A stretch of DNA of 64,000 bases. Source: Sphingopyxis macrogoltabida. GTDB taxonomy: Bacteria > Pseudomonadota > Alphaproteobacteria > Sphingomonadales > Sphingomonadaceae. This document shows, piece by piece, positions 1 to 64,000 of the stretch. Below the pieces are notes generated by a model. That model ran no database searches, had not been told where the DNA came from, and worked only from the letters and a program-made list of their open reading frames with translations. Position numbers and translations under genes: made by a program. The stretch spans positions 747,001 through 811,000 of the forward strand of contig NZ_CP012700.1 in the NCBI RefSeq assembly GCF_001307295.1. Reading direction: 5' to 3'. Position 1 is the first letter of the stretch. The number at the start of each line of letters is the position of its first letter.

Positions 1-523
1 CCGCGCGCGCGAGGCGGCCGTAGTCGGCGACGGTCGACACGTCGAAATAGAGGCCGCTGTCGAGTTCGTAGCAATGCGTGCCGGCGATACGCTTCGCGAA
101 CTCGATCATTCGCGGGACATAATCGGTCGCGACGGTCCATTTCGCGGGATCGCGCACGTTCAGCCAGTCGAGGTCGCGCTTGAATTCGGCGGTGTAAAAG
201 GCGGCGATGTCCCACGCCGTCTTGCCCTGCTGCGCCGCGGCTTTCTCCATCTTGTCGTCGCCGGCATCGGCATCCGACGTCAGATGGCCGACGTCGGTGA
301 TGTTGATGATGTGGCGCAGCGCATATCCCTTGAACGATAGGGTGCGGCCCAACGTGTCGGCAAAGACATAGGCGCGCATATTGCCGATATGCTGATAATT
401 ATAGACGGTCGGTCCGCACGAATAGACCCGCGCCTCGCCGGGGTGGACGGGCTGAAATGGTTCCAGGCTGCGCGTCAGGCTGTTGAACAGCCGCAAGGGC
501 GCGGGGGCAGGGGCGTCGGTCAT
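1..523 (-). CDS. cysS: Cysteinyl-tRNA synthetase, N-terminal part (cut by window edge)
   Basis: This enzyme charges tRNA-Cys with cysteine in the cytoplasm. About 174 residues are visible. The N-terminus has the class I signature in its CysRS form: YSCGPTVYN around residues 34-42, whose Cys36 is a usual zinc ligand, followed by HIGN at 45-48. The KMSKS half lies outside the window. I chose the ATG at 523; an in-frame ATG at 535 would add four residues, and neither has a clearly better ribosome-binding site. The gene starts only 46 bp after the stop of the giant exoprotein gene on the same strand, so it may receive read-through from that operon. The identity is secure; the start is not. Confidence 0.95.
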   Translation of the reverse strand, partial: MTDAPAPAPLRLFNSLTRSLEPFQPVHPGEARVYSCGPTVYNYQHIGNMRAYVFADTLGRTLSFKGYALRHIINITDVGHLTSDADAGDDKMEKAAAQQGKTAWDIAAFYTAEFKRDLDWLNVRDPAKWTVATDYVPRMIEFAKRIAGTHCYELDSGLYFDVSTVADYGRLARA

Positions 524-569
524 GCCGTTGCCCATGCCTCGCGCCGAGGCGGTCCGTCAACCGAAAGGC

Positions 570-3500
570 TCAGGGCTGCTGCGTGTCGGTCGTCGGCGTC
601 CACAGATCGTCGTTGCCCGCGCCGGTCACCGGATCGTCGAGCAACGGCTCGCCGGTCAGCGGATCGAGGTCGCGCATCGTGATCAGCGATTGCGGCAGGG
701 TGATGCCGTCGTCGCCGTCGTCGTCGACCTCTTCCTCGATGACATCCTGCACCGGGAAGCTGTTGTGATATTCGGGTTCGGGTATCGCGAGGCAGGCGCC
801 GGTGTTGGCGATCAGACAGCCGTTGAAGCGCGAACGCTGGTCAAAGGCGTCGGTGGGAGCCTGACCGCTCGCGATGCCGTTGATCGTCAGCAGCGGGATC
901 GTATCGAGCCCGGTGACCTGTCCCGACGGGCCGAGATGGACGCCGTTGATCACGATCCGCGTGTCCGGACCCGCGGTATCGACGTTGAGGCCGAGTGCGC
1001 CGAAGGTCAGGCCGCGGCGTTCGCCGAAGTCGCTGCCGCCGCTGTTCTGGACATAGAAGCCGCCGCTGACCCCGACATTGATGCCGCCCGCGAAGAGCGC
1101 GCCTTCGTCGCTCGTGATCCCGTCGTTCTGTGCCAGCCGGTCCTCGATCGCATCGGTACTGCTTGCGGCGGCGACATCGTCGATCGCCGCGAGCGTCGCG
1201 ACGATCACGTCTTCGGAGGCGAGGTTTAACCGCCCGGCGGGCGCGCTGCTGCTGCTCCCCAAAAGGCGGATCGACGCCTCGCCCAGAATGATTTCGAGCG
1301 ACTGGTCGGCGAAGATGTTGAGGGCGTTGTTGTCGCCCATGCCGGTCAGCGCGACATCGCCGACGACGCGCGCCGTCCCCGGGGTGGCGATCGTCAGCGA
1401 TCCGTTCGCACCGAGGTTCGAGGTCGCCGACCCCGCGGTCATCGTGAAATCGTCGATCACCACATCGGGCGGCACGGTGCCGATGAAGCGCCCGCCCGAC
1501 CGGTCGACCGCAGGCGCGAAGATGCGGATTTCGGCGCCATAGACGCGCGTCAACTCGTCGGCATCGATATGATAGCCGTTCTGCGTGCCGGTGCCGCCGA
1601 TAAAGGTCTGCACCCGGTTGTCGATGTTGCGGAGCTCGAGGCTTTCGGTGGTGCCGGTGCCGACGCGGCCGGCGCTGGCGACGGCGATATCGGCCGAAGC
1701 GAGCGACATCGTCCGGCCGGTAACCGTCCCGTTGGCCGTCAGCAGCGACTGGGCGGTCGCCGACAGGATGTCATCGGCGGTTACGTTGCCGAGCGTCATC
1801 GTGTCGTTCGAGGCGAGGATCGCATTGCCGGCGTCGAGCTGGCTGACGGCAAGATTGCCGCCTGCGGACAGCCGCGCTTCGCCCGCCACCGTTCCGGTGG
1901 TGATGGCAAGATTGCCGCTGGTGGTGATGCGCGCGTCGCCGGTATCGGTCTGGAGCTGGCTGAAGATCAGATTGCCCGAACCATCGATTGTCACGCTGTC
2001 GCCGATTGCGGTCACCGGCCCGGCCGATGCGAGATTGCCGATGACGATAGCGCCGTTGCCGCTCGTCAGGCCGGTTGCGCCGCCGCCATTCAGCGCGGCC
2101 GCGGCGATCCCGGCCGCCGCGTCGAGCGACAATGTGCCGCCGGCGCCGGTCGCGGCGCGCGCGACGTCGATCGTCGAACCGGACGATAGCGTCAGGTCGC
2201 GCCCGGCGCGCATGCTACCGCCGGCGATGGCTCCTGCCGTCTGGATCGACAGGTCGCGCCCGCCGGCGAGCGTATCGACCGGATCGCCCGCAGGGTTGGT
2301 CAAGGTGGCGATATTGGCCGAGGCGGCGTTGATGATGACATCGCGTCCGGCCGTTGAGGGACTGTTGACCGCGACTGCGCCGGCGGCGTTCACCGCCACG
2401 TCGCTCGCCGCAGCGAGGTCTCCGAGCACCGCGCTGGCGCTCTGGGTCCGGATACTGCTGTCGCCGCCGGTGACGCCGAGGCCCAAGGTGGTCGCGCCGT
2501 CGAGTGTCAGCGCCGTCGCGGCGGTGAGCAAGATATCGTCGCCCGCCGACAGCCCGCCCGCGTTGATCGCGCCGCTGGCCGACGCCATGACGATATCGGC
2601 GCCATCGGTGGCGGAGGTGCCTTCGCCCGACGCGATCGTGAAGCCGCCGGTGGTCGAATAGAACAGCGCGCCGGTATCGGCGCCGGCCCCGGTGGTGCGG
2701 ACGCCCTGCGCCGTGATCGCACCATTGGCGCGAACGGTGATGTCGTCGCCCGCGGTGACGTCCGACAGATTTGCGGCCGTCCCCGCGATGGCGAGCAGGT
2801 CTTCGCCCGCTGTGCCGGCAGTGACCGACACCGCCTGTCCGGCATTGACGCCGAACATGCGGTCCGCACTGCTGTCGGTCAGCGTCGCATTGCCCGCAGC
2901 GTCGACGAACAGGTTGCCGCCGTTGGCATTCGCTGATGCGGTAATATTGGCGGCCGAATCGAGCAAGATGTTGCCCCCGGCGACGTAGGTTCCGGTCAGG
3001 TTGCCGTTGGCAAAGATCGAGATGGTGCCGCTGACATCGGCGCGGGCGACCGCAACCGTCCCGCCGCTGGCGGTCGCAAAGAAATTGGCCGCGCCGGCCA
3101 CCGAATCGGTGATCGTGATGCTGTTGCCATTCATGCTGATATCGCTGCCAGCGATTGCCGTCGCGCCGTCGATCCCTTCGGCGCCCGCCGCGGTGCCGTT
3201 TGCGGTGAGGTTGATCGTCGCTCCCGCATCGAGCGTATTGAACGCGATCGATTGCGCATTGACCGTTATCGATCCGCTGGCAGTCGAATTGCCGAGGTCC
3301 GACGCGCCCGCGGTCGTGACGTCGATATTGCCGCCGGTGATGATCGAATTGAGCCCGGTGCGGAAACTGGTCGCGTTGACGACATAATCGTCCGCCGCCT
3401 CGCCATGCGCGACGAAGACGTTGCCCGCGGTCAGGTTGATGCCGACATTGCTGCCGATCTCTTCGCCATCGGGATTGTCGCCGGTCGCATTCATGAAGGC

Positions 3501-6500
3501 GATATCGATGTCGCCGCTGCCGTTGATGGCGATGTCGTCGCCCGCGACCATGCGGTTGAAGCTGCCGCCGTCGGTGGTCGAGATGAAGATGTTGCGCCCG
3601 GCGTCCAGCGTCCCGGCGGAGTTGACCGCGCCGGCGGTCGCGATCAGGCTGATCGAATCGGCGCCGGCGACGTTGCCCACGGTTACCGAGGTACCGCGAA
3701 TGTTGATCGCGCTCGGCACGATCATGTCGCCGGTCATCTCGACCGCACCCGCACCGACGACGGTGACCGGGCCGTTAACATTGAGCGCGCCGGTCGAATG
3801 GACGCCGCCGCTCGTCGCGGTGATGCCGAGTTCCCCGGCGTCGATCGCGATCCCGCCCAGTTCGACTTCACTCGCCTCGATACGCAGCGCCAGCCCCGCG
3901 TCGGCGTCGCCCGTGAGGGTGAGCGGCCCGCCGCCGAAAAGCAGAATGTTGCGGTTCGACGTCAGCGCGCCGCCGCTGATCGCGCCGCCCGCCGTGAAGA
4001 CCATGTCATCGATCGACGATGCCGCGCCGGTGGCGATATCGCCGCCCGCGTCGAGCCGCAGCGTGAAGCCCGCGTCGAGGCGGCTGCCCGCCGCATGATC
4101 GATATCGCCGGCGGCGTCGAGGGCGATCCGGAAGCCGGAAACATCGCCATTTGCCACGATATCGCCCGCCGTGGCGGTGATGCCCACGTCGCCGGCGGCA
4201 TCGATCGCCGCGGTCGAAACCGACGGGCCTTGCAGCGTGACATTGCCTGCCGACTGGGCGACGCCGGTAAAGGTCAGCGCGCCGCCGGCGGTGACGCCGA
4301 TGTTGCTGCCATTGCCTTCGTTGTCGAGCCCGGTGCCATAGCTGTATGCTGCACCGATCCGGGCGGTGCTGCCCGCATCTACACTAACGTCGTCGCCGGC
4401 ATCAAGCTCGGCGATATTGACGTTGGTCGCGGCAACGACCGTCACGTCGTGCCCGGCGGCAAGCGCGCCGGTCGCCGATACGGCACCTGACGAATTGACG
4501 CCGATGTCGGTGCCCGCGGTCACCGCGGTCAGATTGACAAGGCTGCCCGTCAGGCTGGTAACGAGCCCCGATTGCAGCAATCCCGTCGAGGACAGCGTGC
4601 CCGCCGCACTGACGGTCAGGTTGTCGAAGGCGTTCGCGCTGTTCGCCGCGACGTTGCCGCCGGTCGAGGTCAGAACGATGTTCGACCCGTCGGGGGACGC
4701 GGTGATAATGTCGAAGCCGGTGCTGTAATCGATCGACTGGTTGTCGGGGCCGGTGCCGGTGGTCAGCAGGCCGGCTGCGGTGATCGTTCCGGGGGCCTGC
4801 ACCGTCAGGTCGTCGCCGGCGGCCAGGTTGGTCAGGTTCGCGGTGGTGCCGGCCCGGACGAGCAAATCCTCGCCGGCGCTGACGCCGGTCAGCGTCGCGC
4901 TGCCGCCGGCATTGACGCCATACATCCCGGCGGCATTGCCCGACGTCAGGGTGACGTCGCCGCCGGCATCGACGAACACGCTGGCCGCGATCGGGGTGCC
5001 GCTGCTCGAGCTTTCGAAACCGGTTGCGCTGGCCGAACCGGCGACATCGCCGCCCGCGTTCAGCGATACGCCCCGGAAGCCGTTGTAGGCGCCGTTGATG
5101 TCACTGGTTGCTTCGATGAAGACCGTATCGGCGGCATTGGCCGTGCCGATCGCGACCGAACCGGCGCTGCCGTTCGCGACGATCGACGCGCCGCTGGTCA
5201 CCGTGCCGGTGATTCCGATCTGCGTGGCATTCAGGCTAATATTGTCGCCGGCATCGATCGAGACCCCGCTGATACCGGCGGCGCCGGGCACGGTGCCCGT
5301 TGCCGTCAGGAAGACCGTCGATCCGGCGTCGATCGCATTGAAGGCGATCGACTGGCCGTTTACCGAGACGAAACCGCCGGCGGTCGAATTGCCAAGGTCG
5401 ACGGCGCCCGGCGAGTTGACGATGATGTCGCCGCCGGTGATGATCGAGTTGAGCCCGGTCTGGAAATTGCCGACGACGGCGGTGAAATCATTGTTGGCTT
5501 CGGCATGTACGACCGTCGTCGCCGCCGTGCTGCCGAGATAGATGTTCGATCCGTCCAGTTCGGAGTCGAGGCCGCTGCCATCCGTGGTCAGCGTCCCGAG
5601 CGTCAAATTGTTGCCGATGATGCTGATATCGTCGCCGGCGTTGGCACTGCCGACATCGATGAGGAAGGAATTGACGGTCAGGTCGTCGCCGCTGGTCGAC
5701 GAACCGACGCGCGCGACATTCTGCGAGAGGATGAGCGTTGACGTTCCCGCTTCGATTCCATCGACATTGATCCCGCCGTTGGAAGCATAAGCGTTGAGCA
5801 GAAGCGACGTGCCGGCGCTGAGCAAGCTGTCCGTCTGGGCGCGGATGCTGACCGCGGCGTTGATCGACATTGCGCCGCCGGCGGCAATGGTCGGCGCGGT
5901 GCCGGTGCGGAAATCGTGGCGGATATCGACTTCGTCCGCCGCCTGGATCGTCAGGTCGCCGCCCGCGACGAGCGTTCCCGCCGCCTGCGCATAGACGCCA
6001 AGCGAGCTGTCGGTGGTCAGCGACATCGCACCGGTGGTCGTGATTGCGCCGGCGTCGCCGTAAACGCTCATGAAGATGCCGGTGCTGGCGGTGTCGGTGT
6101 CGAGGTTGGTCGGCGGGGCGAGGCCCAGCGCTTCGGCCGAGAGGCTCGTCATCGCGATATTGCCCTCGGCGCGCATCTCGATGCGTCCGGCGCTGTCGCC
6201 ATTCGCGGCGATCGTCGTGGCGCCCAGGGCGATCTGCCCTACTTCGCCCGGATTGCTGAAGGCTTCGAAACTGACCCGGCCGCCGGTGGTGCCGTTGCTG
6301 CTGCCGCCCGCGCCACCCGCCCCGGTGCCGGTGCCCGCACCGCCACTGCCGCTGATGCCAGCTGTCCCATCGACGGTAATATCCACCGCGACGCCATTGG
6401 AGGTGATCGTACCCCCGTTCGCAAGCAGATGCACGGTGCCGCCGATCGCGCCGCCGCCATTGCCGCCGTCGCCGCCCTGCGATCCATCGGGGAAGGCGGC

Positions 6501-9500
6501 TGCCGATCCGTTGCCGGCATTGCCACCGGTGCCGCGGCTGCCGAGCGCGACGGTGCCGCTGGTATCGGGGCCGAGTAAAACGGTCGCGCCGCCGCTGGAG
6601 ACAACTTCCAGGGCGCCGCCCTCGCCGGTGCCGCCGTCGCCGCCGCGCGGCGCCACAGCCGGAGTCGCGCCAAACGGAATCGATCCGCTGCCGCCGTTGC
6701 CGCCGACGCCGTCGGTGACAAAATTTACCTGGCCAACCGTGGCGCTGGCGCCGGCTCCTGTCGCTTCGACGCGCGCCGTGCCGCCGCGGGCGTCGCCGCC
6801 GCGGCCGCCTTCGCCATTGCTGCCGTCGGCGCCCGTGCCGCCGAACGCGCTCGAATCGACGGCGACCGCCAGCGCTCCCGCATCGAAACCGGTCACGATC
6901 GCCTGTGCGAGGCCGCCGGTGCCGAGACCGCCATTGCCGCCGCTGAAACCGCCACCGCCGTTACCGCCGATCCCCACCGCGCCGCTGGCGATTTCACCGG
7001 CTACCGTGGGAAGAACGGAAAAATCGATCGTCGCCACGCCGCCGCGGCCTTCGCCGCCGTTACCGCCGACGCCGGTGCCGACCGGTACGCCCGAGCTGCT
7101 CGATGCAAAGACATTGCCTCCTTCGCCGCCGATGCCAGCGGCGTCGGCAACAATGCTGCCGGACGTGACCGTACCCGCGACAATGTCGATCGTCGCCGTG
7201 CCGCCGAGCCCGGTGCCGCCGTCGCCGCCGTTGCCGGGCGGATCGCCGAACGATACCGACGCAAAGATGCCGCCCGTTCCGCCAACCCCGGTCGCGGAAG
7301 CGGCCAGGGTGCCGACATCGACGGTTGCGCCATCGATCGTGATCGTTGCGGTGCCGCCCTGTCCTTCGCCGCCGCTGCCGCTCGGCACGGTCGCGGCGGG
7401 ATCGAAATTATTGCCCATGGCGCCGGCCCCTCCGAGGCCGACGGCCGACGCGACCACATCGCCGCCGGTCAACGTCCCGCCGAGCAGGTCGATCGTCGCG
7501 TTGCCGCCCAGCCCTTGCCCGGAAACGTCGGGCGCGGAGCCGCCGAACCCATTCGCGCTGATCGCCATGCCGCCAACGGCCGCGGTGCCGCCCGTCTGCC
7601 TATAGCTTGCCGTGCCGCCGCGGCCCGTACCGCTTCCCGTGCCGACGTCGCCGCCATAGCCGTCGGCGGTGACGTTGATCGCGTTTGCGGTAAAGGTGCC
7701 GCCCGCGACCGAGATCGCCATGGTCCCGCCCTGACCGTCGCCCGCGCTTTGCTCGAAGCCGGGCGCGGATTCGACATCGACGGCGGTCAGCCCGTCGGCA
7801 CCTCCCTGCAAGGTGTCGAAGGCGATCGAACTGGGGCCCGTAGGGTCGTCGAGGACCTGGATCTGGATGAAGCCGCCATTGCCGGTCGTGCTGCTGCCGG
7901 GGTTCGTCGCGCCGCCCGACACGCCGCTCGCCTGGAGGATCGTCGTCGCATTGAAATCGATGCTGCCGCCCCCGGCGGTGATCTGGATCGTTCCGCCGCC
8001 GGCGATCGAGCCGTCGGCGCTGATCCCGCTCAGCGCGCTGGCGTCGATGATCGTACCGAGGCTGACGTCGGTCGCCGCAATGCTGCCGCCGGCGGTTGCC
8101 TCGATATTGACGAAGCCGCCCTGCGCGGGACCACCAGTGCCCCGGACATTCGCGGTCAGCCCGCTCGCCAACACGTCATATCGCGACGCCGTCAGGACGC
8201 CGCTGCGCGCCGCGAGCAGATTGACCGTGCCGCCGGTGCCGCTGCCGCCGCTTTCGGAAATACTGGTGCCGAAGCCGCCGCCCGAAACATCGATTCCGAT
8301 GGCGCCGGCAACGTCGATCGTACCGGCATCCTCGGCGGAAACCGTCACGTTGCCGCCGAGACCGCTACCAAGATTTTCGCTGAACGCGACTATTCCCGCC
8401 GCGAGGAGCTGCAGGTCCGTGTCGACGTTCAGCGTTGCGCCATTGTCGGCGGTGACGTTGATCGTTCCGCCAGTGGCGTTGCCGCTCTGCCCGGTCAGCA
8501 AACTCGGCGACGAGGCGCCGCCACTCACTCCGTCCGCGGTCACGGTGAGCGAGGGAAAGGTGACTGCGACGAGCCCGCTGGCCTCGATCGTCGCAATGCC
8601 GCCGACGGCATTGCCGCCGGCGACATTTTCGGCGCCGACCGCGCCGCCGCCGCTGCCGCTGACGTTCAGGCTGGTGGCGCCGGGGTTGATCGCGGTCGTT
8701 GCATCGCCGGCGATGCTGAGGGTCGCCGATCCGCCCTGGCCGGAGCCGCCGCCCTGCGACGGGATTGTCCCGATCACGATGTCGGATATTCCGCCGCCGC
8801 CGGCGCCGAAAGCATCGATCGTCGTCGTCAGCGTGTCGAAGACGCTGGCGGCGCCTGCGACCTCGATCCGCGCCGTGCCGCCCGTGCCATCGCCCGACTG
8901 GATATTGCCGACCTGCCCCGAGCCACTGGCGCTGGCGGTTGCCGAACCGTCGGTTGCGGTCAGCGAGGCGCCGTCCTGAACGCTGATCGTTGCCGCACCG
9001 CCGGTGCCGTTGCCGCCCTGGTCAGAGGCGGTGAAGATGCCCGAGCCGCCGTCCTCGAGTCCGCCGCCCACGCCGTCGGCCGCTGCGACGATGTTGTTGC
9101 CGACAACCCGGCTGGCGACGCCGGTCGACAGATTGGATCCGGTCACGGTGATCGTGGCGGTGCCGCCCGTTCCGTCACCGCCGATGCCGGCCGTATCGCG
9201 TCCGGCAATGCCGTTCGCCGAGACGGTGACGGTGCCGACCGCGCTCGCCGAGCCGCCATTGGAAACGATCAGCGCTGCGGTGCCGCCACGACTGTCGCCG
9301 GTTGCCGCATCGACCGCGCCATCAGCGAGGATCGACAGATTGCTCGCGGAGATCTGGCCGCCGTCGACGTTGACGTTCACCGTTCCGGGCACGCCGCCGG
9401 CCGCTCCGGTCTGGATGATCAGGTCGCCGGTGGCGTTAACGGAGCGATTCGCATCGACGGTAATCGTCGTGCTCGCGTCGCCGATGAAGGTCGCGTTGCC

Positions 9501-10679
9501 CTGTACCGAGATGCGGCCGACATGCGCGAAGTCGGGCGTGTCGAGGATCGGCGGCAGGATTTCGCTCAATGGCCGGCCGGTAAAGGCGCCGCTGGCATGC
9601 GCGACGACGTCGCTGAGGAAGAGCGTGTCGTTGACGGTGATATCGGCCGTGCCGGTCGCGACGGGCGCCGCCGCGAATTCGCCGTCGACGATATTATAAC
9701 CCGCCGACAAACGCACCGCGCCGTCGGGATCGACCTGCGCCGAGAGCGCGTCTTCGTAACCGATCTGGCCCGACACCAGCATCGTTACCGCGTCGTTCTT
9801 CGGAATCGCGACCATATAGATGCGGTTCTGGTCGGTATCGCCCTGCTGGTGCGCCGGGCCCGTCGTCACGCCGCTGTGGGTGATGACGTCGCCATCGGCG
9901 GCGCCGACGGTGACGTTGATGTCGAACAGGCCGTTGTTGATGCTGATGTCGGCCTGTTCGGCCGCGACATAAGCGGTCGATCCGTCGGTGCGCACCCGGC
10001 CGCGCTGGACGATGCGCGGCGCGACCAGCGCGACATAGCTGCCGCCCGGATTGCCGGGGGTAAGGGCGTTGATCGTTGCGGTCGGCGCGATCTCGACCGT
10101 CGATGTGCTCGCGACGCCGCGGAATCGGATTTCCCCGCCCGGCCCGAACAGGCCGCCCGTCGTGTCGATTTCGTTCGCGGTCAGCAGCAGGCTGCCGACG
10201 TTGATTGCGGCCCCATTGCCGATCAATATGCCGCCGGCGTTATAGAACCAGATATTGCCGCCGCGTGGTCCCGAGGTCGACCCGACATAGCTGTTCACTG
10301 CGCCGTTGAGCGCAATCTGATCACTGATCGCGGCGCCCGACCCCGAAATGAAACGGTTGAGGACGGTATATCCCGCGGCATCGCCGACGAAGTTCAGCGT
10401 GTTCCCCGACGGCAGGAAATCGATCACGCCATCGACCGGCGTGTTCGATGGTGTCCAGTTGATGATCGTTTGATCGCCGGCGACATTGACCGTCGACGGG
10501 TTTGCACCGGTGCCGTTCGTCGCGCCGGACGGCAGCGTGATGACCGTCCCCGACCCCGCGACCTGCGCAGCGCTTGGCCCGCCATGGGCAAGCGCGATCA
10601 GGCTGGCGGCGATGGCGCAGCTTTCGAGCAGGCGCTTTCTGCCATGGCGGACCGGCGACGGGGTGGAGATGGCACGCAT
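570..10679 (-). CDS. Giant filamentous-haemagglutinin-like two-partner secretion exoprotein (TpsA)
   Basis: This is a surface or secreted adhesin-like protein of about 3369 residues. The frame is open from a GTG at 10706, but a GAGG sits 9 nt before the ATG at 10679, so I place the start there. A signal peptide (Arg/Lys, hydrophobic stretch, ending SAAQ) leads into a haemagglutination-activity/TPS domain (INW, NFVG, GGNIWFYNAGGILIG, ANEID). Residues about 480-1450 carry degenerate Gly-rich beta-helix repeats of the type GGxGxGGTATI; the later half has AGDDI-type repeats including a long internal duplication. Two cysteines (CLIANTGAC) lie about 75 residues from the acidic C-terminus. The TpsB partner gene is directly upstream. 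Assignment to the TPS family is firm; the ligand is unknown. Confidence 0.93.
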   Translation of the reverse strand: MRAISTPSPVRHGRKRLLESCAIAASLIALAHGGPSAAQVAGSGTVITLPSGATNGTGANPSTVNVAGDQTIINWTPSNTPVDGVIDFLPSGNTLNFVGDAAGYTVLNRFISGSGAAISDQIALNGAVNSYVGSTSGPRGGNIWFYNAGGILIGNGAAINVGSLLLTANEIDTTGGLFGPGGEIRFRGVASTSTVEIAPTATINALTPGNPGGSYVALVAPRIVQRGRVRTDGSTAYVAAEQADISINNGLFDINVTVGAADGDVITHSGVTTGPAHQQGDTDQNRIYMVAIPKNDAVTMLVSGQIGYEDALSAQVDPDGAVRLSAGYNIVDGEFAAAPVATGTADITVNDTLFLSDVVAHASGAFTGRPLSEILPPILDTPDFAHVGRISVQGNATFIGDASTTITVDANRSVNATGDLIIQTGAAGGVPGTVNVNVDGGQISASNLSILADGAVDAATGDSRGGTAALIVSNGGSASAVGTVTVSANGIAGRDTAGIGGDGTGGTATITVTGSNLSTGVASRVVGNNIVAAADGVGGGLEDGGSGIFTASDQGGNGTGGAATISVQDGASLTATDGSATASASGSGQVGNIQSGDGTGGTARIEVAGAASVFDTLTTTIDAFGAGGGGISDIVIGTIPSQGGGSGQGGSATLSIAGDATTAINPGATSLNVSGSGGGAVGAENVAGGNAVGGIATIEASGLVAVTFPSLTVTADGVSGGASSPSLLTGQSGNATGGTINVTADNGATLNVDTDLQLLAAGIVAFSENLGSGLGGNVTVSAEDAGTIDVAGAIGIDVSGGGFGTSISESGGSGTGGTVNLLAARSGVLTASRYDVLASGLTANVRGTGGPAQGGFVNIEATAGGSIAATDVSLGTIIDASALSGISADGSIAGGGTIQITAGGGSIDFNATTILQASGVSGGATNPGSSTTGNGGFIQIQVLDDPTGPSSIAFDTLQGGADGLTAVDVESAPGFEQSAGDGQGGTMAISVAGGTFTANAINVTADGYGGDVGTGSGTGRGGTASYRQTGGTAAVGGMAISANGFGGSAPDVSGQGLGGNATIDLLGGTLTGGDVVASAVGLGGAGAMGNNFDPAATVPSGSGGEGQGGTATITIDGATVDVGTLAASATGVGGTGGIFASVSFGDPPGNGGDGGTGLGGTATIDIVAGTVTSGSIVADAAGIGGEGGNVFASSSSGVPVGTGVGGNGGEGRGGVATIDFSVLPTVAGEIASGAVGIGGNGGGGFSGGNGGLGTGGLAQAIVTGFDAGALAVAVDSSAFGGTGADGSNGEGGRGGDARGGTARVEATGAGASATVGQVNFVTDGVGGNGGSGSIPFGATPAVAPRGGDGGTGEGGALEVVSSGGATVLLGPDTSGTVALGSRGTGGNAGNGSAAAFPDGSQGGDGGNGGGAIGGTVHLLANGGTITSNGVAVDITVDGTAGISGSGGAGTGTGAGGAGGSSNGTTGGRVSFEAFSNPGEVGQIALGATTIAANGDSAGRIEMRAEGNIAMTSLSAEALGLAPPTNLDTDTASTGIFMSVYGDAGAITTTGAMSLTTDSSLGVYAQAAGTLVAGGDLTIQAADEVDIRHDFRTGTAPTIAAGGAMSINAAVSIRAQTDSLLSAGTSLLLNAYASNGGINVDGIEAGTSTLILSQNVARVGSSTSGDDLTVNSFLIDVGSANAGDDISIIGNNLTLGTLTTDGSGLDSELDGSNIYLGSTAATTVVHAEANNDFTAVVGNFQTGLNSIITGGDIIVNSPGAVDLGNSTAGGFVSVNGQSIAFNAIDAGSTVFLTATGTVPGAAGISGVSIDAGDNISLNATQIGITGTVTSGASIVANGSAGSVAIGTANAADTVFIEATSDINGAYNGFRGVSLNAGGDVAGSASATGFESSSSGTPIAASVFVDAGGDVTLTSGNAAGMYGVNAGGSATLTGVSAGEDLLVRAGTTANLTNLAAGDDLTVQAPGTITAAGLLTTGTGPDNQSIDYSTGFDIITASPDGSNIVLTSTGGNVAANSANAFDNLTVSAAGTLSSTGLLQSGLVTSLTGSLVNLTAVTAGTDIGVNSSGAVSATGALAAGHDVTVVAATNVNIAELDAGDDVSVDAGSTARIGAAYSYGTGLDNEGNGSNIGVTAGGALTFTGVAQSAGNVTLQGPSVSTAAIDAAGDVGITATAGDIVANGDVSGFRIALDAAGDIDHAAGSRLDAGFTLRLDAGGDIATGAASSIDDMVFTAGGAISGGALTSNRNILLFGGGPLTLTGDADAGLALRIEASEVELGGIAIDAGELGITATSGGVHSTGALNVNGPVTVVGAGAVEMTGDMIVPSAINIRGTSVTVGNVAGADSISLIATAGAVNSAGTLDAGRNIFISTTDGGSFNRMVAGDDIAINGSGDIDIAFMNATGDNPDGEEIGSNVGINLTAGNVFVAHGEAADDYVVNATSFRTGLNSIITGGNIDVTTAGASDLGNSTASGSITVNAQSIAFNTLDAGATINLTANGTAAGAEGIDGATAIAGSDISMNGNSITITDSVAGAANFFATASGGTVAVARADVSGTISIFANGNLTGTYVAGGNILLDSAANITASANANGGNLFVDAAGNATLTDSSADRMFGVNAGQAVSVTAGTAGEDLLAIAGTAANLSDVTAGDDITVRANGAITAQGVRTTGAGADTGALFYSTTGGFTIASGEGTSATDGADIVMASASGAINAGGLSAGDDILLTAATALTLDGATTLGLGVTGGDSSIRTQSASAVLGDLAAASDVAVNAAGAVAVNSPSTAGRDVIINAASANIATLTNPAGDPVDTLAGGRDLSIQTAGAIAGGSMRAGRDLTLSSGSTIDVARAATGAGGTLSLDAAAGIAAAALNGGGATGLTSGNGAIVIGNLASAGPVTAIGDSVTIDGSGNLIFSQLQTDTGDARITTSGNLAITTGTVAGEARLSAGGNLAVSQLDAGNAILASNDTMTLGNVTADDILSATAQSLLTANGTVTGRTMSLASADIAVASAGRVGTGTTESLELRNIDNRVQTFIGGTGTQNGYHIDADELTRVYGAEIRIFAPAVDRSGGRFIGTVPPDVVIDDFTMTAGSATSNLGANGSLTIATPGTARVVGDVALTGMGDNNALNIFADQSLEIILGEASIRLLGSSSSAPAGRLNLASEDVIVATLAAIDDVAAASSTDAIEDRLAQNDGITSDEGALFAGGINVGVSGGFYVQNSGGSDFGERRGLTFGALGLNVDTAGPDTRIVINGVHLGPSGQVTGLDTIPLLTINGIASGQAPTDAFDQRSRFNGCLIANTGACLAIPEPEYHNSFPVQDVIEEEVDDDGDDGITLPQSLITMRDLDPLTGEPLLDDPVTGAGNDDLWTPTTDTQQP
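2575..3385 (-). repeat. Internal duplication in TpsA, downstream copy
   Basis: This coding block runs from the motif TGLNSIITGG to the region ending ADIVMAS. It matches the block at about 4660-5490 in motif order: TGLNSIITGG, DLGNSTA, QSIAFN, NLFVDA, GVNAG, AGEDLL, TAAGDD-like and TTGxG. The two blocks lie about 2.1 kb apart, which indicates a duplication within the beta-helix shaft. Boundaries are approximate. Confidence 0.7.
4660..5490 (-). repeat. Internal duplication in TpsA, upstream copy
   Basis: This is the partner of the block at about 2575-3385. It contains TGLNSIITGG, DLGNSTAGG, QSIAFNAIDAG, SVFVDAGG, GVNAGG, AGEDLL and AAGDDLT in the same order and similar spacing. The copies have diverged at protein level, so the duplication is not recent. 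Boundaries are approximate. Confidence 0.7.
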
Positions 10680-10707
10680 GGCAGTCATCCTCGATGTAAA
10701 ATTCACG

Positions 10708-12522
10708 TCAGCGCGCCCGCACGCCGAATTGGGTCGTCAGCGAAACCAGCAAGCGCGGGTCGGGCCGTTCGGTCAGGAAGCCGGCCCGGTTGAGCGGCAC
10801 CGCGAGGGTCACGTCGACGCGCGCAAGAGCGCCATAGGCGACCCGCAGGCCGCCGCCGGCCGAATAGAGTTTCTGCGGATTGAGGCCCGCGAAGGCGCGA
10901 TCCTTGTTCCATACCCAGCCGGCGTCGAAAAAGGCGAAGGGCTGGAATGCGAAGCTTTTGGTATTAGCGGGAACGAACGAGCCGTAGCGCGCCTCGAGCG
11001 CGATCCCGACGCCGCTGTCGCCGATGATCGTGCCGGGGTCGAAGCCGCGTCCGACGGTGAAATTGCCGCCCGAAAATTCCTCATAGGAGAGGAGCGGATC
11101 GCTTGCCCATTGCGCGCGCGGCGCCGCGGCCAGCGTGAACAATTTTGTCGGCCGCCATTCGGCGTTGGCGTTGGCGCGGACGAGGAAAGCGTCGGGCTTG
11201 CCCTCGATACGGGTCAGCGGCACGCGGCCGGGCAGGAAACAGGCGGCACCGGTCGGGCCGCAATCCTTGCTCGCGCCGAGCGCGTTCAGTCCCTGCCGCG
11301 CTTCGACCGACGTGGCGAAGGAAAACCGCGGCTCGGCGGGGCTGTATCCGTTGCGGCCGGCGATCGATGCCGCGTCGATCCAGCCGGCGTCGGCGCGCAG
11401 GTTGAGGACGCGCAGCCGGTCGCGGTTGATCGGCACGGGGCCGAGCCCGATGTCCTGGTCGATGATGTCGATGCCGCCGGCCAAGGTCAGGCGCCGCGCC
11501 TGCGTCAGGATCAGAGGATAGGCGGCGAAGAGGCTGACGATCTGGGTGTTCGACTTGATCGGCAAGCCGGCGATGTCGGGACGGGTCCAGGCATACGTAT
11601 AGTTGGCGCCGAAGCGCAGCCCGTCGCCGCCGACACGAAATTCGTGCGCCAGCTGCAAGACCTTCTGTTCCTTGGGATCGCCGCTGACATAAAAGCTCGC
11701 GGTGGTCAGGTCGCCCAGGCCGGTCAGCCCGGCAAAACGGACGCGCGCGACACCCCCCCAGCGGCCGACGTCGTGCGATCCGAAATTCTGGATATTGGCG
11801 TCGAACATCACCGGCGTCCGCGCCACCGTGACCTCGCCGACGACCTCGCCGGGCGCGCTGCCCGGGCGCAGCGTCAGTCGGGCGTCCATTCCGGGAATGT
11901 CGCGCGCGAGCAGCAGATAGCGTTCGGCATCGACGATGTTGAACACCGGCTGATCGTCGAGCCGCGACAGGTAACGCTGGAGCAGCCCCTCGTTGGCGCC
12001 GGCATCGCCGCGGACCTCGATGCGCGTCATGCGTGCGGCGAGAATGTCGAGGCGGACGACGCCGTCGTCGATCGTCTGGGGCGGCACGCGGACTGCCGCA
12101 AGATAGCCGCGGCTGCGCAGCATGGTCGCGGCGCGATCACGAATATCGCACACCACCGACACCGGCAGCTCCTGGCCGACGCGGTCGGACCAGCTTGCGT
12201 CGAGCATCGCCGGGTCGATCCCGTCGACGGACGAGAATTGCACGCTGCGAAGCGTGATGCGGACGTTCGAAAATTCGGGATTGGCGAGCGGGCAGGGCGC
12301 GCGCTCGATACTGTCGTCGGCGGAGACGATCTGTTCGCCGGGAGGCACGGCGGGGGGCAGCACCGGCTGCTGGATTTCCTCGCGCGTCGGGATTTGCGGC
12401 GTCGCCTGCGCCTGCGCCTGCGCTGCGCCGGGAACAACGGCGGCCGCCAGTGCCGCCGAGCCGGTCAGAACGGCTCTTAACCGCCGGCAACCGGCTTTCC
12501 CCTGATCCCCCAGATACCCCAT
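10708..12522 (-). CDS. TpsB outer-membrane transporter, ShlB/FhaC/HecB family
   Basis: This is a POTRA-bearing 16-strand beta-barrel that secretes and folds the neighbouring TpsA. It has a signal peptide ending GAAQAQA, two POTRA-like domains (about residues 85-165 and 165-245) and a barrel to the C-terminus. The diagnostic loop-6 motif appears as VGRGF (about 490-495). The length of about 604 residues is usual for the family. Three starts are possible (GTG 12528, ATG 12525, ATG 12522); AAGGGG lies 5 nt before 12522. The stop is at 10708, and the tpsA frame begins within a few bases, so translation is probably coupled. A 168-bp gap upstream may hold its own promoter. Confidence 0.93.
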   Translation of the reverse strand: MGYLGDQGKAGCRRLRAVLTGSAALAAAVVPGAAQAQAQATPQIPTREEIQQPVLPPAVPPGEQIVSADDSIERAPCPLANPEFSNVRITLRSVQFSSVDGIDPAMLDASWSDRVGQELPVSVVCDIRDRAATMLRSRGYLAAVRVPPQTIDDGVVRLDILAARMTRIEVRGDAGANEGLLQRYLSRLDDQPVFNIVDAERYLLLARDIPGMDARLTLRPGSAPGEVVGEVTVARTPVMFDANIQNFGSHDVGRWGGVARVRFAGLTGLGDLTTASFYVSGDPKEQKVLQLAHEFRVGGDGLRFGANYTYAWTRPDIAGLPIKSNTQIVSLFAAYPLILTQARRLTLAGGIDIIDQDIGLGPVPINRDRLRVLNLRADAGWIDAASIAGRNGYSPAEPRFSFATSVEARQGLNALGASKDCGPTGAACFLPGRVPLTRIEGKPDAFLVRANANAEWRPTKLFTLAAAPRAQWASDPLLSYEEFSGGNFTVGRGFDPGTIIGDSGVGIALEARYGSFVPANTKSFAFQPFAFFDAGWVWNKDRAFAGLNPQKLYSAGGGLRVAYGALARVDVTLAVPLNRAGFLTERPDPRLLVSLTTQFGVRAR

Positions 12523-12696
12523 CATCACCCCTTGCGTACGATTGCCCGCGCGATCGCTCGCGACGTGCCAATTCCAAAGCGCTGCCGACGATGCGCCAAC
12601 GCGAAATTATCGACCCAAGGAAAGGACTTACCGCTCAACCCGGCGGCTGATTCGGCTGTTATCAGATGCCCCCCGTCCGTTCAATGGGCCGAATGC

Positions 12697-13455
12697 TCAA
12701 CCTCCCGCCGTATCGCCTTCGGACATCGCGTCGACGAGCCGGTTGAGCTGCGACGAACAACCCTTGGCGACCAGCATGTCGACCGATCCCTCGACGGTGT
12801 CGGGAACGCTGTCCATCTGCGCAAAGCGCACTCGCACCGGCGTCGGCAGACCCGCGCCCGACAGGCGATATTCCACGCCATATTGGACGGGCATGACGTC
12901 GGTCGGCCATTTGCGGAAATTGGCGCCGTTGACGAGCGCGACCTTTTCGATCTTGCCCGCCTGCTCGATGGTCAGCAGCTCTTCGGTATCCATGGTCGGG
13001 CGCCAGAGCAGCAGGGTCGCGGGATCGGCGACGCAGAAAGTGCCGCCTTCGCGATAGTCGAGATACCAGAGGTTGGGCGCGCGGATATCAGTCACGACCG
13101 GATTGTCGCCCCGTGTCGCCCCGCCGCGCGAGCGCATCGTCGGGCTCTTGGCGATCATCCGCGTCACCGTCGTGCCCATCGACTGGCTGACCTGAACGGT
13201 GCCGGTCGCGCCGAAGGTCCCCGGACCCGACAGGGTGCGGGTCTTCCCAGCCTGCATCAGCACGACCCTGTCGCCGTTGACGAGCGTCACCTTGTCGGTC
13301 GACTTCAATTTCGTCCCGGTCGGATATTTGCTGGCCGACGGACCGGTCGAGCGCACGACCATCGACTGGGCGGCAGCGGTGCCGGCAACCGCGACCGCCA
13401 TGATCGCGGCGGCGGCCATCCCCAGGCGGCGCATCGGCAGGTCAGGAAAGGACAT
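12697..13455 (-). CDS. Secreted protein of unknown function in the CHAT/TPS cluster
   Basis: A 252-residue protein with a signal peptide (hydrophobic segment about residues 8-28, ending GTAAAQS; the second Met at residue 8 is a plausible alternative start). After it comes a beta-rich stretch with TGTKLKSTDKVTLVNGDRV and TLSGPGTF, which reads like a FecR/SH3-type domain, but this is only an impression. A single Cys in the middle and one near the C-terminus could form a disulfide. Its start overlaps the end of the cyclase gene by 14 nt, so the two are translationally coupled. Context suggests a periplasmic helper of the sensor, the CHAT protein or the secretion pair. I do not recognise a named family with confidence. 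Confidence 0.75.
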   Translation of the reverse strand: MSFPDLPMRRLGMAAAAIMAVAVAGTAAAQSMVVRSTGPSASKYPTGTKLKSTDKVTLVNGDRVVLMQAGKTRTLSGPGTFGATGTVQVSQSMGTTVTRMIAKSPTMRSRGGATRGDNPVVTDIRAPNLWYLDYREGGTFCVADPATLLLWRPTMDTEELLTIEQAGKIEKVALVNGANFRKWPTDVMPVQYGVEYRLSGAGLPTPVRVRFAQMDSVPDTVEGSVDMLVAKGCSSQLNRLVDAMSEGDTAGG

Positions 13456-15526
13456 AGCTTTCTCCTTTTTCGGTCTTGTTCAGGCGTTCGATCAGGAACA
13501 GGACGGATGCATCCTGATCCTCTTCTTTCGCCAATGCTGTGGCGCAGGTCACATAAGCGTCCTTATCGCCCGCGGCGTGCGCAGCGACAAGCGCGGCGAT
13601 GCGGGCGCGGCGTTCGGGCGACAGGTCGGGGCGCGGGGTGAAGGTATCGACCGGCTGGGCGCGGCCGCGCAGCGTCACCCGCCCCATCGGCACCAGATCG
13701 TCGCGGCCGGACCGTGCGGCGGCTTCGGCCGAAATCAGCACCCCCGTCTTCAGGCTCTTGTTCGCGGCCTCGAGCCGCGAGGCGGTGTTCATGCTGTCGC
13801 CGAGCGCGGTGTACTGGATGCGTCCTTCGCCGCCGAAATTGCCGACGATCGCGTCGCCGACGTGAAGGCCGACGCGCGTCATTCCCAGTGGCGGCACGCC
13901 TTCGGCGAGATCGACGCGGAACTTCTCGCCCGCCTCGTACATCGCCAGCGCCGCTGCCGCAGCGCGCGTCCCGTCGTCGGGGCGGCTGAGCGGTGCGCCC
14001 CAGAAGGCGACGATCGCGTCGCCGACGAACTTGTCGATCGTCCCGCCATGGTCGAGCACGATGTCCGACAAGCGGTCGAGATACGCGTTGAGCAAGCGCG
14101 CCACGGTCTCCGGCGTCGTCGCATGGCTCAATTTGGTGAAGCCTTCGAGGTCGGTGAAGACGCAGAAGATGTTGCGCCGCTCGCCGTGCAGAGATAATTG
14201 GTCGGGGTCGCGCATGATCTGCGCCGCGACGTCGGCGGGCAGATATTTGCCGAGCGCCGACTGTGCAAAGGCGCGCTGGCGCGATCCGACGGTGCGCGCC
14301 GCCGTGCCGACCGAAGCATAGCCGAGCAACCAGCCGAGCGCCCAGCCGAACGCGGGGAGGGTGGTGGTGTCGAACCCCTGCCGTTGCAGCCAGAAGGGCG
14401 CGACGATGAAAAAGGCCATCTGCGCGAGGAAGGCGAAGATGACCCAGCGCGGCCGCATGTCGATCAGGCTGGTCAGCCCGCCGGCGGCGACGACGAGGAT
14501 GGCGAGCGCCCACAGCATCGGCGACGACAGCGGCGTCGCCCACGCTCCGTCGAGCTGCTGCGCGAGCATCAGGGCGTGCACCTCCAGCCCGATCATCGTT
14601 TCGTGCTGGCCGGTCAGCGGATTGATGAAGCGGCTGAGCGGGGTGTTGAACTGATCGGTATCGATGATGTCGCCGCCGATCAGGACATAGCGGTCCTTGA
14701 CCAGATCGGCGAAACCGGCCCGCGTTTCGGCATCCATCGGCACCGCGAAGGCATCGATCGGGATGTTCGCGAACACCGGTTCTTCCTGACCTTCGGCAGC
14801 GCGGGCGGGAAGCAGGTAGCGAATATTGCCCTGATAGTTCGCATGCGCCGCGTCGACCGGCGCGAGCGCATTGGCCATCAGCGGCGGCAGCTTCTTCGGC
14901 CGGTCGGGCCACTTTCGGATCACGCTGTCGTCATCGGTGCGGAACAGGACGCTCGTCGGCCGTGTCTTCGCCGTCCGTACATCGGCATGCCACGCTTCGA
15001 GGAACTTCTGCTGTTCATAGAAGATGGTGTTCGGATTGCTCTCCTGCTCGACATAGGCGAGCCAGGTCGGCGTTTTCATCGCACGGAGCTGCGTTTTCAA
15101 CAGGTCGTCGTCGGGGCGCGGCGAATCGAACAATATGTCGATGCCGATCGCCTTTGCGCCCATCTGGTCGAGATTGCCGAGCGCGTTGGCGAGCAAGGTC
15201 CGGTCGAGCGGCGAACGGATGCCCGTGTTGAACAATGTCTCGTCATTATAGGTGATCATGACGATGCGCTTGTCCTGTCCGACATGCGGCGCCATCGCGG
15301 TCGCACGCGCGTCGTAAAGCGCGCGTTCGGCGGCGTTGATCAGCGGCATCTGCCAGCTCGACCGCGCGATCAGCACCGCCGCGAGCAGGAACAGGCCGAG
15401 CACGACCATCCGCCACGGGCCGAGTTGTCGCACGAGCTGGCGGACGCGCTTGCGCAGCGGCACCGCGGCCGGCCGGTCGGCCGGCGCCGCGATTTCGGAC
15501 GCGGGTGCGGTCACGGTCGTCGCCAT
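13442..15526 (-). CDS. CHASE2 sensor domain - class III adenylate cyclase
   Basis: A 694-residue membrane receptor that should make cAMP in response to an extracytoplasmic signal. One membrane helix (residues 39-57) is followed by a periplasmic CHASE2 domain (about 60-330; GIDILFDSPRPDDDL is typical), then three helices (about 337-355, 361-380, 388-406). A cyclase domain occupies about 450-620. The metal-binding aspartates are D459 (FTDLEGF) and D503 (VGDAIVAFWG), the adenine-specifying residues are K499 and D577, and the transition-state pair is N580 and R584, so the domain looks active and ATP-specific. The gene starts 4 nt after the CHAT gene and overlaps the next gene by 14 nt. Confidence 0.92.
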   Translation of the reverse strand: MATTVTAPASEIAAPADRPAAVPLRKRVRQLVRQLGPWRMVVLGLFLLAAVLIARSSWQMPLINAAERALYDARATAMAPHVGQDKRIVMITYNDETLFNTGIRSPLDRTLLANALGNLDQMGAKAIGIDILFDSPRPDDDLLKTQLRAMKTPTWLAYVEQESNPNTIFYEQQKFLEAWHADVRTAKTRPTSVLFRTDDDSVIRKWPDRPKKLPPLMANALAPVDAAHANYQGNIRYLLPARAAEGQEEPVFANIPIDAFAVPMDAETRAGFADLVKDRYVLIGGDIIDTDQFNTPLSRFINPLTGQHETMIGLEVHALMLAQQLDGAWATPLSSPMLWALAILVVAAGGLTSLIDMRPRWVIFAFLAQMAFFIVAPFWLQRQGFDTTTLPAFGWALGWLLGYASVGTAARTVGSRQRAFAQSALGKYLPADVAAQIMRDPDQLSLHGERRNIFCVFTDLEGFTKLSHATTPETVARLLNAYLDRLSDIVLDHGGTIDKFVGDAIVAFWGAPLSRPDDGTRAAAAALAMYEAGEKFRVDLAEGVPPLGMTRVGLHVGDAIVGNFGGEGRIQYTALGDSMNTASRLEAANKSLKTGVLISAEAAARSGRDDLVPMGRVTLRGRAQPVDTFTPRPDLSPERRARIAALVAAHAAGDKDAYVTCATALAKEEDQDASVLFLIERLNKTEKGESYVLS

Positions 15527-15530
15527 CGTC

Positions 15531-18500
15531 TCAGCGGGCCGCCCGGCCGGCTGCCTCTCCGCTCTGTGCCGTGTTCACCGTATCGTGGAGCAGCGGCTGG
15601 CCGCCGTCGCCGATGATCGCGAAACCGGCCCAATAATAGGGATGCGAGGTCTGTTTCTCGTTCATCAGCCGCGCTTGTGTCGCCCACATCGCGTCGGCGA
15701 CGCTGGTCCCGCGCTGGGTCCCGAACAGGCCGCCGATCAGCCGCTTGGTCGCGTCGAAATCGTCGGGCGCGGGCCAGTGGCTCGCGATGACCGAGCGGCC
15801 ACCGGCGCCGATGAAGCTGCGCACCAGTCCGTCGAGCGCGTTGCCGCCGCCGCTCGCGACGCCCGCCTCGCGCGTCGCGCTGACTGAGGCGGCGCCCGCC
15901 GTGTCGCAGGCCGACAGGATGACGAGGTCGGCATCGATCTTGAGGTCGTAGATTTCCTGGAAGGTCAAAAGCCCGTCCGAACTGCTGTCACCGAACGAGG
16001 TAACCAGCGCGGGCCGCGCCGGGCAGGCGGCGCGCGGCGCGGTCACGAGGCCGTGCGTCGCGAAGTGGATGATCCGGTAATCGGCGAGGTCGGCGCGCGC
16101 CTTGACCGCCGTATCGGTAAAGGCACCGCCGGTCAGCAATGTTGCGGAATCGCGGCCCATCGCGCTGCGCGCCGTGACGAGTTCGTCGGCCGAGATCGGC
16201 CGGCTCCACTGCGCGATGTCCCATTGGCAATCGGCATCGGTGCCACCCGCGGCGCCGCGCGAGCCCAGCGAAGGCAGCGTCCCCGCGACGGGCAGGTTCT
16301 GGCCGAGCCCGAAATATTGGTTCGCCGCCGCCGATGGCGCCGACTGGCGCGCGTTGCGAAAGGCGAGCGCCGAGACGGCGGTGCTCGGGCGCGTCGAGCG
16401 GCCGAGCCACGCGATCTGGCGCATGTCGAAGGCATCGGCCTCGGGATCGGCGAGCCGCCGTTCGTAATCGGCCAGCCCGGTGTCGGCGGTTACGAGCAGG
16501 TTGATCGGCAGGCGCAGCATTGCGCCGTCGGGTTCGAAGATAAGGTGGGCGATGGCCGGCAGGCGCTCCGCGGCGGGGCCGAATAAGCCGATGTACAGCT
16601 TGCGCGCCGCGGCGGCGTCGAACGGATAGGTGACGCGGCGGCCGTTCTCGACCACCGAAATCGACGCGCGGATCGTGTCGACAGCGGTCTCCAGGTCGCC
16701 CGCGCCGATGTCCGATCGCCAGAGCTGCGCGCCGCCCTGTTCGATCAGCATCGCATAGACCGCGTCGCCGACGACGAGCATCTTGAGATAGGCCTCGTCG
16801 GGGCGCAGCACCTGCTGCAGTTCGGGAAGGTCGAGCTTGCCCGGCGCGACGACGCGATATTGCGGGAAGGCGGAGAGGGCGACGACCGTCTCGGCCTGCT
16901 GGAAGCCGAGATTGTCGAGCTGGGTCTTGAGGTCAGCGCGCAGCGCGTTGATTTCGGGGGTGACCGGCATTTGCGCCAGCCGCGCGTCTTCGATCCGGGC
17001 GCGTTCGATGTCGCGGTTCAGCGTCGTCGCCTGGCGGAACAGCCGCGATCCCTCGCTGCTGCCCGCCGACAGTTCGCGGGCGAGCACCGCTTGCGTGTCG
17101 GCGACGCCGGGGCGCACCTGCAACTGGCTGGCGACGAAGAAATCGCCGATCGCCGCCGGATCGGTCGCGCTGCGCGCCGAGAGCAGCCGGTAATAGGGCG
17201 CCATCATATTCGCCATGCCAGTGGTCGAGCGCTGCGATCCCGCAAGCGCCGCGACGACCTCACGGTAAATGCCCAGCGCCTTGTCGTCCTGTCCGTGGCG
17301 GGTCAGGAAGGCGGCATAGCGCGCGCGCGCCGAGGCGAGCGCGTTGGTTTCGGGATATTCGACCGCCAGCGCGTTGATCGATTCGAGGAAGCGCGCATCG
17401 GCGCCGGCGATATCGCCCTCCGCCTCTTCGGCGAGCGCGAGTTCGCCGAGCATCTGCGACCGCAGGCGGACGATCGAGGTGACGCGTCCTTCGCGGACGG
17501 CAATCGCATCGGCGAGCCCCTTGATCTGCGCCGCCTTCGCCGCCGCCGGATTGCCGCGCAGCCGTTCGACGGTGCCGAGCAGGTGGACCGCCTGTGCGTC
17601 GATGATCTGCGCGCGTTCGGCAGACGTCAGCCGTTCGCGGTCGGAGGTCTGGCGGATGGCGCGAGCGTTCGCGCCGCTGTTGACCCCGGCGACGATCTCG
17701 GGCGTCAGCGTGACCGCATCGCCGTTGACGCTCACCGCGTTGGCGAGCGGCGGGATCGGCGCCTGCAGCAGCGCTGCGGCGCCATCGTAATCGCGCTGGT
17801 TCAGCGCGTGGATCGCGCGGAAATTGCGGCGCAGGCGAAGCTGCACGGCGTCGCTGGTCGGGATCGCCTTGACCTCGCCGAACAGGCGTTCGGCCTCGGC
17901 AAATTCGCCGAGATTCGATTTCTGGAGCGCGCGGTTGAGCGTGAATTCGGTGGGATCGAGGTCGGCGGCCGCCTGTTCCTCGATTGCGCGGCGCGACAGC
18001 GCCTCGAAAAATTCAGCCGCCTCGGCATAGTCGCCGCTGTGGTTGCGGCGATAGCCCTCGGCCAGCGCCCGGTCGACGTCGATCGTGCCGGCGAGCGTGC
18101 GGGCGAAGCCGTCGTTGCCGCCGACCGAGGTCGTCGCCACCTTGATCACCCCCGGCACGACCCGGCGTTCGCGCACCGATTGGAGCGCAAGGTTCAGCGC
18201 GTCGCCATAGGCGGCGAATCCCTCGACGCTGTAGCTGGTGTTGCCGTCGGCTTCGATGCGCGTCGCCCATGCGACGTCGCTGTCCTTGACCGTGCAGGCG
18301 CCGCCGGCGGCGCAGACGATCGTCCCCGCGCGGCCCGCCTCGATCCGTGCCAGCGCTTCGCCCGGGGTCGAACGCAGCATGCGGACATAGCCGACCGGCT
18401 GGCTCGCATCGCGGCAGACGATCATCCACGCGCGGTCGAACATGCCCTTGATCACGCTGTCGCGCACCGTCGACTGCACTTCGCACAGCGAGCCGCCCTG

Positions 18501-18632
18501 ATCACCGATCGAAAAACTGTCGCGAAGCGTGGGATCGCCGGCCTGGGCCCGTGCGGTACCAGGTGCGGCCGCCGCCAGCATTGCCAGCGGCGCCAGAAAA
18601 TACGCCAGAAGAGCCGGGCGTCGAGCCATCAT
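15531..18632 (-). CDS. Exported TPR-CHAT caspase-like protease
   Basis: A protein of about 1033 residues. I place the start at ATG 18632 (a second ATG follows at 18629), preceded by a GGGGGA motif; the frame is open further upstream but looks non-coding there. The N-terminus is a signal peptide (MARRPALL then a hydrophobic stretch ending TARAQA). The middle carries TPR-like helical repeats (about 180-500). The C-terminal CHAT domain has the separase/caspase-type dyad: His at about 860 in HFATHG and Cys at about 909 in LSACDT, followed by the conserved SHW segment. CHAT proteins cleave or sense partner proteins. A signal peptide puts this one in the periplasm or beyond. It is the first gene of the cluster leading to the TPS exoprotein. 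Confidence 0.9.
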   Translation of the reverse strand: MMARRPALLAYFLAPLAMLAAAAPGTARAQAGDPTLRDSFSIGDQGGSLCEVQSTVRDSVIKGMFDRAWMIVCRDASQPVGYVRMLRSTPGEALARIEAGRAGTIVCAAGGACTVKDSDVAWATRIEADGNTSYSVEGFAAYGDALNLALQSVRERRVVPGVIKVATTSVGGNDGFARTLAGTIDVDRALAEGYRRNHSGDYAEAAEFFEALSRRAIEEQAAADLDPTEFTLNRALQKSNLGEFAEAERLFGEVKAIPTSDAVQLRLRRNFRAIHALNQRDYDGAAALLQAPIPPLANAVSVNGDAVTLTPEIVAGVNSGANARAIRQTSDRERLTSAERAQIIDAQAVHLLGTVERLRGNPAAAKAAQIKGLADAIAVREGRVTSIVRLRSQMLGELALAEEAEGDIAGADARFLESINALAVEYPETNALASARARYAAFLTRHGQDDKALGIYREVVAALAGSQRSTTGMANMMAPYYRLLSARSATDPAAIGDFFVASQLQVRPGVADTQAVLARELSAGSSEGSRLFRQATTLNRDIERARIEDARLAQMPVTPEINALRADLKTQLDNLGFQQAETVVALSAFPQYRVVAPGKLDLPELQQVLRPDEAYLKMLVVGDAVYAMLIEQGGAQLWRSDIGAGDLETAVDTIRASISVVENGRRVTYPFDAAAARKLYIGLFGPAAERLPAIAHLIFEPDGAMLRLPINLLVTADTGLADYERRLADPEADAFDMRQIAWLGRSTRPSTAVSALAFRNARQSAPSAAANQYFGLGQNLPVAGTLPSLGSRGAAGGTDADCQWDIAQWSRPISADELVTARSAMGRDSATLLTGGAFTDTAVKARADLADYRIIHFATHGLVTAPRAACPARPALVTSFGDSSSDGLLTFQEIYDLKIDADLVILSACDTAGAASVSATREAGVASGGGNALDGLVRSFIGAGGRSVIASHWPAPDDFDATKRLIGGLFGTQRGTSVADAMWATQARLMNEKQTSHPYYWAGFAIIGDGGQPLLHDTVNTAQSGEAAGRAAR

Positions 18633-18843
18633 TACGCAATCCCCCAAACACAAGCTTGGGCACCCGCCGATGATTACGGCAAGACCCAGTGTATCAACGT
18701 TGCGGTGCGACCCATTCCCGTGTGCGGCGGACCCTAAACCCTTCGCATTAAAAAGGGAAGTGATCTGCGGCACAGGCAGCTTGCTTCGCCGGGGCGGGCA
18801 ACCTATCTGCAATGGACCGGCAGATTTTTGCGAAGAGGACGAG

Positions 18844-19170
18844 ATGAGCGCATTCGACGATCGTGAACGGGCTTTCGAAACGAAATTCGCCCGCGACCAG
18901 GAAGTGCAGTTCCGCATTACCGCGCGTCGCAACCGGCTCGTCGGCGAATGGGCGGCCGAGCGGATGGGGCTGACCCCCGAGGAAACCGACGCCTATGCCA
19001 AGGCGGTGGTGCAGGCCGATTTCGAGGAAGCCGGCGACGAGGACGTCATTCGCAAGCTCGCGGGCGACCTGACCGCAGCGAATGTCGAGATCAGCGATGC
19101 CGAGATTCGCAGCGTTCTCAACGACAAGACCGCCGAGGCACGGCGCCAGTTCATGGACAGCCAGGGCTGA
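18844..19170 (+). CDS. DUF1476 protein (F1F0-ATPase inhibitor zeta-like)
   Basis: A 108-residue soluble, highly charged, mostly helical protein. It matches the DUF1476 family (AFDDRERAFE near the N-terminus, ARRNRLVGEWAAE in the middle). In Paracoccus a member of this family is the zeta subunit that inhibits the F1-ATPase; that role is transferred from the family, not shown here. The ATG at 18844 follows AGAGGA at good spacing. The bolA-like gene starts 4 nt after its stop, so the two form an operon with the glutaredoxin gene behind. Confidence 0.9.
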   Translation: MSAFDDRERAFETKFARDQEVQFRITARRNRLVGEWAAERMGLTPEETDAYAKAVVQADFEEAGDEDVIRKLAGDLTAANVEISDAEIRSVLNDKTAEARRQFMDSQG

Positions 19171-19174
19171 TATC

Positions 19175-19408
19175 ATGGGCATGCGCGAAGATGATCTGCG
19201 GGCAATGATCGCGGCCGCCTTCCCCGATGCCGAGGTGACGATCCGCGATCTCGCCGGCGACAACGATCATTATGCCGCGCATGTCGTCAGCGAATCGTTT
19301 CGCGGCATGTCCCGCGTCGCCCAGCACAAGGCGGTCTATGCCGCGCTCGGCGGGCGGATGGGCGGCGAACTTCATGCCTTGCAATTGACGACCGCCGTTC
19401 CTTCATAG
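19175..19408 (+). CDS. BolA/IbaG family protein
   Basis: A 77-residue BolA-fold protein. The conserved core shows as HYAAHVVSESFRG followed by RVAQHKAVYAAL, with the usual GGRMGGELHAL end. BolA proteins of this short type bind a [2Fe-2S] cluster together with a monothiol CGFS glutaredoxin and help iron-sulfur delivery or iron sensing. The partner glutaredoxin gene lies 51 bp downstream, which supports this reading. The start ATG at 19175 is 4 nt after the upstream stop. Confidence 0.93.
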   Translation: MGMREDDLRAMIAAAFPDAEVTIRDLAGDNDHYAAHVVSESFRGMSRVAQHKAVYAALGGRMGGELHALQLTTAVPS

Positions 19409-19459
19409 GGGGCATGGATTTTTGCGGCGCAGTTTCGCGCGCCGGACCGGAGACACGAC

Positions 19460-19792
19460 ATGACCGACCCCACGACCCACGACCGCATCGCCAAGCTGGT
19501 CGCCGATCATCCCGTCCTGCTGTTCATGAAGGGCACGCCGCTCTTCCCGCAATGCGGTTTTTCCTCGCGCGCGATCGCGATGCTCGACCGCCTCGGCGTC
19601 GAATATGACAGCGTCGACGTGCTGCAGGACATGGAAATCCGGCAGGGGATCAAGGAGTTTTCCGACTGGCCGACGATCCCGCAGCTTTATGTGAAGGGCG
19701 AATTCGTCGGCGGCTCCGACATCATGATGGAGATGTGGGAAGCTGGCGAACTCCACACGTTGGTCCAGGATATCCCGGCGCGCGCCGAATAA
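19460..19792 (+). CDS. grxD: Monothiol glutaredoxin, Grx4 family
   Basis: A 110-residue protein that carries or transfers [2Fe-2S] clusters with BolA partners. The single active-site cysteine lies in the CGFS motif at residues 32-35, preceded by the lysine of FMKGTP at residue 24. The glutathione-binding residues of WPTIPQLYVKGEFVGGSDI are also present. Length and motif order are those of the family. It sits in a DUF1476-bolA-grx cluster on one strand and is followed at once by a clear rho-independent terminator. Confidence 0.95.
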   Translation: MTDPTTHDRIAKLVADHPVLLFMKGTPLFPQCGFSSRAIAMLDRLGVEYDSVDVLQDMEIRQGIKEFSDWPTIPQLYVKGEFVGGSDIMMEMWEAGELHTLVQDIPARAE

Positions 19793-19815
19793 TCGGCCGA
19801 CCGGCAGACATCGAG

Positions 19816-19846
19816 GCCCGCTGGCGCACGCGCCGGCGGGCTTTTT
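19816..19846 (+). terminator. Rho-independent terminator after grxD
   Basis: The sequence GCCCGCTGGCG pairs with CGCCGGCGGGC across a 4-nt loop (one G-T mismatch in the stem), followed by five T residues. It begins 24 bp after the glutaredoxin stop. Confidence 0.88.
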
Positions 19847-19888
19847 GTATGTCTGCTTTGGGGTGGGGAGCGGAGGTTCCAAACCTTT

Positions 19889-19966
19889 GTCATTCCCGCG
19901 AAAGCGGGAACCCAGTGTGGGGTAAGCCTACGCACGCCTTGGGTCCCCGCTTTCGCGGGGATGACG
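19889..19966. repeat. Dispersed palindromic repeat (REP-like)
   Basis: The two ends, GTCATTCCCGCGAAAGCGGG and CCCCGCTTTCGCGGGGATGAC (written here without the last base of the second), are near-perfect inverted copies, and each arm is itself a small hairpin. A similar element of different sequence lies at 59445-59523. Short palindromes of this kind are scattered between genes in many sphingomonad genomes; that statement is from general knowledge. Confidence 0.75.
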
Positions 19967-20007
19967 AAACAAGAAAGAATGAGCCGTCCGCTTCCGGCCG
20001 AAAGCCA

Positions 20008-20128
20008 TCAGGCTGCTTCTGCATCCTCATACGCCTGTGCCTCGGCGGCGATCAGAATGTCGGCGAGCATCCAATAGGCTTCGCCCCAGGCCGCGAGCAC
20101 CTCGTCGGTCGCGACCGCTTCGCCCCAG
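20008..20128 (-). pseudogene. 3' remnant of a globin gene (flavohaemoglobin-type globin)
   Basis: Read on the minus strand, this stretch encodes EAVATDEVLAAWGEAYWMLA followed by DILIAAEAQAYEDAEAA and a stop. It resembles the last helices of the globin domain of bacterial nitric oxide dioxygenases and single-domain globins. The first about 100 codons, including the haem-binding histidine, are missing. The coding sense stops at about 20128, exactly where a truncated nsrR-like gene begins on the other strand. A deletion through a divergent promoter region would explain both truncations. Confidence 0.6.
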
Positions 20129-20452
20129 AACCATTTGATGAAGGTCGTCAACGACCTGGTGAACGCCGGCTATCTGGAAAGCGTGCGCGGCCGGTTCGGC
20201 GGCCTTCGCCTTGCGCGGCCGGCAGCCGAAATCAATGTCGGGGCGGTCGTTCGCCATACCGAGGAAGGCTTCGATCTCGTCGATTGCGGAAGCTGCATCA
20301 TCGCGCCGGCCTGCGGCCTGACGGGCGCGCTCGCCGAAGCGCTCGCGGCCTTCATGCGGGTGCTCGACGGCTATAGTCTCGCCGACCTGCTGCGAAAACG
20401 GCAGGCATTTGCGGCGCTGTTCGGCATCGAAGGCAGCGCTGTCGCCGATTGA
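20126..20452 (+). pseudogene. 5'-truncated Rrf2/NsrR-type regulator
   Basis: The frame from about QNHLMKVVNDL onward encodes the recognition helix, wing and C-terminal part of an Rrf2-family regulator, including FDLVDCGSC and IAPACGL with three cysteines spaced as the [Fe-S] ligands of NsrR. The first about 40 residues (helix 1 and the start of the winged helix) are missing, and no ribosome-binding site precedes the TTG/ATG at 20135/20138. NsrR represses NO-detoxification genes, and the globin remnant just upstream fits that role. It is probably non-functional; a leftover 104-residue peptide could still bind a cluster but should not bind DNA normally. Confidence 0.7.
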
Positions 20453-20609
20453 AGTCCACTGGGACAAGCAGCAAGGTTGCACGAACTATCGTTCAAAAAG
20501 CACCTTTGACCGCGCCCGATAACGCCTCGGCGCAACATAGGCACCTTTCTCCGGGTTGAGTTCTAGCGCCCGGACGCCATTCCGCGCGCCCAAAAAAGGA
20601 GTGGTCTCT

Positions 20610-20864
20610 ATGCGTTTCAAACCTCTTGTCCTGACCGTGACCGCCGCCGCAGCGATGGCGCTCGGGGCCTGTTCGCAGAAGGAGGAGGTCGCTGCTGCGC
20701 CGCCTCCGCCGCTTGGCGCCGTTCCCGGCAGCGTCGCCGCCGACCGTGACGGCGACGGGATTATAGACGGCTATTACACCGCCGACGGCATCTATCATCC
20801 GAATGCGCCGATGATGCCGCCCCCGCCGCCGCCCGCCCCGACCCGTCTCGGAGAACGCGGCTGA
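20610..20864 (+). CDS. Small Pro-rich lipoprotein
   Basis: An 84-residue protein with a lipoprotein signal (MRFKPLVLTV, hydrophobic, lipobox LGAC). The mature part is short: an acidic DRDGDGIIDGYY segment that looks like a single calcium-binding (dockerin/thrombospondin type 3-like) loop, then a run of Pro. The ATG at 20610 follows AAAAAAGGAG at a good distance. The stop overlaps the start of the L,D-transpeptidase gene by one base (TGATG), so the two are coupled. A cell-envelope role next to peptidoglycan is an inference; I do not recognise a named family. Confidence 0.8.
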   Translation: MRFKPLVLTVTAAAAMALGACSQKEEVAAAPPPPLGAVPGSVAADRDGDGIIDGYYTADGIYHPNAPMMPPPPPPAPTRLGERG

Positions 20865-22189
20865 TGCCGCATGGCCGGGGAACGCGGCGCCGCCGCGTTC
20901 CCCTGTTCCTCATCGCGCTGGCCCTCGGTGCCGGATTTCAACCGCCTGCGATCGCCGCGCCCAAGGCCGCGCGCGCAGCGCCGGTTCCGGCCGCCGTCCT
21001 CGATGCGATGCGTGCGGAAGCCGGCGGCGATCTTCGGCGCTTTTACGCCGAGCGTGGCTTCAAGCCGCTGTGGGTCGGGCCGGGCGGGGTGGGGCCGCAG
21101 GCGGCAACGCTGATCGCCTATCTCGACTCGGCCGACCTCGACGGCCTCAAACCCTCCTCCTACGACGTCGATGAGCTGCGCGCGCTGGTCGCGCGCGCAA
21201 GAACCGGCAATCCGCAGGCACTTGCCGATGCCGAACTCGCACTTTCCGATGCTTTCGCGCGCTATGTCCGCGACCAGCGCGGCGCTGGCAGGGCGAAGAT
21301 GACCTATGCCGACAAGGCGCTGAAACCCAAACGCCCCGACACGCTGACGGTGTTGCGGGCCGCTGCCTTTCCCAAGTCCTTCGCCGCCTATGTCGACGAC
21401 ATGGGCTGGATGAGCGAACATTATGTCCGCCTCCGCCGCCTCGTCGGCCATGCGCAGAAACAGGGGGCATCGAAGGCCGAGATGGCGCGTCTGCGCCTGA
21501 ACCTCGACCGCGCGCGCGTCCTGCCGGGGCCGTGGGTCCACCATGTCGTCGTCGATGCCTCTTCGGGACAGCTCTGGTATTATGGCGACGGCAAGCGCGC
21601 GGGGACGATGAAGGTCGTCGTCGGCGCGCCCGAGACGCAGACGCCGATGCTCGCCGGCAAGCTGCAATGGGCGATCCTCAATCCCTATTGGAACGTCCCC
21701 GACTATCTCGCCGAAAAAAGCATCGCGCCGAAGGTTCTTGCGGGCCGCAGCCTCGCTTCGCTGCGGATGGAGGCGCTGTCGGATTGGGGCCCCAATCCGC
21801 GCAAGCTGTCCCAATCCGAAATCGACTGGCACGCGGTGGCATCGGGGTCGCAGGTGCTGCGGCTGCGCGAATTGCCGGGCGGGGCCAATTCGATGGGCAA
21901 GGTGAAATTCCTGTTCCCGAACAAGGAAGGCATTTACCTGCACGACACGCCGGCGCGCGACCTGCTCGCGAAACCCGACCGCCATTTCAGCAACGGTTGC
22001 ATCCGGCTGGAAAATGCCGCCGAGCTTGGCCAGTGGCTGATGCAGCGGTCGATCCGCACGAAGTCGAAGGCGCCCGAGCAGGCCGTGGCGTTGCCGGTGC
22101 AGGTGCCGGTCTATCTTACCTATATCACCGCCGTTGCCACCGAACGCGGCGTCGCCTTCCGCAACGACGTTTACGGCCGCGACGGATAG
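20864..22189 (+). CDS. L,D-transpeptidase, YkuD/YcbB family
   Basis: A 441-residue periplasmic enzyme that cross-links peptidoglycan (3-3 links) or attaches proteins to it. An N-terminal signal/anchor (residues 10-32) is followed by a YcbB-type scaffold region (about 45-215, with GLKPSSYD) and the catalytic YkuD domain (about 225-390). The catalytic motif is complete: H360 in YLHDTP and C379 in SNGCIR. It is somewhat shorter than E. coli YcbB. Translation is coupled to the small lipoprotein just upstream. Confidence 0.93.
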   Translation: MPHGRGTRRRRVPLFLIALALGAGFQPPAIAAPKAARAAPVPAAVLDAMRAEAGGDLRRFYAERGFKPLWVGPGGVGPQAATLIAYLDSADLDGLKPSSYDVDELRALVARARTGNPQALADAELALSDAFARYVRDQRGAGRAKMTYADKALKPKRPDTLTVLRAAAFPKSFAAYVDDMGWMSEHYVRLRRLVGHAQKQGASKAEMARLRLNLDRARVLPGPWVHHVVVDASSGQLWYYGDGKRAGTMKVVVGAPETQTPMLAGKLQWAILNPYWNVPDYLAEKSIAPKVLAGRSLASLRMEALSDWGPNPRKLSQSEIDWHAVASGSQVLRLRELPGGANSMGKVKFLFPNKEGIYLHDTPARDLLAKPDRHFSNGCIRLENAAELGQWLMQRSIRTKSKAPEQAVALPVQVPVYLTYITAVATERGVAFRNDVYGRDG

Positions 22190-22214
22190 AACTTCGGGTC
22201 GCTGAAAGAGCTTC

Positions 22215-22249
22215 CGGGGGGCGGGGCCTTTCGGCCGCTCCGCCCCCCG
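22215..22249 (+). terminator. GC-rich hairpin after the L,D-transpeptidase gene
   Basis: CGGGGGGCGG pairs with CCGCCCCCCG, with an inner GGCC/GGCC stem, 26 bp after the stop. There is no T tract, so it may be a pause or mRNA 3'-end structure and not a complete intrinsic terminator. Confidence 0.5.
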
Positions 22250-22498
22250 TCTGCTTCGGGGGTAAGTGGGGATTTCCCGGTGAGGGCAAGGGACATCAGG
22301 GACCAGACCGATGTCCCCCGCCGCTCGCTTGAGCGGAACACTCGGGAACATTTCATACCATACAATTGCCGTGCCATTTTCGCGCGGACACGGATTTCGG
22401 CAGGAGACGCTGGTTAGCAAAAGCTTACCGTCGCTCCGGCTTGTCAAATATTCCGACACCTCCGATCGCGCTGTCATTCATCCACCGTTCAGGCCATT

Positions 22499-22514
22499 GA
22501 CTACATTTGTAGTC
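22499..22514 (+). promoter_or_regulatory. BlaI/MecI-type operator upstream of blaI-like gene
   Basis: GACTACATTTGTAGTC is a 16-bp palindrome with the TACAnnTGTA core known for MecI and BlaI binding sites. It lies 38 bp upstream of the BlaI-family repressor gene, where it would allow autoregulation of the repressor/protease pair. The motif is seen directly; binding is inferred. Confidence 0.82.
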
Positions 22515-22551
22515 GCGTTGCGAGGCGACGCCGGACGGAGGGGTTTTCGAT

Positions 22552-22920
22552 ATGGCGGAACGGGCAAGCGAATCGGAAATGCAGGTGCTGTCGGCGCTGT
22601 GGGACGATAACCCGCAGACGGCCGCCGAACTCACCACGCGTATCGGCAAGGCCAATGGCTGGACGCAGGCGACGGTCAAGACGCTGCTCGCGCGGCTGGT
22701 CCAGAAGGGCGCGGTTACCGCCGAGGCCGACGGCCGGCGTTATCTGTATCGCCCCGCGGTCAAACGCGCCGACGCGGTGGGCGAGGAATCGCAGCGCTTC
22801 GTCGACCGGCTATTCGGGGGGCGCGTCAGCCCAATGATCGCGCATCTCGCCGAGCGCGAGGCGCTGACCGACACCGATATCGCCGAAATTGAGGCGCTGC
22901 TCCGGAAGCTCAAGTCATGA
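22552..22920 (+). CDS. BlaI/MecI/CopY family repressor
   Basis: A 122-residue winged-helix repressor. The N-terminal domain (residues 5-75) shows EMQVLSALWD, then WTQATVKTLLARL as recognition helix and GRRYLYRP as wing. The C-terminal helix is the dimer/cleavage region. It should bind the palindrome just upstream and be inactivated by the membrane protease encoded behind it. The start follows GGAGGGG. The end overlaps the M56 gene by 4 nt (ATGA). Confidence 0.94.
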   Translation: MAERASESEMQVLSALWDDNPQTAAELTTRIGKANGWTQATVKTLLARLVQKGAVTAEADGRRYLYRPAVKRADAVGEESQRFVDRLFGGRVSPMIAHLAEREALTDTDIAEIEALLRKLKS

Positions 22921-24605
22921 GCGCCGCGGTGCTGATACAGGCATGGGGCGACACGATGCTCGCCACCGCTATCCTCGTGCTGGCGGTGCTGGTCGTCCGC
23001 AAATCCTTCGCGCGCCATTTCGGTCCGCGGCTGACCTATGCGCTGTGGCTGGTTCCGGCGCTGCGCCTGATCCTGCCGCCGCTGCCGTTCGCGGATCCCG
23101 TCGTGACGGTGCCGGTCGATGCCGCGATGCTCGTTACGGTTGCGCCGGTGACGACGGTCGTTTCGGCGGCCGATGCACCAGCCTGGTCGATGGCCGATGC
23201 CGTACCGCTGCTGTTTGCCCTGTGGGCGGCGGGGGCGGCCGCGGTGCTGGCCAGCGCGTTGCTGGCGCACCACCATTTTCGGGCTGCTGTGCTGCGCGGC
23301 GGGGTCGAACTCGAAGCGGTCGGCAAGGTCCGGCTGGTCATGAGCGAGGCGGTCGACGGCCCGGTCGCTTTCGGCCTGCTCCGACGTTATGTCGCGGTCC
23401 CGCGCGATTTCTTCGCACGCTACGCCGCCGAGGAACGCGCGCTCGCGATCGACCATGAACTGACGCACCACCGTCACGGCGACCTGTGGGCGAATGCGGC
23501 TGCGCTGGTGCTGCTCGCGGCGCAATGGTTCAATCCCTTCGCCTGGCGCGCGCTCCGCGCTTTCCGCTTCGATCAGGAAGCGGCGTGCGATGCGCGGGTG
23601 CTGACGATGGCCGACACGGCGCCGCGCGACATACGCACCGCCCGCTATGCCACGGCGATTGCCAAGGCGGCGGTGGGCGCGCGGCTGTCGCTGGCCGCGC
23701 CGATGGCGGTGCACGACAATCTGCAGGAGAGGCTGACGATGTTGATGCGACAGGATATCTCGAAACGGCGCGGTCTCGCGGGACGGCTGCTCGTCGGCGG
23801 CGTGGCGCTCGGCGTCCTTGCGACGACGGCGACGCTCGTCCCCGCCGGGATCGCGAGCGCGAGCGTGCAGTCCGCGGACATGCCCGAACCCCCGGCCCCG
23901 CCGCCACCGCCCGCAGCTCCGCTGCCGCCCGACGCGCCGTTGCCGCCCGAGGCCCCGGCGGCGCCCGATGCGCCGCACGGGGTGATGCTCGTCACCTCGG
24001 GTAAGGACGGCGTGACCGAACAGGTCTGGACGTCCGACGATGGTTCGAAGCGGGAGGTACGGCGCATCACGATCCGCGACAGCGACGACGACAGCGGCGG
24101 CACCGGCGACAGGGGCGCGACGGGCGTCCGTCATCTGGAATTCGCGATGCCGGGCGGCCTGTCGCGCAGCGATATCGTCGCGACGCTGAAGGAACAGGGC
24201 ATCACCGGCACCCGCGCCGAAGCGATCGCCGACAAGCTGGAGGCGAAGCGCAAGGCGCGCTTCCGCACCGCACTGGCGCCGCTCCCCCCGATGCCACCCA
24301 TGCCGCCGATGCCCGCTGCCGGCTGGGCACCGGTGCGCGGGCAGGCGATGGCGATCGCCCGCTGCGGCGACGGCAGCGCCCCGCCGGCGGTCGACCGCGA
24401 GGAAAGCGACGGCGGCAGGCGCAGCCGTTTCGTGATGATCGCCTGCTCCGACGGGCCCGGCGGCAAGGCCGCGCGGCTTTCGGCGCTCAAGAAGGCGCGC
24501 GACAATCTTCGTCAAAGCGACGGAGCGATGTCCGACACGATGCGCGCCAAGGTGGCGGCCGATCTGGACAAGGCGATCGCCGAAACGGAAAAATCGGGCG
24601 ACTGA
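22917..24605 (+). CDS. M56 (BlaR1-like) membrane metallopeptidase
   Basis: A 562-residue membrane protein, partner of the BlaI-type repressor. There are transmembrane segments at about 13-28, 42-56 and 97-118, and the gluzincin motif HELTH at 180-184 followed by HGDLWANA, and a further helix at about 283-303. The usual penicillin-binding sensor domain is absent. Instead, the extracytoplasmic part has a Pro/Ala-rich linker (about 320-355) and a roughly 200-residue tail without a family I recognise. It is therefore an antirepressor that may sense something other than a beta-lactam. No beta-lactamase gene is adjacent. Confidence 0.88.
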   Translation: MSAAVLIQAWGDTMLATAILVLAVLVVRKSFARHFGPRLTYALWLVPALRLILPPLPFADPVVTVPVDAAMLVTVAPVTTVVSAADAPAWSMADAVPLLFALWAAGAAAVLASALLAHHHFRAAVLRGGVELEAVGKVRLVMSEAVDGPVAFGLLRRYVAVPRDFFARYAAEERALAIDHELTHHRHGDLWANAAALVLLAAQWFNPFAWRALRAFRFDQEAACDARVLTMADTAPRDIRTARYATAIAKAAVGARLSLAAPMAVHDNLQERLTMLMRQDISKRRGLAGRLLVGGVALGVLATTATLVPAGIASASVQSADMPEPPAPPPPPAAPLPPDAPLPPEAPAAPDAPHGVMLVTSGKDGVTEQVWTSDDGSKREVRRITIRDSDDDSGGTGDRGATGVRHLEFAMPGGLSRSDIVATLKEQGITGTRAEAIADKLEAKRKARFRTALAPLPPMPPMPPMPAAGWAPVRGQAMAIARCGDGSAPPAVDREESDGGRRSRFVMIACSDGPGGKAARLSALKKARDNLRQSDGAMSDTMRAKVAADLDKAIAETEKSGD

Positions 24606-24842
24606 ATTTCCGGAGTTTCGACGCCGACCTTCGTCCCCGGTGAGGTCGGCGGCAGGGGCGGGGGAAGGGAGTGGCGCGTCCACTCGCTTCTCCCGTGCCG
24701 CCTTGCCGGCGTGTGTGTGCGTTTTGGCGTGGGGAGCTGAATGGCCGCTTTTGCAAACAAATTTGGCAAGGCCGACATTCGTCGGCGCCTTAATGTTCGA
24801 CAGCGGATAAAGCATTCACGGGTACGCAGTTCTCAGCTTGAA

Positions 24843-25405
24843 TTACCACCGGAAAAATCCGTCAGCAAAACACGACTTAAGTTTCTCTCGCTTGGTGTCG
24901 AAAAATTCCTGGCGGTCGATAACATCGGAAATTGCATCGGTGATCCGCAGAAAGCGCCCATCCTCATTTCCTTGGATGCCGCCTGCACCGGTTTTGCGGC
25001 GCATGGCATCAACCTCGCCGTCGAACTCTGATCCAAAATAGTTAGCCCACGAAAGCTGCGGCAAAAATCGATAGTATCGGCGTTCAGCCAATTGCCACTT
25101 GTCGGGGCTTCTCCAATGGCCCTCAGAAGTCTTCCAACTAGTAAACGAACCTTCCCCTACAAGCGGTCCGTCGAAGCGTTCGAAGCGATCCTTTCCCTCA
25201 GAACGAGACAATTCTAATTCTGTAAAGAGGTGCAGCATCCCGTACGCAGGCTTACAAACATCCACGATACGCTCGAACAAAACATACCAATCAATTTTCG
25301 GATCATAGTTAAACTCTATCGAAAGCGTGTCGCACAGCGAACGATCAATCTCCGGTCGAAAATCTACCCTGCCGCGGCCTGCAAGAGAGCCCGTGCGGCT
25401 CCAAT
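24843..25405 (-). pseudogene. Immunity-like protein gene, 3' part (interrupted by IS21)
   Basis: This part encodes the C-terminal two thirds of a protein split by the insertion element. Reading out of the element in frame gives SRTGSLAGRGRVDFRPEIDR, then a core with YGMLHLFTELE, SFTSWKTSEGHWRSPDKWQL and LSWANYFGSEFDGE, ending GFFRW. The Trp/aromatic-rich, acidic composition and lone setting resemble immunity proteins of polymorphic toxin systems (Imm52 or type VI immunity families come to mind), but this is a weak assignment. Base composition is clearly lower in GC than the surrounding genes, which suggests transfer. Confidence 0.6.
25399..25405. repeat. Target-site duplication of the IS21 element, left copy
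   Basis: CTCCAAT occurs here and again at 27929-27935, directly outside the two ends of the insertion element. Seven bp is within reach of the 4-8 bp usual for this family. Confidence 0.85.
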
Positions 25406-25583
25406 TGTCAAACGGCGTTCAAAAGGGACCCCCGATCGGCGTCGAAGAGGGACCCCCTTTTCGGATAATATGATGCTGGTTTGTTGAAGATGGCCTTGCG
25501 CTGCGTGCGGCGGAGGGCGGGCGTAGCCCGACCGGAGGCGCGCGCAGCGCAAGATAGATTTTTGAAGGCGCCGAAGGTGGCTG

Positions 25584-26312
25584 TCAGCTGCGGTTTTTGA
25601 AGCGCCAGCTGTCGTTGCCCGTCTCGACGATATCGCAGTGGTGGGTGACGCGGTCGAGCAGCGCCGTGGTCATCTTGGGATCGCCGAACACGGTCGGCCA
25701 TTCGCCGAAGGCGAGGTTCGTGGTGATGATGACGCTGGTCCGCTCATAAAGCTTGCTGATGAGGTGGAACAGCAACTGCCCTCCCGAGCGGGCGAACGGC
25801 AGATAACCGAGCTCGTCGAGCACGATCAGGTCGAGCCGCGACAGCTGCGCCGCCAGGGTCCCGCCTTTGCCGATCCGGGTCTCCTCTTCGAGGCGTGTCA
25901 CCAGATCGACGGTGTTGAAGTAGCGGGCGCGAGCGCCCCTTCGCACGACATTGGCGGTGATCGCGATGGCGAGGTGGGTCTTGCCTGTCCCCGTGCCGCC
26001 GACCAGCACGATATTGCGGCGAGGCGGGAGGAAGGAGCCATCGTGAAGGGAGCGGATCATCTCCTCATTGATCGGTGTGCCCTCGAAGCTGAACCGCTCC
26101 AGGTCCTTCACCACGGGCAGCCTCGCAGCCGTCATCCGATAGCGGATGGAGGCTGCATCCCGGTGGGTCGCCTCAGCACGGAGCAGGTCGGTCAGTATCT
26201 CCATGGTGGTGCGCTTGCGCTGGAGGCCGGTGGTGACCGCCTCGTCGAACGCCGCCGCCATGCCCTTGAGTCCGAGGCCGCGCATCGTGTCGATCATATC
26301 ATGCCGCTGCAT
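25584..26312 (-). CDS. istB: IS21 helper ATPase IstB
   Basis: An AAA+ ATPase of 242 residues that assembles on target DNA and activates the IstA transposase. Walker A GGTGTGKT is at 105-112 and Walker B LIVLDE at 162-167; the sensor-1 region reads [14 protein letters not shown] chose ATG 26312 because GAGG lies 5 nt before it; ATG 26315 is next to it. The gene overlaps the end of istA by about 14 nt, the usual coupled layout in IS21. Confidence 0.95.
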
Positions 26313-27813
26313 CATAGCCTCGCAGCAGATCATAGCGGGCACAGTCGGCGAGCGGAGGATGCTGCAGCATCCGGTCTTCCGAAGTGACGATGCTGTGGGG
26401 TGTCGCCGGCTCGCGGCGCCGGGAGAGGATGTTGAGGATCAGCTCGTCGCTGGCCGTTCCGTTCGCCAACGCTTCGCGCACGGCAGCCTCTACCGGCTCC
26501 AGGCCATCGGTGAGCACCGCCGAGAGGACCCGCACGAACCTGCGATCGGCCTCGTCCCCGGTGCCGAGCCTTCGCCGTAATCGGTGCAGGGCGGGCGGCA
26601 GATCCCAGTCCTGGAACGGTGCGCCGTTACGCAGCGCGCCGGGCTTGTGCGCGAGGACCGGCAGATAATGCCAGGGATCGTATATCGTGCGGTTCCGACC
26701 GAAGTGGCGCTCATGCTCCCCGACGATCGCATCGCCGCAGCGTATGACGATGCGATCGGCATAGGAGCGCACCTGAACGGTCCGGCGTGCGGCCGTCGAC
26801 ATGACCGAGTAGCGGTTGCGATCGAAGCTGATGAGGCAGGTGCCGGTGACGGCATGCTCGCTCTCATGGAAGCCGTCGAACGGTGCCAGGATCGGCTGCA
26901 GGGCCGGTCGCTCCATATCCAGCGCCTCGGCGACGGTAATATCCCCGCGTTCGGGATGGGCATGATGCTCGGCCCAGCGCCGGCACTCGGCCTCCAGCCA
27001 CCCGTTGAGCTCGGCCAGGCTGGCGAACCGGAGTCGCGGCTGGAAGAAGCGGCCTCGGATCGTCTGGACCTGCTGCTCGACCTGGCCCTTCTCCCATCCC
27101 GCCGCCGGCGAGCAGGCGGTCGGCTCGACCATGTAATGATCGGTCATGATCAGGAAGCGGCGGTTGAACACACGCTCCTTGCCGGTGAACACGGCCGTCA
27201 CCGCCGTCTTCATATTATCGTAGATACCGCGTCGCGGCACACCGCCGAAGAACGCGAACGCCCGGGCATGGGCATCGAACAGCATCTCCTGGCCCTCGCG
27301 CGGATAGGCCCGGACATAGGGTGCGCGCGAGTCGCAGAGACGCATATGCGCCACCTTCACCCGCATCGGCTTGCCGGCGATCTCCACATCCTCGTGGCTC
27401 CAGTCGAACTGGTAGGCCTCACCCGGCTGGAAGGTCATCGGGATGAACGCCGGTGCGCCTTCGCCAGCATCCTTCCGCCGCGCAGCACGCCAGCGCGCCG
27501 CATAGCGGCGCACCGCATCATAGGATCCATCGAACCCCTCGCGCACCAGCAGGTCATGGATACGCGTCATCCGTAGCCGATCGCGGCGGCCGCGACCTTC
27601 GTTCTCCTCAAGCAGCGCATCGAGACGATCCTGATAAGGACCGATCCGCGGCAGCGGCTGGACTTTGCGCTGATAGTTGAACGCCGCCTCCGGCGACCGG
27701 ATCGCTTTGCGGACGACCTTCCGCGACAAACGAAGGTCACGAGCGATCGCCTTGATCGCCTTACCCGCTGCATGCTCACGCCGAATCCGAACCACTGTCT
27801 CCACGATCAACAT
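26299..27813 (-). CDS. istA: IS21 transposase IstA
   Basis: A 504-residue DDE transposase. An N-terminal helix-turn-helix (about residues 12-42, [16 protein letters not shown]) binds the terminal repeats. The integrase core carries D137 (QFDWSHED), D199 (GIYDN) and E246 (WEKGQVEQ), so the catalytic triad is complete. It is transcribed toward istB, with which it overlaps. Confidence 0.95.
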
Positions 27814-27928
27814 CCCGTTCTCGCCAACTGATCAAAACCAGTCGGCCGACTAAATCCCCGGGATGAAGGGGTCCTTTTTGCACGCCGATCACCCCACGAA
27901 GGGGGTGCCTATTGCACGCTGATCCTCA

Positions 27929-27935
27929 CTCCAAT
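27929..27935. repeat. Target-site duplication of the IS21 element, right copy
   Basis: CTCCAAT, identical to 25399-25405. Keeping one copy and removing the element joins the two halves of the interrupted gene in frame. Confidence 0.85.
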
Positions 27936-28200
27936 CCGCACCAACATGAAACTCGCCCTTTTCTATGAGCTTGCCCTTGTCGGGTCCTTTTCCTTCCCGC
28001 TTTTCAAAGGGCATAACGGTGAGCCATAATGAGCCGAAATCATATGCCGTTCCGACGTCATGTTTTGCCGACCATATTCGAATTTTGTTCGGTGTGAGGC
28101 GCTTGGAAGTTTCTTCATGCGCCTGATGGATTGCTGCGCCAAATTCCCTACCGGAAATATCCACATAGGTCGTGATGCCTATCGCAATCTTTGGCCGCAC
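27929..28200 (-). pseudogene. Immunity-like protein gene, 5' part (interrupted by IS21)
   Basis: This part encodes the first 90 residues of the split protein, from a GTG at 28200 preceded by GGGAG at 6 nt. It shows RPKIAIGITTYVDISG, then FGAAIHQAHEETSKRL and EKGEFHVGADW before the element. The reading frame then runs into the insertion sequence and stops within it. With the element and one target copy removed, the frame continues through DWSRTG into the 3' part, giving 276 codons including the stop. No ATG lies upstream in frame before a TAG. The function is unknown; immunity-like is a guess from style and context. Confidence 0.65.
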
Positions 28201-29121
28201 TGGAGGCTCCCACTTCGTGGCTATGACAGCCTAGTAAACCGATGGCTGGCCGATAGGCCTATTTAGCTTGATACATCATTCGGGGCCGAATCGTTAGCTC
28301 CGTCAAGCTACCGACGATTCTGTCGATCGTCCCATGACGGCTCAACACCTAAGTGCCAATTTACGACTGCTTTCGCACCGCGAGTTAAGTGCGGCCAACG
28401 ACCGTCATCGGTCGAAATCTGTCGAGACGCCGGCGTCGTCAACGAGGCCCGACGCGCGGCCACCGGGAGAGGAGCGCATACGAAATGGGGGCCGGCATCG
28501 CTGCCAACCCCCACTATCCGGTCTTGCTCCAGTGGCGACGATCCGCTTCATCCCGGTCCGCTGTTCTTGCGATCAGCAGCCCGCAAAACGATGCGTCTTC
28601 GCACGCGCCGTAGCAGCCCGGCGACGGTTTGGTCGGCCCCCTTTCGGGGGCCGGCCGCACCTGGAAAACTCTTCATCATCTCTTCTTGCGTCTGCCGAAG
28701 CAATCGCTGTCCAAGCGATGGGCTGTCTTCCTGTACTCGATCGGGTCCGCCTCAACTCGTGGGAATCGCTGCGTTCCGTGATCAAGCTATCGTTCGATTT
28801 CCTCGTCAGTCCGATCCGTTCTCTTCCGGCTAGTCTTGCAACCACCCTTAATGTCCCGGCGGGTCGACGTCTCTGTCGTCCGATGATTGGAAGCTGACAT
28901 GAAGCCGCGGGACGGCCAACAAAAAAGCATCGCAATGCGGCTTCCAAACCCTCGCGCTTGTGGATAAGTCCGGCATTAGCAACAAGCCTTTGCTGCGCAG
29001 CATTTTTGTAACAGCGGCGCAACATTTTCGGATTCGAAATGGACCATCTTTGCGGTGGTCGCGAGTCGCATCGGCCGCTTTTCGACATCGGGGCGATCGC
29101 GACTCGGAGGAGACCGAGGCG
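28201..29121. other. Stretch without a convincing gene
   Basis: About 920 bp of mixed composition. Reading frames exist on both strands (for example minus 28308-28514), but none shows a recognisable domain, good start context or consistent codon use. A strong hairpin with GGCCCCC/GGGGGCC lies at 28635-28652. It may hold decayed accessory DNA or a non-coding RNA; I cannot identify any RNA family in it. Confidence 0.5.
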
Positions 29122-29147
29122 CAAAAAAACGGGGCCCGAAGGCCCCG
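29122..29147 (-). terminator. Rho-independent terminator of the DUF2853-OmpA gene
   Basis: On the minus strand a CGGGGCCTTCGGGCCCCG hairpin with a UUCG-type loop is followed by seven T residues. It lies about 25 bp after the stop of the upstream gene. Confidence 0.92.
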
Positions 29148-29171
29148 CTTCCATTTCGTCCGAAGGACCGA

Positions 29172-30350
29172 CTAACCCTTGACGGTCACCTCGACGCGGC
29201 GTGCCGCGGCATTGTCGGTCCCGGTTGTCGTCATCTCGGCGGGTTTTTCGAGCACTACCCTGTCGGCGACGATGCCGAGCTTTTCGAGCGCCGCCTTGAC
29301 GCTCTTCGCGCGGTTCTTCGACAGTTCGGCATTGGCGGCGGCATTGCCCGTCGGATCGTTATAGCCCGACACGGCCAGCGTCGCCGCAGGATTGCCGTCG
29401 ATATAGGTCTTCACCGCCGCTGCCGCGGTCGACAGGTCGTTCGACACCACCGATTTGCCGGTGTCGAAATAGACCGTCAGCATCGGCTTGCCTTCGCGTT
29501 CCGCCGCAATCACGCCCGCGCCCTCGGGAATCGCCGCGGCGGGAGCCGGTATGGCGTCGCCGGCCGGGGGCGTCGCGGTTTCGCTGATCGCGATGGCGTC
29601 GCCGGTCGGCGTGACGGGCGCTTCCTGTTTCGAGCAATAGCGCATGCCGAAGAAGATCAGTGCGAGCAGGAGCAGCGCCAGCAGCAGCCAGGGCAGCCAG
29701 CCCATCCCGCCGCCGGGGGCCTCGTCGGGCGCCGAATAGGCGGCCTGCGGCGTGGCCGGCGCTGCGGAGGGCGGCGGCGGTGGAGGCGGGGGAGGCGGCA
29801 CGGGTTCCGGCGGCTGTGGCGCCGCGGCGGCGGGGGTTGCCGCCGCTGCTCCGGCAGCACCCAGCGCGGCAGCCGCAAGCGGCGCGTCGGGTGCCGGGGC
29901 GGGGTCGTTCGCCTTGGCGCCGCCATTGGTGTCTACGCCGCCGCTGTCACCCTTCGGCGATCCGGCCAGACCCGCAGCAGCGCCGGCCGCTCCGGCAAGC
30001 CCTGCGGCGCCGGCCGCGGCGCCCGCGATCCCGCCGAACAGCGTCAGGAGCCCGAAATGTTCGGCGAGAAGATAATAGACGGTGACCCGGTTCTTGGTGC
30101 GGTCGCCCTTCATTCGCTCGCCGACCCCGGCAATCGCGGCGTCGAGCGTCGCGTCATCGTGCGTCAGGCCGAGCTTCTTCTTAAGGAAATTCTCGCGAAT
30201 GCGGTCGGTTTCCTTCTTGTCGGTAAAGGAAACGAGCGAGGAATCGACCTTTCTGAGCGCGATGCCCAGATATTTGACGATTGCCGCGACCACCTTTTCA
30301 TCGGCGTCGGCGGCATATTTGCGGACATCAGCCAGCCAGTCTTGAGCCAT
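29172..30350 (-). CDS. DUF2853 - transmembrane - OmpA-domain fusion protein
   Basis: A 392-residue protein. The ATG at 30350 has a perfect AAGGAGG site. Residues 1-100 form a DUF2853 domain (WLADVRKYAADADEKV, FLKKKLGL, DRTKNRVTVYYLLAEHFG). An Ala/Gly then Pro-rich linker (about 105-215) leads to a single membrane helix (about 217-236). A C-terminal OmpA/MotB peptidoglycan-binding domain (about 289-392) shows VYFDTGKS, SGYNDPTGNAAANAELSKNR and RRVEV. The helix orientation puts DUF2853 in the cytoplasm and the OmpA domain in the periplasm. DUF2853 is usually a stand-alone protein of about 100 residues, so the fusion is unusual. Role unknown. Confidence 0.85.
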   Translation of the reverse strand: MAQDWLADVRKYAADADEKVVAAIVKYLGIALRKVDSSLVSFTDKKETDRIRENFLKKKLGLTHDDATLDAAIAGVGERMKGDRTKNRVTVYYLLAEHFGLLTLFGGIAGAAAGAAGLAGAAGAAAGLAGSPKGDSGGVDTNGGAKANDPAPAPDAPLAAAALGAAGAAAATPAAAAPQPPEPVPPPPPPPPPPSAAPATPQAAYSAPDEAPGGGMGWLPWLLLALLLLALIFFGMRYCSKQEAPVTPTGDAIAISETATPPAGDAIPAPAAAIPEGAGVIAAEREGKPMLTVYFDTGKSVVSNDLSTAAAAVKTYIDGNPAATLAVSGYNDPTGNAAANAELSKNRAKSVKAALEKLGIVADRVVLEKPAEMTTTGTDNAAARRVEVTVKG

Positions 30351-30479
30351 GCGACCTACCTCCTTCGAGGGCGCAAGCAACCGCCATCAGGCGCCCGCCG
30401 GAGCGGCGGGACTCGGGCCCCGGTCGTTGGAACCTATGGCTTTTTTGCTCGAAGGCAACCGGCAGCAGGGCCGGACCGC

Positions 30480-31469
30480 CTATCGCTTGCCGAGATCGCC
30501 CTTGCCGATCGTCCCCGAAGCCATTTCGAGCATGCGGTCGAGGCTCTTGCGTGCGGCGAGGCGCAGCCCTTCCTCCATCTCGATCCGGGGTTCGAGGTCG
30601 CGCAGCGCGATGTACAGCTTTTCCATCGTGTTCAGCGCCATATACGGGCAGATGTTGCAGTTGCAGTTGCCGTCGGCGCCGGGCGCGCCGATGAACGTCT
30701 TCCCGGGCAGCGCGAGTTCCATCTGGTGGATGATGTGCGGCTCGGTCGCGACGATCAGCGTGTCGCCGGGGAAGCTCTTCGCGAACTGCAATATGCCGCT
30801 CGTCGAGCCGACATAATCGGCGTGGTCGATGATGTGCGGCGGGCATTCGGGGTGCGCGGCGACCGGCGCGTCCGGGTGCTGCGCCTTCAGCTTCAAGAGC
30901 TCGGTCTCGCTGAACGCCTCGTGGACGATGCAGACGCCCGGCCACAGCAGCATCTCGCGCCCGAACTTGCGGTTGAGATAGCCGCCGAGATGGCGGTCGG
31001 GACCGAAGATGATCTTCTGTTCGGGCGGAATCTGGCTGATGATCGTCTCGGCGCTCGACGAGGTGACGATGACATCGGAGAGCGCCTTCACCGCCGCCGA
31101 ACAGTTGATGTAGGTCAGCGCGATATGGTCGGGATGCGCTTCGCGGAAGCGTTTGAACTGTTCAGGCGGGCAACTGTCCTCAAGGCTGCACCCGGCATCC
31201 ATGTCGGGCAGGATGACCGTCTTCTGCGGGCTCAGAATCTTCGCCGTCTCGGCCATGAACTTGACGCCGCAGAACGCGATGACGTCGGCGTCGGTGTCGG
31301 CGGCCTTGCGCGACAGTTCGAGGCTGTCGCCGACGAAATCGGCGAGATCCTGAATCTCGGGCTTCTGGTAATAATGCGCGAGGATGACGGCGTTGCGCTC
31401 CTTGCGGAGTCGGTCGATTTCGGCGCGCAGGTCGAGGCCGGAGAGATTCTCGCGAACGGGAGCAGTCAT
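30480..31469 (-). CDS. nadA: Quinolinate synthase A
   Basis: A 329-residue [4Fe-4S] enzyme that condenses iminoaspartate with dihydroxyacetone phosphate to make quinolinate for NAD synthesis. Conserved parts include LAHYYQKPEIQDLADFVGDS and the three cluster cysteines C123 (NCSAAVK), C209 (PECPP) and C274 (CPYM). Length is usual for the family. No nadB or nadC is in view. It lies 130 bp from the DUF2853-OmpA gene and is probably transcribed separately. Confidence 0.96.
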   Translation of the reverse strand: MTAPVRENLSGLDLRAEIDRLRKERNAVILAHYYQKPEIQDLADFVGDSLELSRKAADTDADVIAFCGVKFMAETAKILSPQKTVILPDMDAGCSLEDSCPPEQFKRFREAHPDHIALTYINCSAAVKALSDVIVTSSSAETIISQIPPEQKIIFGPDRHLGGYLNRKFGREMLLWPGVCIVHEAFSETELLKLKAQHPDAPVAAHPECPPHIIDHADYVGSTSGILQFAKSFPGDTLIVATEPHIIHQMELALPGKTFIGAPGADGNCNCNICPYMALNTMEKLYIALRDLEPRIEMEEGLRLAARKSLDRMLEMASGTIGKGDLGKR

Positions 31470-31538
31470 GGCTTATCCTTGTCTGGTGCCTTTGGCGCCC
31501 CCTCTACACGGCGACCTGCGGCAGGGCAATTCGCCGCG

Positions 31539-32252
31539 TCAGCCGCCAGCCAGTCTTTCCGCAAGCGCGATGACGGGGGGCGTCAACGCAAGCAGATAGA
31601 TGGTGGCGCGCACCAGGATGACAACCGCCGCGATCGCCTTGGTTGCCGGGTGGATGCGGCCGAGTGTGCGGCGATCGTAAAGCGCGATGATGCCGACGAC
31701 CGCAAGCTGGATGAGTCCGACCGGGATGTCGGACCAGCCGACCATCAGCGGCATTGGCAGGAGGCGGCCCAGCGCCGGTTCAAGAATGATAATGGTCGCG
31801 CCGATCATCAGCCGCCGGTGCCAGGCGGTCGTGTGGCGGCGGCGCACCGCAGCCCAGACCATCGCCCCGAACGCCAGCGCCTCGATGGTGGTCAGGGCCA
31901 GGAAATAGGGCGGCGAGAAGAAAGGCGGAAACCGGTTCAGTACCAGCGATGCGACGCCGGTGAAGACGCCAAGCGCGGTGATCGCCAGCGCCAGCGTGGC
32001 CCCGGCCCAGCCGAGCTTGCGGTGCAGCGGCAGATTGTCGCGCGAGACGAGCGTCGGCTGGACCATCAGCAATCCGAGCCATGCGAGCATCGCGACGCCG
32101 TGCGCATGCACCCAGAACGGCGCCGCGACCGGATCGACGAAGCCGCGCAGCGCGAACTGGAGAAAACCGAAGACGATGAAGATCGCGAGGCCGATCGCCA
32201 TGCGATGCCAGAATAGCTCGGCGCGTACCGCGCCTCCTGCGGTCGTGGCCAT
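31539..32252 (-). CDS. Integral membrane protein of unknown function
   Basis: A 237-residue protein with about six to seven predicted membrane helices (for example residues 16-36, 47-66, 82-104, 115-136). Conserved-looking polar positions inside the membrane include WVHAHGVAMLAWLGLLM, LHRKLGW and TTAWHRRLMIG; the histidine pattern recalls DUF2306-like or haem-binding membrane proteins, but I cannot assign a family. It lies between the DUF4230 gene and nadA on the same strand. Confidence 0.75.
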   Translation of the reverse strand: MATTAGGAVRAELFWHRMAIGLAIFIVFGFLQFALRGFVDPVAAPFWVHAHGVAMLAWLGLLMVQPTLVSRDNLPLHRKLGWAGATLALAITALGVFTGVASLVLNRFPPFFSPPYFLALTTIEALAFGAMVWAAVRRRHTTAWHRRLMIGATIIILEPALGRLLPMPLMVGWSDIPVGLIQLAVVGIIALYDRRTLGRIHPATKAIAAVVILVRATIYLLALTPPVIALAERLAGG

Positions 32253-32319
32253 GCCTTTTCCCCCTATCCGACCCCGGGACGGAGGATAGCGCAGCCGCGA
32301 AAAAGCGGAAAGTGGCTTC

Positions 32320-32961
32320 TTAGCCGCCCGGCGTCGCGGCGAAGCGTGCCGTCACCTTCGCGTCGATCCCCGCCGCCTTGAGCGGCATCGCGAAGCTTTG
32401 TTCGACCGCGGTCCGCGCCGCACCCTGCGCGAGCCGCATCGGCGTGGTGCCCTTGGCCTGCTTGATCAGCTCTTCCTGCGCGCGCTTGCGGTTCGCGGCG
32501 TCGAGCGTCCGTTCGGCATCGGTCAGCGCCAGCAGGATTTCGCCGTCGCGAAACTCGCTGATCGCGTCGATATCGATCTCGGGACCCGCGAGCCGGAGCG
32601 GCGGCAGCGTGACGGTGAGTGCGTTGGTCGCGGCATCCCAGTCGAGATCCGACTGCTTCAGCTTGCCGAGGTCGAGTTCGTAGCGCACCGTGCCCGGCAT
32701 GATCAGCGTCTTCTTCGCGCTGAGGCCAAGCCGGCTCTGGGTAGAGGTCACGACTGCGACGTAGCGCGCGGTAAAGGGCACGAGAATATTCTGTTCCTGC
32801 AATCCCTGCAGGCTCGCGGCGACGACGGTTTCGGGATCATAGCCCCTTTGCCAGTCTCGCCATGCCGCGACCGCCCACCAGACGGCGAGCAGCATCACCA
32901 GCGCTGCGGCGAGCAGGATCAGGCGCGAGAGGATGCGGGGCGAGGAAGAAGATGATGTCAT
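32320..32961 (-). CDS. DUF4230 membrane-anchored protein
   Basis: A 213-residue protein with one N-terminal membrane helix (about residues 10-30) and an extracytoplasmic DUF4230 domain (LVPFTARYVAVVTSTQSRLG, TLIMPGTVRYELDLGKL). The ATG at 32961 shares bases with the upstream stop (ATGA), so translation is coupled. Family function is unknown. A role at the cell surface together with the secreted protein encoded just before it is an inference. Confidence 0.87.
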   Translation of the reverse strand: MTSSSSSPRILSRLILLAAALVMLLAVWWAVAAWRDWQRGYDPETVVAASLQGLQEQNILVPFTARYVAVVTSTQSRLGLSAKKTLIMPGTVRYELDLGKLKQSDLDWDAATNALTVTLPPLRLAGPEIDIDAISEFRDGEILLALTDAERTLDAANRKRAQEELIKQAKGTTPMRLAQGAARTAVEQSFAMPLKAAGIDAKVTARFAATPGG

Positions 32962-33758
32962 GGCGTTGTATAGACCGAGCAATCGGGCGCCGGGCGATCC
33001 ATTTCGTATCGCGCCGTCGCGGGGTTATAATGCAGCAAACGCGTGTAGCTGCATTCGGGATCCTTCCAGTGCGTAAGGTCGCTCTTCTTCAGCTTGATGT
33101 TGCTGTTGTCCTCGGTCCGGCGCGACGTATGCGGGTAGGCCGTTGCGGTCGTTTGCAACGTGAGCGCGGGCAGTTCGCCGCCGTCGGGCGCCGCCGCGGC
33201 CAGTGCGCCAGTGAAGCTATATTCGTCATGACAGGCTTCGAGCCGGTTTTTCATATCCTGTTCCGAAAAGCAGGCGCGGATCATCAGCGAACTGTCCCAG
33301 ACGGTATCGAGCACCTCGGCGCCGAGCGAGACGCCGTCGGCGTTCCGGTCGAGGCGCAGCAGATGCAGGCGGCTGCCCGAGCCGCCGCCGCCCGAATACA
33401 TTGCGCGCTCTTCGGTGACGATGCCGACGAGATATTGGCGGCGTTCCGGATTTTCGGCTTCGGCGCCTTGCGGCACGACGATGAGGCGCGGCCACAGGCC
33501 GGCCAGTTCGTCCGCGCCAAAGGGAAGGGCGATCGTATCGCTGTTGTCCGACGACGGCGATGCCACGATCAGGCTGGCGCCGGCCGCGCCGCCCTCTTCG
33601 GTCGCCGGCACCTCAAGGCACAGGCTGTTGTCGGGCAGACAGCGCCGTCCGTCCGCGCCAGCGACGAGATCGACAACGACATTGGCATGGGCAGGGGCAG
33701 GGGCAGGGGCGGGTGCGGCGACCGGCTGCGTTGCAGCGACCAGGATCGGCAAAAGCAT
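32958..33758 (-). CDS. Secreted protein of unknown function
   Basis: A 266-residue protein with a short signal peptide (MLLPILVAAT) and an Ala/Pro stretch before the mature part. Several cysteines (in RCLPDNSLCLEV, IRACFSEQD, EACHDEY, PECSYTR and DCSVY) suggest disulfide bonds. It starts directly after the MBL gene stop (TGAATG) and overlaps the DUF4230 gene by 4 nt, so it is the middle gene of a three-gene operon. I do not recognise the family. Confidence 0.78.
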   Translation of the reverse strand: MLLPILVAATQPVAAPAPAPAPAHANVVVDLVAGADGRRCLPDNSLCLEVPATEEGGAAGASLIVASPSSDNSDTIALPFGADELAGLWPRLIVVPQGAEAENPERRQYLVGIVTEERAMYSGGGGSGSRLHLLRLDRNADGVSLGAEVLDTVWDSSLMIRACFSEQDMKNRLEACHDEYSFTGALAAAAPDGGELPALTLQTTATAYPHTSRRTEDNSNIKLKKSDLTHWKDPECSYTRLLHYNPATARYEMDRPAPDCSVYTTP

Positions 33759-34676
33759 TCAGGCAAGTTCCCATTCGTCGTTCTCGGTACGCACGATGCC
33801 GCGCGCTTCGAGATCGAGCAGATGGGCGAGCACCGAACGGCCGGCGGCGCCGGTCAGCCGGGGGTCTAGTCCCTTGTACATATGCTGCACCATGACCGGG
33901 ATCACAGCCGTTCCCTTTTCGAGCTCGCGCAGGATCTGGCGTTCGCGCTGCCTGCGGTGGCCGAGCATGCCGCGGACAAGCTGTTTCGGGTTCGTCACCG
34001 CGGGGCCGTGCGCCGGATAATAGACGCGGTCGTCGCGGTCGTAGAGTTTCGAGAGGCTCGCCATATAGGCCGCCATGTCGCCGTCGGGCGGGCTCACGAC
34101 GCTCGTCGACCAAGCCATGACATGGTCGCCGGTGAACAGCGCACGGCTTTCGGGCAGCGCGAAACAGAGATGGTTCGACGTGTGGCCGGGCGTCGCGACC
34201 GCCTCGATCGTCCAGCCGTCGCCCAATATCCGTTCACCGTCGCCAAGCACGCGGTCGGGCGTATAGTCGGGATCGAAGGCCGAATCGGCGCGCGGGCCAT
34301 CGTCGGTCAGGACCAGCGGCGCGCAGCCGATGATCGGCGCGCCGGTCGCTTCCCTGAGCGGCGCGGCGGCGGGCGAATGATCGCGGTGGGTATGGGTGCA
34401 AAGGATCGCGGCGACGCGCTGTCCTGCAACCGCGCGCAGGATCGCGTCGACATGGCCCGCGCCGTTCGCGTCGGGCGGATCGCCGATGCTCATGCCGCTG
34501 CCGGTGGGGCCGGGATCGATCACCGCGACGTCGGCGCCCGCGCCGACGATCCACGTCTGGGTGCCGGTAAAGGTATAGGGCGACGGATTGGGTGCGAGCA
34601 CCCGTCGGACGAGCGGCTCGTGCTGCTCGCAGTCGCCGGCGCGGATTGTATCGGGCCAAGGCTTTTCTTCGCTCAT
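33759..34676 (-). CDS. MBL-fold metallohydrolase (LACTB2-like)
   Basis: A 305-residue hydrolase. The metal-binding motif HTHRDH is at residues 95-100, with later ligands in TPGHTSNH, FTGDH and YYPAHGP. The C-terminal about 70 residues form a winged-helix-like extension (MYKGLDPRL, SVLAHLLDLEARG) as in LACTB2-type beta-lactamase-like proteins, some of which act on RNA or thioesters. I chose the ATG at 34676; the open frame runs further upstream without coding character. It heads a coupled operon with the secreted and DUF4230 genes. Confidence 0.9.
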   Translation of the reverse strand: MSEEKPWPDTIRAGDCEQHEPLVRRVLAPNPSPYTFTGTQTWIVGAGADVAVIDPGPTGSGMSIGDPPDANGAGHVDAILRAVAGQRVAAILCTHTHRDHSPAAAPLREATGAPIIGCAPLVLTDDGPRADSAFDPDYTPDRVLGDGERILGDGWTIEAVATPGHTSNHLCFALPESRALFTGDHVMAWSTSVVSPPDGDMAAYMASLSKLYDRDDRVYYPAHGPAVTNPKQLVRGMLGHRRQRERQILRELEKGTAVIPVMVQHMYKGLDPRLTGAAGRSVLAHLLDLEARGIVRTENDEWELA

Positions 34677-34871
34677 CGCCAATATGTGGCATCGCCGGGC
34701 CCAAAGAAAAAGGGCCGCTGAGAAAAGAAGCGCGGGACCGCGATCTCGGAGTGCCTTGCCCCGCCGACTGCCGACTTTCGCCGAGATCCTTTTCCTATAA
34801 ATATCTGCGCCTGTGAGGCATCTCACATCACATTCGGCGCGAGTTGGCTATTTCAACCCTGCGACCCGGAA

Positions 34872-34891
34872 CAGTTCCCGATCGGGAACTG
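34872..34891. promoter_or_regulatory. Perfect 20-bp palindrome, candidate operator
   Basis: CAGTTCCCGATCGGGAACTG is a perfect inverted repeat without spacer. It lies in the 375-bp gap between the divergent MBL operon and the glsB-like gene, so it could control either or both. The regulator is unknown. Confidence 0.6.
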
Positions 34892-34899
34892 ATCCTACT

Positions 34900-34931
34900 T
34901 TCCCGGCCGCGTCTTTTGGGGCGGCCGGGAA
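34900..34931. repeat. Inverted repeat with 11-bp arms next to the palindrome
   Basis: TTCCCGGCCGC and GCGGCCGGGAA are perfect inverted copies separated by 10 nt. The element starts 8 bp after the 20-bp palindrome and shares its TTCCCG/CGGGAA ends. It could be an mRNA hairpin in the glsB leader or a second operator. Confidence 0.55.
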
Positions 34932-35051
34932 CCTTTCGCACCCCCTTCGCATTCTAGCAGCATCGTTGAAACGATGTCCGGACGCGACGAGGCGTTCGCA
35001 TTTTTGCCGGGCGTTTCGCCATCCGCCCGGCCGGTTCAGGAAGGGAATAAC

Positions 35052-35315
35052 ATGGGTTTAATCATCACATTGATCGTCGGCGGAGTGATCGGTTGGCTTG
35101 CCAGCATCGTCATGCGCACCGACGCGCAGCAAGGGATCATCCTGAACGTCGTTGTTGGCATTGTCGGCGCGTTCCTCGGCAATATCCTTGGCGGCATGTT
35201 CGGCATGGGTGCCAGTCTCGACGCCTTCAGCCCGATCGGCCTGCTTTGGGCGTTTATTGGCGCAGTGGTTCTGCTCGGCATCATCAACCTTGTGCGCCGC
35301 GGCAGCGTGCGCTGA
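35052..35315 (+). CDS. GlsB/YeaQ/YmgE family membrane protein, copy 1
   Basis: An 87-residue protein with three hydrophobic segments and the family signature GGVIGWLASIVMRTDAQQGI followed by LNVVVGIVGAFLG. Members are small inner-membrane proteins often induced by stress. The ATG at 35052 follows AGGAAGGGAA. A second paralogue lies 120 bp downstream on the same strand. Upstream are two inverted repeats that may be regulatory. Confidence 0.93.
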   Translation: MGLIITLIVGGVIGWLASIVMRTDAQQGIILNVVVGIVGAFLGNILGGMFGMGASLDAFSPIGLLWAFIGAVVLLGIINLVRRGSVR

Positions 35316-35435
35316 CGGGACGGCGGCGGCTCCCATCGGCGCCGCCGCCATTCTGCTAGGCGATTTCAAATATCTGCGTTACCAATAAGAGGCCTGCGAA
35401 GGCGGGCGACAGAAACGATCGTAGGGGGTCATCAT

Positions 35436-35705
35436 ATGACTTGGATTATCGCAATCATCATGGGCGGCGTTATCGGCTGGCTGGCCAGCATCGTCATGCG
35501 CACCGACGCTCAGCAAGGCATTTTCCTGAATATCGTTGTCGGATGCCTGGGATCGATCCTTGGCCGCTTTCTTTTCGGTAGTTTTCTCGGCGGCGGGCAT
35601 TTGCGCGGCGACGCCTTTGACCCGATGACCTTGCTCACCGCTTTCATCGGCGCGGTGATCCTGCTCGCCATCGTAAACCTCGTCCGGCGCGGCCGCGTGC
35701 GCTGA
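35436..35705 (+). CDS. GlsB/YeaQ/YmgE family membrane protein, copy 2
   Basis: An 89-residue paralogue of the preceding gene. The first 30 residues share GGVIGWLASIVMRTDAQQG, and the end shares AFIGAVxLLxIxNLVRRGxVR. The middle differs (GRFLFGSFLGGGHLRGDAFD). Tandem duplication is clear. It is followed by a strong terminator. Confidence 0.93.
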   Translation: MTWIIAIIMGGVIGWLASIVMRTDAQQGIFLNIVVGCLGSILGRFLFGSFLGGGHLRGDAFDPMTLLTAFIGAVILLAIVNLVRRGRVR

Positions 35706-35741
35706 AGAAACGCCTGTTCCGGTCCATTCCGGACCGGCCGC

Positions 35742-35780
35742 AAAAAAGGGCGGCCCGCATCGGCGGGGCGCCCTTTTTCT
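35742..35780 (+). terminator. Rho-independent terminator after the glsB-like pair
   Basis: AAAAAAGGGCGGCCCGC pairs with GCGGGGCGCCCTTTTT around a short loop, ending in a T tract. The A tract on the other side would allow it to act on both strands. Confidence 0.88.
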
Positions 35781-35971
35781 TTGGAAATCGCTGGGGTCGG
35801 TGGCTATGAGGCGCAGCCGGATTGCGGGCGAAGCGGCGTTGTTTCCCCCTTGTCAGGGGTGATTTAATTAGATAATACACCTCGACGAAACTGGGTCGTG
35901 CGGACTGGGGGCGGATCGCTGTCGGGCGATCGTCGTGTCGGCTGCCACGAACGGCAGATTGGGAATTCGGC

Positions 35972-37174
35972 GTGAACTACGAGCGGAAAGTGGATGTGAT
36001 GGACAGCCTGACGGGGTCGACCCAAAGCTTTTACGACGATGCGGACAATCGCCGCAAGCGGACGCGGCTGATCGTCGCGCTCGTGCTGGTCGCGCTGGTG
36101 CTCGTGGCGGCCTGGTACGGATTCAAGCAAGGCATGGGCGACGGCGCCGCGACTGCGGGGGACGAGGCTACTACGACAAATGCGCCCAGCGTCACGGTGG
36201 TGATCCCGGGACGCGTGTCGGTCGAGGCCGCGATTTCCGCCAACGGCACGATTGCGGCGCGCCGCGAGATGCCGGTCGGCGTCGCGGGCGAGGGCGGCGA
36301 AGTCGTGCGCGTGCTCGTCGAGCCGGGCCAGTGGGTCGGCGCGGGTCAGACGCTGGCGATCATCGACCGGTCGGTGCAGGCGCAGCAGGCGGCGGGTCTC
36401 TCCGCATCGATCCGCGTTGCACAGGCAGATGCGAACCTTGCACAAGCCGAACTCGAACGCGCCGAAGCGCTGGTCGGACGCGGCTTCATTTCCAAGGCCG
36501 ACATGGACCGCAAGCGGGCGACCCGCGATGCCGCGAACGCGCGTGTCCGTGTCGCGCAGGCGCAATATCAGGAAGCGGTCGCGCGCAACGGCCGGCTCAA
36601 CATCGTGGCGCCGGCTGCCGGGCTTGTTCTGACGCGGCAGGTCGAGCCGGGCCAGATCGTCGGCGCAGGCAGCGGCGTGCTGTTCCGTATGGCCAAGGGC
36701 GGCGAAATGGAAATGCTCGCGCAGATGGCCGAGGCCGATCTGCAGCGCGTCGCCGTGGGAACGCGCGCGACCGTCACCCCGGTCGGGACCAGTCTGCAAA
36801 TCGCCGGGCAGGTCTGGCAGGTTTCCCCCGTCGTCAACACCGACACGCGCCAGGGCATGGTCCGCATCGCGATCCCGTACAGCAGTTCGCTGCGGCCGGG
36901 CGGCTTTGCCGATGCGCGGCTGGTGGCGGGCACTGCCGAGGCGCCGTTGCTGCCCGAAAGTGCGGTCCACAGCCGAGCCGACGGCAATTATGTGCTGATT
37001 GTCGGCAAGGACGACAAGATCGAACAGCGCGCGATCAAGGTCGGTACCGTCAGCGACAGCGGCGTGTCGATCGCGTCGGGGCTGACCGGAAACGAAAAGG
37101 TCGTCGTGCTGGCGGGCGCGTTCCTGAACGTCGGCGACAAGGTGAAGCCGGTGATTCAGAAGGCGTCGCAATAA
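35972..37174 (+). CDS. RND efflux periplasmic adaptor (membrane fusion protein)
   Basis: A 400-residue HlyD/AcrA-type protein linking the inner-membrane pump to an outer-membrane channel. It has a short cytoplasmic end, one membrane helix (about residues 30-49), a barrel-sandwich half (MPVGVAGEGGEVVRVLVEPG), an alpha-hairpin (about 130-195), the second lipoyl half (NIVAPAAGLV) and a beta-barrel. I chose the GTG at 35972 giving MNYE, the usual start in sphingomonad homologues as I remember them; ATG 35999 is an alternative. The pump gene follows 31 bp later. No outer-membrane channel gene is adjacent. Confidence 0.92.
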   Translation: MNYERKVDVMDSLTGSTQSFYDDADNRRKRTRLIVALVLVALVLVAAWYGFKQGMGDGAATAGDEATTTNAPSVTVVIPGRVSVEAAISANGTIAARREMPVGVAGEGGEVVRVLVEPGQWVGAGQTLAIIDRSVQAQQAAGLSASIRVAQADANLAQAELERAEALVGRGFISKADMDRKRATRDAANARVRVAQAQYQEAVARNGRLNIVAPAAGLVLTRQVEPGQIVGAGSGVLFRMAKGGEMEMLAQMAEADLQRVAVGTRATVTPVGTSLQIAGQVWQVSPVVNTDTRQGMVRIAIPYSSSLRPGGFADARLVAGTAEAPLLPESAVHSRADGNYVLIVGKDDKIEQRAIKVGTVSDSGVSIASGLTGNEKVVVLAGAFLNVGDKVKPVIQKASQ

Positions 37175-37205
37175 TCCGGATGGTGCGCACAAAGGCGTTT
37201 ATATC

Positions 37206-40200
37206 ATGAGCTTTCGCAATATTTCCGCCTGGTGCATCCGCAATCCGGTGCCGCCGATCGTCCTGTTCGTGCTGTTGCTGCTGGCGGGGGTCGTCAGTTT
37301 CAACCGGATGGACGTGAACGATCAGCCCGACGTCGAATTTCCGCTGGTGCAGGTCATGGTGGCACAGCCCGGCGCGGCGCCGACCGAGCTCGAAACGCAG
37401 GTGACGCAGCGTATCGAGGCAGCGGTTCGCGGCGTCAGCGGCGTCGACGAAATGTCGTCCTACGTCAACGAGGGCAGCAGCTCGACGATGATCCAGTTCG
37501 CGATCGGGACCCCGATCGATCGCGCCTATAACGACGTCAATCAGGCGGTTCAGCAAATTCGCAGCGAGCTGCCCGAAGGCATTCTCGAGCCGCAGGTCGT
37601 GCGCGTCGACGCCGCGGGCGGACCGATTACCTATTTCGCGGTCGAGGCGACCGACATGACGCTCGAACAGCTGTCGTGGTTCGTCGACAATACGGTGGCG
37701 AAGGAACTCCTCTCGATCCCCGGCATGGCGAAGGTCAGCCGTTCGGGCGGGGTCGATCGCGAAATCCGCGTCATCCTCGATCCCGCACGGATGCAGAGCT
37801 ATGGCCTGACCGCAAGCCAGGTGAACCAGGAATTGCGCCAGGTGAACCTCAACGCCGCCGGCGGACGTACCGAGATCGCGGGCGCCGAACAGGCGGTCCG
37901 CGTACTCGGCAATGCGGCGAGCGCCTTCCAGCTTGGTGAGACGCGTATCTCGATTGGCAACGGGCGCACCATTCGCCTCTCGGATGTGGCCAAGGTGACC
38001 GACGGCTATGCCGAGCAGCGCAATCTCGCGAAGATCCGCGGCAAGCAGGTGCTGAGCTTTGCGATCGAAAAGGCCAAGGGCTCGTCGGACGTCACGATCC
38101 ACGACGAGACGATGAAGAAGCTCGCCGAGATCACCAAGAACAACCCGAAGGTCGATTTCAAGATCCTCTTCACGCGCACCGACTACACCAAGGAACAATA
38201 TCGCAGCTCGATGGCGGCGATGGTCGAGGGCGCCGTGCTGGCGGTCGTCGTCGTATTCCTCTTCCTGCGCGACTGGCGCGCGACGTTGATCAGTGCGCTG
38301 GCGATCCCGCTGTCCGCCATTCCGACCTTCTGGTTCATGGACATGATGGGCTTTTCGCTGAACGCCCTGTCGCTGCTCGCGCTCAGCCTCGTCGCCGGGG
38401 TGCTCGTTGACGATGCGATCGTCGAGATCGAGAATATCGTCAGACATATGCGGATGGGCAAGACCGCCTATCAGGCGTCGATCGACGCTGCCGACGAGAT
38501 CGGGCTCGCGGTCGTCGCGACGACGATGTCGATTGTCGCGGTCTTCCTCCCGGTCGCGTTGATGCCGGGCATTTCGGGCCAGTTCTTCATCCAGTTCGGC
38601 ATGACCGTCGTCTTCGCGGTGCTGATGAGCCTTGCCGTCGCGCGCATGATCACGCCGATGATCGCCGCCTATTTCCTGTCCGCGCAGGGCGAGCAGGCAC
38701 ACGCCGAAGGGCCATGGATCGACCGGTATGAACGAGTCCTCGCGTGGACGCTCGACAACAGCAAGCACAAGGCCGTGCGCGAGCGTTTCGAGGCCGTGCA
38801 GACCCGGCTCGCCTTCCTTTTTGTTCCGCTGCTGCTCGCGGCCGTGACGGTCGTCTTCTCGATCGTCTCCTATTTCCAACCGGTTCCCCCGGGGGGAAGC
38901 CGCCCGAACACGGCGCTGCACTTCCTGTTGCAGACGCCGGCGATAGCGATCGTTACTTTCCTGCTGACCAGCCTGCTCGCGATCCTGCTTGGGGCGTTGG
39001 CATGGAAGATCGGTGTGCGCCAGTTCGCCTTCACCAATTGGGCGAAGTTCATGGTCCAGCGCGCCTGGGCGCGACTGTACGACCACCGTGTCTGGATTGT
39101 CGGTATCGGCGGGGCCGCCTTCGTGACGAGCATCATCCTGTTCGCGGTGCTGCCGCAGCAGTTCCAGCCGACGATCAACAGCGACTACAGCCAGGTCAAA
39201 TATGAGCTGCCGCCGGGTTCGACGCTGGCGCAGAGCGAGCATATCTCCGACCAGATCAACACGATCCTGTCGGGCGACAAGAATGTCGAAAATGCCTTCT
39301 ACGACGTCAACGTCGGCGGCGGCGGCGTCTATATCACGCTGAAGAAAAAGCGCGAGGTGACGAGCGTCGAATGGGAACGTGCGCTGCAACCGAAGATGGC
39401 GGCGATTCCCGACGCCCGCGTGAGTTTCCAGAGCCAGTCGGGCGGCTTTTCCGGGCGCGATATCACCATGGTGATCGGCGGCGACGATCCGGTCGCGCTC
39501 GAAAAACATGCGATGAAGATCGTCGGCGAAATGCGCGGGCTCAAGGAAATCCGTTCGCCGCGGATCGAGGGCGATATCCCGCGCCCCGAAATCATCGTGA
39601 CGCCGCGTACTGACCTTGCCGCTGATCTGGGCGTGACGACGGCGGCGCTCAGCCAAACGATCCGCATCGCGACGCTTGGCGATATCGACCAGAATGCGGC
39701 CAAATTCTCGTTGTCTGATCGCCAGATTCCGATCCGCGTCTTGCTGTCCGAAGATTCGCGGCGCAGCCTGTCGACGATCGAGAACCTGCCTGTGCCGACG
39801 TCGCGCGGCGTGACGGTGCCGCTCAAATCGGTGGCGGAGATTGGCTTTGGTGCCGGCCCCACCGAACTGCGCCGCTATAACCAGACGCGGCGCATCGTGA
39901 TCGGTGCCGACCTGGCGCCGGGGCTGGTAACGGGCAACGCCCAGCAAAAGATCGACGCGCTGCCTGCGGTGAAGACCATGCCGCAGGGCATCCGCAAGAT
40001 CGTGCAGGGCGAAGCCAAATGGCAGGGCGAACTGATCAAGAATTTCATCATCGCGGTGGTGGCGGGCCTGATGCTCGTCTTCTCGACGCTGGTACTGCTC
40101 TATCGCCGTTTCGTGTCGCCGCTCGTCAACATGTCGTCGCTGCTGCTGGCGCCGCTCGGCGGCCTGCTGGGGCTCGTCGTCGCCGGCATGGCGATTTCGA

Positions 40201-40622
40201 TGCCGGTCTATATCGGCCTGCTGATGCTGCTCGGCATCGTCGCCAAAAACTCGATCCTGCTCGTCGACTTCGCGATAGAGGAGATGGATCAAGGAGTCGG
40301 CAAGATGGAGGCGTTGCTCGACGCGGGCCGCAAGCGCGCGCAGCCGATCGTCATGACGACGGTCGCGATGGTCGCGGGCATGGTGCCGACGGCCTTGTCG
40401 CTGTCGGGCGACGGGGCGTGGCGCGCGCCGATGGGCGTCGTCGTGATCGGCGGCCTGATCCTATCGACGCTGCTGACGCTGTTGATCGTTCCTGCCGGCT
40501 TCAGCCTTGCCGACAGCATCGAGAAGCGTCTCGGCCGCTTCTTCGCGCGCAACCTGCTGACGTACCAGCCCGGCGACGATACGAAGCCGCACTCGGCGCC
40601 CGCGCCACATCCGGCCGAATGA
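37206..40622 (+). CDS. RND multidrug efflux permease with extra transmembrane insert
   Basis: A 1138-residue proton-driven pump of the AcrB/HAE1 superfamily. It has the N-terminal helix, two large periplasmic loops and helices with the relay aspartates in [14 protein letters not shown] (D402, D403). The family is usually about 1030-1050 residues. The surplus is a segment of about 105 residues (about 518-625) placed just before the first helix of the second half; it contains two strongly hydrophobic stretches (about 537-556 and 578-598) and charged connectors. After it the sequence returns to the normal pattern ([18 protein letters not shown]). The upstream adaptor gene completes the operon. 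Confidence 0.94.
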
Positions 40623-40683
40623 TGCGGCGCGGCGCGGCGGCCGGCCGCGCCGGTTGCAACCTTTGCGCAAAGCCGCCATTTGA

Positions 40684-41976
40684 ATGGTGATGACGGACAG
40701 CAATTCTTCGGAAGACCTTGGCGCACGCCCCCGGGGCATCGGCGTCGCCGTGCCGACCGGCGGGTTCAACATCCGCGTCGTTGCGACGGGCATGCTGGTC
40801 GTCATGGCATTCGTCTTCTTCGCCGCGAAATATTATCAGGACGTCCACCCGGCGATCGGCTTCGTCCGCGCCTTTGCCGAGGCAGCGATGGTCGGGGGGC
40901 TCGCCGACTGGTTCGCGGTGACGGCGCTGTTCCGGCATCCGATGGGGCTGCCGATCCCGCACACCGCCATCGTGCCGCGCAACAAGAACCGCATCGGCGA
41001 TACGCTCGCACGCTTCCTGCTCACCAATTTCCTGCTGCCGCGGCTGATCGCACGCAAGATGCAGACGGTCGACGTCGCGGGCGCGGTCGGCAAATTCCTC
41101 TCCGAACCGGGTGAGGGCGGCGGGCGGTTGCGGCTCGGCGCGTCGCGCATCATCGCCGACGGGCTCGGCGCGCTCGACCAGCAGCGGCTCGGCGGGATGG
41201 TGAAATCGGCGATCGCCGACCGCCTGCGCGAACTCGACGTCGCACCCCTACTTGGTCAGGCCCTGCAGGCTGCGCTTGCCGAGGGGCGGCATCAGCCGCT
41301 GCTCGACGCGATGGTCAAATGGGGGTCCAAGACGCTCGAACTCAACGAACATCTGATCCACCAGATGGTCCACGACAACAGCAACGCGATCGTCCGCTTC
41401 ACCGGGCTCGACGAGAGCATCTCGAACCGCATCGTCGCAGGGCTGTCGAAGCTGCTCAGCGAAATGGCGGTCGACGAAACGCACCCGCTGCGTATCCGGG
41501 TCGAGGAAGGGCTCACGAAGATGGCGCTCGACCTCCAGCACGATCCCGAGGTGCAGGCAAAGGTAGCCAAGGTGCGCGACGAGTTGCTCGAGAACAAGGC
41601 GGTGAAGCGCTGGCTCGACGGGCTTTGGGAGCAAGGCCGCACCGCGCTGCTCAAGGCAGCGCGCAACCCCGACACGATGCTGGCAGGCCGCATCGGCGAA
41701 CTTGTCACCCAGTTTGGCAGCATGCTGGGCGAGGACGCCGCGATCAAGCGCACACTCAACCGTTATGCGCGCCGCGCCGTAGTCGGCATGGTCGACAGCT
41801 ATGGCGAAACCGCGCTCAAACTGGTGTCGGACACGATCCGCGGCTGGGATGCGAAGACGATCACCGACCGGCTCGAGAATGCCGTCGGCGACGACCTCCA
41901 ATATATCCGCATCAACGGGACGCTGGTCGGTGGACTGGTCGGCGTGCTGATCCACACGGTCGACGTGCTGCTCTAG
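40684..41976 (+). CDS. DUF445 family membrane protein
   Basis: A 430-residue protein with hydrophobic N- and C-terminal segments and a long helical, coiled-coil-like middle. The family signature is clear: GGLADWFAVTALFRHPMGLP followed by HTAIVPRNKNRIG. Function is unknown in the family. The ATG at 40690, two codons in, is an alternative start. It ends tail to tail with the epimerase gene, overlapping by 4 nt. Confidence 0.9.
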   Translation: MVMTDSNSSEDLGARPRGIGVAVPTGGFNIRVVATGMLVVMAFVFFAAKYYQDVHPAIGFVRAFAEAAMVGGLADWFAVTALFRHPMGLPIPHTAIVPRNKNRIGDTLARFLLTNFLLPRLIARKMQTVDVAGAVGKFLSEPGEGGGRLRLGASRIIADGLGALDQQRLGGMVKSAIADRLRELDVAPLLGQALQAALAEGRHQPLLDAMVKWGSKTLELNEHLIHQMVHDNSNAIVRFTGLDESISNRIVAGLSKLLSEMAVDETHPLRIRVEEGLTKMALDLQHDPEVQAKVAKVRDELLENKAVKRWLDGLWEQGRTALLKAARNPDTMLAGRIGELVTQFGSMLGEDAAIKRTLNRYARRAVVGMVDSYGETALKLVSDTIRGWDAKTITDRLENAVGDDLQYIRINGTLVGGLVGVLIHTVDVLL

Positions 41977-42764
41977 CGGCAGGCCGCCAGCCCTTCGCGA
42001 AACGTCGGATACTTCGGCGTCCATCCCAGCAGCCGCTTTGCCTTGCCGTTCGCGATGCGGCGGTTCTCGGCATAAAAGGCGCGCGCGGCGGACGACAGCC
42101 CGGCTTCGTCGAGTGTCTGGAGTGGCGGCAGCGGCGCGCCGAGCATCGTGCAGCCCCATTCGACGAGCCGGTTCTGATGGCAGGGTTCGTTGTCGGCGAG
42201 ATTATACACGCCCGCCGGTCCCCGGAAGGATGCGATCACGCCGCTCGCGATATCGTCGACATGGACGCGGCTGAAGACCTGGCCGGCCAGGGCGATGCGG
42301 TGCGCGCGGCCTTCGCCGATCCGGTCGAGGATCGAGCGGCTAGGGCCGTAGATGCCGGGCAGGCGGAAGATGCGGACATCGCTGCGCAGCGCCCCCCATG
42401 CGGCGTCGGCGGCGTTGCGATCGGGGCGGCGGCCCTTGACCGGCGCGCTTTCGTCGACCCATGCGCCGCCTGCATCGCCATAGACGCCGGTCGAGGAGAG
42501 ATAGCCGAGCCAGCCCGCCGGCGAGAGGGCGATCGCTTCGCCGTAGCGCGCGAGGACGGGATCGATCCCCTCGGCCGGCGGCACCGAAGACAGGACGTGC
42601 GAGGCATCGCGCAGCGCGATCAGGACCGCCGTCTCGTCGGCGAAGGCGATATCGTCGCCGCGACCGTCGCGCGTCGTTCCGATCACCTCCCAGCCGCGTG
42701 CGCGCAAGCGGCGGGCAAGGTGGCCCGCCGCGTAACCCATTCCGAAAATCAGCATATGTGCCAT
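41973..42764 (-). CDS. NAD(P)-binding epimerase-like protein (YeeZ type)
   Basis: A 263-residue extended-SDR protein. The Rossmann motif reads GMGYAAGHLARRL (residues 8-20), a departure from the usual GxxGxxG. A YLSSTGVYGD segment and RLPGIYGP follow the epimerase pattern, and VHVDDIA is typical of the family. The catalytic YxxxK is not clear, as in YeeZ-type proteins. Substrate unknown. Confidence 0.85.
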   Translation of the reverse strand: MAHMLIFGMGYAAGHLARRLRARGWEVIGTTRDGRGDDIAFADETAVLIALRDASHVLSSVPPAEGIDPVLARYGEAIALSPAGWLGYLSSTGVYGDAGGAWVDESAPVKGRRPDRNAADAAWGALRSDVRIFRLPGIYGPSRSILDRIGEGRAHRIALAGQVFSRVHVDDIASGVIASFRGPAGVYNLADNEPCHQNRLVEWGCTMLGAPLPPLQTLDEAGLSSAARAFYAENRRIANGKAKRLLGWTPKYPTFREGLAACR

Positions 42765-42810
42765 CGCGCGCCTTATTGCGCGTCGGCGGCGCCATGCCTA
42801 GATCGTTTAG

Positions 42811-45402
42811 ATGACCGACCTCTCTTCCACGCCCGCGATTCCCGTTACCATCCATCGCGGCGATTACGCCGCGCCCGAATGGGAAATTCCCGACATTGCG
42901 CTCGATTTTGCGCTGGGTATCGGTGAAACGCGGGTCAGCGCTGCGCTGTCGGTCGTCCGAAACACGGCTGCCCCCGCGCCGCTGCTGTTGCGTGGCGACG
43001 GCTTGACCGCGGCCGAGGTGCGCGTCGACGGCGCGGTGTGGAACGACTGGCGGATGGAGGGCAGCGACCTGATCGTCGAACTTGGCGATCGCACGGCGGC
43101 GGTGGTCGAGGTCGATACGGTGATCGAACCCGCATCGAACACCCAGCTCATGGGCCTTTATGCGTCGAACAATATGCTGTGCACCCAGTGCGAGGCCGAG
43201 GGTTTTCGCCGCATCACCTTCCATCCCGACCGGCCCGATGTGCTCAGCCGTTACAAGGTGCGGATGACCGGCGACAAGGCGGCCTTCCCGATCCTGCTGT
43301 CGAATGGCAATTGCGTCGGGCAAGGAGAAGATGGGAGCGACCACTGGGCGCTCTGGGAAGACCCATGGCCGAAGCCGTCCTATCTTTTTGCGCTCGTCGC
43401 TGGCGACCTTGTCGTCAATCGCGACAGCTTCACGACGATGTCGGGGCGCAAGGTCGAACTCGGCATCTGGGTCCGCAAGGGCGACGAAGCGCGCACGGGT
43501 CATGCGATGAAGGCGCTGAAGGACAGCATGGCGTGGGACGAGCGCGTCTATGGCCGCGAATATGATCTCGACCTGTTCAACATCGTCGCGGTCAGCGACT
43601 TCAACATGGGGGCGATGGAGAACAAGGGGCTCAACATCTTCAACACCCGCTACATTCTCGCCGATCCCGACACCGCGACCGATATCGATTTCGATGGGGT
43701 CGAAGGTGTCGTAGCGCACGAATATTTCCACAACTGGTCGGGCAATCGCGTCACCTGCCGCGACTGGTTCCAATTGAGCCTGAAGGAAGGCTTCACCGTC
43801 TTTCGCGATCAGAATTTCTCGGCCGACATGGGCTCGCCGCCGGTCAAGCGGATCGAGGACGTCCGCCTGCTCCGCGCCGCGCAATTCCCCGAGGACGCGG
43901 GGCCGCTTGCGCACCCCATCCGTCCCGACAGCTATCAGGAAATCTCGAACTTCTACACCGCGACCATCTACAACAAGGGCGCCGAGATCATTCGCATGAT
44001 GGCGACGCTGCTTGGGCCCGAGCGCTTTCGCAAGGGCACCGACCTCTATTTCGACCGTCACGACGGCGAAGCGGCGACCTGCGAGGATTTCGTTCGTGCG
44101 ATGGAAGAGGGCGGCGAGATCGACCTCGGCCAGTTCCGCCGCTGGTACGAGCAGGCCGGGACGCCGCGGCTGTCGCTGGCGCTGGCGCAAGACGGCGACA
44201 TCTGGTCGCTCGATGTGACGCAGATCGTGCCGCCGACCCCGGGACAGCCCGACAAGGCGCCGATGATGATGCCGCTGCGGCTTGCCGCCTTCGCGATGGA
44301 CGGCAGCGGCGCGGCGCTCTCTGATACGCTGGTGACGCTGACCGGCGTGACGCAGCGGATCCCGCTCGGCCGCTTCGCATCGCGGCCGGCGCTGTCGGTC
44401 AATCGCGGCTTCTCGGCGCCCGTGATTGTCGATTTCGAGCGCGCGCCGGGCGAACTTGCCTGGCTCGCCGCGCACGATGACGATCCCTTCGCGCGCTATG
44501 AGGCGCTCCAGCAACTGATGCTCGATACGCTCGTCGCCGCGGCCTCGGGCGACAAGGGTAACGCGCAGGCTGTCATCGATGCCGTCGCGCAAACGCTCGC
44601 AGGCGCCGCGACCGATCCGGCCTTCGTCGCCGAAGCGGTGCTGCTGCCCAGCGAGGCATTCATCGGCGACCAGATGGTGACGGTCGATCCCGACGCGATC
44701 CGGCGCGAGCGGCTGGCGCTGCAGGCGGCGATCGGCGTTGCGCTGGATCGCGAATGGCGCGCCGTGCTCGCGGGCGCCGCACCGTCCGCGACCGACCTGT
44801 CGAGCAAGGCGAAGGGCGGCCGGCGCCTCCGCGGCGTCGCGCTCGCCTATCTCGCGGCGACCGGGCAGGACGACATCCCGGGGCTCGCCTTCGCGATTTT
44901 CTCCGGCGCCGACGGGATGACCGAGCGGCAGGCGGCGCTCGCCACGCTGGCGCATGGCGACAGCGACGAGCGCTCCCATGCGCTCGACATCTTCTACCAG
45001 CGCTATCGCGACAATCCGCTCGTGCTCGACAAATGGTTCCAGGTGCAGGCCTGGTCGCTGCGCTCCGACACCGTCGATGCGGTGAAAGCGCTCGCGCAGC
45101 ATCCGGATTTCACGCTGGCGAACCCCAATCGCGTGCGCTCGCTCTATGGCGCGTTCAGCGGCAATCAGGCGGCGTTTCACCAGGCCGATGGCGCGGGCTA
45201 CCGGCTGATCGCCGACCTCGTCATCGCGCTCGATCCGAAGAATCCGCAGACCGCCGCCAAGATGATCCCGCCGCTCGGCCGCTGGAAACGTTTCGACGAA
45301 GCGCGGGGGGCGATGATGCGTGCGGAACTCGAACGCATCCTTGCCCAGCCGGGGCTGTCGCGCGACGTGACCGAACAGGCAAGCAAGAGCCTGGCGGGAT
45401 AG
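42811..45402 (+). CDS. pepN: Aminopeptidase N
   Basis: An 863-residue M1 zinc peptidase that removes N-terminal residues from peptides in the cytoplasm. The exopeptidase motif GAMEN is at 267-271. The zinc site HEYFH (303-307) with E326 (LKEGF) is complete. The C-terminal half is the helical domain of gamma-proteobacterial-type PepN. The 46-bp space from the divergent epimerase gene must contain both promoters. No signal peptide. Confidence 0.96.
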   Translation: MTDLSSTPAIPVTIHRGDYAAPEWEIPDIALDFALGIGETRVSAALSVVRNTAAPAPLLLRGDGLTAAEVRVDGAVWNDWRMEGSDLIVELGDRTAAVVEVDTVIEPASNTQLMGLYASNNMLCTQCEAEGFRRITFHPDRPDVLSRYKVRMTGDKAAFPILLSNGNCVGQGEDGSDHWALWEDPWPKPSYLFALVAGDLVVNRDSFTTMSGRKVELGIWVRKGDEARTGHAMKALKDSMAWDERVYGREYDLDLFNIVAVSDFNMGAMENKGLNIFNTRYILADPDTATDIDFDGVEGVVAHEYFHNWSGNRVTCRDWFQLSLKEGFTVFRDQNFSADMGSPPVKRIEDVRLLRAAQFPEDAGPLAHPIRPDSYQEISNFYTATIYNKGAEIIRMMATLLGPERFRKGTDLYFDRHDGEAATCEDFVRAMEEGGEIDLGQFRRWYEQAGTPRLSLALAQDGDIWSLDVTQIVPPTPGQPDKAPMMMPLRLAAFAMDGSGAALSDTLVTLTGVTQRIPLGRFASRPALSVNRGFSAPVIVDFERAPGELAWLAAHDDDPFARYEALQQLMLDTLVAAASGDKGNAQAVIDAVAQTLAGAATDPAFVAEAVLLPSEAFIGDQMVTVDPDAIRRERLALQAAIGVALDREWRAVLAGAAPSATDLSSKAKGGRRLRGVALAYLAATGQDDIPGLAFAIFSGADGMTERQAALATLAHGDSDERSHALDIFYQRYRDNPLVLDKWFQVQAWSLRSDTVDAVKALAQHPDFTLANPNRVRSLYGAFSGNQAAFHQADGAGYRLIADLVIALDPKNPQTAAKMIPPLGRWKRFDEARGAMMRAELERILAQPGLSRDVTEQASKSLAG

Positions 45403-45406
45403 GGCT

Positions 45407-45769
45407 TTACTGGCGGACGTAGTCGCTGCCGCGCGCCAGAAAGGTGCGGCGGAGATGAATACGTCCGCCATCGCCGAATTGCCACATATCGGCGAAGCCT
45501 ATGTTGCGCGCGTCCCCCGCGGCGCCGGTGCCGTCGAAATGGCCGATGGCGACGACCAGATCGCCGTCGTCGCTGGAAACCATCGCTTCGATATGATGGA
45601 CACCGCGGATGCGGCGTTCCTCGCGAAAGAAGCGGGCGATGGCGGGGCGGCCGGTATAGACGGTCTCGGCGCGTTCATAGATTGCGTCGTCATCGAACAG
45701 GTCGACGACCCAGTCGGTGTCGCAGCGGTCGATACGTGCGTAATATTCGCGGATGATATGCGTCGTCAC
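45407..45769 (-). CDS. SnoaL/NTF2-like protein
   Basis: A 120-residue cone-fold protein (REYYARIDRCDTDWVVDLFD near the N-terminus, YTGRPAIARFF, then IGHFDGTG and the final beta strands). Such proteins are isomerases, hydrolases or ligand binders; the substrate cannot be read from sequence. The start is a GTG at 45769 that shares bases with the stop of the dehydrogenase gene (GTGA), so the two genes are coupled and may act together. Confidence 0.85.
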   Translation of the reverse strand: MTTHIIREYYARIDRCDTDWVVDLFDDDAIYERAETVYTGRPAIARFFREERRIRGVHHIEAMVSSDDGDLVVAIGHFDGTGAAGDARNIGFADMWQFGDGGRIHLRRTFLARGSDYVRQ

Positions 45770-46806
45770 CGCTGGCCCCCGGCGGCGCGAATGCGATCCT
45801 CGGCAATGGCATTGGCGATCGCACCCGTGCCCGCACCGGTTTTGGCCGCGGTTTCGAAAATCTCGCGAAACGTCGCGGCCAGCCCTTCGATATGCTCGGC
45901 GAGCCGGGCGGGGGCCCATGTCGAGCGCTGGTAGTGGAGATTGACGATCCCACCCGCGTTGGCGAGGAAATCGGGGCAATAGGTGATGCCCGCCGCGCGC
46001 AGCCGGAGGTCGTCGTCGGGGGTCGCGAGCTGGTTGTTCGCGCCGCCGACCACGACCTTCGCCCTGAGTTCGGGGATGCTGCGTTCATTGAGGACCGCGC
46101 CAAGCGCGTTGGGGGAGAAGATATCGGCGTCGATCCGGTGCACTTCGTCGATGCCGCAAAGCGCCGCGCCGGTTTCCGCCGCGACCTCGCGCGCCAGAGT
46201 CTCGTTCGCATCGGCGACCCAGATTTGCGCCCCGGCATCGGCGAGCAGCCGGACAAGCCGTCCGCCGACATTGCCGACCCCCTGCACCGCGACGCGGCAA
46301 CCCTCCAGCGTCGGGCGGCCGAGGGCAAGCTCCGCCGCGGCGCGCATGCACACGAAAACGCCTTCTGCGGTTGACTGCGACGCGTCGCCGGCTTCGGGCA
46401 GGGTGCCCGCGGAAAAGCGCGTCCGCGTGCCGATGGTCCTGACATCGTCGAGCGTCGAACCCGAATCGAACGAGGTGATATAGACGCCATTAAGGCTCTC
46501 GACGAAATCGCCCATCGCTTCGAGCAGGGCGCGGGTCTTGTCGGTGCGCGGATCGGCGATGATCACCGCCTTGCCGCCACCATAAGGGATGTCGGCGATC
46601 GCGGTTTTATACGTCATGCCGCGCGACAGGCGGAGGACGTCGTTGAGCGCGGCATCGGGCGTCGCATAGGGACTGATCCGGCACCCGCCGATCGCGGGGC
46701 CGCGGCTGTCGTCGTGGACGGCGATGATCGCCGAAAGGCCCGAAGCGTCGTCGTGGCGCGCGGTGACCAGCTTGTGCCGGTCGAATGACGGATGGTGTTG
46801 AAACAT
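45766..46806 (-). CDS. Leucine/valine/phenylalanine dehydrogenase family enzyme
   Basis: A 346-residue NAD-dependent amino acid dehydrogenase that deaminates a hydrophobic amino acid to the 2-oxo acid. The catalytic lysine region IPYGGGKAVI (K79) and substrate lysine K67 (TYKTAI) are present, with the nucleotide motif GVGNVGG at 176-182. The ATG is preceded by AGGAGG. It diverges from an Lrp-type regulator, which probably controls it. The SnoaL-like gene follows with overlap. Confidence 0.93.
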   Translation of the reverse strand: MFQHHPSFDRHKLVTARHDDASGLSAIIAVHDDSRGPAIGGCRISPYATPDAALNDVLRLSRGMTYKTAIADIPYGGGKAVIIADPRTDKTRALLEAMGDFVESLNGVYITSFDSGSTLDDVRTIGTRTRFSAGTLPEAGDASQSTAEGVFVCMRAAAELALGRPTLEGCRVAVQGVGNVGGRLVRLLADAGAQIWVADANETLAREVAAETGAALCGIDEVHRIDADIFSPNALGAVLNERSIPELRAKVVVGGANNQLATPDDDLRLRAAGITYCPDFLANAGGIVNLHYQRSTWAPARLAEHIEGLAATFREIFETAAKTGAGTGAIANAIAEDRIRAAGGQR

Positions 46807-46862
46807 CGCTTCCTCCTGCGGAGGAATGTCGCAGGAGGGGCGGGTAATTTCATTCAGGATGG

Positions 46863-46920
46863 TTGCGATAAATCGTCAATATGGGTAACGATGATACCTC
46901 ATACTGACCATTGCGATAAA
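46863..46920. promoter_or_regulatory. AT-rich divergent control region with repeated TTGCGATAAA
   Basis: The 118-bp gap between the dehydrogenase gene and the Lrp gene is AT-rich against a GC-rich background. The decamer TTGCGATAAA occurs at 46863-46872 and again at 46911-46920 in the same direction, about 4.5 helical turns apart. Lrp-type regulators bind repeated AT-rich sites, so these are candidate operators. Confidence 0.6.
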
Positions 46921-46924
46921 ATAT

Positions 46925-47398
46925 ATGATCTTGGACACGATTGATCGCCGAATCATTTCGCTGTTGCAGGAAGATGGCGGCCTTTCGATCGCCGAGCTTG
47001 CCGAAAAGCTCGGAATGACCCCGCCGCCCTGCTGGCGGCGCGTCCGGGCGCTCAAGGAAAAGGGTGTCCTCCGGCGTCAGACATGGCTGGTCGATCCTGC
47101 CGCGCTGGGCCTGACCATCGAGATATTCGCGACGGTCAAGCTCGTCGCCCACGATCCGCAGGCGACCTCTGCGTTCCGGCAGCAGGTGCAGGAAATTCCC
47201 GAAATCCTCGAATGCTATATCCTGCTCGGCGGGATCGACGTGCTGCTCAAGGTCATCGTCCCCGACATCGGCTATTACGAGAAATTCTTCTACGAAACGC
47301 TCTCGCAGCTTCCCGCGGTGGGGGAAGTGACGTCGAGCGTCGTGATGAGCGAGGTCAAGCGGACGTCGAGCCTGCCGCTCGGCCACGCCGGCGGGTGA
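46925..47398 (+). CDS. Lrp/AsnC family regulator
   Basis: A 157-residue regulator with an N-terminal helix-turn-helix (about residues 4-55; ISLLQEDGGLSIAELAEKLG, PPCWRRVRALKEKGVL) and a C-terminal RAM ligand-binding domain (about 70-150; VQEIPEILECYILLGGIDVL). Being divergent from an amino acid dehydrogenase gene, it most likely senses the substrate amino acid and controls that gene and itself. Confidence 0.93.
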   Translation: MILDTIDRRIISLLQEDGGLSIAELAEKLGMTPPPCWRRVRALKEKGVLRRQTWLVDPAALGLTIEIFATVKLVAHDPQATSAFRQQVQEIPEILECYILLGGIDVLLKVIVPDIGYYEKFFYETLSQLPAVGEVTSSVVMSEVKRTSSLPLGHAGG

Positions 47399-47407
47399 GC
47401 GTCGGCC

Positions 47408-48031
47408 TTAGCTGCCGAGCCAACCCGCGATATCGACCGCGACCTTGTTCGCCGCGGCGGTGAGCGCCTCGCCGACTGGTTTCGCCTCGACCTTCCCGAT
47501 CGGTTCGCGCGCCTCGAAGCGTCGCTGGGTGACGCTCTTGCCGCCTGTGTTGACGAGCATCGCCTGATAGACGACGACCGCCTCGTTCGTCGCCGCATCG
47601 ACGCCGAATTCCATGAGCTGCCCGGCGAGCTGGTCGCCCGGCGCGGTCAGATATTGGCCTTCGTCGAGAACAACGCGCGACGTGCGCGCTGCGACGGTCT
47701 CGGACACCAGCCGCTGGAACAGGCGCGGCGGCGCTTCGACCCATTGTGCATCCTTGACATAGGCGATGCTGGCATTGTCCTGCTGGACCGGAATGCGCAC
47801 CGTGCGCAGTTTCTGCGGCGCGGTCGGAATGAGGATGGTCAGCGTCGCGGCTTCGCTGGCCGTGCGTGCTTCGCCGGCGACGGGAGCCGCTGCCGCGTCG
47901 AGGGTCAGCAGGAAAGGCGGGGTCTTGCCGCCCAGGCTGACGCAGGCCGAAAGCGAAACGGCGGCGCCAAACAGGATGGGGACGCGCAGCGGCAGGGTGC
48001 GAAGGCGGCGGAGCATAAGCAGAGTCCTCAT
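47408..48031 (-). CDS. ABC-type transport auxiliary lipoprotein (PqiC/MlaD-operon type)
   Basis: A 207-residue lipoprotein: Arg-rich N-terminus, hydrophobic stretch and lipobox LSAC. The mature part follows the ABC-transport-auxiliary pattern (IPVQQDNASIAYVKDAQWVEAPPRLFQ, split here only by length). Proteins of this family sit in the outer membrane and work with MCE proteins in lipid transport. It is the last gene of the Mla operon, and its start overlaps the MlaD-like stop by 4 nt (ATGA). Confidence 0.88.
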   Translation of the reverse strand: MRTLLMLRRLRTLPLRVPILFGAAVSLSACVSLGGKTPPFLLTLDAAAAPVAGEARTASEAATLTILIPTAPQKLRTVRIPVQQDNASIAYVKDAQWVEAPPRLFQRLVSETVAARTSRVVLDEGQYLTAPGDQLAGQLMEFGVDAATNEAVVVYQAMLVNTGGKSVTQRRFEAREPIGKVEAKPVGEALTAAANKVAVDIAGWLGS

Positions 48032-48969
48032 GGTTTATAGTCGGGCAGCTTGCTGCCGCCGATCACGGCGCCGGCGCCCTGCTGGTCGAGCTTGTCGGTC
48101 AGGCTCGACAGCGTCGACGATGTCCGGCGGAGGTCGCGGATCAGGGCGTTGGCTTCGGGAACGGTGGTTTCGCTGAAGGTCTGGAGGCCGGGGCGCGCGT
48201 CGGCGATGGCCGCTTCGAGCGTCGCCATCGACGCGCTCGCCGATTTCAGTGTGTCGCGCAGATTGGCCATTGCCGGGTCGACATTGCGGTCGATCGTGCC
48301 CTGTGCCGACGCCGCGAGATTGCCGATCTGTTCGGCGGCGTTGCCCGTTTGCTGGATCGCGATCCGCGTGTCGGCGAGCGCCTTCTCGATCGCGGGGCCG
48401 TTGCGGGCGAGGATCGCGGTCGACTGCTCGACATTTTTGAGGATCGCGGCGAAGCTTTCCTGATTGCGGTCGTCGGCGAGTTCGGCAAGCCGTTCGGAGA
48501 GCGTCGACAATCGCTGCAGGAGCTGCGGCGCGGTATTGAGCAATTCGCCGAGACCGCCCACGCGCGTCGGGATCACCGGCTTCCCCGCCGGGCCCTTGTC
48601 GGTGATCGGCGGTGCGCCCTTGACCGCGCCGTCGAGCGAGATCTGCGACACGCCGGTGAAGCCGACGCCCTCCAGGGCCGCAGTCGTTCCCTGCAGCACC
48701 GGAACATTCTCGTTCACCTCGATGCGCACGCGGACGAACTGCGGATCGTCGGGCCACAGCGCGATTTCACGCACCTGTCCTGCCGGGACGCCCGAGAATT
48801 GCACCTGCGCGCCCTTGTTCAGCCCGTCGACCGACTGTTTGAAAAAGATGTCATATTCGCGCTTGTCGCCGCCGCTGTCGTTGGCGAGCCAGACGACGAA
48901 AAAGGCGAGAGCCGCCGTAAAGAAGAGAACGAAGGCGCCGACGAGGACGTTGTTCGAGCGTGTTTCCAT
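48028..48969 (-). CDS. MCE-domain substrate-binding protein (MlaD-like)
   Basis: A 313-residue inner-membrane-anchored protein with one helix (about residues 9-29), an MCE domain (about 38-115; GLNKGAQVQFSGVPAGQVRE) and a long helical tail (about 140-300) that probably forms a needle or coiled coil. It binds phospholipid between the membranes. It overlaps the ATPase gene by one base at 48969. Confidence 0.92.
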   Translation of the reverse strand: METRSNNVLVGAFVLFFTAALAFFVVWLANDSGGDKREYDIFFKQSVDGLNKGAQVQFSGVPAGQVREIALWPDDPQFVRVRIEVNENVPVLQGTTAALEGVGFTGVSQISLDGAVKGAPPITDKGPAGKPVIPTRVGGLGELLNTAPQLLQRLSTLSERLAELADDRNQESFAAILKNVEQSTAILARNGPAIEKALADTRIAIQQTGNAAEQIGNLAASAQGTIDRNVDPAMANLRDTLKSASASMATLEAAIADARPGLQTFSETTVPEANALIRDLRRTSSTLSSLTDKLDQQGAGAVIGGSKLPDYKP

Positions 48970-49856
48970 CAGCTTTTCCTATCGCCGCCCAAGACATTTG
49001 TCTTCGCGGTTTGGTTCCCACTCGCCGCAGCACGGCCGCGCGGTCCGTTGAAATAATCCTGTATCCACGGATGCTCGGTGGCAAGCAGTTCCGGGATCGT
49101 GCCGACCGCGATCACCTTCTTTTCGGCGAGCACCGCGACGCGGTCGCAGGTCGCGTAAAGCGAATCGAGATCGTGGGTGATCAGGAAGACGGTGAGGCCC
49201 ATCGTATCGGCGAGCTCGCGGATCAGCTCGTCGAACTTCGCGGCGCCGATCGGGTCGAGCCCGGCGGTCGGTTCGTCGAGGAAGAGCAGCGCGGGGTCGA
49301 GCGCGAGCGCGCGAGCGAGGCCAGCGCGCTTGACCATGCCGCCCGACAGTTCGGCGGGGTATTTGGGGCCGGCATCGGGTGGCAGGCCCACCATCGCGAC
49401 CTTGTAGGCAGCGATTTCGTCGAGCAACCGCTGGTCGAGCCGCGGATAATATTCGCGCAGCGGTACCTGGATATTCTCGGCAACGCTCAGCGTCGAGAAG
49501 AGCGCGCCGCCTTGGAACATCACCCCCCAGCGGCGGCGCAGGTCGCGCGATTCCTCTTCATCGGCGATGGTGTCGAGCGTCTTGCCATAAACCTCGATCT
49601 CGCCGGCGTCGGGGGTCTGCAAGCCGATGATCGAGCGCATCAGCACCGACTTGCCGGTGCCCGAGCCGCCGACAACACCCAATATCTCGCCCGAGCGCAC
49701 GTCGAGGTCGAGCCCGTCGTGGATCACCGCATCGCCGAATTTGTTGACGAGACCGCGGATGCAAATGGCATTTTCGAACTTTTCGGGGCGCACCGCATCG
49801 GCTGCCGCCAGTTCCTCCGCAATCTCTTCCTTCAACTCTTCGCTCATCAATTCCAT
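48969..49856 (-). CDS. Lipid ABC transporter ATPase (MlaF-like)
   Basis: A 295-residue ATP-binding subunit. Walker A GGSGTGKS is at 63-70, the signature reads LSGGMVKRAGLARA, and Walker B LLFLDEPTAGLDP with the H-loop ITHDL follows. The LSGGM form is usual for Mla/Ttg2-type ATPases. It energises the lipid transporter made with the permease and MCE proteins. The start overlaps the permease gene by 10 nt. Confidence 0.94.
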   Translation of the reverse strand: MELMSEELKEEIAEELAAADAVRPEKFENAICIRGLVNKFGDAVIHDGLDLDVRSGEILGVVGGSGTGKSVLMRSIIGLQTPDAGEIEVYGKTLDTIADEEESRDLRRRWGVMFQGGALFSTLSVAENIQVPLREYYPRLDQRLLDEIAAYKVAMVGLPPDAGPKYPAELSGGMVKRAGLARALALDPALLFLDEPTAGLDPIGAAKFDELIRELADTMGLTVFLITHDLDSLYATCDRVAVLAEKKVIAVGTIPELLATEHPWIQDYFNGPRGRAAASGNQTAKTNVLGGDRKS

Positions 49857-50953
49857 CCGATCGAAGAGAAGAAAACCGCGAAAAAGGCATCGAGGACGAT
49901 GACGAGAAAGATCGCGGCGACCACCGCCGACGTCGTGCGCTTGCCGACTTCCTCGGCGTTCTGGCGGACCTGCATGCCTTCATAACAGCCGGTGACGCCA
50001 ACGAGCAGCCCGAATACCGGCGCTTTGATCAGCATCGCCCAGAAATCGGTCATCGGGATGATGTCGCGCAGCATCTGGATATAGGTGAGCGGGGCGATTT
50101 CCAGCCCGATCCAGCAGAAGACGCCGCCGCCGATGATGGCGCAGATGCTGGCATAAAAGCCGAGCAGCGGCATCAGGATGGTGGCGGCCGCGACGCGCGG
50201 CAAGACGATCGCTTCCATCGGCGAGACACCGATGGTGCGCATCGCGTCGATTTCCTCGGTCAGCTTCATCGTGCCGATCTGCGCGGCGAAGGCCGATCCC
50301 GACCGGCCGGCGACCATGATCGCGGTCATCAGCAGGCCAAGTTCGCGGATCGAGGCGCGGCCGACGAGGTTGATCGTGAACACCTCGAGCCCGAACTGGC
50401 GGAGCTGGACGGCGCCCTGCTGCGCGATGACGATCCCGATCAGGAAGGTCATCAGGCCGATGATGGGAAGCGCGTCGACCCCGACGGTCTGGAAGCGGGT
50501 AACAATGGCATTCCAGCGCAGCCGCCGCCGGGCCCGAATCTGGGTGCCGAGCGCGATGATCATCGCGCCGAAAAAGCCGACGATGCCGAGCAATTCGTGC
50601 CACACTGCGACACTCGCGGTGCCGACCTGTTCGAGCATGCGGATCAGCGGCGAGCGGCGGTCGCGATGGACGCGATATTCGCTCTTGTCCTCGGCCAGCG
50701 CGTCGAGCAGCCGCTGAGCTTCCTCGCTCGCCCCGGTGACTTTGGCCCCATGTTCATTGACCGTGCGCGTCACGATCCACGCGCCGACCGTGTCGATGCG
50801 GTCGATTCGCGACAGGTCGAGCGTCGCAATCGGCCCGAGCGCCTCGAGCCGCGCGGGCACGTCGTTCAGCCGCGCGAGCGTCAGCCGCCCCGAAAAGCGC
50901 ACATCGGCGCCGCCGGTCCCCTCATCATATTCAAAATCAGCCTTGGCCACCAT
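49847..50953 (-). CDS. MlaE-family permease with N-terminal STAS domain
   Basis: A 368-residue protein. Residues about 8-95 form a STAS-like (MlaB-type) domain (GRLTLARLNDVPARLEALG, LDLSRIDRIDTVGAW), and the rest is the MlaE permease (FFGAMIIALG, RELGLLMTAIMVAGRSGSAFAAQIGTM region, ending with several helices). In E. coli MlaB is a separate gene; here it is fused, which explains the absence of mlaB. No periplasmic carrier mlaC is adjacent. It is the first gene of the operon. Confidence 0.92.
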   Translation of the reverse strand: MVAKADFEYDEGTGGADVRFSGRLTLARLNDVPARLEALGPIATLDLSRIDRIDTVGAWIVTRTVNEHGAKVTGASEEAQRLLDALAEDKSEYRVHRDRRSPLIRMLEQVGTASVAVWHELLGIVGFFGAMIIALGTQIRARRRLRWNAIVTRFQTVGVDALPIIGLMTFLIGIVIAQQGAVQLRQFGLEVFTINLVGRASIRELGLLMTAIMVAGRSGSAFAAQIGTMKLTEEIDAMRTIGVSPMEAIVLPRVAAATILMPLLGFYASICAIIGGGVFCWIGLEIAPLTYIQMLRDIIPMTDFWAMLIKAPVFGLLVGVTGCYEGMQVRQNAEEVGKRTTSAVVAAIFLVIVLDAFFAVFFSSIGWN

Positions 50954-51042
50954 CTTGCGGGCGACCCTGTATTATTTGCCCTGGAACGGCAAGCGAATCC
51001 CGCCCTCTTGGCCGCCGGGCGGCCAGCGGCTAGAGCGGCGGA

Positions 51043-51768
51043 ATGGAAGCGCCGCCGCCTGCCCCGACGATCGACTATACCCATCGCGTCGCGATGTACG
51101 ACATGGACCGGACGATCACGCGGTCGGGCACCTACAGCGGTTTCCTGATGCATGTGGCGCAGCGGCGCCAGCAATGGCGGCTGCTGCTGCTGCCGCTGGT
51201 CGGTCTCGCCGGCCTTGCCTATGCGGCACGGCTGATCGACCGGTCGCGGCTCAAGGCGATCAATCTTCGCTTGCTCGTCGGCAAGCGCTTTCCTCGCTCC
51301 GAAATTGCCCCGCTCGCCGAAAGCTATGCCGACAAGGTGATTGCGCGCGGTTTGCATCCGGCCGCGCTCGAACAGATCGCCGCCGACCGCGAGGCGGGGT
51401 ACCGCCTGCTCCTCGCGACCGCATCCTTCCACCTTTATGTCGATGCCATCGCCGCGCGGCTGGGCATCGACGACGTGCTGGCAACGCAGCTCGACGAGCC
51501 CGATGGTGCAGACCATATCCACGCGCGACTGTCCGGCGACAATTGCTATGGCGAAGCGAAGTTCGCGCGCATCTCCGACTGGCTCGAACGCAATGCGATC
51601 ACGCGCGACGCCGCGCATATCCGCGCCTATTCGGACCATGTCTCCGATCACCCGATGCTGCACTTCGCCGACGAGGGGGTGGCGACAACACCGTCGCGCA
51701 AGCTTAAGCGGCTGGCGCCGCAAATGGGCTGGCAGGTGGTCGATTGGCGCGCGAAGCGCAGGCGCTAG
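51043..51768 (+). CDS. HAD-IB family phosphatase
   Basis: A 241-residue HAD hydrolase. Motif I reads YDMDRTITRSG with D20 and D22 (DxDxT), motif II lies in LLATASFH and motif III/IV in AKFARISDW and AYSDHVSDHPML. Proteins of subfamily IB dephosphorylate small molecules such as phosphoserine or lipid head groups; one hydrophobic stretch (about 44-62) may associate with the membrane. It ends tail to tail with the PLP enzyme gene, overlapping by 4 nt. Confidence 0.88.
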   Translation: MEAPPPAPTIDYTHRVAMYDMDRTITRSGTYSGFLMHVAQRRQQWRLLLLPLVGLAGLAYAARLIDRSRLKAINLRLLVGKRFPRSEIAPLAESYADKVIARGLHPAALEQIAADREAGYRLLLATASFHLYVDAIAARLGIDDVLATQLDEPDGADHIHARLSGDNCYGEAKFARISDWLERNAITRDAAHIRAYSDHVSDHPMLHFADEGVATTPSRKLKRLAPQMGWQVVDWRAKRRR

Positions 51769-53057
51769 ACTGCGTCGAGCGCCTGCGCGAAATCGGCGGT
51801 CAGGTCGTCGGCATTTTCGATCCCGATCGACACGCGCACCAGATTGTCGGTGATGCCGAGCGCCTTCTTGCGCTTGTCGGGTACCGACAGATGGGTCATC
51901 GCCGCGGGATGGCTGGCGAGCGTTTCGGTGCCGCCGAGGCTGACCGCAAGCTTGGCGATCTTGAGCGCGTCGAGGAAACGGAAGCTTTCTTCCTCGCCAC
52001 CCTTGATGAAGAGCGAAAAGGTCGATCCCGCGCCCGAGCAATGGCGGTCGAAAATGTCCTTCTGCCGCGGATCGCTGATGAAGCCCAGATAGCCGAGGCC
52101 TTCGACCTTGGGATGATCGCGCAGGAAAGTGCAGACCTTCAGGGCGTTCTCGCCCGCACGGCTCATGCGCAGTTCGAGCGTCTCGAGGCTACGCAGCAGC
52201 ATCCATGCCGTGTTGGGGTCGCAGATCGTGCCGATCGTATTGCGCATCGGGCGGATCGCATCGATCAGCCGCTGGTCGCCCGACACGCCGCCCGCGACAA
52301 GGTCCGAATGGCCGCCGGCATATTTGGTCAGGCTGTAGACGATGAGTTCGGCGCCCTGCCGGAGCGGCTTTTGCCAGAGCGGGCCGAGGAAGGTATTGTC
52401 GATCGCGATCGCCGGCTTTTGCTCGCCGGGGAACGCGGCATCGCGCGCCGCGCGCACCGCTTCGACATCGACGAGCGCGTTGGTCGGGTTCGCGGGGCTT
52501 TCGAGATAGACGAGCGCAACCTTGCCACCCTTCTCGGCAGCGAGCGCGGCGGCGCGGGCGAGGATCGCGTCGAGTTCCTCGCGCGTCGCGCCGGCCGGGA
52601 AATCGACGAAGCTGATCCCGAAGCGCGACAGGATGCGCGCGATCAGCGTCTCGGTCGCGGCATAGAGCGGGCCCGAATGAACGATCACGTCATTCTGGCC
52701 GACGAGAGCAAGGAGCAGCGTGGCGATCGCCGACATGCCGCTCGAAAAGACGAGGCAGTCGTCGGCACCGTCCCAGACCGCGAGCCGGTCCTCGAGGATC
52801 TCCTGGTTCGGGCCGTTGAAACGCGAATAGACGAGGCCGTCGGCGGGGCCTTCGCGCTTCCCCGTGATATGCTCGAAGAAACGCTTGCCCGCCGCGGCAC
52901 TTTCGAAGGCGAAGGTCGAGGTCAGGAAGATCGGCGGCTTCAGCGAGCCTTCGGACAGCACCGGGTCATAACCGAGTCCCATCATCAGCGTCGCGGGGCT
53001 GAGTTCCCTGTCGCCGATTTTCTTGCTGTTCGTCTTGGGTTTGCCGCGCATGGCCAT
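51765..53057 (-). CDS. Cys/Met-metabolism PLP enzyme (cystathionine gamma-synthase family)
   Basis: A 430-residue PLP-dependent enzyme. The PLP lysine is K245 in YSLTKYAGGHSD, and the preceding AIDNTFLGPLWQKPL and YSRFNGPN segments are family signatures. It acts on a sulfur amino acid, either as gamma-synthase, gamma-lyase or a sulfhydrylase; the exact reaction cannot be read from sequence. It lies 69 bp after an MFS transporter gene on the same strand. Confidence 0.92.
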   Translation of the reverse strand: MAMRGKPKTNSKKIGDRELSPATLMMGLGYDPVLSEGSLKPPIFLTSTFAFESAAAGKRFFEHITGKREGPADGLVYSRFNGPNQEILEDRLAVWDGADDCLVFSSGMSAIATLLLALVGQNDVIVHSGPLYAATETLIARILSRFGISFVDFPAGATREELDAILARAAALAAEKGGKVALVYLESPANPTNALVDVEAVRAARDAAFPGEQKPAIAIDNTFLGPLWQKPLRQGAELIVYSLTKYAGGHSDLVAGGVSGDQRLIDAIRPMRNTIGTICDPNTAWMLLRSLETLELRMSRAGENALKVCTFLRDHPKVEGLGYLGFISDPRQKDIFDRHCSGAGSTFSLFIKGGEEESFRFLDALKIAKLAVSLGGTETLASHPAAMTHLSVPDKRKKALGITDNLVRVSIGIENADDLTADFAQALDAV

Positions 53058-53126
53058 GGGACTGCTCCGTTCAGTGGATGCGCCCTTATAGCGGCCCCGG
53101 TTTCCTTTGATACTATATTGCGCGGG

Positions 53127-54410
53127 TCAGTCTTCGACGATCAGGCTCCGCTCGCGTGTCTCGGGGAGGAGCAGCGTCGCGACGCCCGCCATCGCAATGA
53201 CGAAGGCGACATAGAAATAAAAGGCGCGCTCGATACCCGCGTCCTTCAGACCAAGCGCGACGATTTCGAGCGTCCCCGCGAACAGCGCATTGCCGATCGC
53301 ATAGGGAAGCGCGACGCCCAGACCCCGGATGTGCGCCGGGAACAGCTCGGCCTTCACCAGCGCGTTGTTCGCGCTGTAGCCGCTCTGCAGCGTCAGCGGG
53401 ATCATGATGAGCAACGCCGCGACGACCGGCGAGGTCACCGTCTCCAGCGTCATGAAGGTCGGCACCGCCGCGATCGCACCGCCGATGCCGAACAGGAGCA
53501 GCATTGGCTTGCGCCCGAATTTGTCGGCCAGCGCCCCGAACACCGGCTGCATCGCGGTGAACCACAGCAGCGCGGCGGCGATGATATAGGTCGCGGTCGC
53601 CTTGTCGAAACCCACGGTGTTATAGAGGAATTTCTGCATATAACTGGTGTAGGTATAGGCGGCGAGGCCGCCGCCCGCCGACAGCATGCCGACAAGGATG
53701 CTCTCGCGCCGATGTTCGGTCCACAGCAGCTTGGCGGTCGAAACCGGGCGGTCGACCGCCTGATTCTCGAACGACGGCGTTTCGGCGAGGTTGCGGCGCA
53801 GCAGATAGACGCCGAGTGCGAGCAGCGCGCCGATGACGAAGGGAATGCGCCAGCCCCACGCGGTGAGCTCGGCCTCGGTCAGGAAGCCCTGCAACACCAC
53901 GGCGACAAAGATCGCGCAGAGCTGGCCGCCGCACAGCGTCATATATTGGAAGCTCGCCCAGAAGCCGCGATGTTCGCGCGGTGCCATCTCGGACAAATAG
54001 GTCGCACTGGCGCCATATTCGCCGCCGAGCGACAGGCCCTGCAGCATGCGCGCGACGAGCAGCGTCGCGGGGCCGAGAAGCCCCGCCGTTGCATAGGTCG
54101 GCGCCACCGCGATCAGCATCGATCCGCTGAACATCAGCGCGACCGACAACGACAATCCTGCCTTGCGCCCGCGCGTGTCGGCAAAGCGCCCCATCACCCA
54201 CGCGCCGATCGGCCGCATGACGAAACCGACCGCGAAAATCGCGGCCGAGTTCAGGAGCTGCGCGGTGGGATCGGCTTTCGGAAAGAAAACCGGGGCGAAA
54301 TAGATGGCGAAGGCAGCATAAGCGAACCAATCGTACCATTCGACGAGATTGCCCGCCGAGCCGCCGATGATAGAAACCAGCCGCTTGCGTGGTATCGCCA
54401 ACGCTTTCAT
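53127..54410 (-). CDS. MFS transporter, metabolite:H+ symporter (MHS) family
   Basis: A 427-residue protein with twelve membrane helices. The N-terminal region (GNLVEWYDWFAYAAFAIYFA, cf. FFPKADPTAQLLN) and MRPIGAWVMGRFADTRGRKA are signatures of the MHS group (KgtP/ProP/ShiA relatives), as is YGASATYLSEMAPREHRGFW. The substrate is probably an organic acid or osmolyte. It could belong with the PLP enzyme gene behind it. Confidence 0.92.
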   Translation of the reverse strand: MKALAIPRKRLVSIIGGSAGNLVEWYDWFAYAAFAIYFAPVFFPKADPTAQLLNSAAIFAVGFVMRPIGAWVMGRFADTRGRKAGLSLSVALMFSGSMLIAVAPTYATAGLLGPATLLVARMLQGLSLGGEYGASATYLSEMAPREHRGFWASFQYMTLCGGQLCAIFVAVVLQGFLTEAELTAWGWRIPFVIGALLALGVYLLRRNLAETPSFENQAVDRPVSTAKLLWTEHRRESILVGMLSAGGGLAAYTYTSYMQKFLYNTVGFDKATATYIIAAALLWFTAMQPVFGALADKFGRKPMLLLFGIGGAIAAVPTFMTLETVTSPVVAALLIMIPLTLQSGYSANNALVKAELFPAHIRGLGVALPYAIGNALFAGTLEIVALGLKDAGIERAFYFYVAFVIAMAGVATLLLPETRERSLIVED

Positions 54411-54428
54411 TGCTTCCCCCGTTTTATC

Positions 54429-55190
54429 TTATCTCAGCCCAATTACCGATAGTTGGCGGCCATAGCTGTTTTCATTTTTGTGGCATGCGCGGCGATAGCT
54501 GAACCAGCTTTCGGCATCGGCATAAGTGTCCTGCCCGCCGATGGCAATTCGCGTCACCCCGGCGGCGGCGAGCCGCGCCGCGACATAGGCGGCGATATCG
54601 AACATTGCATGGCCGGCGCGGCCGGCGGCGAAGAAACGCTCGTTGGCCGGATCGTCGGAAAGAAAGCGCTGCACGAAGCCGTCGTCGACTTCGTAGGAGG
54701 CGCGGCCGATGCACGGACCGATGGCGACGGCAATGTCGCTGCGGCGGGCGCCGAGGCTTTCCATCGCGTCGAGCGTCGCATCGGTCACTCCGGCGATCGC
54801 GCCCTTCCACCCCGCGTGCGCGGCGCCTACGACGCCGGCTTCGCGATCGGCGAACAGCACCGGGACGCAGTCGGCGGTGAGGATGCCTAGCAGGACGCCC
54901 GGCCGGTTGGTGGCGAGCGCATCGGCTTCGGGGCGCGCGGCAAGGTCGCTATCTTCAGCAATGATAACGCAGCGATTTCCGTGGACCTGATAGAGCCCTG
55001 TCAGCGCCGCGCCGGGCAATATTGCTTCGGCGGCGCGCCGCCGGTTTTCGGCGATCAGCGCCGGATCGTCGCCCGAACCGAGGCCGCAGTTGAGCGAGGC
55101 GAGTTCGCCCGTCGATACGCCGCCGCGGCGGCCGAAGAAGCCGTGCGGAATGCCGTCCAGCGCGGCCGCGTTCTCGAACGGGGCGTTCAC
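54429..55190 (-). CDS. pgeF: Peptidoglycan editing factor PgeF / laccase-domain protein
   Basis: A 253-residue YfiH-family protein. The zinc/copper site is H70 (YQVHGNRC), C108 (LTADCVP) and H125 (GAAHAGWKG). Family members remove wrong amino acids during peptidoglycan precursor synthesis and have purine nucleoside phosphorylase-type activity. The start is a GTG at 55190 that overlaps the GNAT stop (GTGA). It is the last gene of the lgt-midA-GNAT-pgeF operon. Confidence 0.92.
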   Translation of the reverse strand: MNAPFENAAALDGIPHGFFGRRGGVSTGELASLNCGLGSGDDPALIAENRRRAAEAILPGAALTGLYQVHGNRCVIIAEDSDLAARPEADALATNRPGVLLGILTADCVPVLFADREAGVVGAAHAGWKGAIAGVTDATLDAMESLGARRSDIAVAIGPCIGRASYEVDDGFVQRFLSDDPANERFFAAGRAGHAMFDIAAYVAARLAAAGVTRIAIGGQDTYADAESWFSYRRACHKNENSYGRQLSVIGLR

Positions 55191-55705
55191 AGGTCGAGCC
55201 TGAAGAAGCGGTCTTCGTCGATATGATTGCCGACGCGAAAGGCGTTGCGTCCGACGTCGACGAAGCCATAGCGGCGGTAGAAAGCCTGGGCGCGGGCATT
55301 CTCCGTGAACACCGACAGGTAGAGGATCGCTGCGCGCTCGCGCGCCCAGGCGATGCCCCAGTCCATCAGCGCTGCGGCGATACCCGTGCCCTGCGCCGCC
55401 GGGCCGACATAAAGCTGGTGAAGTTCGGCCGCGTCGTCGCCCGGCTGGCCTTCGGGCAGGTCGAAATCGAGCGGGCCCATCTTGATGAAGCCGGCGATCG
55501 TGCCGTCGGCACCGTGCGCGAGGGCGATTGCCCACGCCGGATCGGCGATTTGAGCGCGCAATTTTTCGGGCGGGTTCCACCCCGCGAGAAAGGCCGAGAG
55601 GTCGGCGGGGTCATAGATATGCCCGAACGTATGGGTGAAGGTCTGGCTTGCGAACAGCGTCAGTTCGCCGACATCCGCGTCTGCGGCGGGGGTTATCTTC
55701 GTCAT
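55187..55705 (-). CDS. GNAT family N-acetyltransferase
   Basis: A 172-residue acetyltransferase. The acetyl-CoA loop reads VGPAAQGTGIAAALMDWG and the C-terminal motif AQAFYRRYGFVDVG is typical. The substrate is unknown; placement in an operon with lgt, a complex-I-type methyltransferase and pgeF gives no clear hint. Overlaps both neighbours by 4 nt. Confidence 0.92.
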   Translation of the reverse strand: MTKITPAADADVGELTLFASQTFTHTFGHIYDPADLSAFLAGWNPPEKLRAQIADPAWAIALAHGADGTIAGFIKMGPLDFDLPEGQPGDDAAELHQLYVGPAAQGTGIAAALMDWGIAWARERAAILYLSVFTENARAQAFYRRYGFVDVGRNAFRVGNHIDEDRFFRLDL

Positions 55706-56769
55706 ATTGCCTCTTCGCTTGCGTCAAAGCCTTCGGGATGCGGCCATTGCGGGGCGTAGAGCGCCATGGCCTTGAACAACGCGCCCATCGCGTCTGCATC
55801 GACGAGCCGGTCGCGCTGGCCCGCAAGCTCGTCGGCGCGACCGGGCGCTGCCGCTGCGAGCGCCGCCACGCGCGCGTCGATACCGAGCCGGCGCAACCAG
55901 TCGCCCTGGCCGACGGGCCCGGCGACACGCACCCCGGCGCTCTTGGCGGTATCGGCGAGGGGCGTGAAATCGACATGCGCGGTCAGGTCGACCTCGCCCG
56001 GATCGGCGAACGGATCGGCGAAGCAGTGCGCCTTGACCGCCTGCAGCGTGTCGCCCGCCGCGGGACCGCTATAACCATAGTCGATGACGAGCATCGCGCC
56101 GCCCTGCCGCAGAAGGCGGAAAGCGCAACTCTGCATGATCGCGGCAGAGGCGGGCGCGGTCTCCACGATCGTACCTTCGCCTTGCTCGCGCAGCACGGCG
56201 GGGACCGCCTCGTCGGCCGGGACATCGCCGGGCATCGGCACAAGATGACCGTGGCGCTCGACGTGACGCTCGCGCCAGCCCTCCGCCGTCCGGACATATT
56301 GATGGATCGGCAACGCATCAAAAAACTCGTTTGCGACGATCAGCAGCGGTGCATCGTCGGGCAGGTCGGCGATGTCGTCATGGTGGACAGCGGCGGGCAA
56401 GCGCGCGGATTGCGCAGCGCGCAGCACCGGGCTTGTCTCGACGAGGTGAACCCTCTGCGGCGCGCAGCCGAAGCGCGCCATCGTACGGAGCGCATCGGCA
56501 GCGAGCGTGCCGCGGCCGGGGCCGAGTTCGACATAGCGAAAGGCGGGGCTGCCGGCGCGCATCCACAGGTCGGCGATCCAGATGCCGACCAGTTCGCCGA
56601 ACATCTGGCTGATTTCGGGCGCGGTGGTGAAGTCGCCCGCCGTGCCGAGCGGGTCGCGCGTCGCATAATAATGCGCGTTCGCCGCCGCCATATAGTCGGC
56701 GACCGTCATCGCCCGCGCCGCCGCGATCTGGATCATCAGATCGGCGGGGCCCGGCCGTCCGTCACGCAA
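55702..56769 (-). CDS. SAM-dependent methyltransferase, MidA/NDUFAF7 family
   Basis: A 355-residue methyltransferase. It has [20 protein letters not shown] and the SAM motif [15 protein letters not shown], followed by [10 protein letters not shown]. The mitochondrial homologue NDUFAF7 methylates an arginine of a complex I subunit during assembly, so a similar role is plausible in this aerobe. Its start overlaps the lgt end by 8 nt and its end overlaps the GNAT start. Confidence 0.92.
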
Positions 56770-57637
56770 TGCTGTCGGTTCCCGCGACCGGTTCGATCCG
56801 CTGGCGGCGCCCCTTGGCGGTCGCGACCAGCCACACCCCCGCGACGAGCATCGGGACGGTCAGCGTCTGGCCCATCGTCAGCCCCCACGACAAGGTGCCG
56901 AGCTGGACGTCGGGTTCGCGCACGAACTCGACCGCGAAGCGGCTGAGGCCATAGATGATTGCCGCCAGCCCGAAGAGAAAGCCGGGCTTGTAGCGCGCGT
57001 CGGTGCGCCAGAAGCAGAAGGCGAGAATCGCGAACATGACGATGCCTTCGAGCCCGGCTTCGTAAAGCTGGCTCGGGTGACGCGGATCCATCGTGCCGCT
57101 GTCCGGAAAGATGATCGCCCACGGCACGGTCGTCGCGCGGCCCCACAGTTCGCCGTTCACGAAATTGGCGAGGCGGCCGAAGAAGAGGCCGAAGGGGACG
57201 ACGCAGGCGATATAGTCGCAAAAACGCAGGAAGCTCAGCTTTTCCTTGCGGGTCACATACCAGATCGCGGTGAGCACGCCGATGACGCCGCCGTGGAGCG
57301 ACATGCCGCCGTCCCACAGTTTGAAGATCGACAGCGGGTCGTTCAGATAGGAACCGAGGTTGTAGAACAATACATAACCGAGCCGCCCGCCGACGATGAT
57401 CCCGAGCATCGCGTAGAAGATCATGTCGTCGGCGTGACGCCGCGCCATCGGTGCTCCGGGCTGCGCAATCAGCTTCAGCAGATACCAGTAACCGACGAAA
57501 ATCCCGGCCAGATACGCCAGCGCATACCAGCGGATGGGGAGGCCGAAGACGCTGAACGCAATCTCGCTGTTCTCGCCCATCAGGTCGTGAAAGTTCACAT
57601 ATTGCGTTGCTTCGGCTAAGGTTGCAAAAAGAAACAT
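56762..57637 (-). CDS. lgt: Prolipoprotein diacylglyceryl transferase
   Basis: A 291-residue inner-membrane enzyme that adds diacylglycerol to the lipobox cysteine of prolipoproteins. Seven helices are visible. The signature [14 protein letters not shown] is at 154-167, and the conserved His116 lies in SLHGGVIG. I chose ATG 57637 ([10 protein letters not shown]); the frame is open upstream but that part would overlap the divergent acyl-CoA synthetase gene. It starts an operon of four overlapping genes. Several lipoproteins in this window would be its substrates. Confidence 0.95.
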
Positions 57638-57714
57638 AAAGTCTCGGACCCTTCCCCAGGAGAGGCCTTCCCCATAGGGGGTAAGGCGAGCGAGACCAAG
57701 AGGAGAGATGCCCG

Positions 57715-59427
57715 ATGCCATCCGCGCTCGATTTGCGCCTGGACGCCGCCTATAATCTGATCACCGGTCCGGGCGGGCCGATCCAGGTCGGATCCATCGA
57801 ACGTTTCGGACGCGAGGTGCCCTTCATCACAAATGCGCCGACCAACCTTGCCGATTATGTTGCCTATTTTTCCGCGCAGCATAGCGATGCGACCTTTCTG
57901 GTCGAGGGCGATGAACGGCTGTCGTTCAAACAGGTCTATGCCGCCGCACGCCAGGTCGCGGCCGGGCTGATCGACGGCTATGGCGTTGCGCGCGGCGACC
58001 GCGTCGGCATCGCGATGCGCAACGCCAACGCGTGGTGCGTGACCTATATCGGGGTGCTGCTCGCGGGCGGGTGCGCCACTTTGCTCAACGGCTGGTGGCA
58101 GGGCGGCGAACTCGCGGCGGGGATCGACGACAGCGAGACGAAACTCGTCATCGCGGATGTCCAGCGCGCGGCGCGGCTCGAAGAACCCGGCGTGAGCCAT
58201 GGCGCCAAGGTCATCACGCTCGATATTGCGCAGCCGATCGACAAGGCGATCGCACCGATCACCGACGCTGGCGGCAACTCCGACACGGTGCTTCCCGTCC
58301 TCACCGGCGACGACCTTGCGACAATCCTCTTCACTTCCGGGTCGACGGGCCAGTCGAAGGGCGCCTATTCGCGTCATCGCGCGGTGGTGCAGGGGATCTT
58401 CAACTATGTGACGCAGACGGCAAGCATCGTCCATTTGCTGACCGAAGAAGGGCTGATGTCGGACATCCAGCCGGCGACGCTGATCTGTACTCCCTTGTTC
58501 CACGTTACCGCCGAAATCCCGGTGTTCCTGCAAAGCTTCGCGCTGGGGCGCAAACTCGTCCTGATGCCCAAATGGAATGCCGAGGAGGCGATGCGGCTGA
58601 TTCAGGACGAGCAGGTCAACTATTTCGTCGGCGTGCCGCTGATGAGCTATGAGATCCTCACCCATCCGAACCGCAAGAATTACGACCTGTCGACGTGCAA
58701 GAGCTACGCCGGCGGCGGCGCGCCGCGGCCGCCCGAGCATGTGAAGCGATTGTCGGAAGAGATGGGCGACGCCAAGCCGCTGCTCGGTTACGGGCTTACC
58801 GAAACCAATGCGGTCGGTTGCGGCATCATCAACGAAAACTACCTGGCCAAGCCGCTGTCGACGGGGCCGGCGTCGAAACCGCTCGTCGACCTTGCGATCC
58901 TCGACGACAATGGCAATGCCCTTGCGCAGGGACAGGTCGGCGAAGTGTGCATCCGGTCGATCGCCAATTTCGAAGGCTATTGGAACAACGAAGCGGCGAC
59001 CAGGGCGGCCTTCTTCGACAATGGCTATTTCCGCACCGGCGATCTCGGTTATCTCGACGAAGACGGCTATCTGTTCATCGTCGACCGCAAGAAGGACATC
59101 ATCATCCGCGGCGGCGAGAATATCAGCTGTCAGGAGGTCGAGGCGGCGATCTACGAACATCCCGAGGCGAATGAATGCGCCGTCTTCGGGCTGCCCGACG
59201 AACGGCTCGGCGAAGTCGTCGGGGCGGTGGTCTGGATGAAACCCGGCAGCACGGTGACTGCGGAGGATATGTGCTCGTTCCTCAGCGCGCGGCTTGCCCC
59301 CTATAAGGTGCCGTGCAAGATCTGGATGTCGAACGCCGCGCTGCCCAAGCTGGGCAGCGAAAAGATCGACAAGGTCACCCTGCGCCGTCAATATCGCGAA
59401 GAATATGCCGCGGAGGCGGTCGCGTAG
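57715..59427 (+). CDS. AMP-binding acyl-CoA synthetase/ligase
   Basis: A 570-residue adenylate-forming enzyme. The P-loop [11 protein letters not shown] is at about 207-217, then [29 protein letters not shown] and [12 protein letters not shown] (A8), ending near KLGSEKIDK with the A10 lysine. It activates a fatty or other carboxylic acid to its CoA ester; chain length cannot be told. The ATG at 57715 has AGGAGAG at 7 nt, while an earlier ATG at 57708 is out of frame. Confidence 0.93.
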
Positions 59428-59444
59428 CGAAACGCCCCCTTGAC

Positions 59445-59523
59445 CGTCATCCCGGCGAAGGCCGGGATCTCGACCTGGCATTTTGACGCGCCGTTGAGAT
59501 CCCGGCCTTCGCCGGGATGACGG
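59445..59523. repeat. Dispersed palindromic repeat, second element
   Basis: CCGTCATCCCGGCGAAGGCC at the left is mirrored by GGCCTTCGCCGGGATGACGG at the right, with a spacer of about 30 nt between the extended arms. It is like the element at 19889-19966 in layout but differs in sequence. It lies between the acyl-CoA synthetase and cytochrome genes and may act as a terminator. Confidence 0.8.
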
Positions 59524-59545
59524 TATGTGAGCAGGATGGAGGGTC

Positions 59546-60385
59546 ATGGACGAGATCGCTGCTCTGGCTTCTCCGCCGACGAAGCGCGTCTATCGCCACC
59601 GGATGCCGACGCGTATCTGGCACTGGGTCAATGCGGTGACCCTGCTCATCCTGCTGATGAGCGGGCTGATGATCTTCAACGCGCATCCGCGCCTCTATTG
59701 GGGCCAATATGGCGCGAACGCCGACCATGCCTGGTTCGCGATCGGATCGACCCCGCAAACCGGCTTCGTGCGGATCGGCAGGGCGCGGATCGAGACGACC
59801 GGCGTGCTCGGGCGCTGGACCGACGCCAGGGGTGTCGAACAGACGTGGGCCTTTCCCGGCTGGGCGACGATCCCGACCAGCTACAGCCTTGCGGACGGGC
59901 GCCGCTGGCACCTGTTTTTCGCGTGGGTGCTGTCGGTCGCACTGACGCTCTACATGCTGTGGGCCCTGTTCGGCGGCCATCTGGCGAAGGATTTGCACAT
60001 CCGGCGCGGCGAATGGTCGCTGCGGCATATCTGGCGGGACATCAAGGATCACGCCCGGCTGCGCTTTCCGCGGGGCGAGGCGGCGGCGCGTTATAATATC
60101 CTCCAGAAATTCAGCTATATCGGGGTCATATTCATCCTGCTGCCGCTGATGATCCTGACCGGGCTCACCATGTCGCCCGGGTTCAATGCCACCGCGCCGT
60201 GGCTGCTCGACCTGTTCGGCGGGCGGCAGTCAGCGCGCTCGGTCCACTTCATCGCCGCATCGGCGCTCGTCCTCTTCTTCCTTGTCCATATCGTCATGGT
60301 GCTGCTCGCCGGGCCGGTGAACGAGGTCCGCTCGATGATCACCGGCTGGTTTCGCCTGCCACCCGAACGGAACGCGGCGCCATGA
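59546..60385 (+). CDS. Cytochrome b561/b6-type membrane protein
   Basis: A 279-residue di-haem-type membrane protein with four helices. Likely haem ligands are the histidines in TRIWHWVNAV, RRWHLFFAW, SVHFIAAS and LVHIVMVLL. A periplasmic loop of about 85 residues separates helices 1 and 2. It overlaps the molybdoenzyme gene by 4 nt (ATGA), so it most likely passes electrons between the quinone pool and that enzyme, as MsrQ does for MsrP, though it is a different family. Confidence 0.9.
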   Translation: MDEIAALASPPTKRVYRHRMPTRIWHWVNAVTLLILLMSGLMIFNAHPRLYWGQYGANADHAWFAIGSTPQTGFVRIGRARIETTGVLGRWTDARGVEQTWAFPGWATIPTSYSLADGRRWHLFFAWVLSVALTLYMLWALFGGHLAKDLHIRRGEWSLRHIWRDIKDHARLRFPRGEAAARYNILQKFSYIGVIFILLPLMILTGLTMSPGFNATAPWLLDLFGGRQSARSVHFIAASALVLFFLVHIVMVLLAGPVNEVRSMITGWFRLPPERNAAP

Positions 60386-61161
60386 GCGGCCTCATCTTGC
60401 CGCGGCGGCGCCTGATCGCGCGCGCCGGCGGGCTGGTCGCGGCGGCGGGCGCGCTGCCGCTACTCTCCGGTTGCGACGCGATCAACGAGGCGCCCGCGGT
60501 GCGCAAGATATTGTCGATGGGCGAGGTGATGCACCAGCATAGCCAGCGCGCGCTGACCGATCGCGATGCGCTGGCGCGCGAGTTCACCCGCGCCGACCTG
60601 TCGCCGGTCTTCCGCTCGAACGGCACGAAACTTCCGTCCGGGGGAGATTATGCCGCGCATGCCGCTACCGGCTTTGCGGACTGGCGAATACAGGTCACGG
60701 GACTTGTTGCGCATCCGCTGTCGCTGTCGATGGCCGAGATCCGCGCGATGCCGCAGCGCACCCAGATCACCCGCCAAGATTGTGTCGAGGGCTGGAGCGC
60801 GATCGGCCAGTGGACGGGGCCGCAGCTCAGCCGCATCCTTGCCGCCGCCGGGCTCCGCGACAACGCGCGCTACATCGTCTTTCGCTGCGCCGACCGGATC
60901 GGCGACGCGCTCTATTATGAGAGCTGCGACCTTGTCGACGCGCTGCACCCGCAGACGATCATGGCGTGGGCGCTCAACGATGCGGTGCTGCCGATCGCCA
61001 ATGGCGCGCCGCTGCGCCTGCGCATCGAACGACAGCTTGGTTACAAGCATGCCAAATATGTGAATGCGATCGAGGCGGTCGCCAGTCTCGATGCGATCGG
61101 CGCGGGCAAGGGCGGCTATTGGGAAGACCGCATCGATTATGAATGGTATGCCGGGATTTGA
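60382..61161 (+). CDS. Molybdopterin-dependent oxidoreductase, sulfite-oxidase fold (YedY-like)
   Basis: A 259-residue protein carrying a sulfite-oxidase-type molybdopterin domain. The molybdenum-ligand cysteine is C134 in DCVEGWSAIGQW. The N-terminus has a twin-arginine stretch (RRRLIARAGG, residues 8-17) and then LLSGC at 27-31, so it may be a Tat-exported lipoprotein. The C-terminus ends GKGGYWEDRIDYEWYAGI as in short family members. The physiological substrate is unknown. Confidence 0.9.
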   Translation: MSGLILPRRRLIARAGGLVAAAGALPLLSGCDAINEAPAVRKILSMGEVMHQHSQRALTDRDALAREFTRADLSPVFRSNGTKLPSGGDYAAHAATGFADWRIQVTGLVAHPLSLSMAEIRAMPQRTQITRQDCVEGWSAIGQWTGPQLSRILAAAGLRDNARYIVFRCADRIGDALYYESCDLVDALHPQTIMAWALNDAVLPIANGAPLRLRIERQLGYKHAKYVNAIEAVASLDAIGAGKGGYWEDRIDYEWYAGI

Positions 61162-61203
61162 AGACGGCTGCTTCTCGTTTATAGCCCTTTGATCGTTGAT
61201 TCT

Positions 61204-62442
61204 ATGTCGATTCTGAGCCCGTTCCTCTCCCGCGTTATTCGCCAGGGCCGGTTAACCGTCGTCGCTCCCGACGGAACGCAGGAAATATTCGGCGAACCCG
61301 CGACGGGCTTTCCCGAAGTCACGATCCGTTTTGCAAACCGCCGCGGTATGCGCCGGATCATCCTCGATCCGCGGCTCGGTGCCGCCGAAGCCTTCATGGA
61401 CGGCGACCTGCAGATCGTCGAAGGCGACATTATGCAGCTCGTCGCGCTGATCCGCATGAACACGCCGTGGGATCGCGGCGCGAAGCTCAAGGACAAGACA
61501 TGGCTCGGCCGGCGCGCCGACTGGCTCAAGACGCGGCTCGGATCGATCAACCGCCAGCGCCAGTCGCGCGCCAACGTCAAACATCATTACGACATCGGCA
61601 ACGATCTCTATCGCCTCTTTCTCGACGCGGACATGCAGTATAGCTGCGCTTATTGGTCGCGCCCCAATATGACGCTCGAGGAAGCGCAGGAGGCCAAGAA
61701 GGCGCATATCGCGGCGAAGCTGGCGCTCGCGCCGGGGCAGCGGATCCTCGATATTGGTTGCGGCTGGGGCGGGATGGCGATCACGCTGGCGAAGCTCGAA
61801 AAGGTCGAGGTACTCGGGATTACCCTGTCGGAGGAGCAACTCGCGCTCGCCCGCCAGCGTGCGGCGGCGGCGGGGGTCGCTGACCGGGTGACGTTCGAGC
61901 TGATCGACTATCGCGATCTCGCCGCGCGCGAGCCGGGGCGGTTCGACCGGATCGTGTCGGTCGGCATGTTCGAGCATGTCGGCGCGGCCAATTTCGACAC
62001 CTTCTTTCGCGCCGCTGCCAATCTGATGACCGCCGACGGGGTAATGTTGCTCCACACCATCGGCCGTTTCGGCAAGCCAGGCGCGACGGACGCCTTCACG
62101 CGCAAATATATTTTCCCCGGCGGCTATATTCCGGCGCTCAGCGAGACGCTGGCGGCGAGCGAGAAGAGCCGGCTGATCGTCACCGATGTCGAGACGCTGC
62201 GGCTGCATTATGCGCTGACCCTGCGCCAATGGTACGCGCGGACGCTGGCGCACGAGGCCGAGATCGTCCAAATGATGGGCGAGCGCTTTTTCCGGATGTG
62301 GACCTTCTATCTCGCCGGCGCGACCGCGGCGTTCGAGAGCGGCGGGATGGGTAATTACCAGATCCAGTTCGCGCGCAGCCGTCATGCCTTGCCGCTGACG
62401 CGCGATTATATCGGCGAGGCGGAAGCGCGCTACGCCGGGTAG
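61204..62442 (+). CDS. cfa: Cyclopropane-fatty-acyl-phospholipid synthase
   Basis: A 412-residue SAM-dependent enzyme that adds a methylene bridge to unsaturated acyl chains of membrane lipids. It shows HHYDIGNDLYRLFLD, QYSCAYW, the SAM motif LDIGCGWGGMAI and the later FPGGYIP segment. ATG 61204 is chosen; a TTG at 61189 would add five residues. The end overlaps the convergent DUF1801 gene by 13 nt. Confidence 0.94.
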   Translation: MSILSPFLSRVIRQGRLTVVAPDGTQEIFGEPATGFPEVTIRFANRRGMRRIILDPRLGAAEAFMDGDLQIVEGDIMQLVALIRMNTPWDRGAKLKDKTWLGRRADWLKTRLGSINRQRQSRANVKHHYDIGNDLYRLFLDADMQYSCAYWSRPNMTLEEAQEAKKAHIAAKLALAPGQRILDIGCGWGGMAITLAKLEKVEVLGITLSEEQLALARQRAAAAGVADRVTFELIDYRDLAAREPGRFDRIVSVGMFEHVGAANFDTFFRAAANLMTADGVMLLHTIGRFGKPGATDAFTRKYIFPGGYIPALSETLAASEKSRLIVTDVETLRLHYALTLRQWYARTLAHEAEIVQMMGERFFRMWTFYLAGATAAFESGGMGNYQIQFARSRHALPLTRDYIGEAEARYAG

Positions 62443-62867
62443 CGCTCGTTCATCACGTCCCAGCTCAGCACGACGAGCTTTTCGAGCACGTCCAGATCGA
62501 CGTCGGCAAGCTTGTTCACATAGAGGCACGACTTGCCGTTTTTATATTTGCCGAGCTCTGCCAGCAGCGCGTCGGCCTCGGGCTGACGGTCGCAATAGTG
62601 CCCCATCAGATAGAGCGTCATCGCCGCCTTGCGCGGGCTGAATCCGGCGCGGCACATCTTGCCCGAATGGCCGCTGTCATAGACATAGTCATAGCTGCCA
62701 TAGCCGATGATCGACGGCCCCCACATCTTGGGCGCGAGGCCGGTGACGCGGCGGTGCATCGCGTCGATCACTGCCGCTTCCTCGCGCCGCCGCGCGTCGG
62801 GAACGGCGGAGATGAAGTCGGCGACGCTGATTTCGGTGGCCTTGGTCTTTATCTCGGTCTTGCCCAT
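62430..62867 (-). CDS. DUF1801 family protein
   Basis: A 145-residue protein of the YdhG/DUF1801 family (VIDAMHRRVTGLAPKMWGPS, IIGYGSYDY, and KMCRAGFSPRKAAMTLYLMG). Function in this family is poorly known. The ATG at 62867 follows GGGAGA. It lies downstream of purU on the same strand. Confidence 0.9.
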   Translation of the reverse strand: MGKTEIKTKATEISVADFISAVPDARRREEAAVIDAMHRRVTGLAPKMWGPSIIGYGSYDYVYDSGHSGKMCRAGFSPRKAAMTLYLMGHYCDRQPEADALLAELGKYKNGKSCLYVNKLADVDLDVLEKLVVLSWDVMNERYPA

Positions 62868-62904
62868 CGGCGGTCTCCCTGCCGGCAGAGTAGCCGAAAG
62901 GCGG

Positions 62905-63741
62905 TCAGAGCACGACCGTCTTGTTGCCGTTCTGGAAGATGCGGTGCTCGGCGTGCCAACGGACGGCGCGGCTGAGCACCGAGGCTTCGATCTCGCGCCC
63001 GATCGCGACCATCTCGTCGGCGACGACGGCGTGGCTGACGCGGCGGACATCCTGTTCGATGATTGGGCCTTCGTCGAGGTCGGCGGTCACGAAATGCGCC
63101 GTTGCGCCGATGATCTTCACCCCGCGGGTGTGCGCCTGATGATAGGGCTTGGCGCCCTTGAAGCTCGGCAGGAAGCTGTGATGGATGTTGATGCAGCGGC
63201 CGTCGAGCCGCGCCGAAAATTCGTCCGACAGTATCTGCATATAACGTGCGAGCACGGTCAGCTCGGCGCCGCTTTCCTCGATGATCGACAGGAAGCGCGC
63301 CTCCTGCGCGTCCTTGCCGTCGCTCATCGGCAGGTGATGATAGGGCAGGCCATGCCACTCGACTGTCTTGCGCATCGCATCGTGGTTGGAGACGACGCCG
63401 ACGATCTCGATCGGAAGCTGGCCGATTTCCTGTTTGTGGATCAGGTCGACGAGGCAGTGGCCGAATTTGGAGACCGCGATCAGCACGCGCTGCTTGTGGG
63501 CGAGGTCCTTGAGATCCCAATCGAGCATATAGTCTTTCGCGCCCGCGATCTTGGCGGATAGCGTTGCGTGATCGACCGGGCTGGTCAGTTCCATCCGGCA
63601 GAAGAAATGGCCGGTTTCGGGATCGCCATAGACTTCGGCGGCACGAATATCGCAGCCTTGCGCGGCGACGAGCGGGGTCACCGCCGCCATGATTCCCGGA
63701 CGATCGGGCGAGCGGAAGCGCAGGACGAAATTATGGGTCAC
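62905..63741 (-). CDS. purU: Formyltetrahydrofolate deformylase
   Basis: A 278-residue enzyme that hydrolyses 10-formyl-tetrahydrofolate to formate and tetrahydrofolate. An N-terminal ACT domain (about residues 5-80; SPDRPGIMAAVT) is followed by the formyltransferase fold with the catalytic residues in NIHHSFLPSFKGAKPY and the aspartate of TADLDEGPI. The start is a GTG at 63741. It directly follows a soxG-like gene; sarcosine oxidation loads one-carbon units on folate, and this enzyme can release them. Confidence 0.94.
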   Translation of the reverse strand: MTHNFVLRFRSPDRPGIMAAVTPLVAAQGCDIRAAEVYGDPETGHFFCRMELTSPVDHATLSAKIAGAKDYMLDWDLKDLAHKQRVLIAVSKFGHCLVDLIHKQEIGQLPIEIVGVVSNHDAMRKTVEWHGLPYHHLPMSDGKDAQEARFLSIIEESGAELTVLARYMQILSDEFSARLDGRCINIHHSFLPSFKGAKPYHQAHTRGVKIIGATAHFVTADLDEGPIIEQDVRRVSHAVVADEMVAIGREIEASVLSRAVRWHAEHRIFQNGNKTVVL

Positions 63742-63763
63742 GGGGTCAGGCTCCTGATCGGGA

Positions 63764-64000
63764 TTAGGCGCGCGCGAAGAGGCGCGCGGCATAGGCGGCC
63801 ATCGTCTGATCGACGATGATCCGGAAACGGGGGGCGCCCTCCGCATCGGCGAGGCGGGCGATGAACAGCCCGGTGTCGCCAAACAGCGACCGCGCGACCG
63901 CGCCGACCGGAAAGGCGTCGGGCCACAGGTCGAGCGGGCAATGCGCCGCGAGCGCCGCGCGGACGTTGGTACCCGCGACGGTGAAGGCGGCGCGGGCGTG
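63764..64000 (-). CDS. soxG: Sarcosine oxidase gamma subunit-like, C-terminal part (cut by window edge)
   Basis: The last 78 codons of a gene entering from the right edge: GTNVRAALAAHCPLDLWPDA followed by FPVGAVARSLFGDTGLF and a final FRIIVDQTMAAYAARLFARA. The CPLDL motif and end pattern fit the gamma subunit of heterotetrameric sarcosine oxidase. The purU gene begins 22 bp later, an arrangement common in sarcosine-oxidase operons. Only the 3' end is visible. Confidence 0.8.
   Translation of the reverse strand, partial: HARAAFTVAGTNVRAALAAHCPLDLWPDAFPVGAVARSLFGDTGLFIARLADAEGAPRFRIIVDQTMAAYAARLFARA

What the first reader, a model, noticed from the sequence alone, without database searches (positions are those of the whole stretch)
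570..18632. A CHAT protease, CHASE2-cyclase and two-partner secretion genes in one transcriptional unit
Five consecutive minus-strand genes combine an exported caspase-like CHAT protein, a membrane adenylate cyclase with a periplasmic sensor, a secreted protein, and a TpsB/TpsA pair. Spacing is 4 bp, a 14-bp overlap, 168 bp and a near-zero junction. From memory, CHAT, CHASE2 and haemagglutinin genes also cluster in cyanobacteria, so a conserved module is plausible. My inference is that an envelope signal drives cAMP output while the CHAT protein processes or guards the giant exoprotein. I do not know of an experimental description of this combination.
Basis: partly seen in the sequence, partly recalled or inferred. 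Interest (0 to 1): 0.78.

Follow-up and report, generated by a model that had tools for sequence, protein, structure and literature searches.

The report
cAMP-sensor, CHAT-protease and exoprotein gene set
Five neighbouring genes for a giant cell-surface protein, its outer-membrane pore, an apparently exported caspase-like protein, a membrane cAMP-making sensor and a small secreted partner form a conserved set in many alphaproteobacteria, with a looser version in cyanobacteria, and their distribution suggests that they work together.

Summary
The five minus-strand genes and all four junctions are as described. The order CHAT, CHASE2-cyclase, secreted protein (SEC), TpsB, TpsA is present in 46 of 52 loci, mostly Sphingopyxis; three of the other six are cut by contig ends. 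The locus joins two separable units: CHASE2-cyclase+SEC, and TpsB+TpsA+CHAT. In 118 genomes of the window's order, 18 of 18 strong SEC hits lie beside a CHASE2 gene. All 16 SEC genomes also carry a CHAT-TPS unit, although in 10 the units are apart; 1 of the other 102 genomes has one (Fisher p=4e-9 among the family's 35 genomes, not corrected for phylogeny). New features: a four-cysteine CHAT N-terminal domain found only in TPS-linked CHATs (16 of 16 hits) and a TpsA C-terminal motif in 20 of 25 CHAT-linked against 0 of 16 control TpsAs. CHAT dyad and cyclase motifs are intact. Closest tested precedent: S. meliloti NsrA-CyaK. Unexpected: a predicted multihaem electron chain with a cyclic-nucleotide-binding dehydrogenase clusters with the set. 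CHAT cleaving TpsA, and what the cyclase senses, remain inference.

The parts
15531..18632 (-). CHAT protein, 1033 aa: apparent signal peptide, N-terminal domain with four invariant Cys (C50, C73, C107, C113), TPR-like helices, C-terminal CHAT domain with His860/Cys909
   Evidence: AlphaFold model mabb0bc8cd243 (mean pLDDT 75), best Foldseek match TPR-CHAT 7y8t E 2e-12 but low TM-scores (0.30/0.42). Signal peptide read by eye, not by a predictor.
13442..15526 (-). CHASE2 receptor fused to a class III nucleotidyl cyclase, 694 aa
   Evidence: Pfam; cyclase motifs at residues 457, 498 and 572; aligned to solved cyclases 6fht, 2w01, 1wc0/1wc1
12697..13455 (-). SEC, 252-aa protein with apparent signal peptide, partner of the CHASE2 cyclase; no Pfam family over cut-off; two invariant Cys (C141, C233)
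   Evidence: 18 of 18 strong family hits in 118 genomes lie beside a CHASE2 gene
10708..12528 (-). TpsB (ShlB/FhaC-type Omp85 transporter), 606 aa
   Evidence: ShlB, Omp85 and POTRA_2 hits
570..10706 (-). TpsA, 3378-aa predicted secreted exoprotein; no toxin or effector domain in the Pfam, NCBIfam or PADLOC scans
   Evidence: TPS domain below cut-off in the window copy; close relatives are found by a home-made TPS profile seeded with them and with a PF05860-positive cyanobacterial TpsA
612..635 (-). TpsA C-terminal tail motif DPVTGAGN (residues 3358-3365), conserved in CHAT-linked TpsAs
   Evidence: 20 of 25 CHAT-linked and 0 of 16 control TpsAs; shuffled tails 0.1% (pattern chosen after seeing the tails)
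18759..18774 (-). CRP-like half-symmetric site upstream of the CHAT gene, in the gap shared with a divergent gene; function unproven
   Evidence: Found with up to 3 mismatches in 28 of 28 upstream regions (window plus 27 of the 46 loci); the window alone is at chance level; not general in other units

Best explanation
A surface-secretion unit coupled to an envelope sensor. TpsB puts the giant TpsA on the cell surface. The exported CHAT protein, through its four-cysteine N-terminal domain and TPR helices, binds TpsA (candidate site: the conserved C-terminal tail motif) and/or SEC, and its His/Cys protease processes or clears it. SEC is the periplasmic partner of the CHASE2 ectodomain. The CHASE2 cyclase reports the state of this surface system, or a ligand that it captures, as cytosolic cAMP. 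Shown: gene order, intact catalytic residues, SEC-CHASE2 adjacency, joint presence of the two units when apart, CHAT-domain and TpsA-tail conservation. Inferred: export of CHAT and SEC, all protein contacts, any cleavage, direction of signalling, target of cAMP.
For: Five-gene order in 46 of 52 loci. The same five families in other orders in Niveispirillum (TpsB-TpsA-CHAT-SEC-CHASE2) and G059 (CHAT-SEC-CHASE2-TpsB-TpsA). CHAT within 20 kb of ShlB in 19 of 47 hits (about 0.9 expected, rough), CHASE2 in 16 of 59 (about 1.2). SEC genomes all have CHAT-TPS: 16 of 16; 1 of the other 102 has it; presence varies in step inside genera g1, g3, g6, g12, g15, and g4 except G025. Of 20 SEC loci from the class, 16 have CHASE2 and 8 have CHAT. 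N-terminal domain only in TPS-linked CHATs. His860 and Cys909 invariant in 19 aligned CHATs. Precedent: S. meliloti cyaK lies directly beside nsrA, whose FecR-TPR-barrel product is required for CyaK cAMP signalling.
Against: CHASE2-SEC and CHAT-TPS are apart in 10 of 16 genomes of the order. The TpsA motif and the CHAT N-terminal domain largely mark one clade, and other TpsA clades have their own conserved tails, so the motif need not be a CHAT site. Niveispirillum TpsA lacks the motif although its CHAT has the four Cys. Three TPS-linked CHATs (G059, two in G065) show no N-terminal-domain hit. In some cyanobacterial plasmids CHASE2 and CHAT lie together without an annotated TPS gene. Four of 20 class-level SEC loci show no CHASE2. 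SEC shows no significant relation to FecR or DUF928 and no clear known fold. No general CRP site was found. Co-occurrence was not corrected for phylogeny.
Confidence: 0.5

Rival explanations
1. CHAT is the signal converter: it acts on SEC or on the CHASE2 ectodomain, so that proteolysis gates the cyclase, and TpsA is a downstream product or the stimulus.
For: CHAT is present in 8 of 20 class-level SEC loci, in 6 of them as the run CHAT-SEC-CHASE2, while TPS genes are seen in 3 of those stretches (several stretches are cut). In cyanobacterial plasmids CHAT, DUF928 and CHASE2 occur together without an annotated TPS gene (that annotation is incomplete).
Against: In 13 CHAT hits in the order, CHAT sits near ShlB and no CHASE2 lies within 20 kb, and the CHAT N-terminal domain tracks the TPS linkage.
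Confidence: 0.25
2. The set serves a transenvelope electron-transfer chain: cAMP from the CHASE2 cyclase binds the cyclic-nucleotide domains of a dehydrogenase that feeds cytochrome b, periplasmic multihaem cytochromes and an outer-membrane cytochrome complex; TpsA and CHAT build or police its surface part.
For: Dehydrogenase (two cNMP domains) and a ~620-aa partner protein occur in the same 16 of 118 genomes, 14 shared with the 16 SEC genomes (Fisher 5e-6 in the family). SEC or CHAT lies within 40 kb of one of them in 11 of the 16 SEC genomes. In G100 all lie in about 32 kb. The dehydrogenase, b-type and 10-haem genes lie about 5-11 kb beyond TpsA in the window's own genome. G105 has a CHASE2-cyclase within the cluster.
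Against: G103 and G112 have SEC and CHAT-TPS but not the chain; G019 and G105 have the chain but not SEC; 5 of 16 SEC genomes show no such neighbour. Extracellular transfer is not shown: the outer-membrane role of the 620-aa protein is inferred from its C-terminus only and it has no Pfam hit. The b561-like hit is below cut-off. Clustering may reflect general co-location.
Confidence: 0.2
3. No functional link: two units share a genomic neighbourhood and are inherited or lost together as accessory DNA.
For: The two units are often apart; Pfam-level CHAT and CHASE2 are mostly away from TPS; in 12 Sphingobium plasmid records CHAT and CHASE2 lie next to each other, the full set being seen in the one record examined.
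Against: Co-presence persists when the units lie apart (10 of 16 genomes), varies in step within genera, and the families also cluster in another order (Niveispirillum) and another phylum.
Confidence: 0.15
4. An anti-phage or cell-death system: a Pycsar-like cyclase with a CHAT death protease and a contact-dependent toxin.
For: The cyclase domain matches PADLOC Pycsar cyclase models, best E 9e-33; CHAT proteases act in Craspase (listing).
Against: The match covers only the class III cyclase domain; no PADLOC hit at E<=0.01 for the other four proteins; the cyclase has a CHASE2 receptor and CHAT looks exported; TpsA has no recognised toxin domain. The set is widespread in Sphingopyxis records, although one of six genomes of the window's genus in the survey (G088) lacks both units.
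Confidence: 0.04

Closest known systems
Sinorhizobium meliloti NsrA-CyaK-Clr (CHASE2 adenylate cyclase signalling)
   Same: CHASE2-class III cyclase (29% identical to the window protein over residues 89-630) encoded directly beside an envelope protein; a FecR-domain protein is encoded near the sister cyclase CyaD1 (passages, PMC5498481). OM receptor to cAMP logic shown experimentally (passages, PMC7529298, PMC13001267).
   Different: NsrA carries FecR and TPR domains and a beta-barrel (literature), and is not a TPS pair; no CHAT or TPS gene is annotated within 10 kb; SEC is not a recognisable FecR protein.
Two-partner secretion (type Vb) FhaB/FhaC family
   Same: TpsB with POTRA_2 and ShlB domains; giant adjacent TpsA
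   Different: Linked CHAT protein and cyclase-sensor pair; a C-terminal tail motif not found in 16 control TpsAs.
TPR-CHAT proteases (Craspase Csx29) and separase
   Same: TPR-like helices plus CHAT with His/Cys dyad; among the best fold matches of the model, with low TM-scores
   Different: Apparent signal peptide and a four-Cys N-terminal domain; linked to secretion genes, with no CRISPR link seen.
Cyanobacterial CHASE2-DUF928-CHAT(-FHA) clusters
   Same: CHASE2 receptor, a small protein of similar size, CHAT and sometimes TpsA/TpsB together
   Different: In the one tested case the CHASE2 output is a histidine kinase; DUF928 and SEC are not detectably related.
FecR / CHASE2-EAL / TpsB divergent loci of the window's order
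   Same: CHASE2 receptor, secreted FecR-domain protein and a TpsB together (EAL in L065, L066, L067; FecR in L065, L067, L068)
   Different: c-di-GMP phosphodiesterase output and another TpsB subfamily; no CHAT and no TpsA-like ORF found in 5 of 5 loci examined.

Membership tests
Two-partner secretion (type Vb) | TpsB with ShlB barrel and POTRA domains | tested here: met
   ShlB 59 bits and POTRA_2 27 bits, both over cut-off
Two-partner secretion (type Vb) | TpsA with N-terminal TPS domain | tested here: inconclusive
   Window copy below the Pfam cut-off (19.6 of 33.5 bits); of four relatives two over it, two without a hit
Two-partner secretion (type Vb) | TpsB-dependent export of TpsA | not testable with these tools
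   Needs secretion assay
CHAT protease | CHAT domain | tested here: met
   PF12770 160 bits
CHAT protease | His/Cys catalytic dyad | tested here: met
   H860 and C909 invariant in 19 aligned proteins; identity of the dyad recalled from the family
CHAT protease | Proteolytic activity | not testable with these tools
   Needs biochemistry
CHASE2 class III adenylate cyclase (CyaK-like) | CHASE2 ectodomain fused to Guanylate_cyc domain | tested here: met
CHASE2 class III adenylate cyclase (CyaK-like) | Complete class III catalytic motif (metal, adenine, transition-state residues) | tested here: met
   Motifs present in the window; 55 of 60 family ORFs match one strict pattern, the 5 misses being two incomplete frames (L059, L060), two PVC proteins and L063; residue roles recalled
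CHASE2 class III adenylate cyclase (CyaK-like) | Adjacent outer-membrane receptor like NsrA | tested here: not met
   Neighbours are CHAT, SEC and TpsB, no FecR-TPR-barrel fusion in the locus; works like, not shown to be a member of, NsrA-CyaK
FecR-domain proteins (for SEC) | PF04773 match | tested here: not met
   No FecR hit in 13 members at E<=5; profile comparison probability 2%
DUF928 (for SEC) | Profile similarity | tested here: not met
   hhalign probability 0.2%
Pycsar anti-phage system | Cyclase beside a Pycsar effector | tested here: not met
   Only the shared cyclase domain matches; no PADLOC model hit in the other four proteins; neighbours beyond the five genes were not scanned

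The most novel reading that the evidence does not exclude
One undescribed envelope system of alphaproteobacteria: a TPS exoprotein with a C-terminal tag read by a dedicated exported CHAT protease, whose state is passed by SEC to a CHASE2 cyclase, and whose cAMP directly gates a cyclic-nucleotide-binding dehydrogenase that feeds a multihaem electron conduit across the envelope.
Probability: 0.15. Interest if true: 0.88.

Novelty: new variant of a known kind. Interest (0 to 1): 0.64.

Why it matters
CHAT proteins are known mainly from CRISPR and cell-death contexts (recalled; Craspase in listing). Here an apparently exported lineage with its own N-terminal domain is tied to protein secretion and to a cAMP sensor across alphaproteobacteria, with a related grouping in cyanobacteria. 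It gives a concrete substrate hypothesis (TpsA tail or SEC), names a partner for the CHASE2 receptor domain, and connects to the experimentally studied CHASE2-cyclase pathway of S. meliloti. If the electron-chain link holds, it would be a direct route from envelope sensing to redox control by cAMP.

Tried and rejected

cAMP feedback through a CRP site: present with up to 3 mismatches in 28 of 28 upstream regions, the window and the 27 of 46 loci whose CHAT start was clear. But the window on its own holds such sites at chance level (8 found, 10.6 expected), and upstream of other units it is present with <=2 mismatches in only 1 of 11 (CHASE2-SEC), 2 of 6 (CHAT first) and 1 of 9 (TpsB first), against about 4% of random 250-mers. 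Left open, not used as support.

A motif-based TpsA finder was too strict and was replaced by a profile. The TpsA tail motif as proof of CHAT cleavage was rejected: the positives largely form one clade, 7 of the 20 are closely related Sphingopyxis copies, and the pattern was written after seeing the tails.

Limits of the surveys: the genome search scores only part of its first-look candidates for profile and protein queries (at most 22-30 per genome, 7), so absences there are not proof and the class-level count is a lower bound.

Papers seen. Passages only: PMC8195603, PMC3501461, PMC5498481, PMC7529298, PMC13001267. All others as search listings only. 'No description found' rests on searches of an open-access library: CHASE2 with two-partner secretion, CHASE2 with CHAT domain and hemagglutinin, and CHAT domain with DUF928 gave 0 papers. 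In one search the 12 listed of 288 papers had no 'CHAT domain' occurrence; the rest of the 288 were not seen. One search listed 3 papers, one of which gave the S. meliloti lead. One search (DdvA with anti-sigma and CHAT) gave 0. One search (electron chain in sphingomonads) listed 4 papers, none opened.
Full report
WHAT IS THERE. Five minus-strand genes occupy 570-18632: CHAT (15531-18632), CHASE2-cyclase (13442-15526), a 252-aa protein with an apparent signal peptide here called SEC (12697-13455), TpsB (10708-12528) and TpsA (570-10706). Spacings are 4 bp, 14-bp overlap, 168 bp and 1 bp. Pfam confirms CHAT, CHASE2 plus Guanylate_cyc, and ShlB plus POTRA_2. TpsA's TPS domain is below cut-off in this copy; of four relatives tested, L071 and L083 are over it and L064 and L084 show no TPS hit. 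No terminator-like site was found in the 168-bp gap.

CONSERVATION. A scan with the cyclase found 52 loci. tblastn finds all five genes, in the same order and strand, in 46 of 52. Of the other six, three are cut by contig ends (L040, L047, L060); L056 has CHASE2-SEC only; L061 and L062 are distant PVC-group cyclases. The 46 are mostly records named Sphingopyxis, some less precisely named, plus Croceicoccus (about 50% identity). Sphingobium herbicidovorans carries the same order on a large plasmid, with a Crp/Fnr gene just upstream (its TpsA is annotated hypothetical and was recognised by profile).

TWO UNITS. In 118 genomes drawn from the window's order, CHAT has 47 hits (two under the Pfam cut-off), 19 within 20 kb of ShlB (about 0.9 expected under a rough uniform model); CHASE2 has 59 hits, 16 within 20 kb of ShlB (about 1.2 expected); 6 CHAT hits lie within 20 kb of CHASE2, and all 6 also lie near ShlB. 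Thirteen CHATs lie near ShlB without CHASE2. SEC has 18 strong hits in 16 genomes, and 18 of 18 lie beside a CHASE2 gene on the same strand, two of them as second tandem copies (one further weak hit in G116 was not counted). Only 7 of the 18, in 6 genomes, lie in a CHAT-TPS locus. So SEC belongs with the CHASE2 cyclase, and this CHAT with the TPS genes.

THE UNITS TRAVEL TOGETHER. All 16 SEC genomes have a CHAT-TPS unit (CHAT within 20 kb of ShlB). Of the other 102 genomes only G025 has one. In 10 of the 16 the two units are apart: in nine by more than 20 kb or on different contigs, in G100 by about 20 kb. Fisher p is 4e-9 within the 35 genomes of the window's family, without phylogenetic correction. 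Presence and absence vary inside six genera; the units change together in five of them, and in the sixth except for G025. In L116, L118 and L056 the CHASE2-SEC pair sits beside a gene that I read by eye as cysS; in L054, L064 and the window's genome the full set lies beside it, as if the units had been brought together, or split, at one address.

WIDER DISTRIBUTION. SEC occurs in at least 34 of 337 genomes of the class, 28 genera. I fetched 20 of the 37 listed hits from outside the order. 16 have a CHASE2 gene, 14 of these within 250 bp of SEC, and 4 have none; 8 have CHAT (one weak), 6 as CHAT-SEC-CHASE2; TPS genes were seen in 3. In cyanobacterial plasmids, Pseudanabaena ABRG53f has ShlB-CHASE2-FHA-CHAT-DUF928, where the CHASE2 protein is a histidine kinase. 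Of 8 further CHASE2-seeded plasmid neighbourhoods, chosen from 40 listed rows, 4 have an annotated CHAT, 3 an annotated FHA and 4 an annotated DUF928 within 11 kb; Pseudanabaena 7367 and G. verrucosa show none of these. CHAT-seeded neighbourhoods without annotated CHASE2 or TPS also exist, for example Anabaena 90, Nostoc UHCC 0302 and Leptolyngbya, and the CHAT hits of Pseudosulfitobacter and Agrobacterium vitis have no such annotated neighbours.

PROTEIN ANATOMY. CHAT: His860 and Cys909 are invariant in 19 aligned proteins, and so are four N-terminal cysteines, C50, C73, C107 and C113 (cut or divergent copies L063, L073, L074 and L081 were not in that alignment). In the window protein these are the only Cys before residue 802, which suggests two disulfides in an exported domain. 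A profile of that domain finds 16 hits in 118 genomes, all 16 in TPS-linked CHATs and none in the 28 unlinked CHAT hits; three TPS-linked CHATs (G059 and two of G065) show no hit. The AlphaFold model (mean pLDDT 75) matches TPR-CHAT of Craspase, the anti-sigma factor DdvA and separase by Foldseek E-value, with low TM-scores. Cyclase: catalytic motifs are intact. TpsA: a short motif (window: DPVTGAGN) occurs once per positive protein, 17-41 aa from the C-terminus, in 20 of 25 complete CHAT-linked TpsAs and in 0 of 16 complete TpsAs from ShlB loci without CHAT. The controls are 20 of the 29 ShlB hits near neither CHAT nor CHASE2; 4 of those 20 loci gave no complete TpsA. Seven of the 20 positives are Sphingopyxis copies; without these it is 13 of 18. 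Misses: L063, L073, L074, L083, L085. The motif largely follows one clade, and other TpsA clades have their own conserved tails, so it is a lead, not proof.

PRECEDENT. The nearest experimentally studied relative found is CyaK of S. meliloti (29% identity). On pSymB the cyaK gene directly follows nsrA. NsrA carries FecR and TPR domains by Pfam, with a beta-barrel from the literature, and is needed for CyaK cAMP signalling to Clr (passages of PMC7529298 and PMC13001267). A FecR-domain protein, SMc02177, is encoded near cyaD1, but the authors' data did not support a role in signal perception (passages of PMC5498481). The window's order also has FecR/CHASE2-EAL/TpsB loci. The recurring theme is a CHASE2 receptor with a small secreted protein and an outer-membrane barrel, with a variable output domain.

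UNEXPECTED LINK. In 6 of 11 stretches around CHASE2-SEC pairs that are not in a CHAT-TPS locus, multihaem cytochrome genes follow (L056, L068, L119, L121, L123, L124; not in L116, L117, L118, L120, L122). A dehydrogenase with two cyclic-nucleotide domains and Fe-S sites and a ~620-aa protein from that cluster each occur in the same 16 of 118 genomes. 14 of these are SEC genomes; G103 and G112 have SEC only, G019 and G105 the chain only (Fisher 5e-6 in the family). SEC or CHAT lies within 40 kb of one of them in 11 of 16 SEC genomes. The cluster holds the dehydrogenase, a cytochrome-b561-like protein (hit below cut-off), a 10-haem protein, a metallophosphoesterase, a 4-haem cytochrome, an HbpS-like protein, the ~620-aa protein and a 1300-1500-aa protein with 7-10 haem motifs. 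G100 has all of this and both units in about 32 kb. In the window's genome the dehydrogenase part lies about 5-11 kb beyond TpsA, the other part at 4.0 Mb. This suggests, but does not show, a redox function under cAMP control. The genome has nine cNMP-binding matches, two of them in this dehydrogenase.

VERDICT. The mechanism is a reasoned proposal: SEC-CHASE2 sensing is moderately likely, CHAT acting on TpsA or SEC is plausible, and the electron-chain link is a testable surprise.

Noticed in passing
window 34812-34827: A perfect TGTGA-N6-TCACA CRP-type site, far from the five genes.
   Followed up: no
G000:C1:570000-588000 (L007, CHAT at 7996-10830 minus): A second CHAT protein in the same genome, TPR-rich, with no hit for the four-Cys N-terminal domain and no ShlB within 20 kb.
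   Followed up: partly
L085 (Sphingomonas parapaucimobilis plasmid) 1-29653: A TpsB-TpsA-CHAT unit plus a CPBP intramembrane protease gene lies inside a type VI secretion gene cluster.
   Followed up: no
L065, L066, L067 (also L008 in the own genome): CHASE2-EAL proteins, in L065-L067 divergent from a TpsB gene, with FecR found in L065 and L067; no TpsA-like ORF in these stretches.
   Followed up: partly
L125-L138, L010 1771-7923, L131: A multihaem cytochrome cluster with a cyclic-nucleotide-binding dehydrogenase and an HbpS-like protein in genomes of the window's family; one literature search listed nothing on it.
   Followed up: partly
L096, L097, L101, L104 and L098, L105, L106, L109: Control TpsAs seem to have conserved C-terminal tails of their own (basic ...RN/RH ends; PL/SxFLxGxW-like ends), read by eye, suggesting that TpsA tails are generally under constraint.
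   Followed up: no
L046, L059, G112 CHAT: Broken or fused reading frames in a few copies of the set, possibly assembly errors; left as they are.
   Followed up: no
model mabb0bc8cd243 against 8rw5/8rot: The CHAT model's second-best fold match by E-value is the transmembrane anti-sigma factor DdvA, a possible link between extracytoplasmic CHAT-like folds and signalling (a paper search gave nothing).
   Followed up: partly
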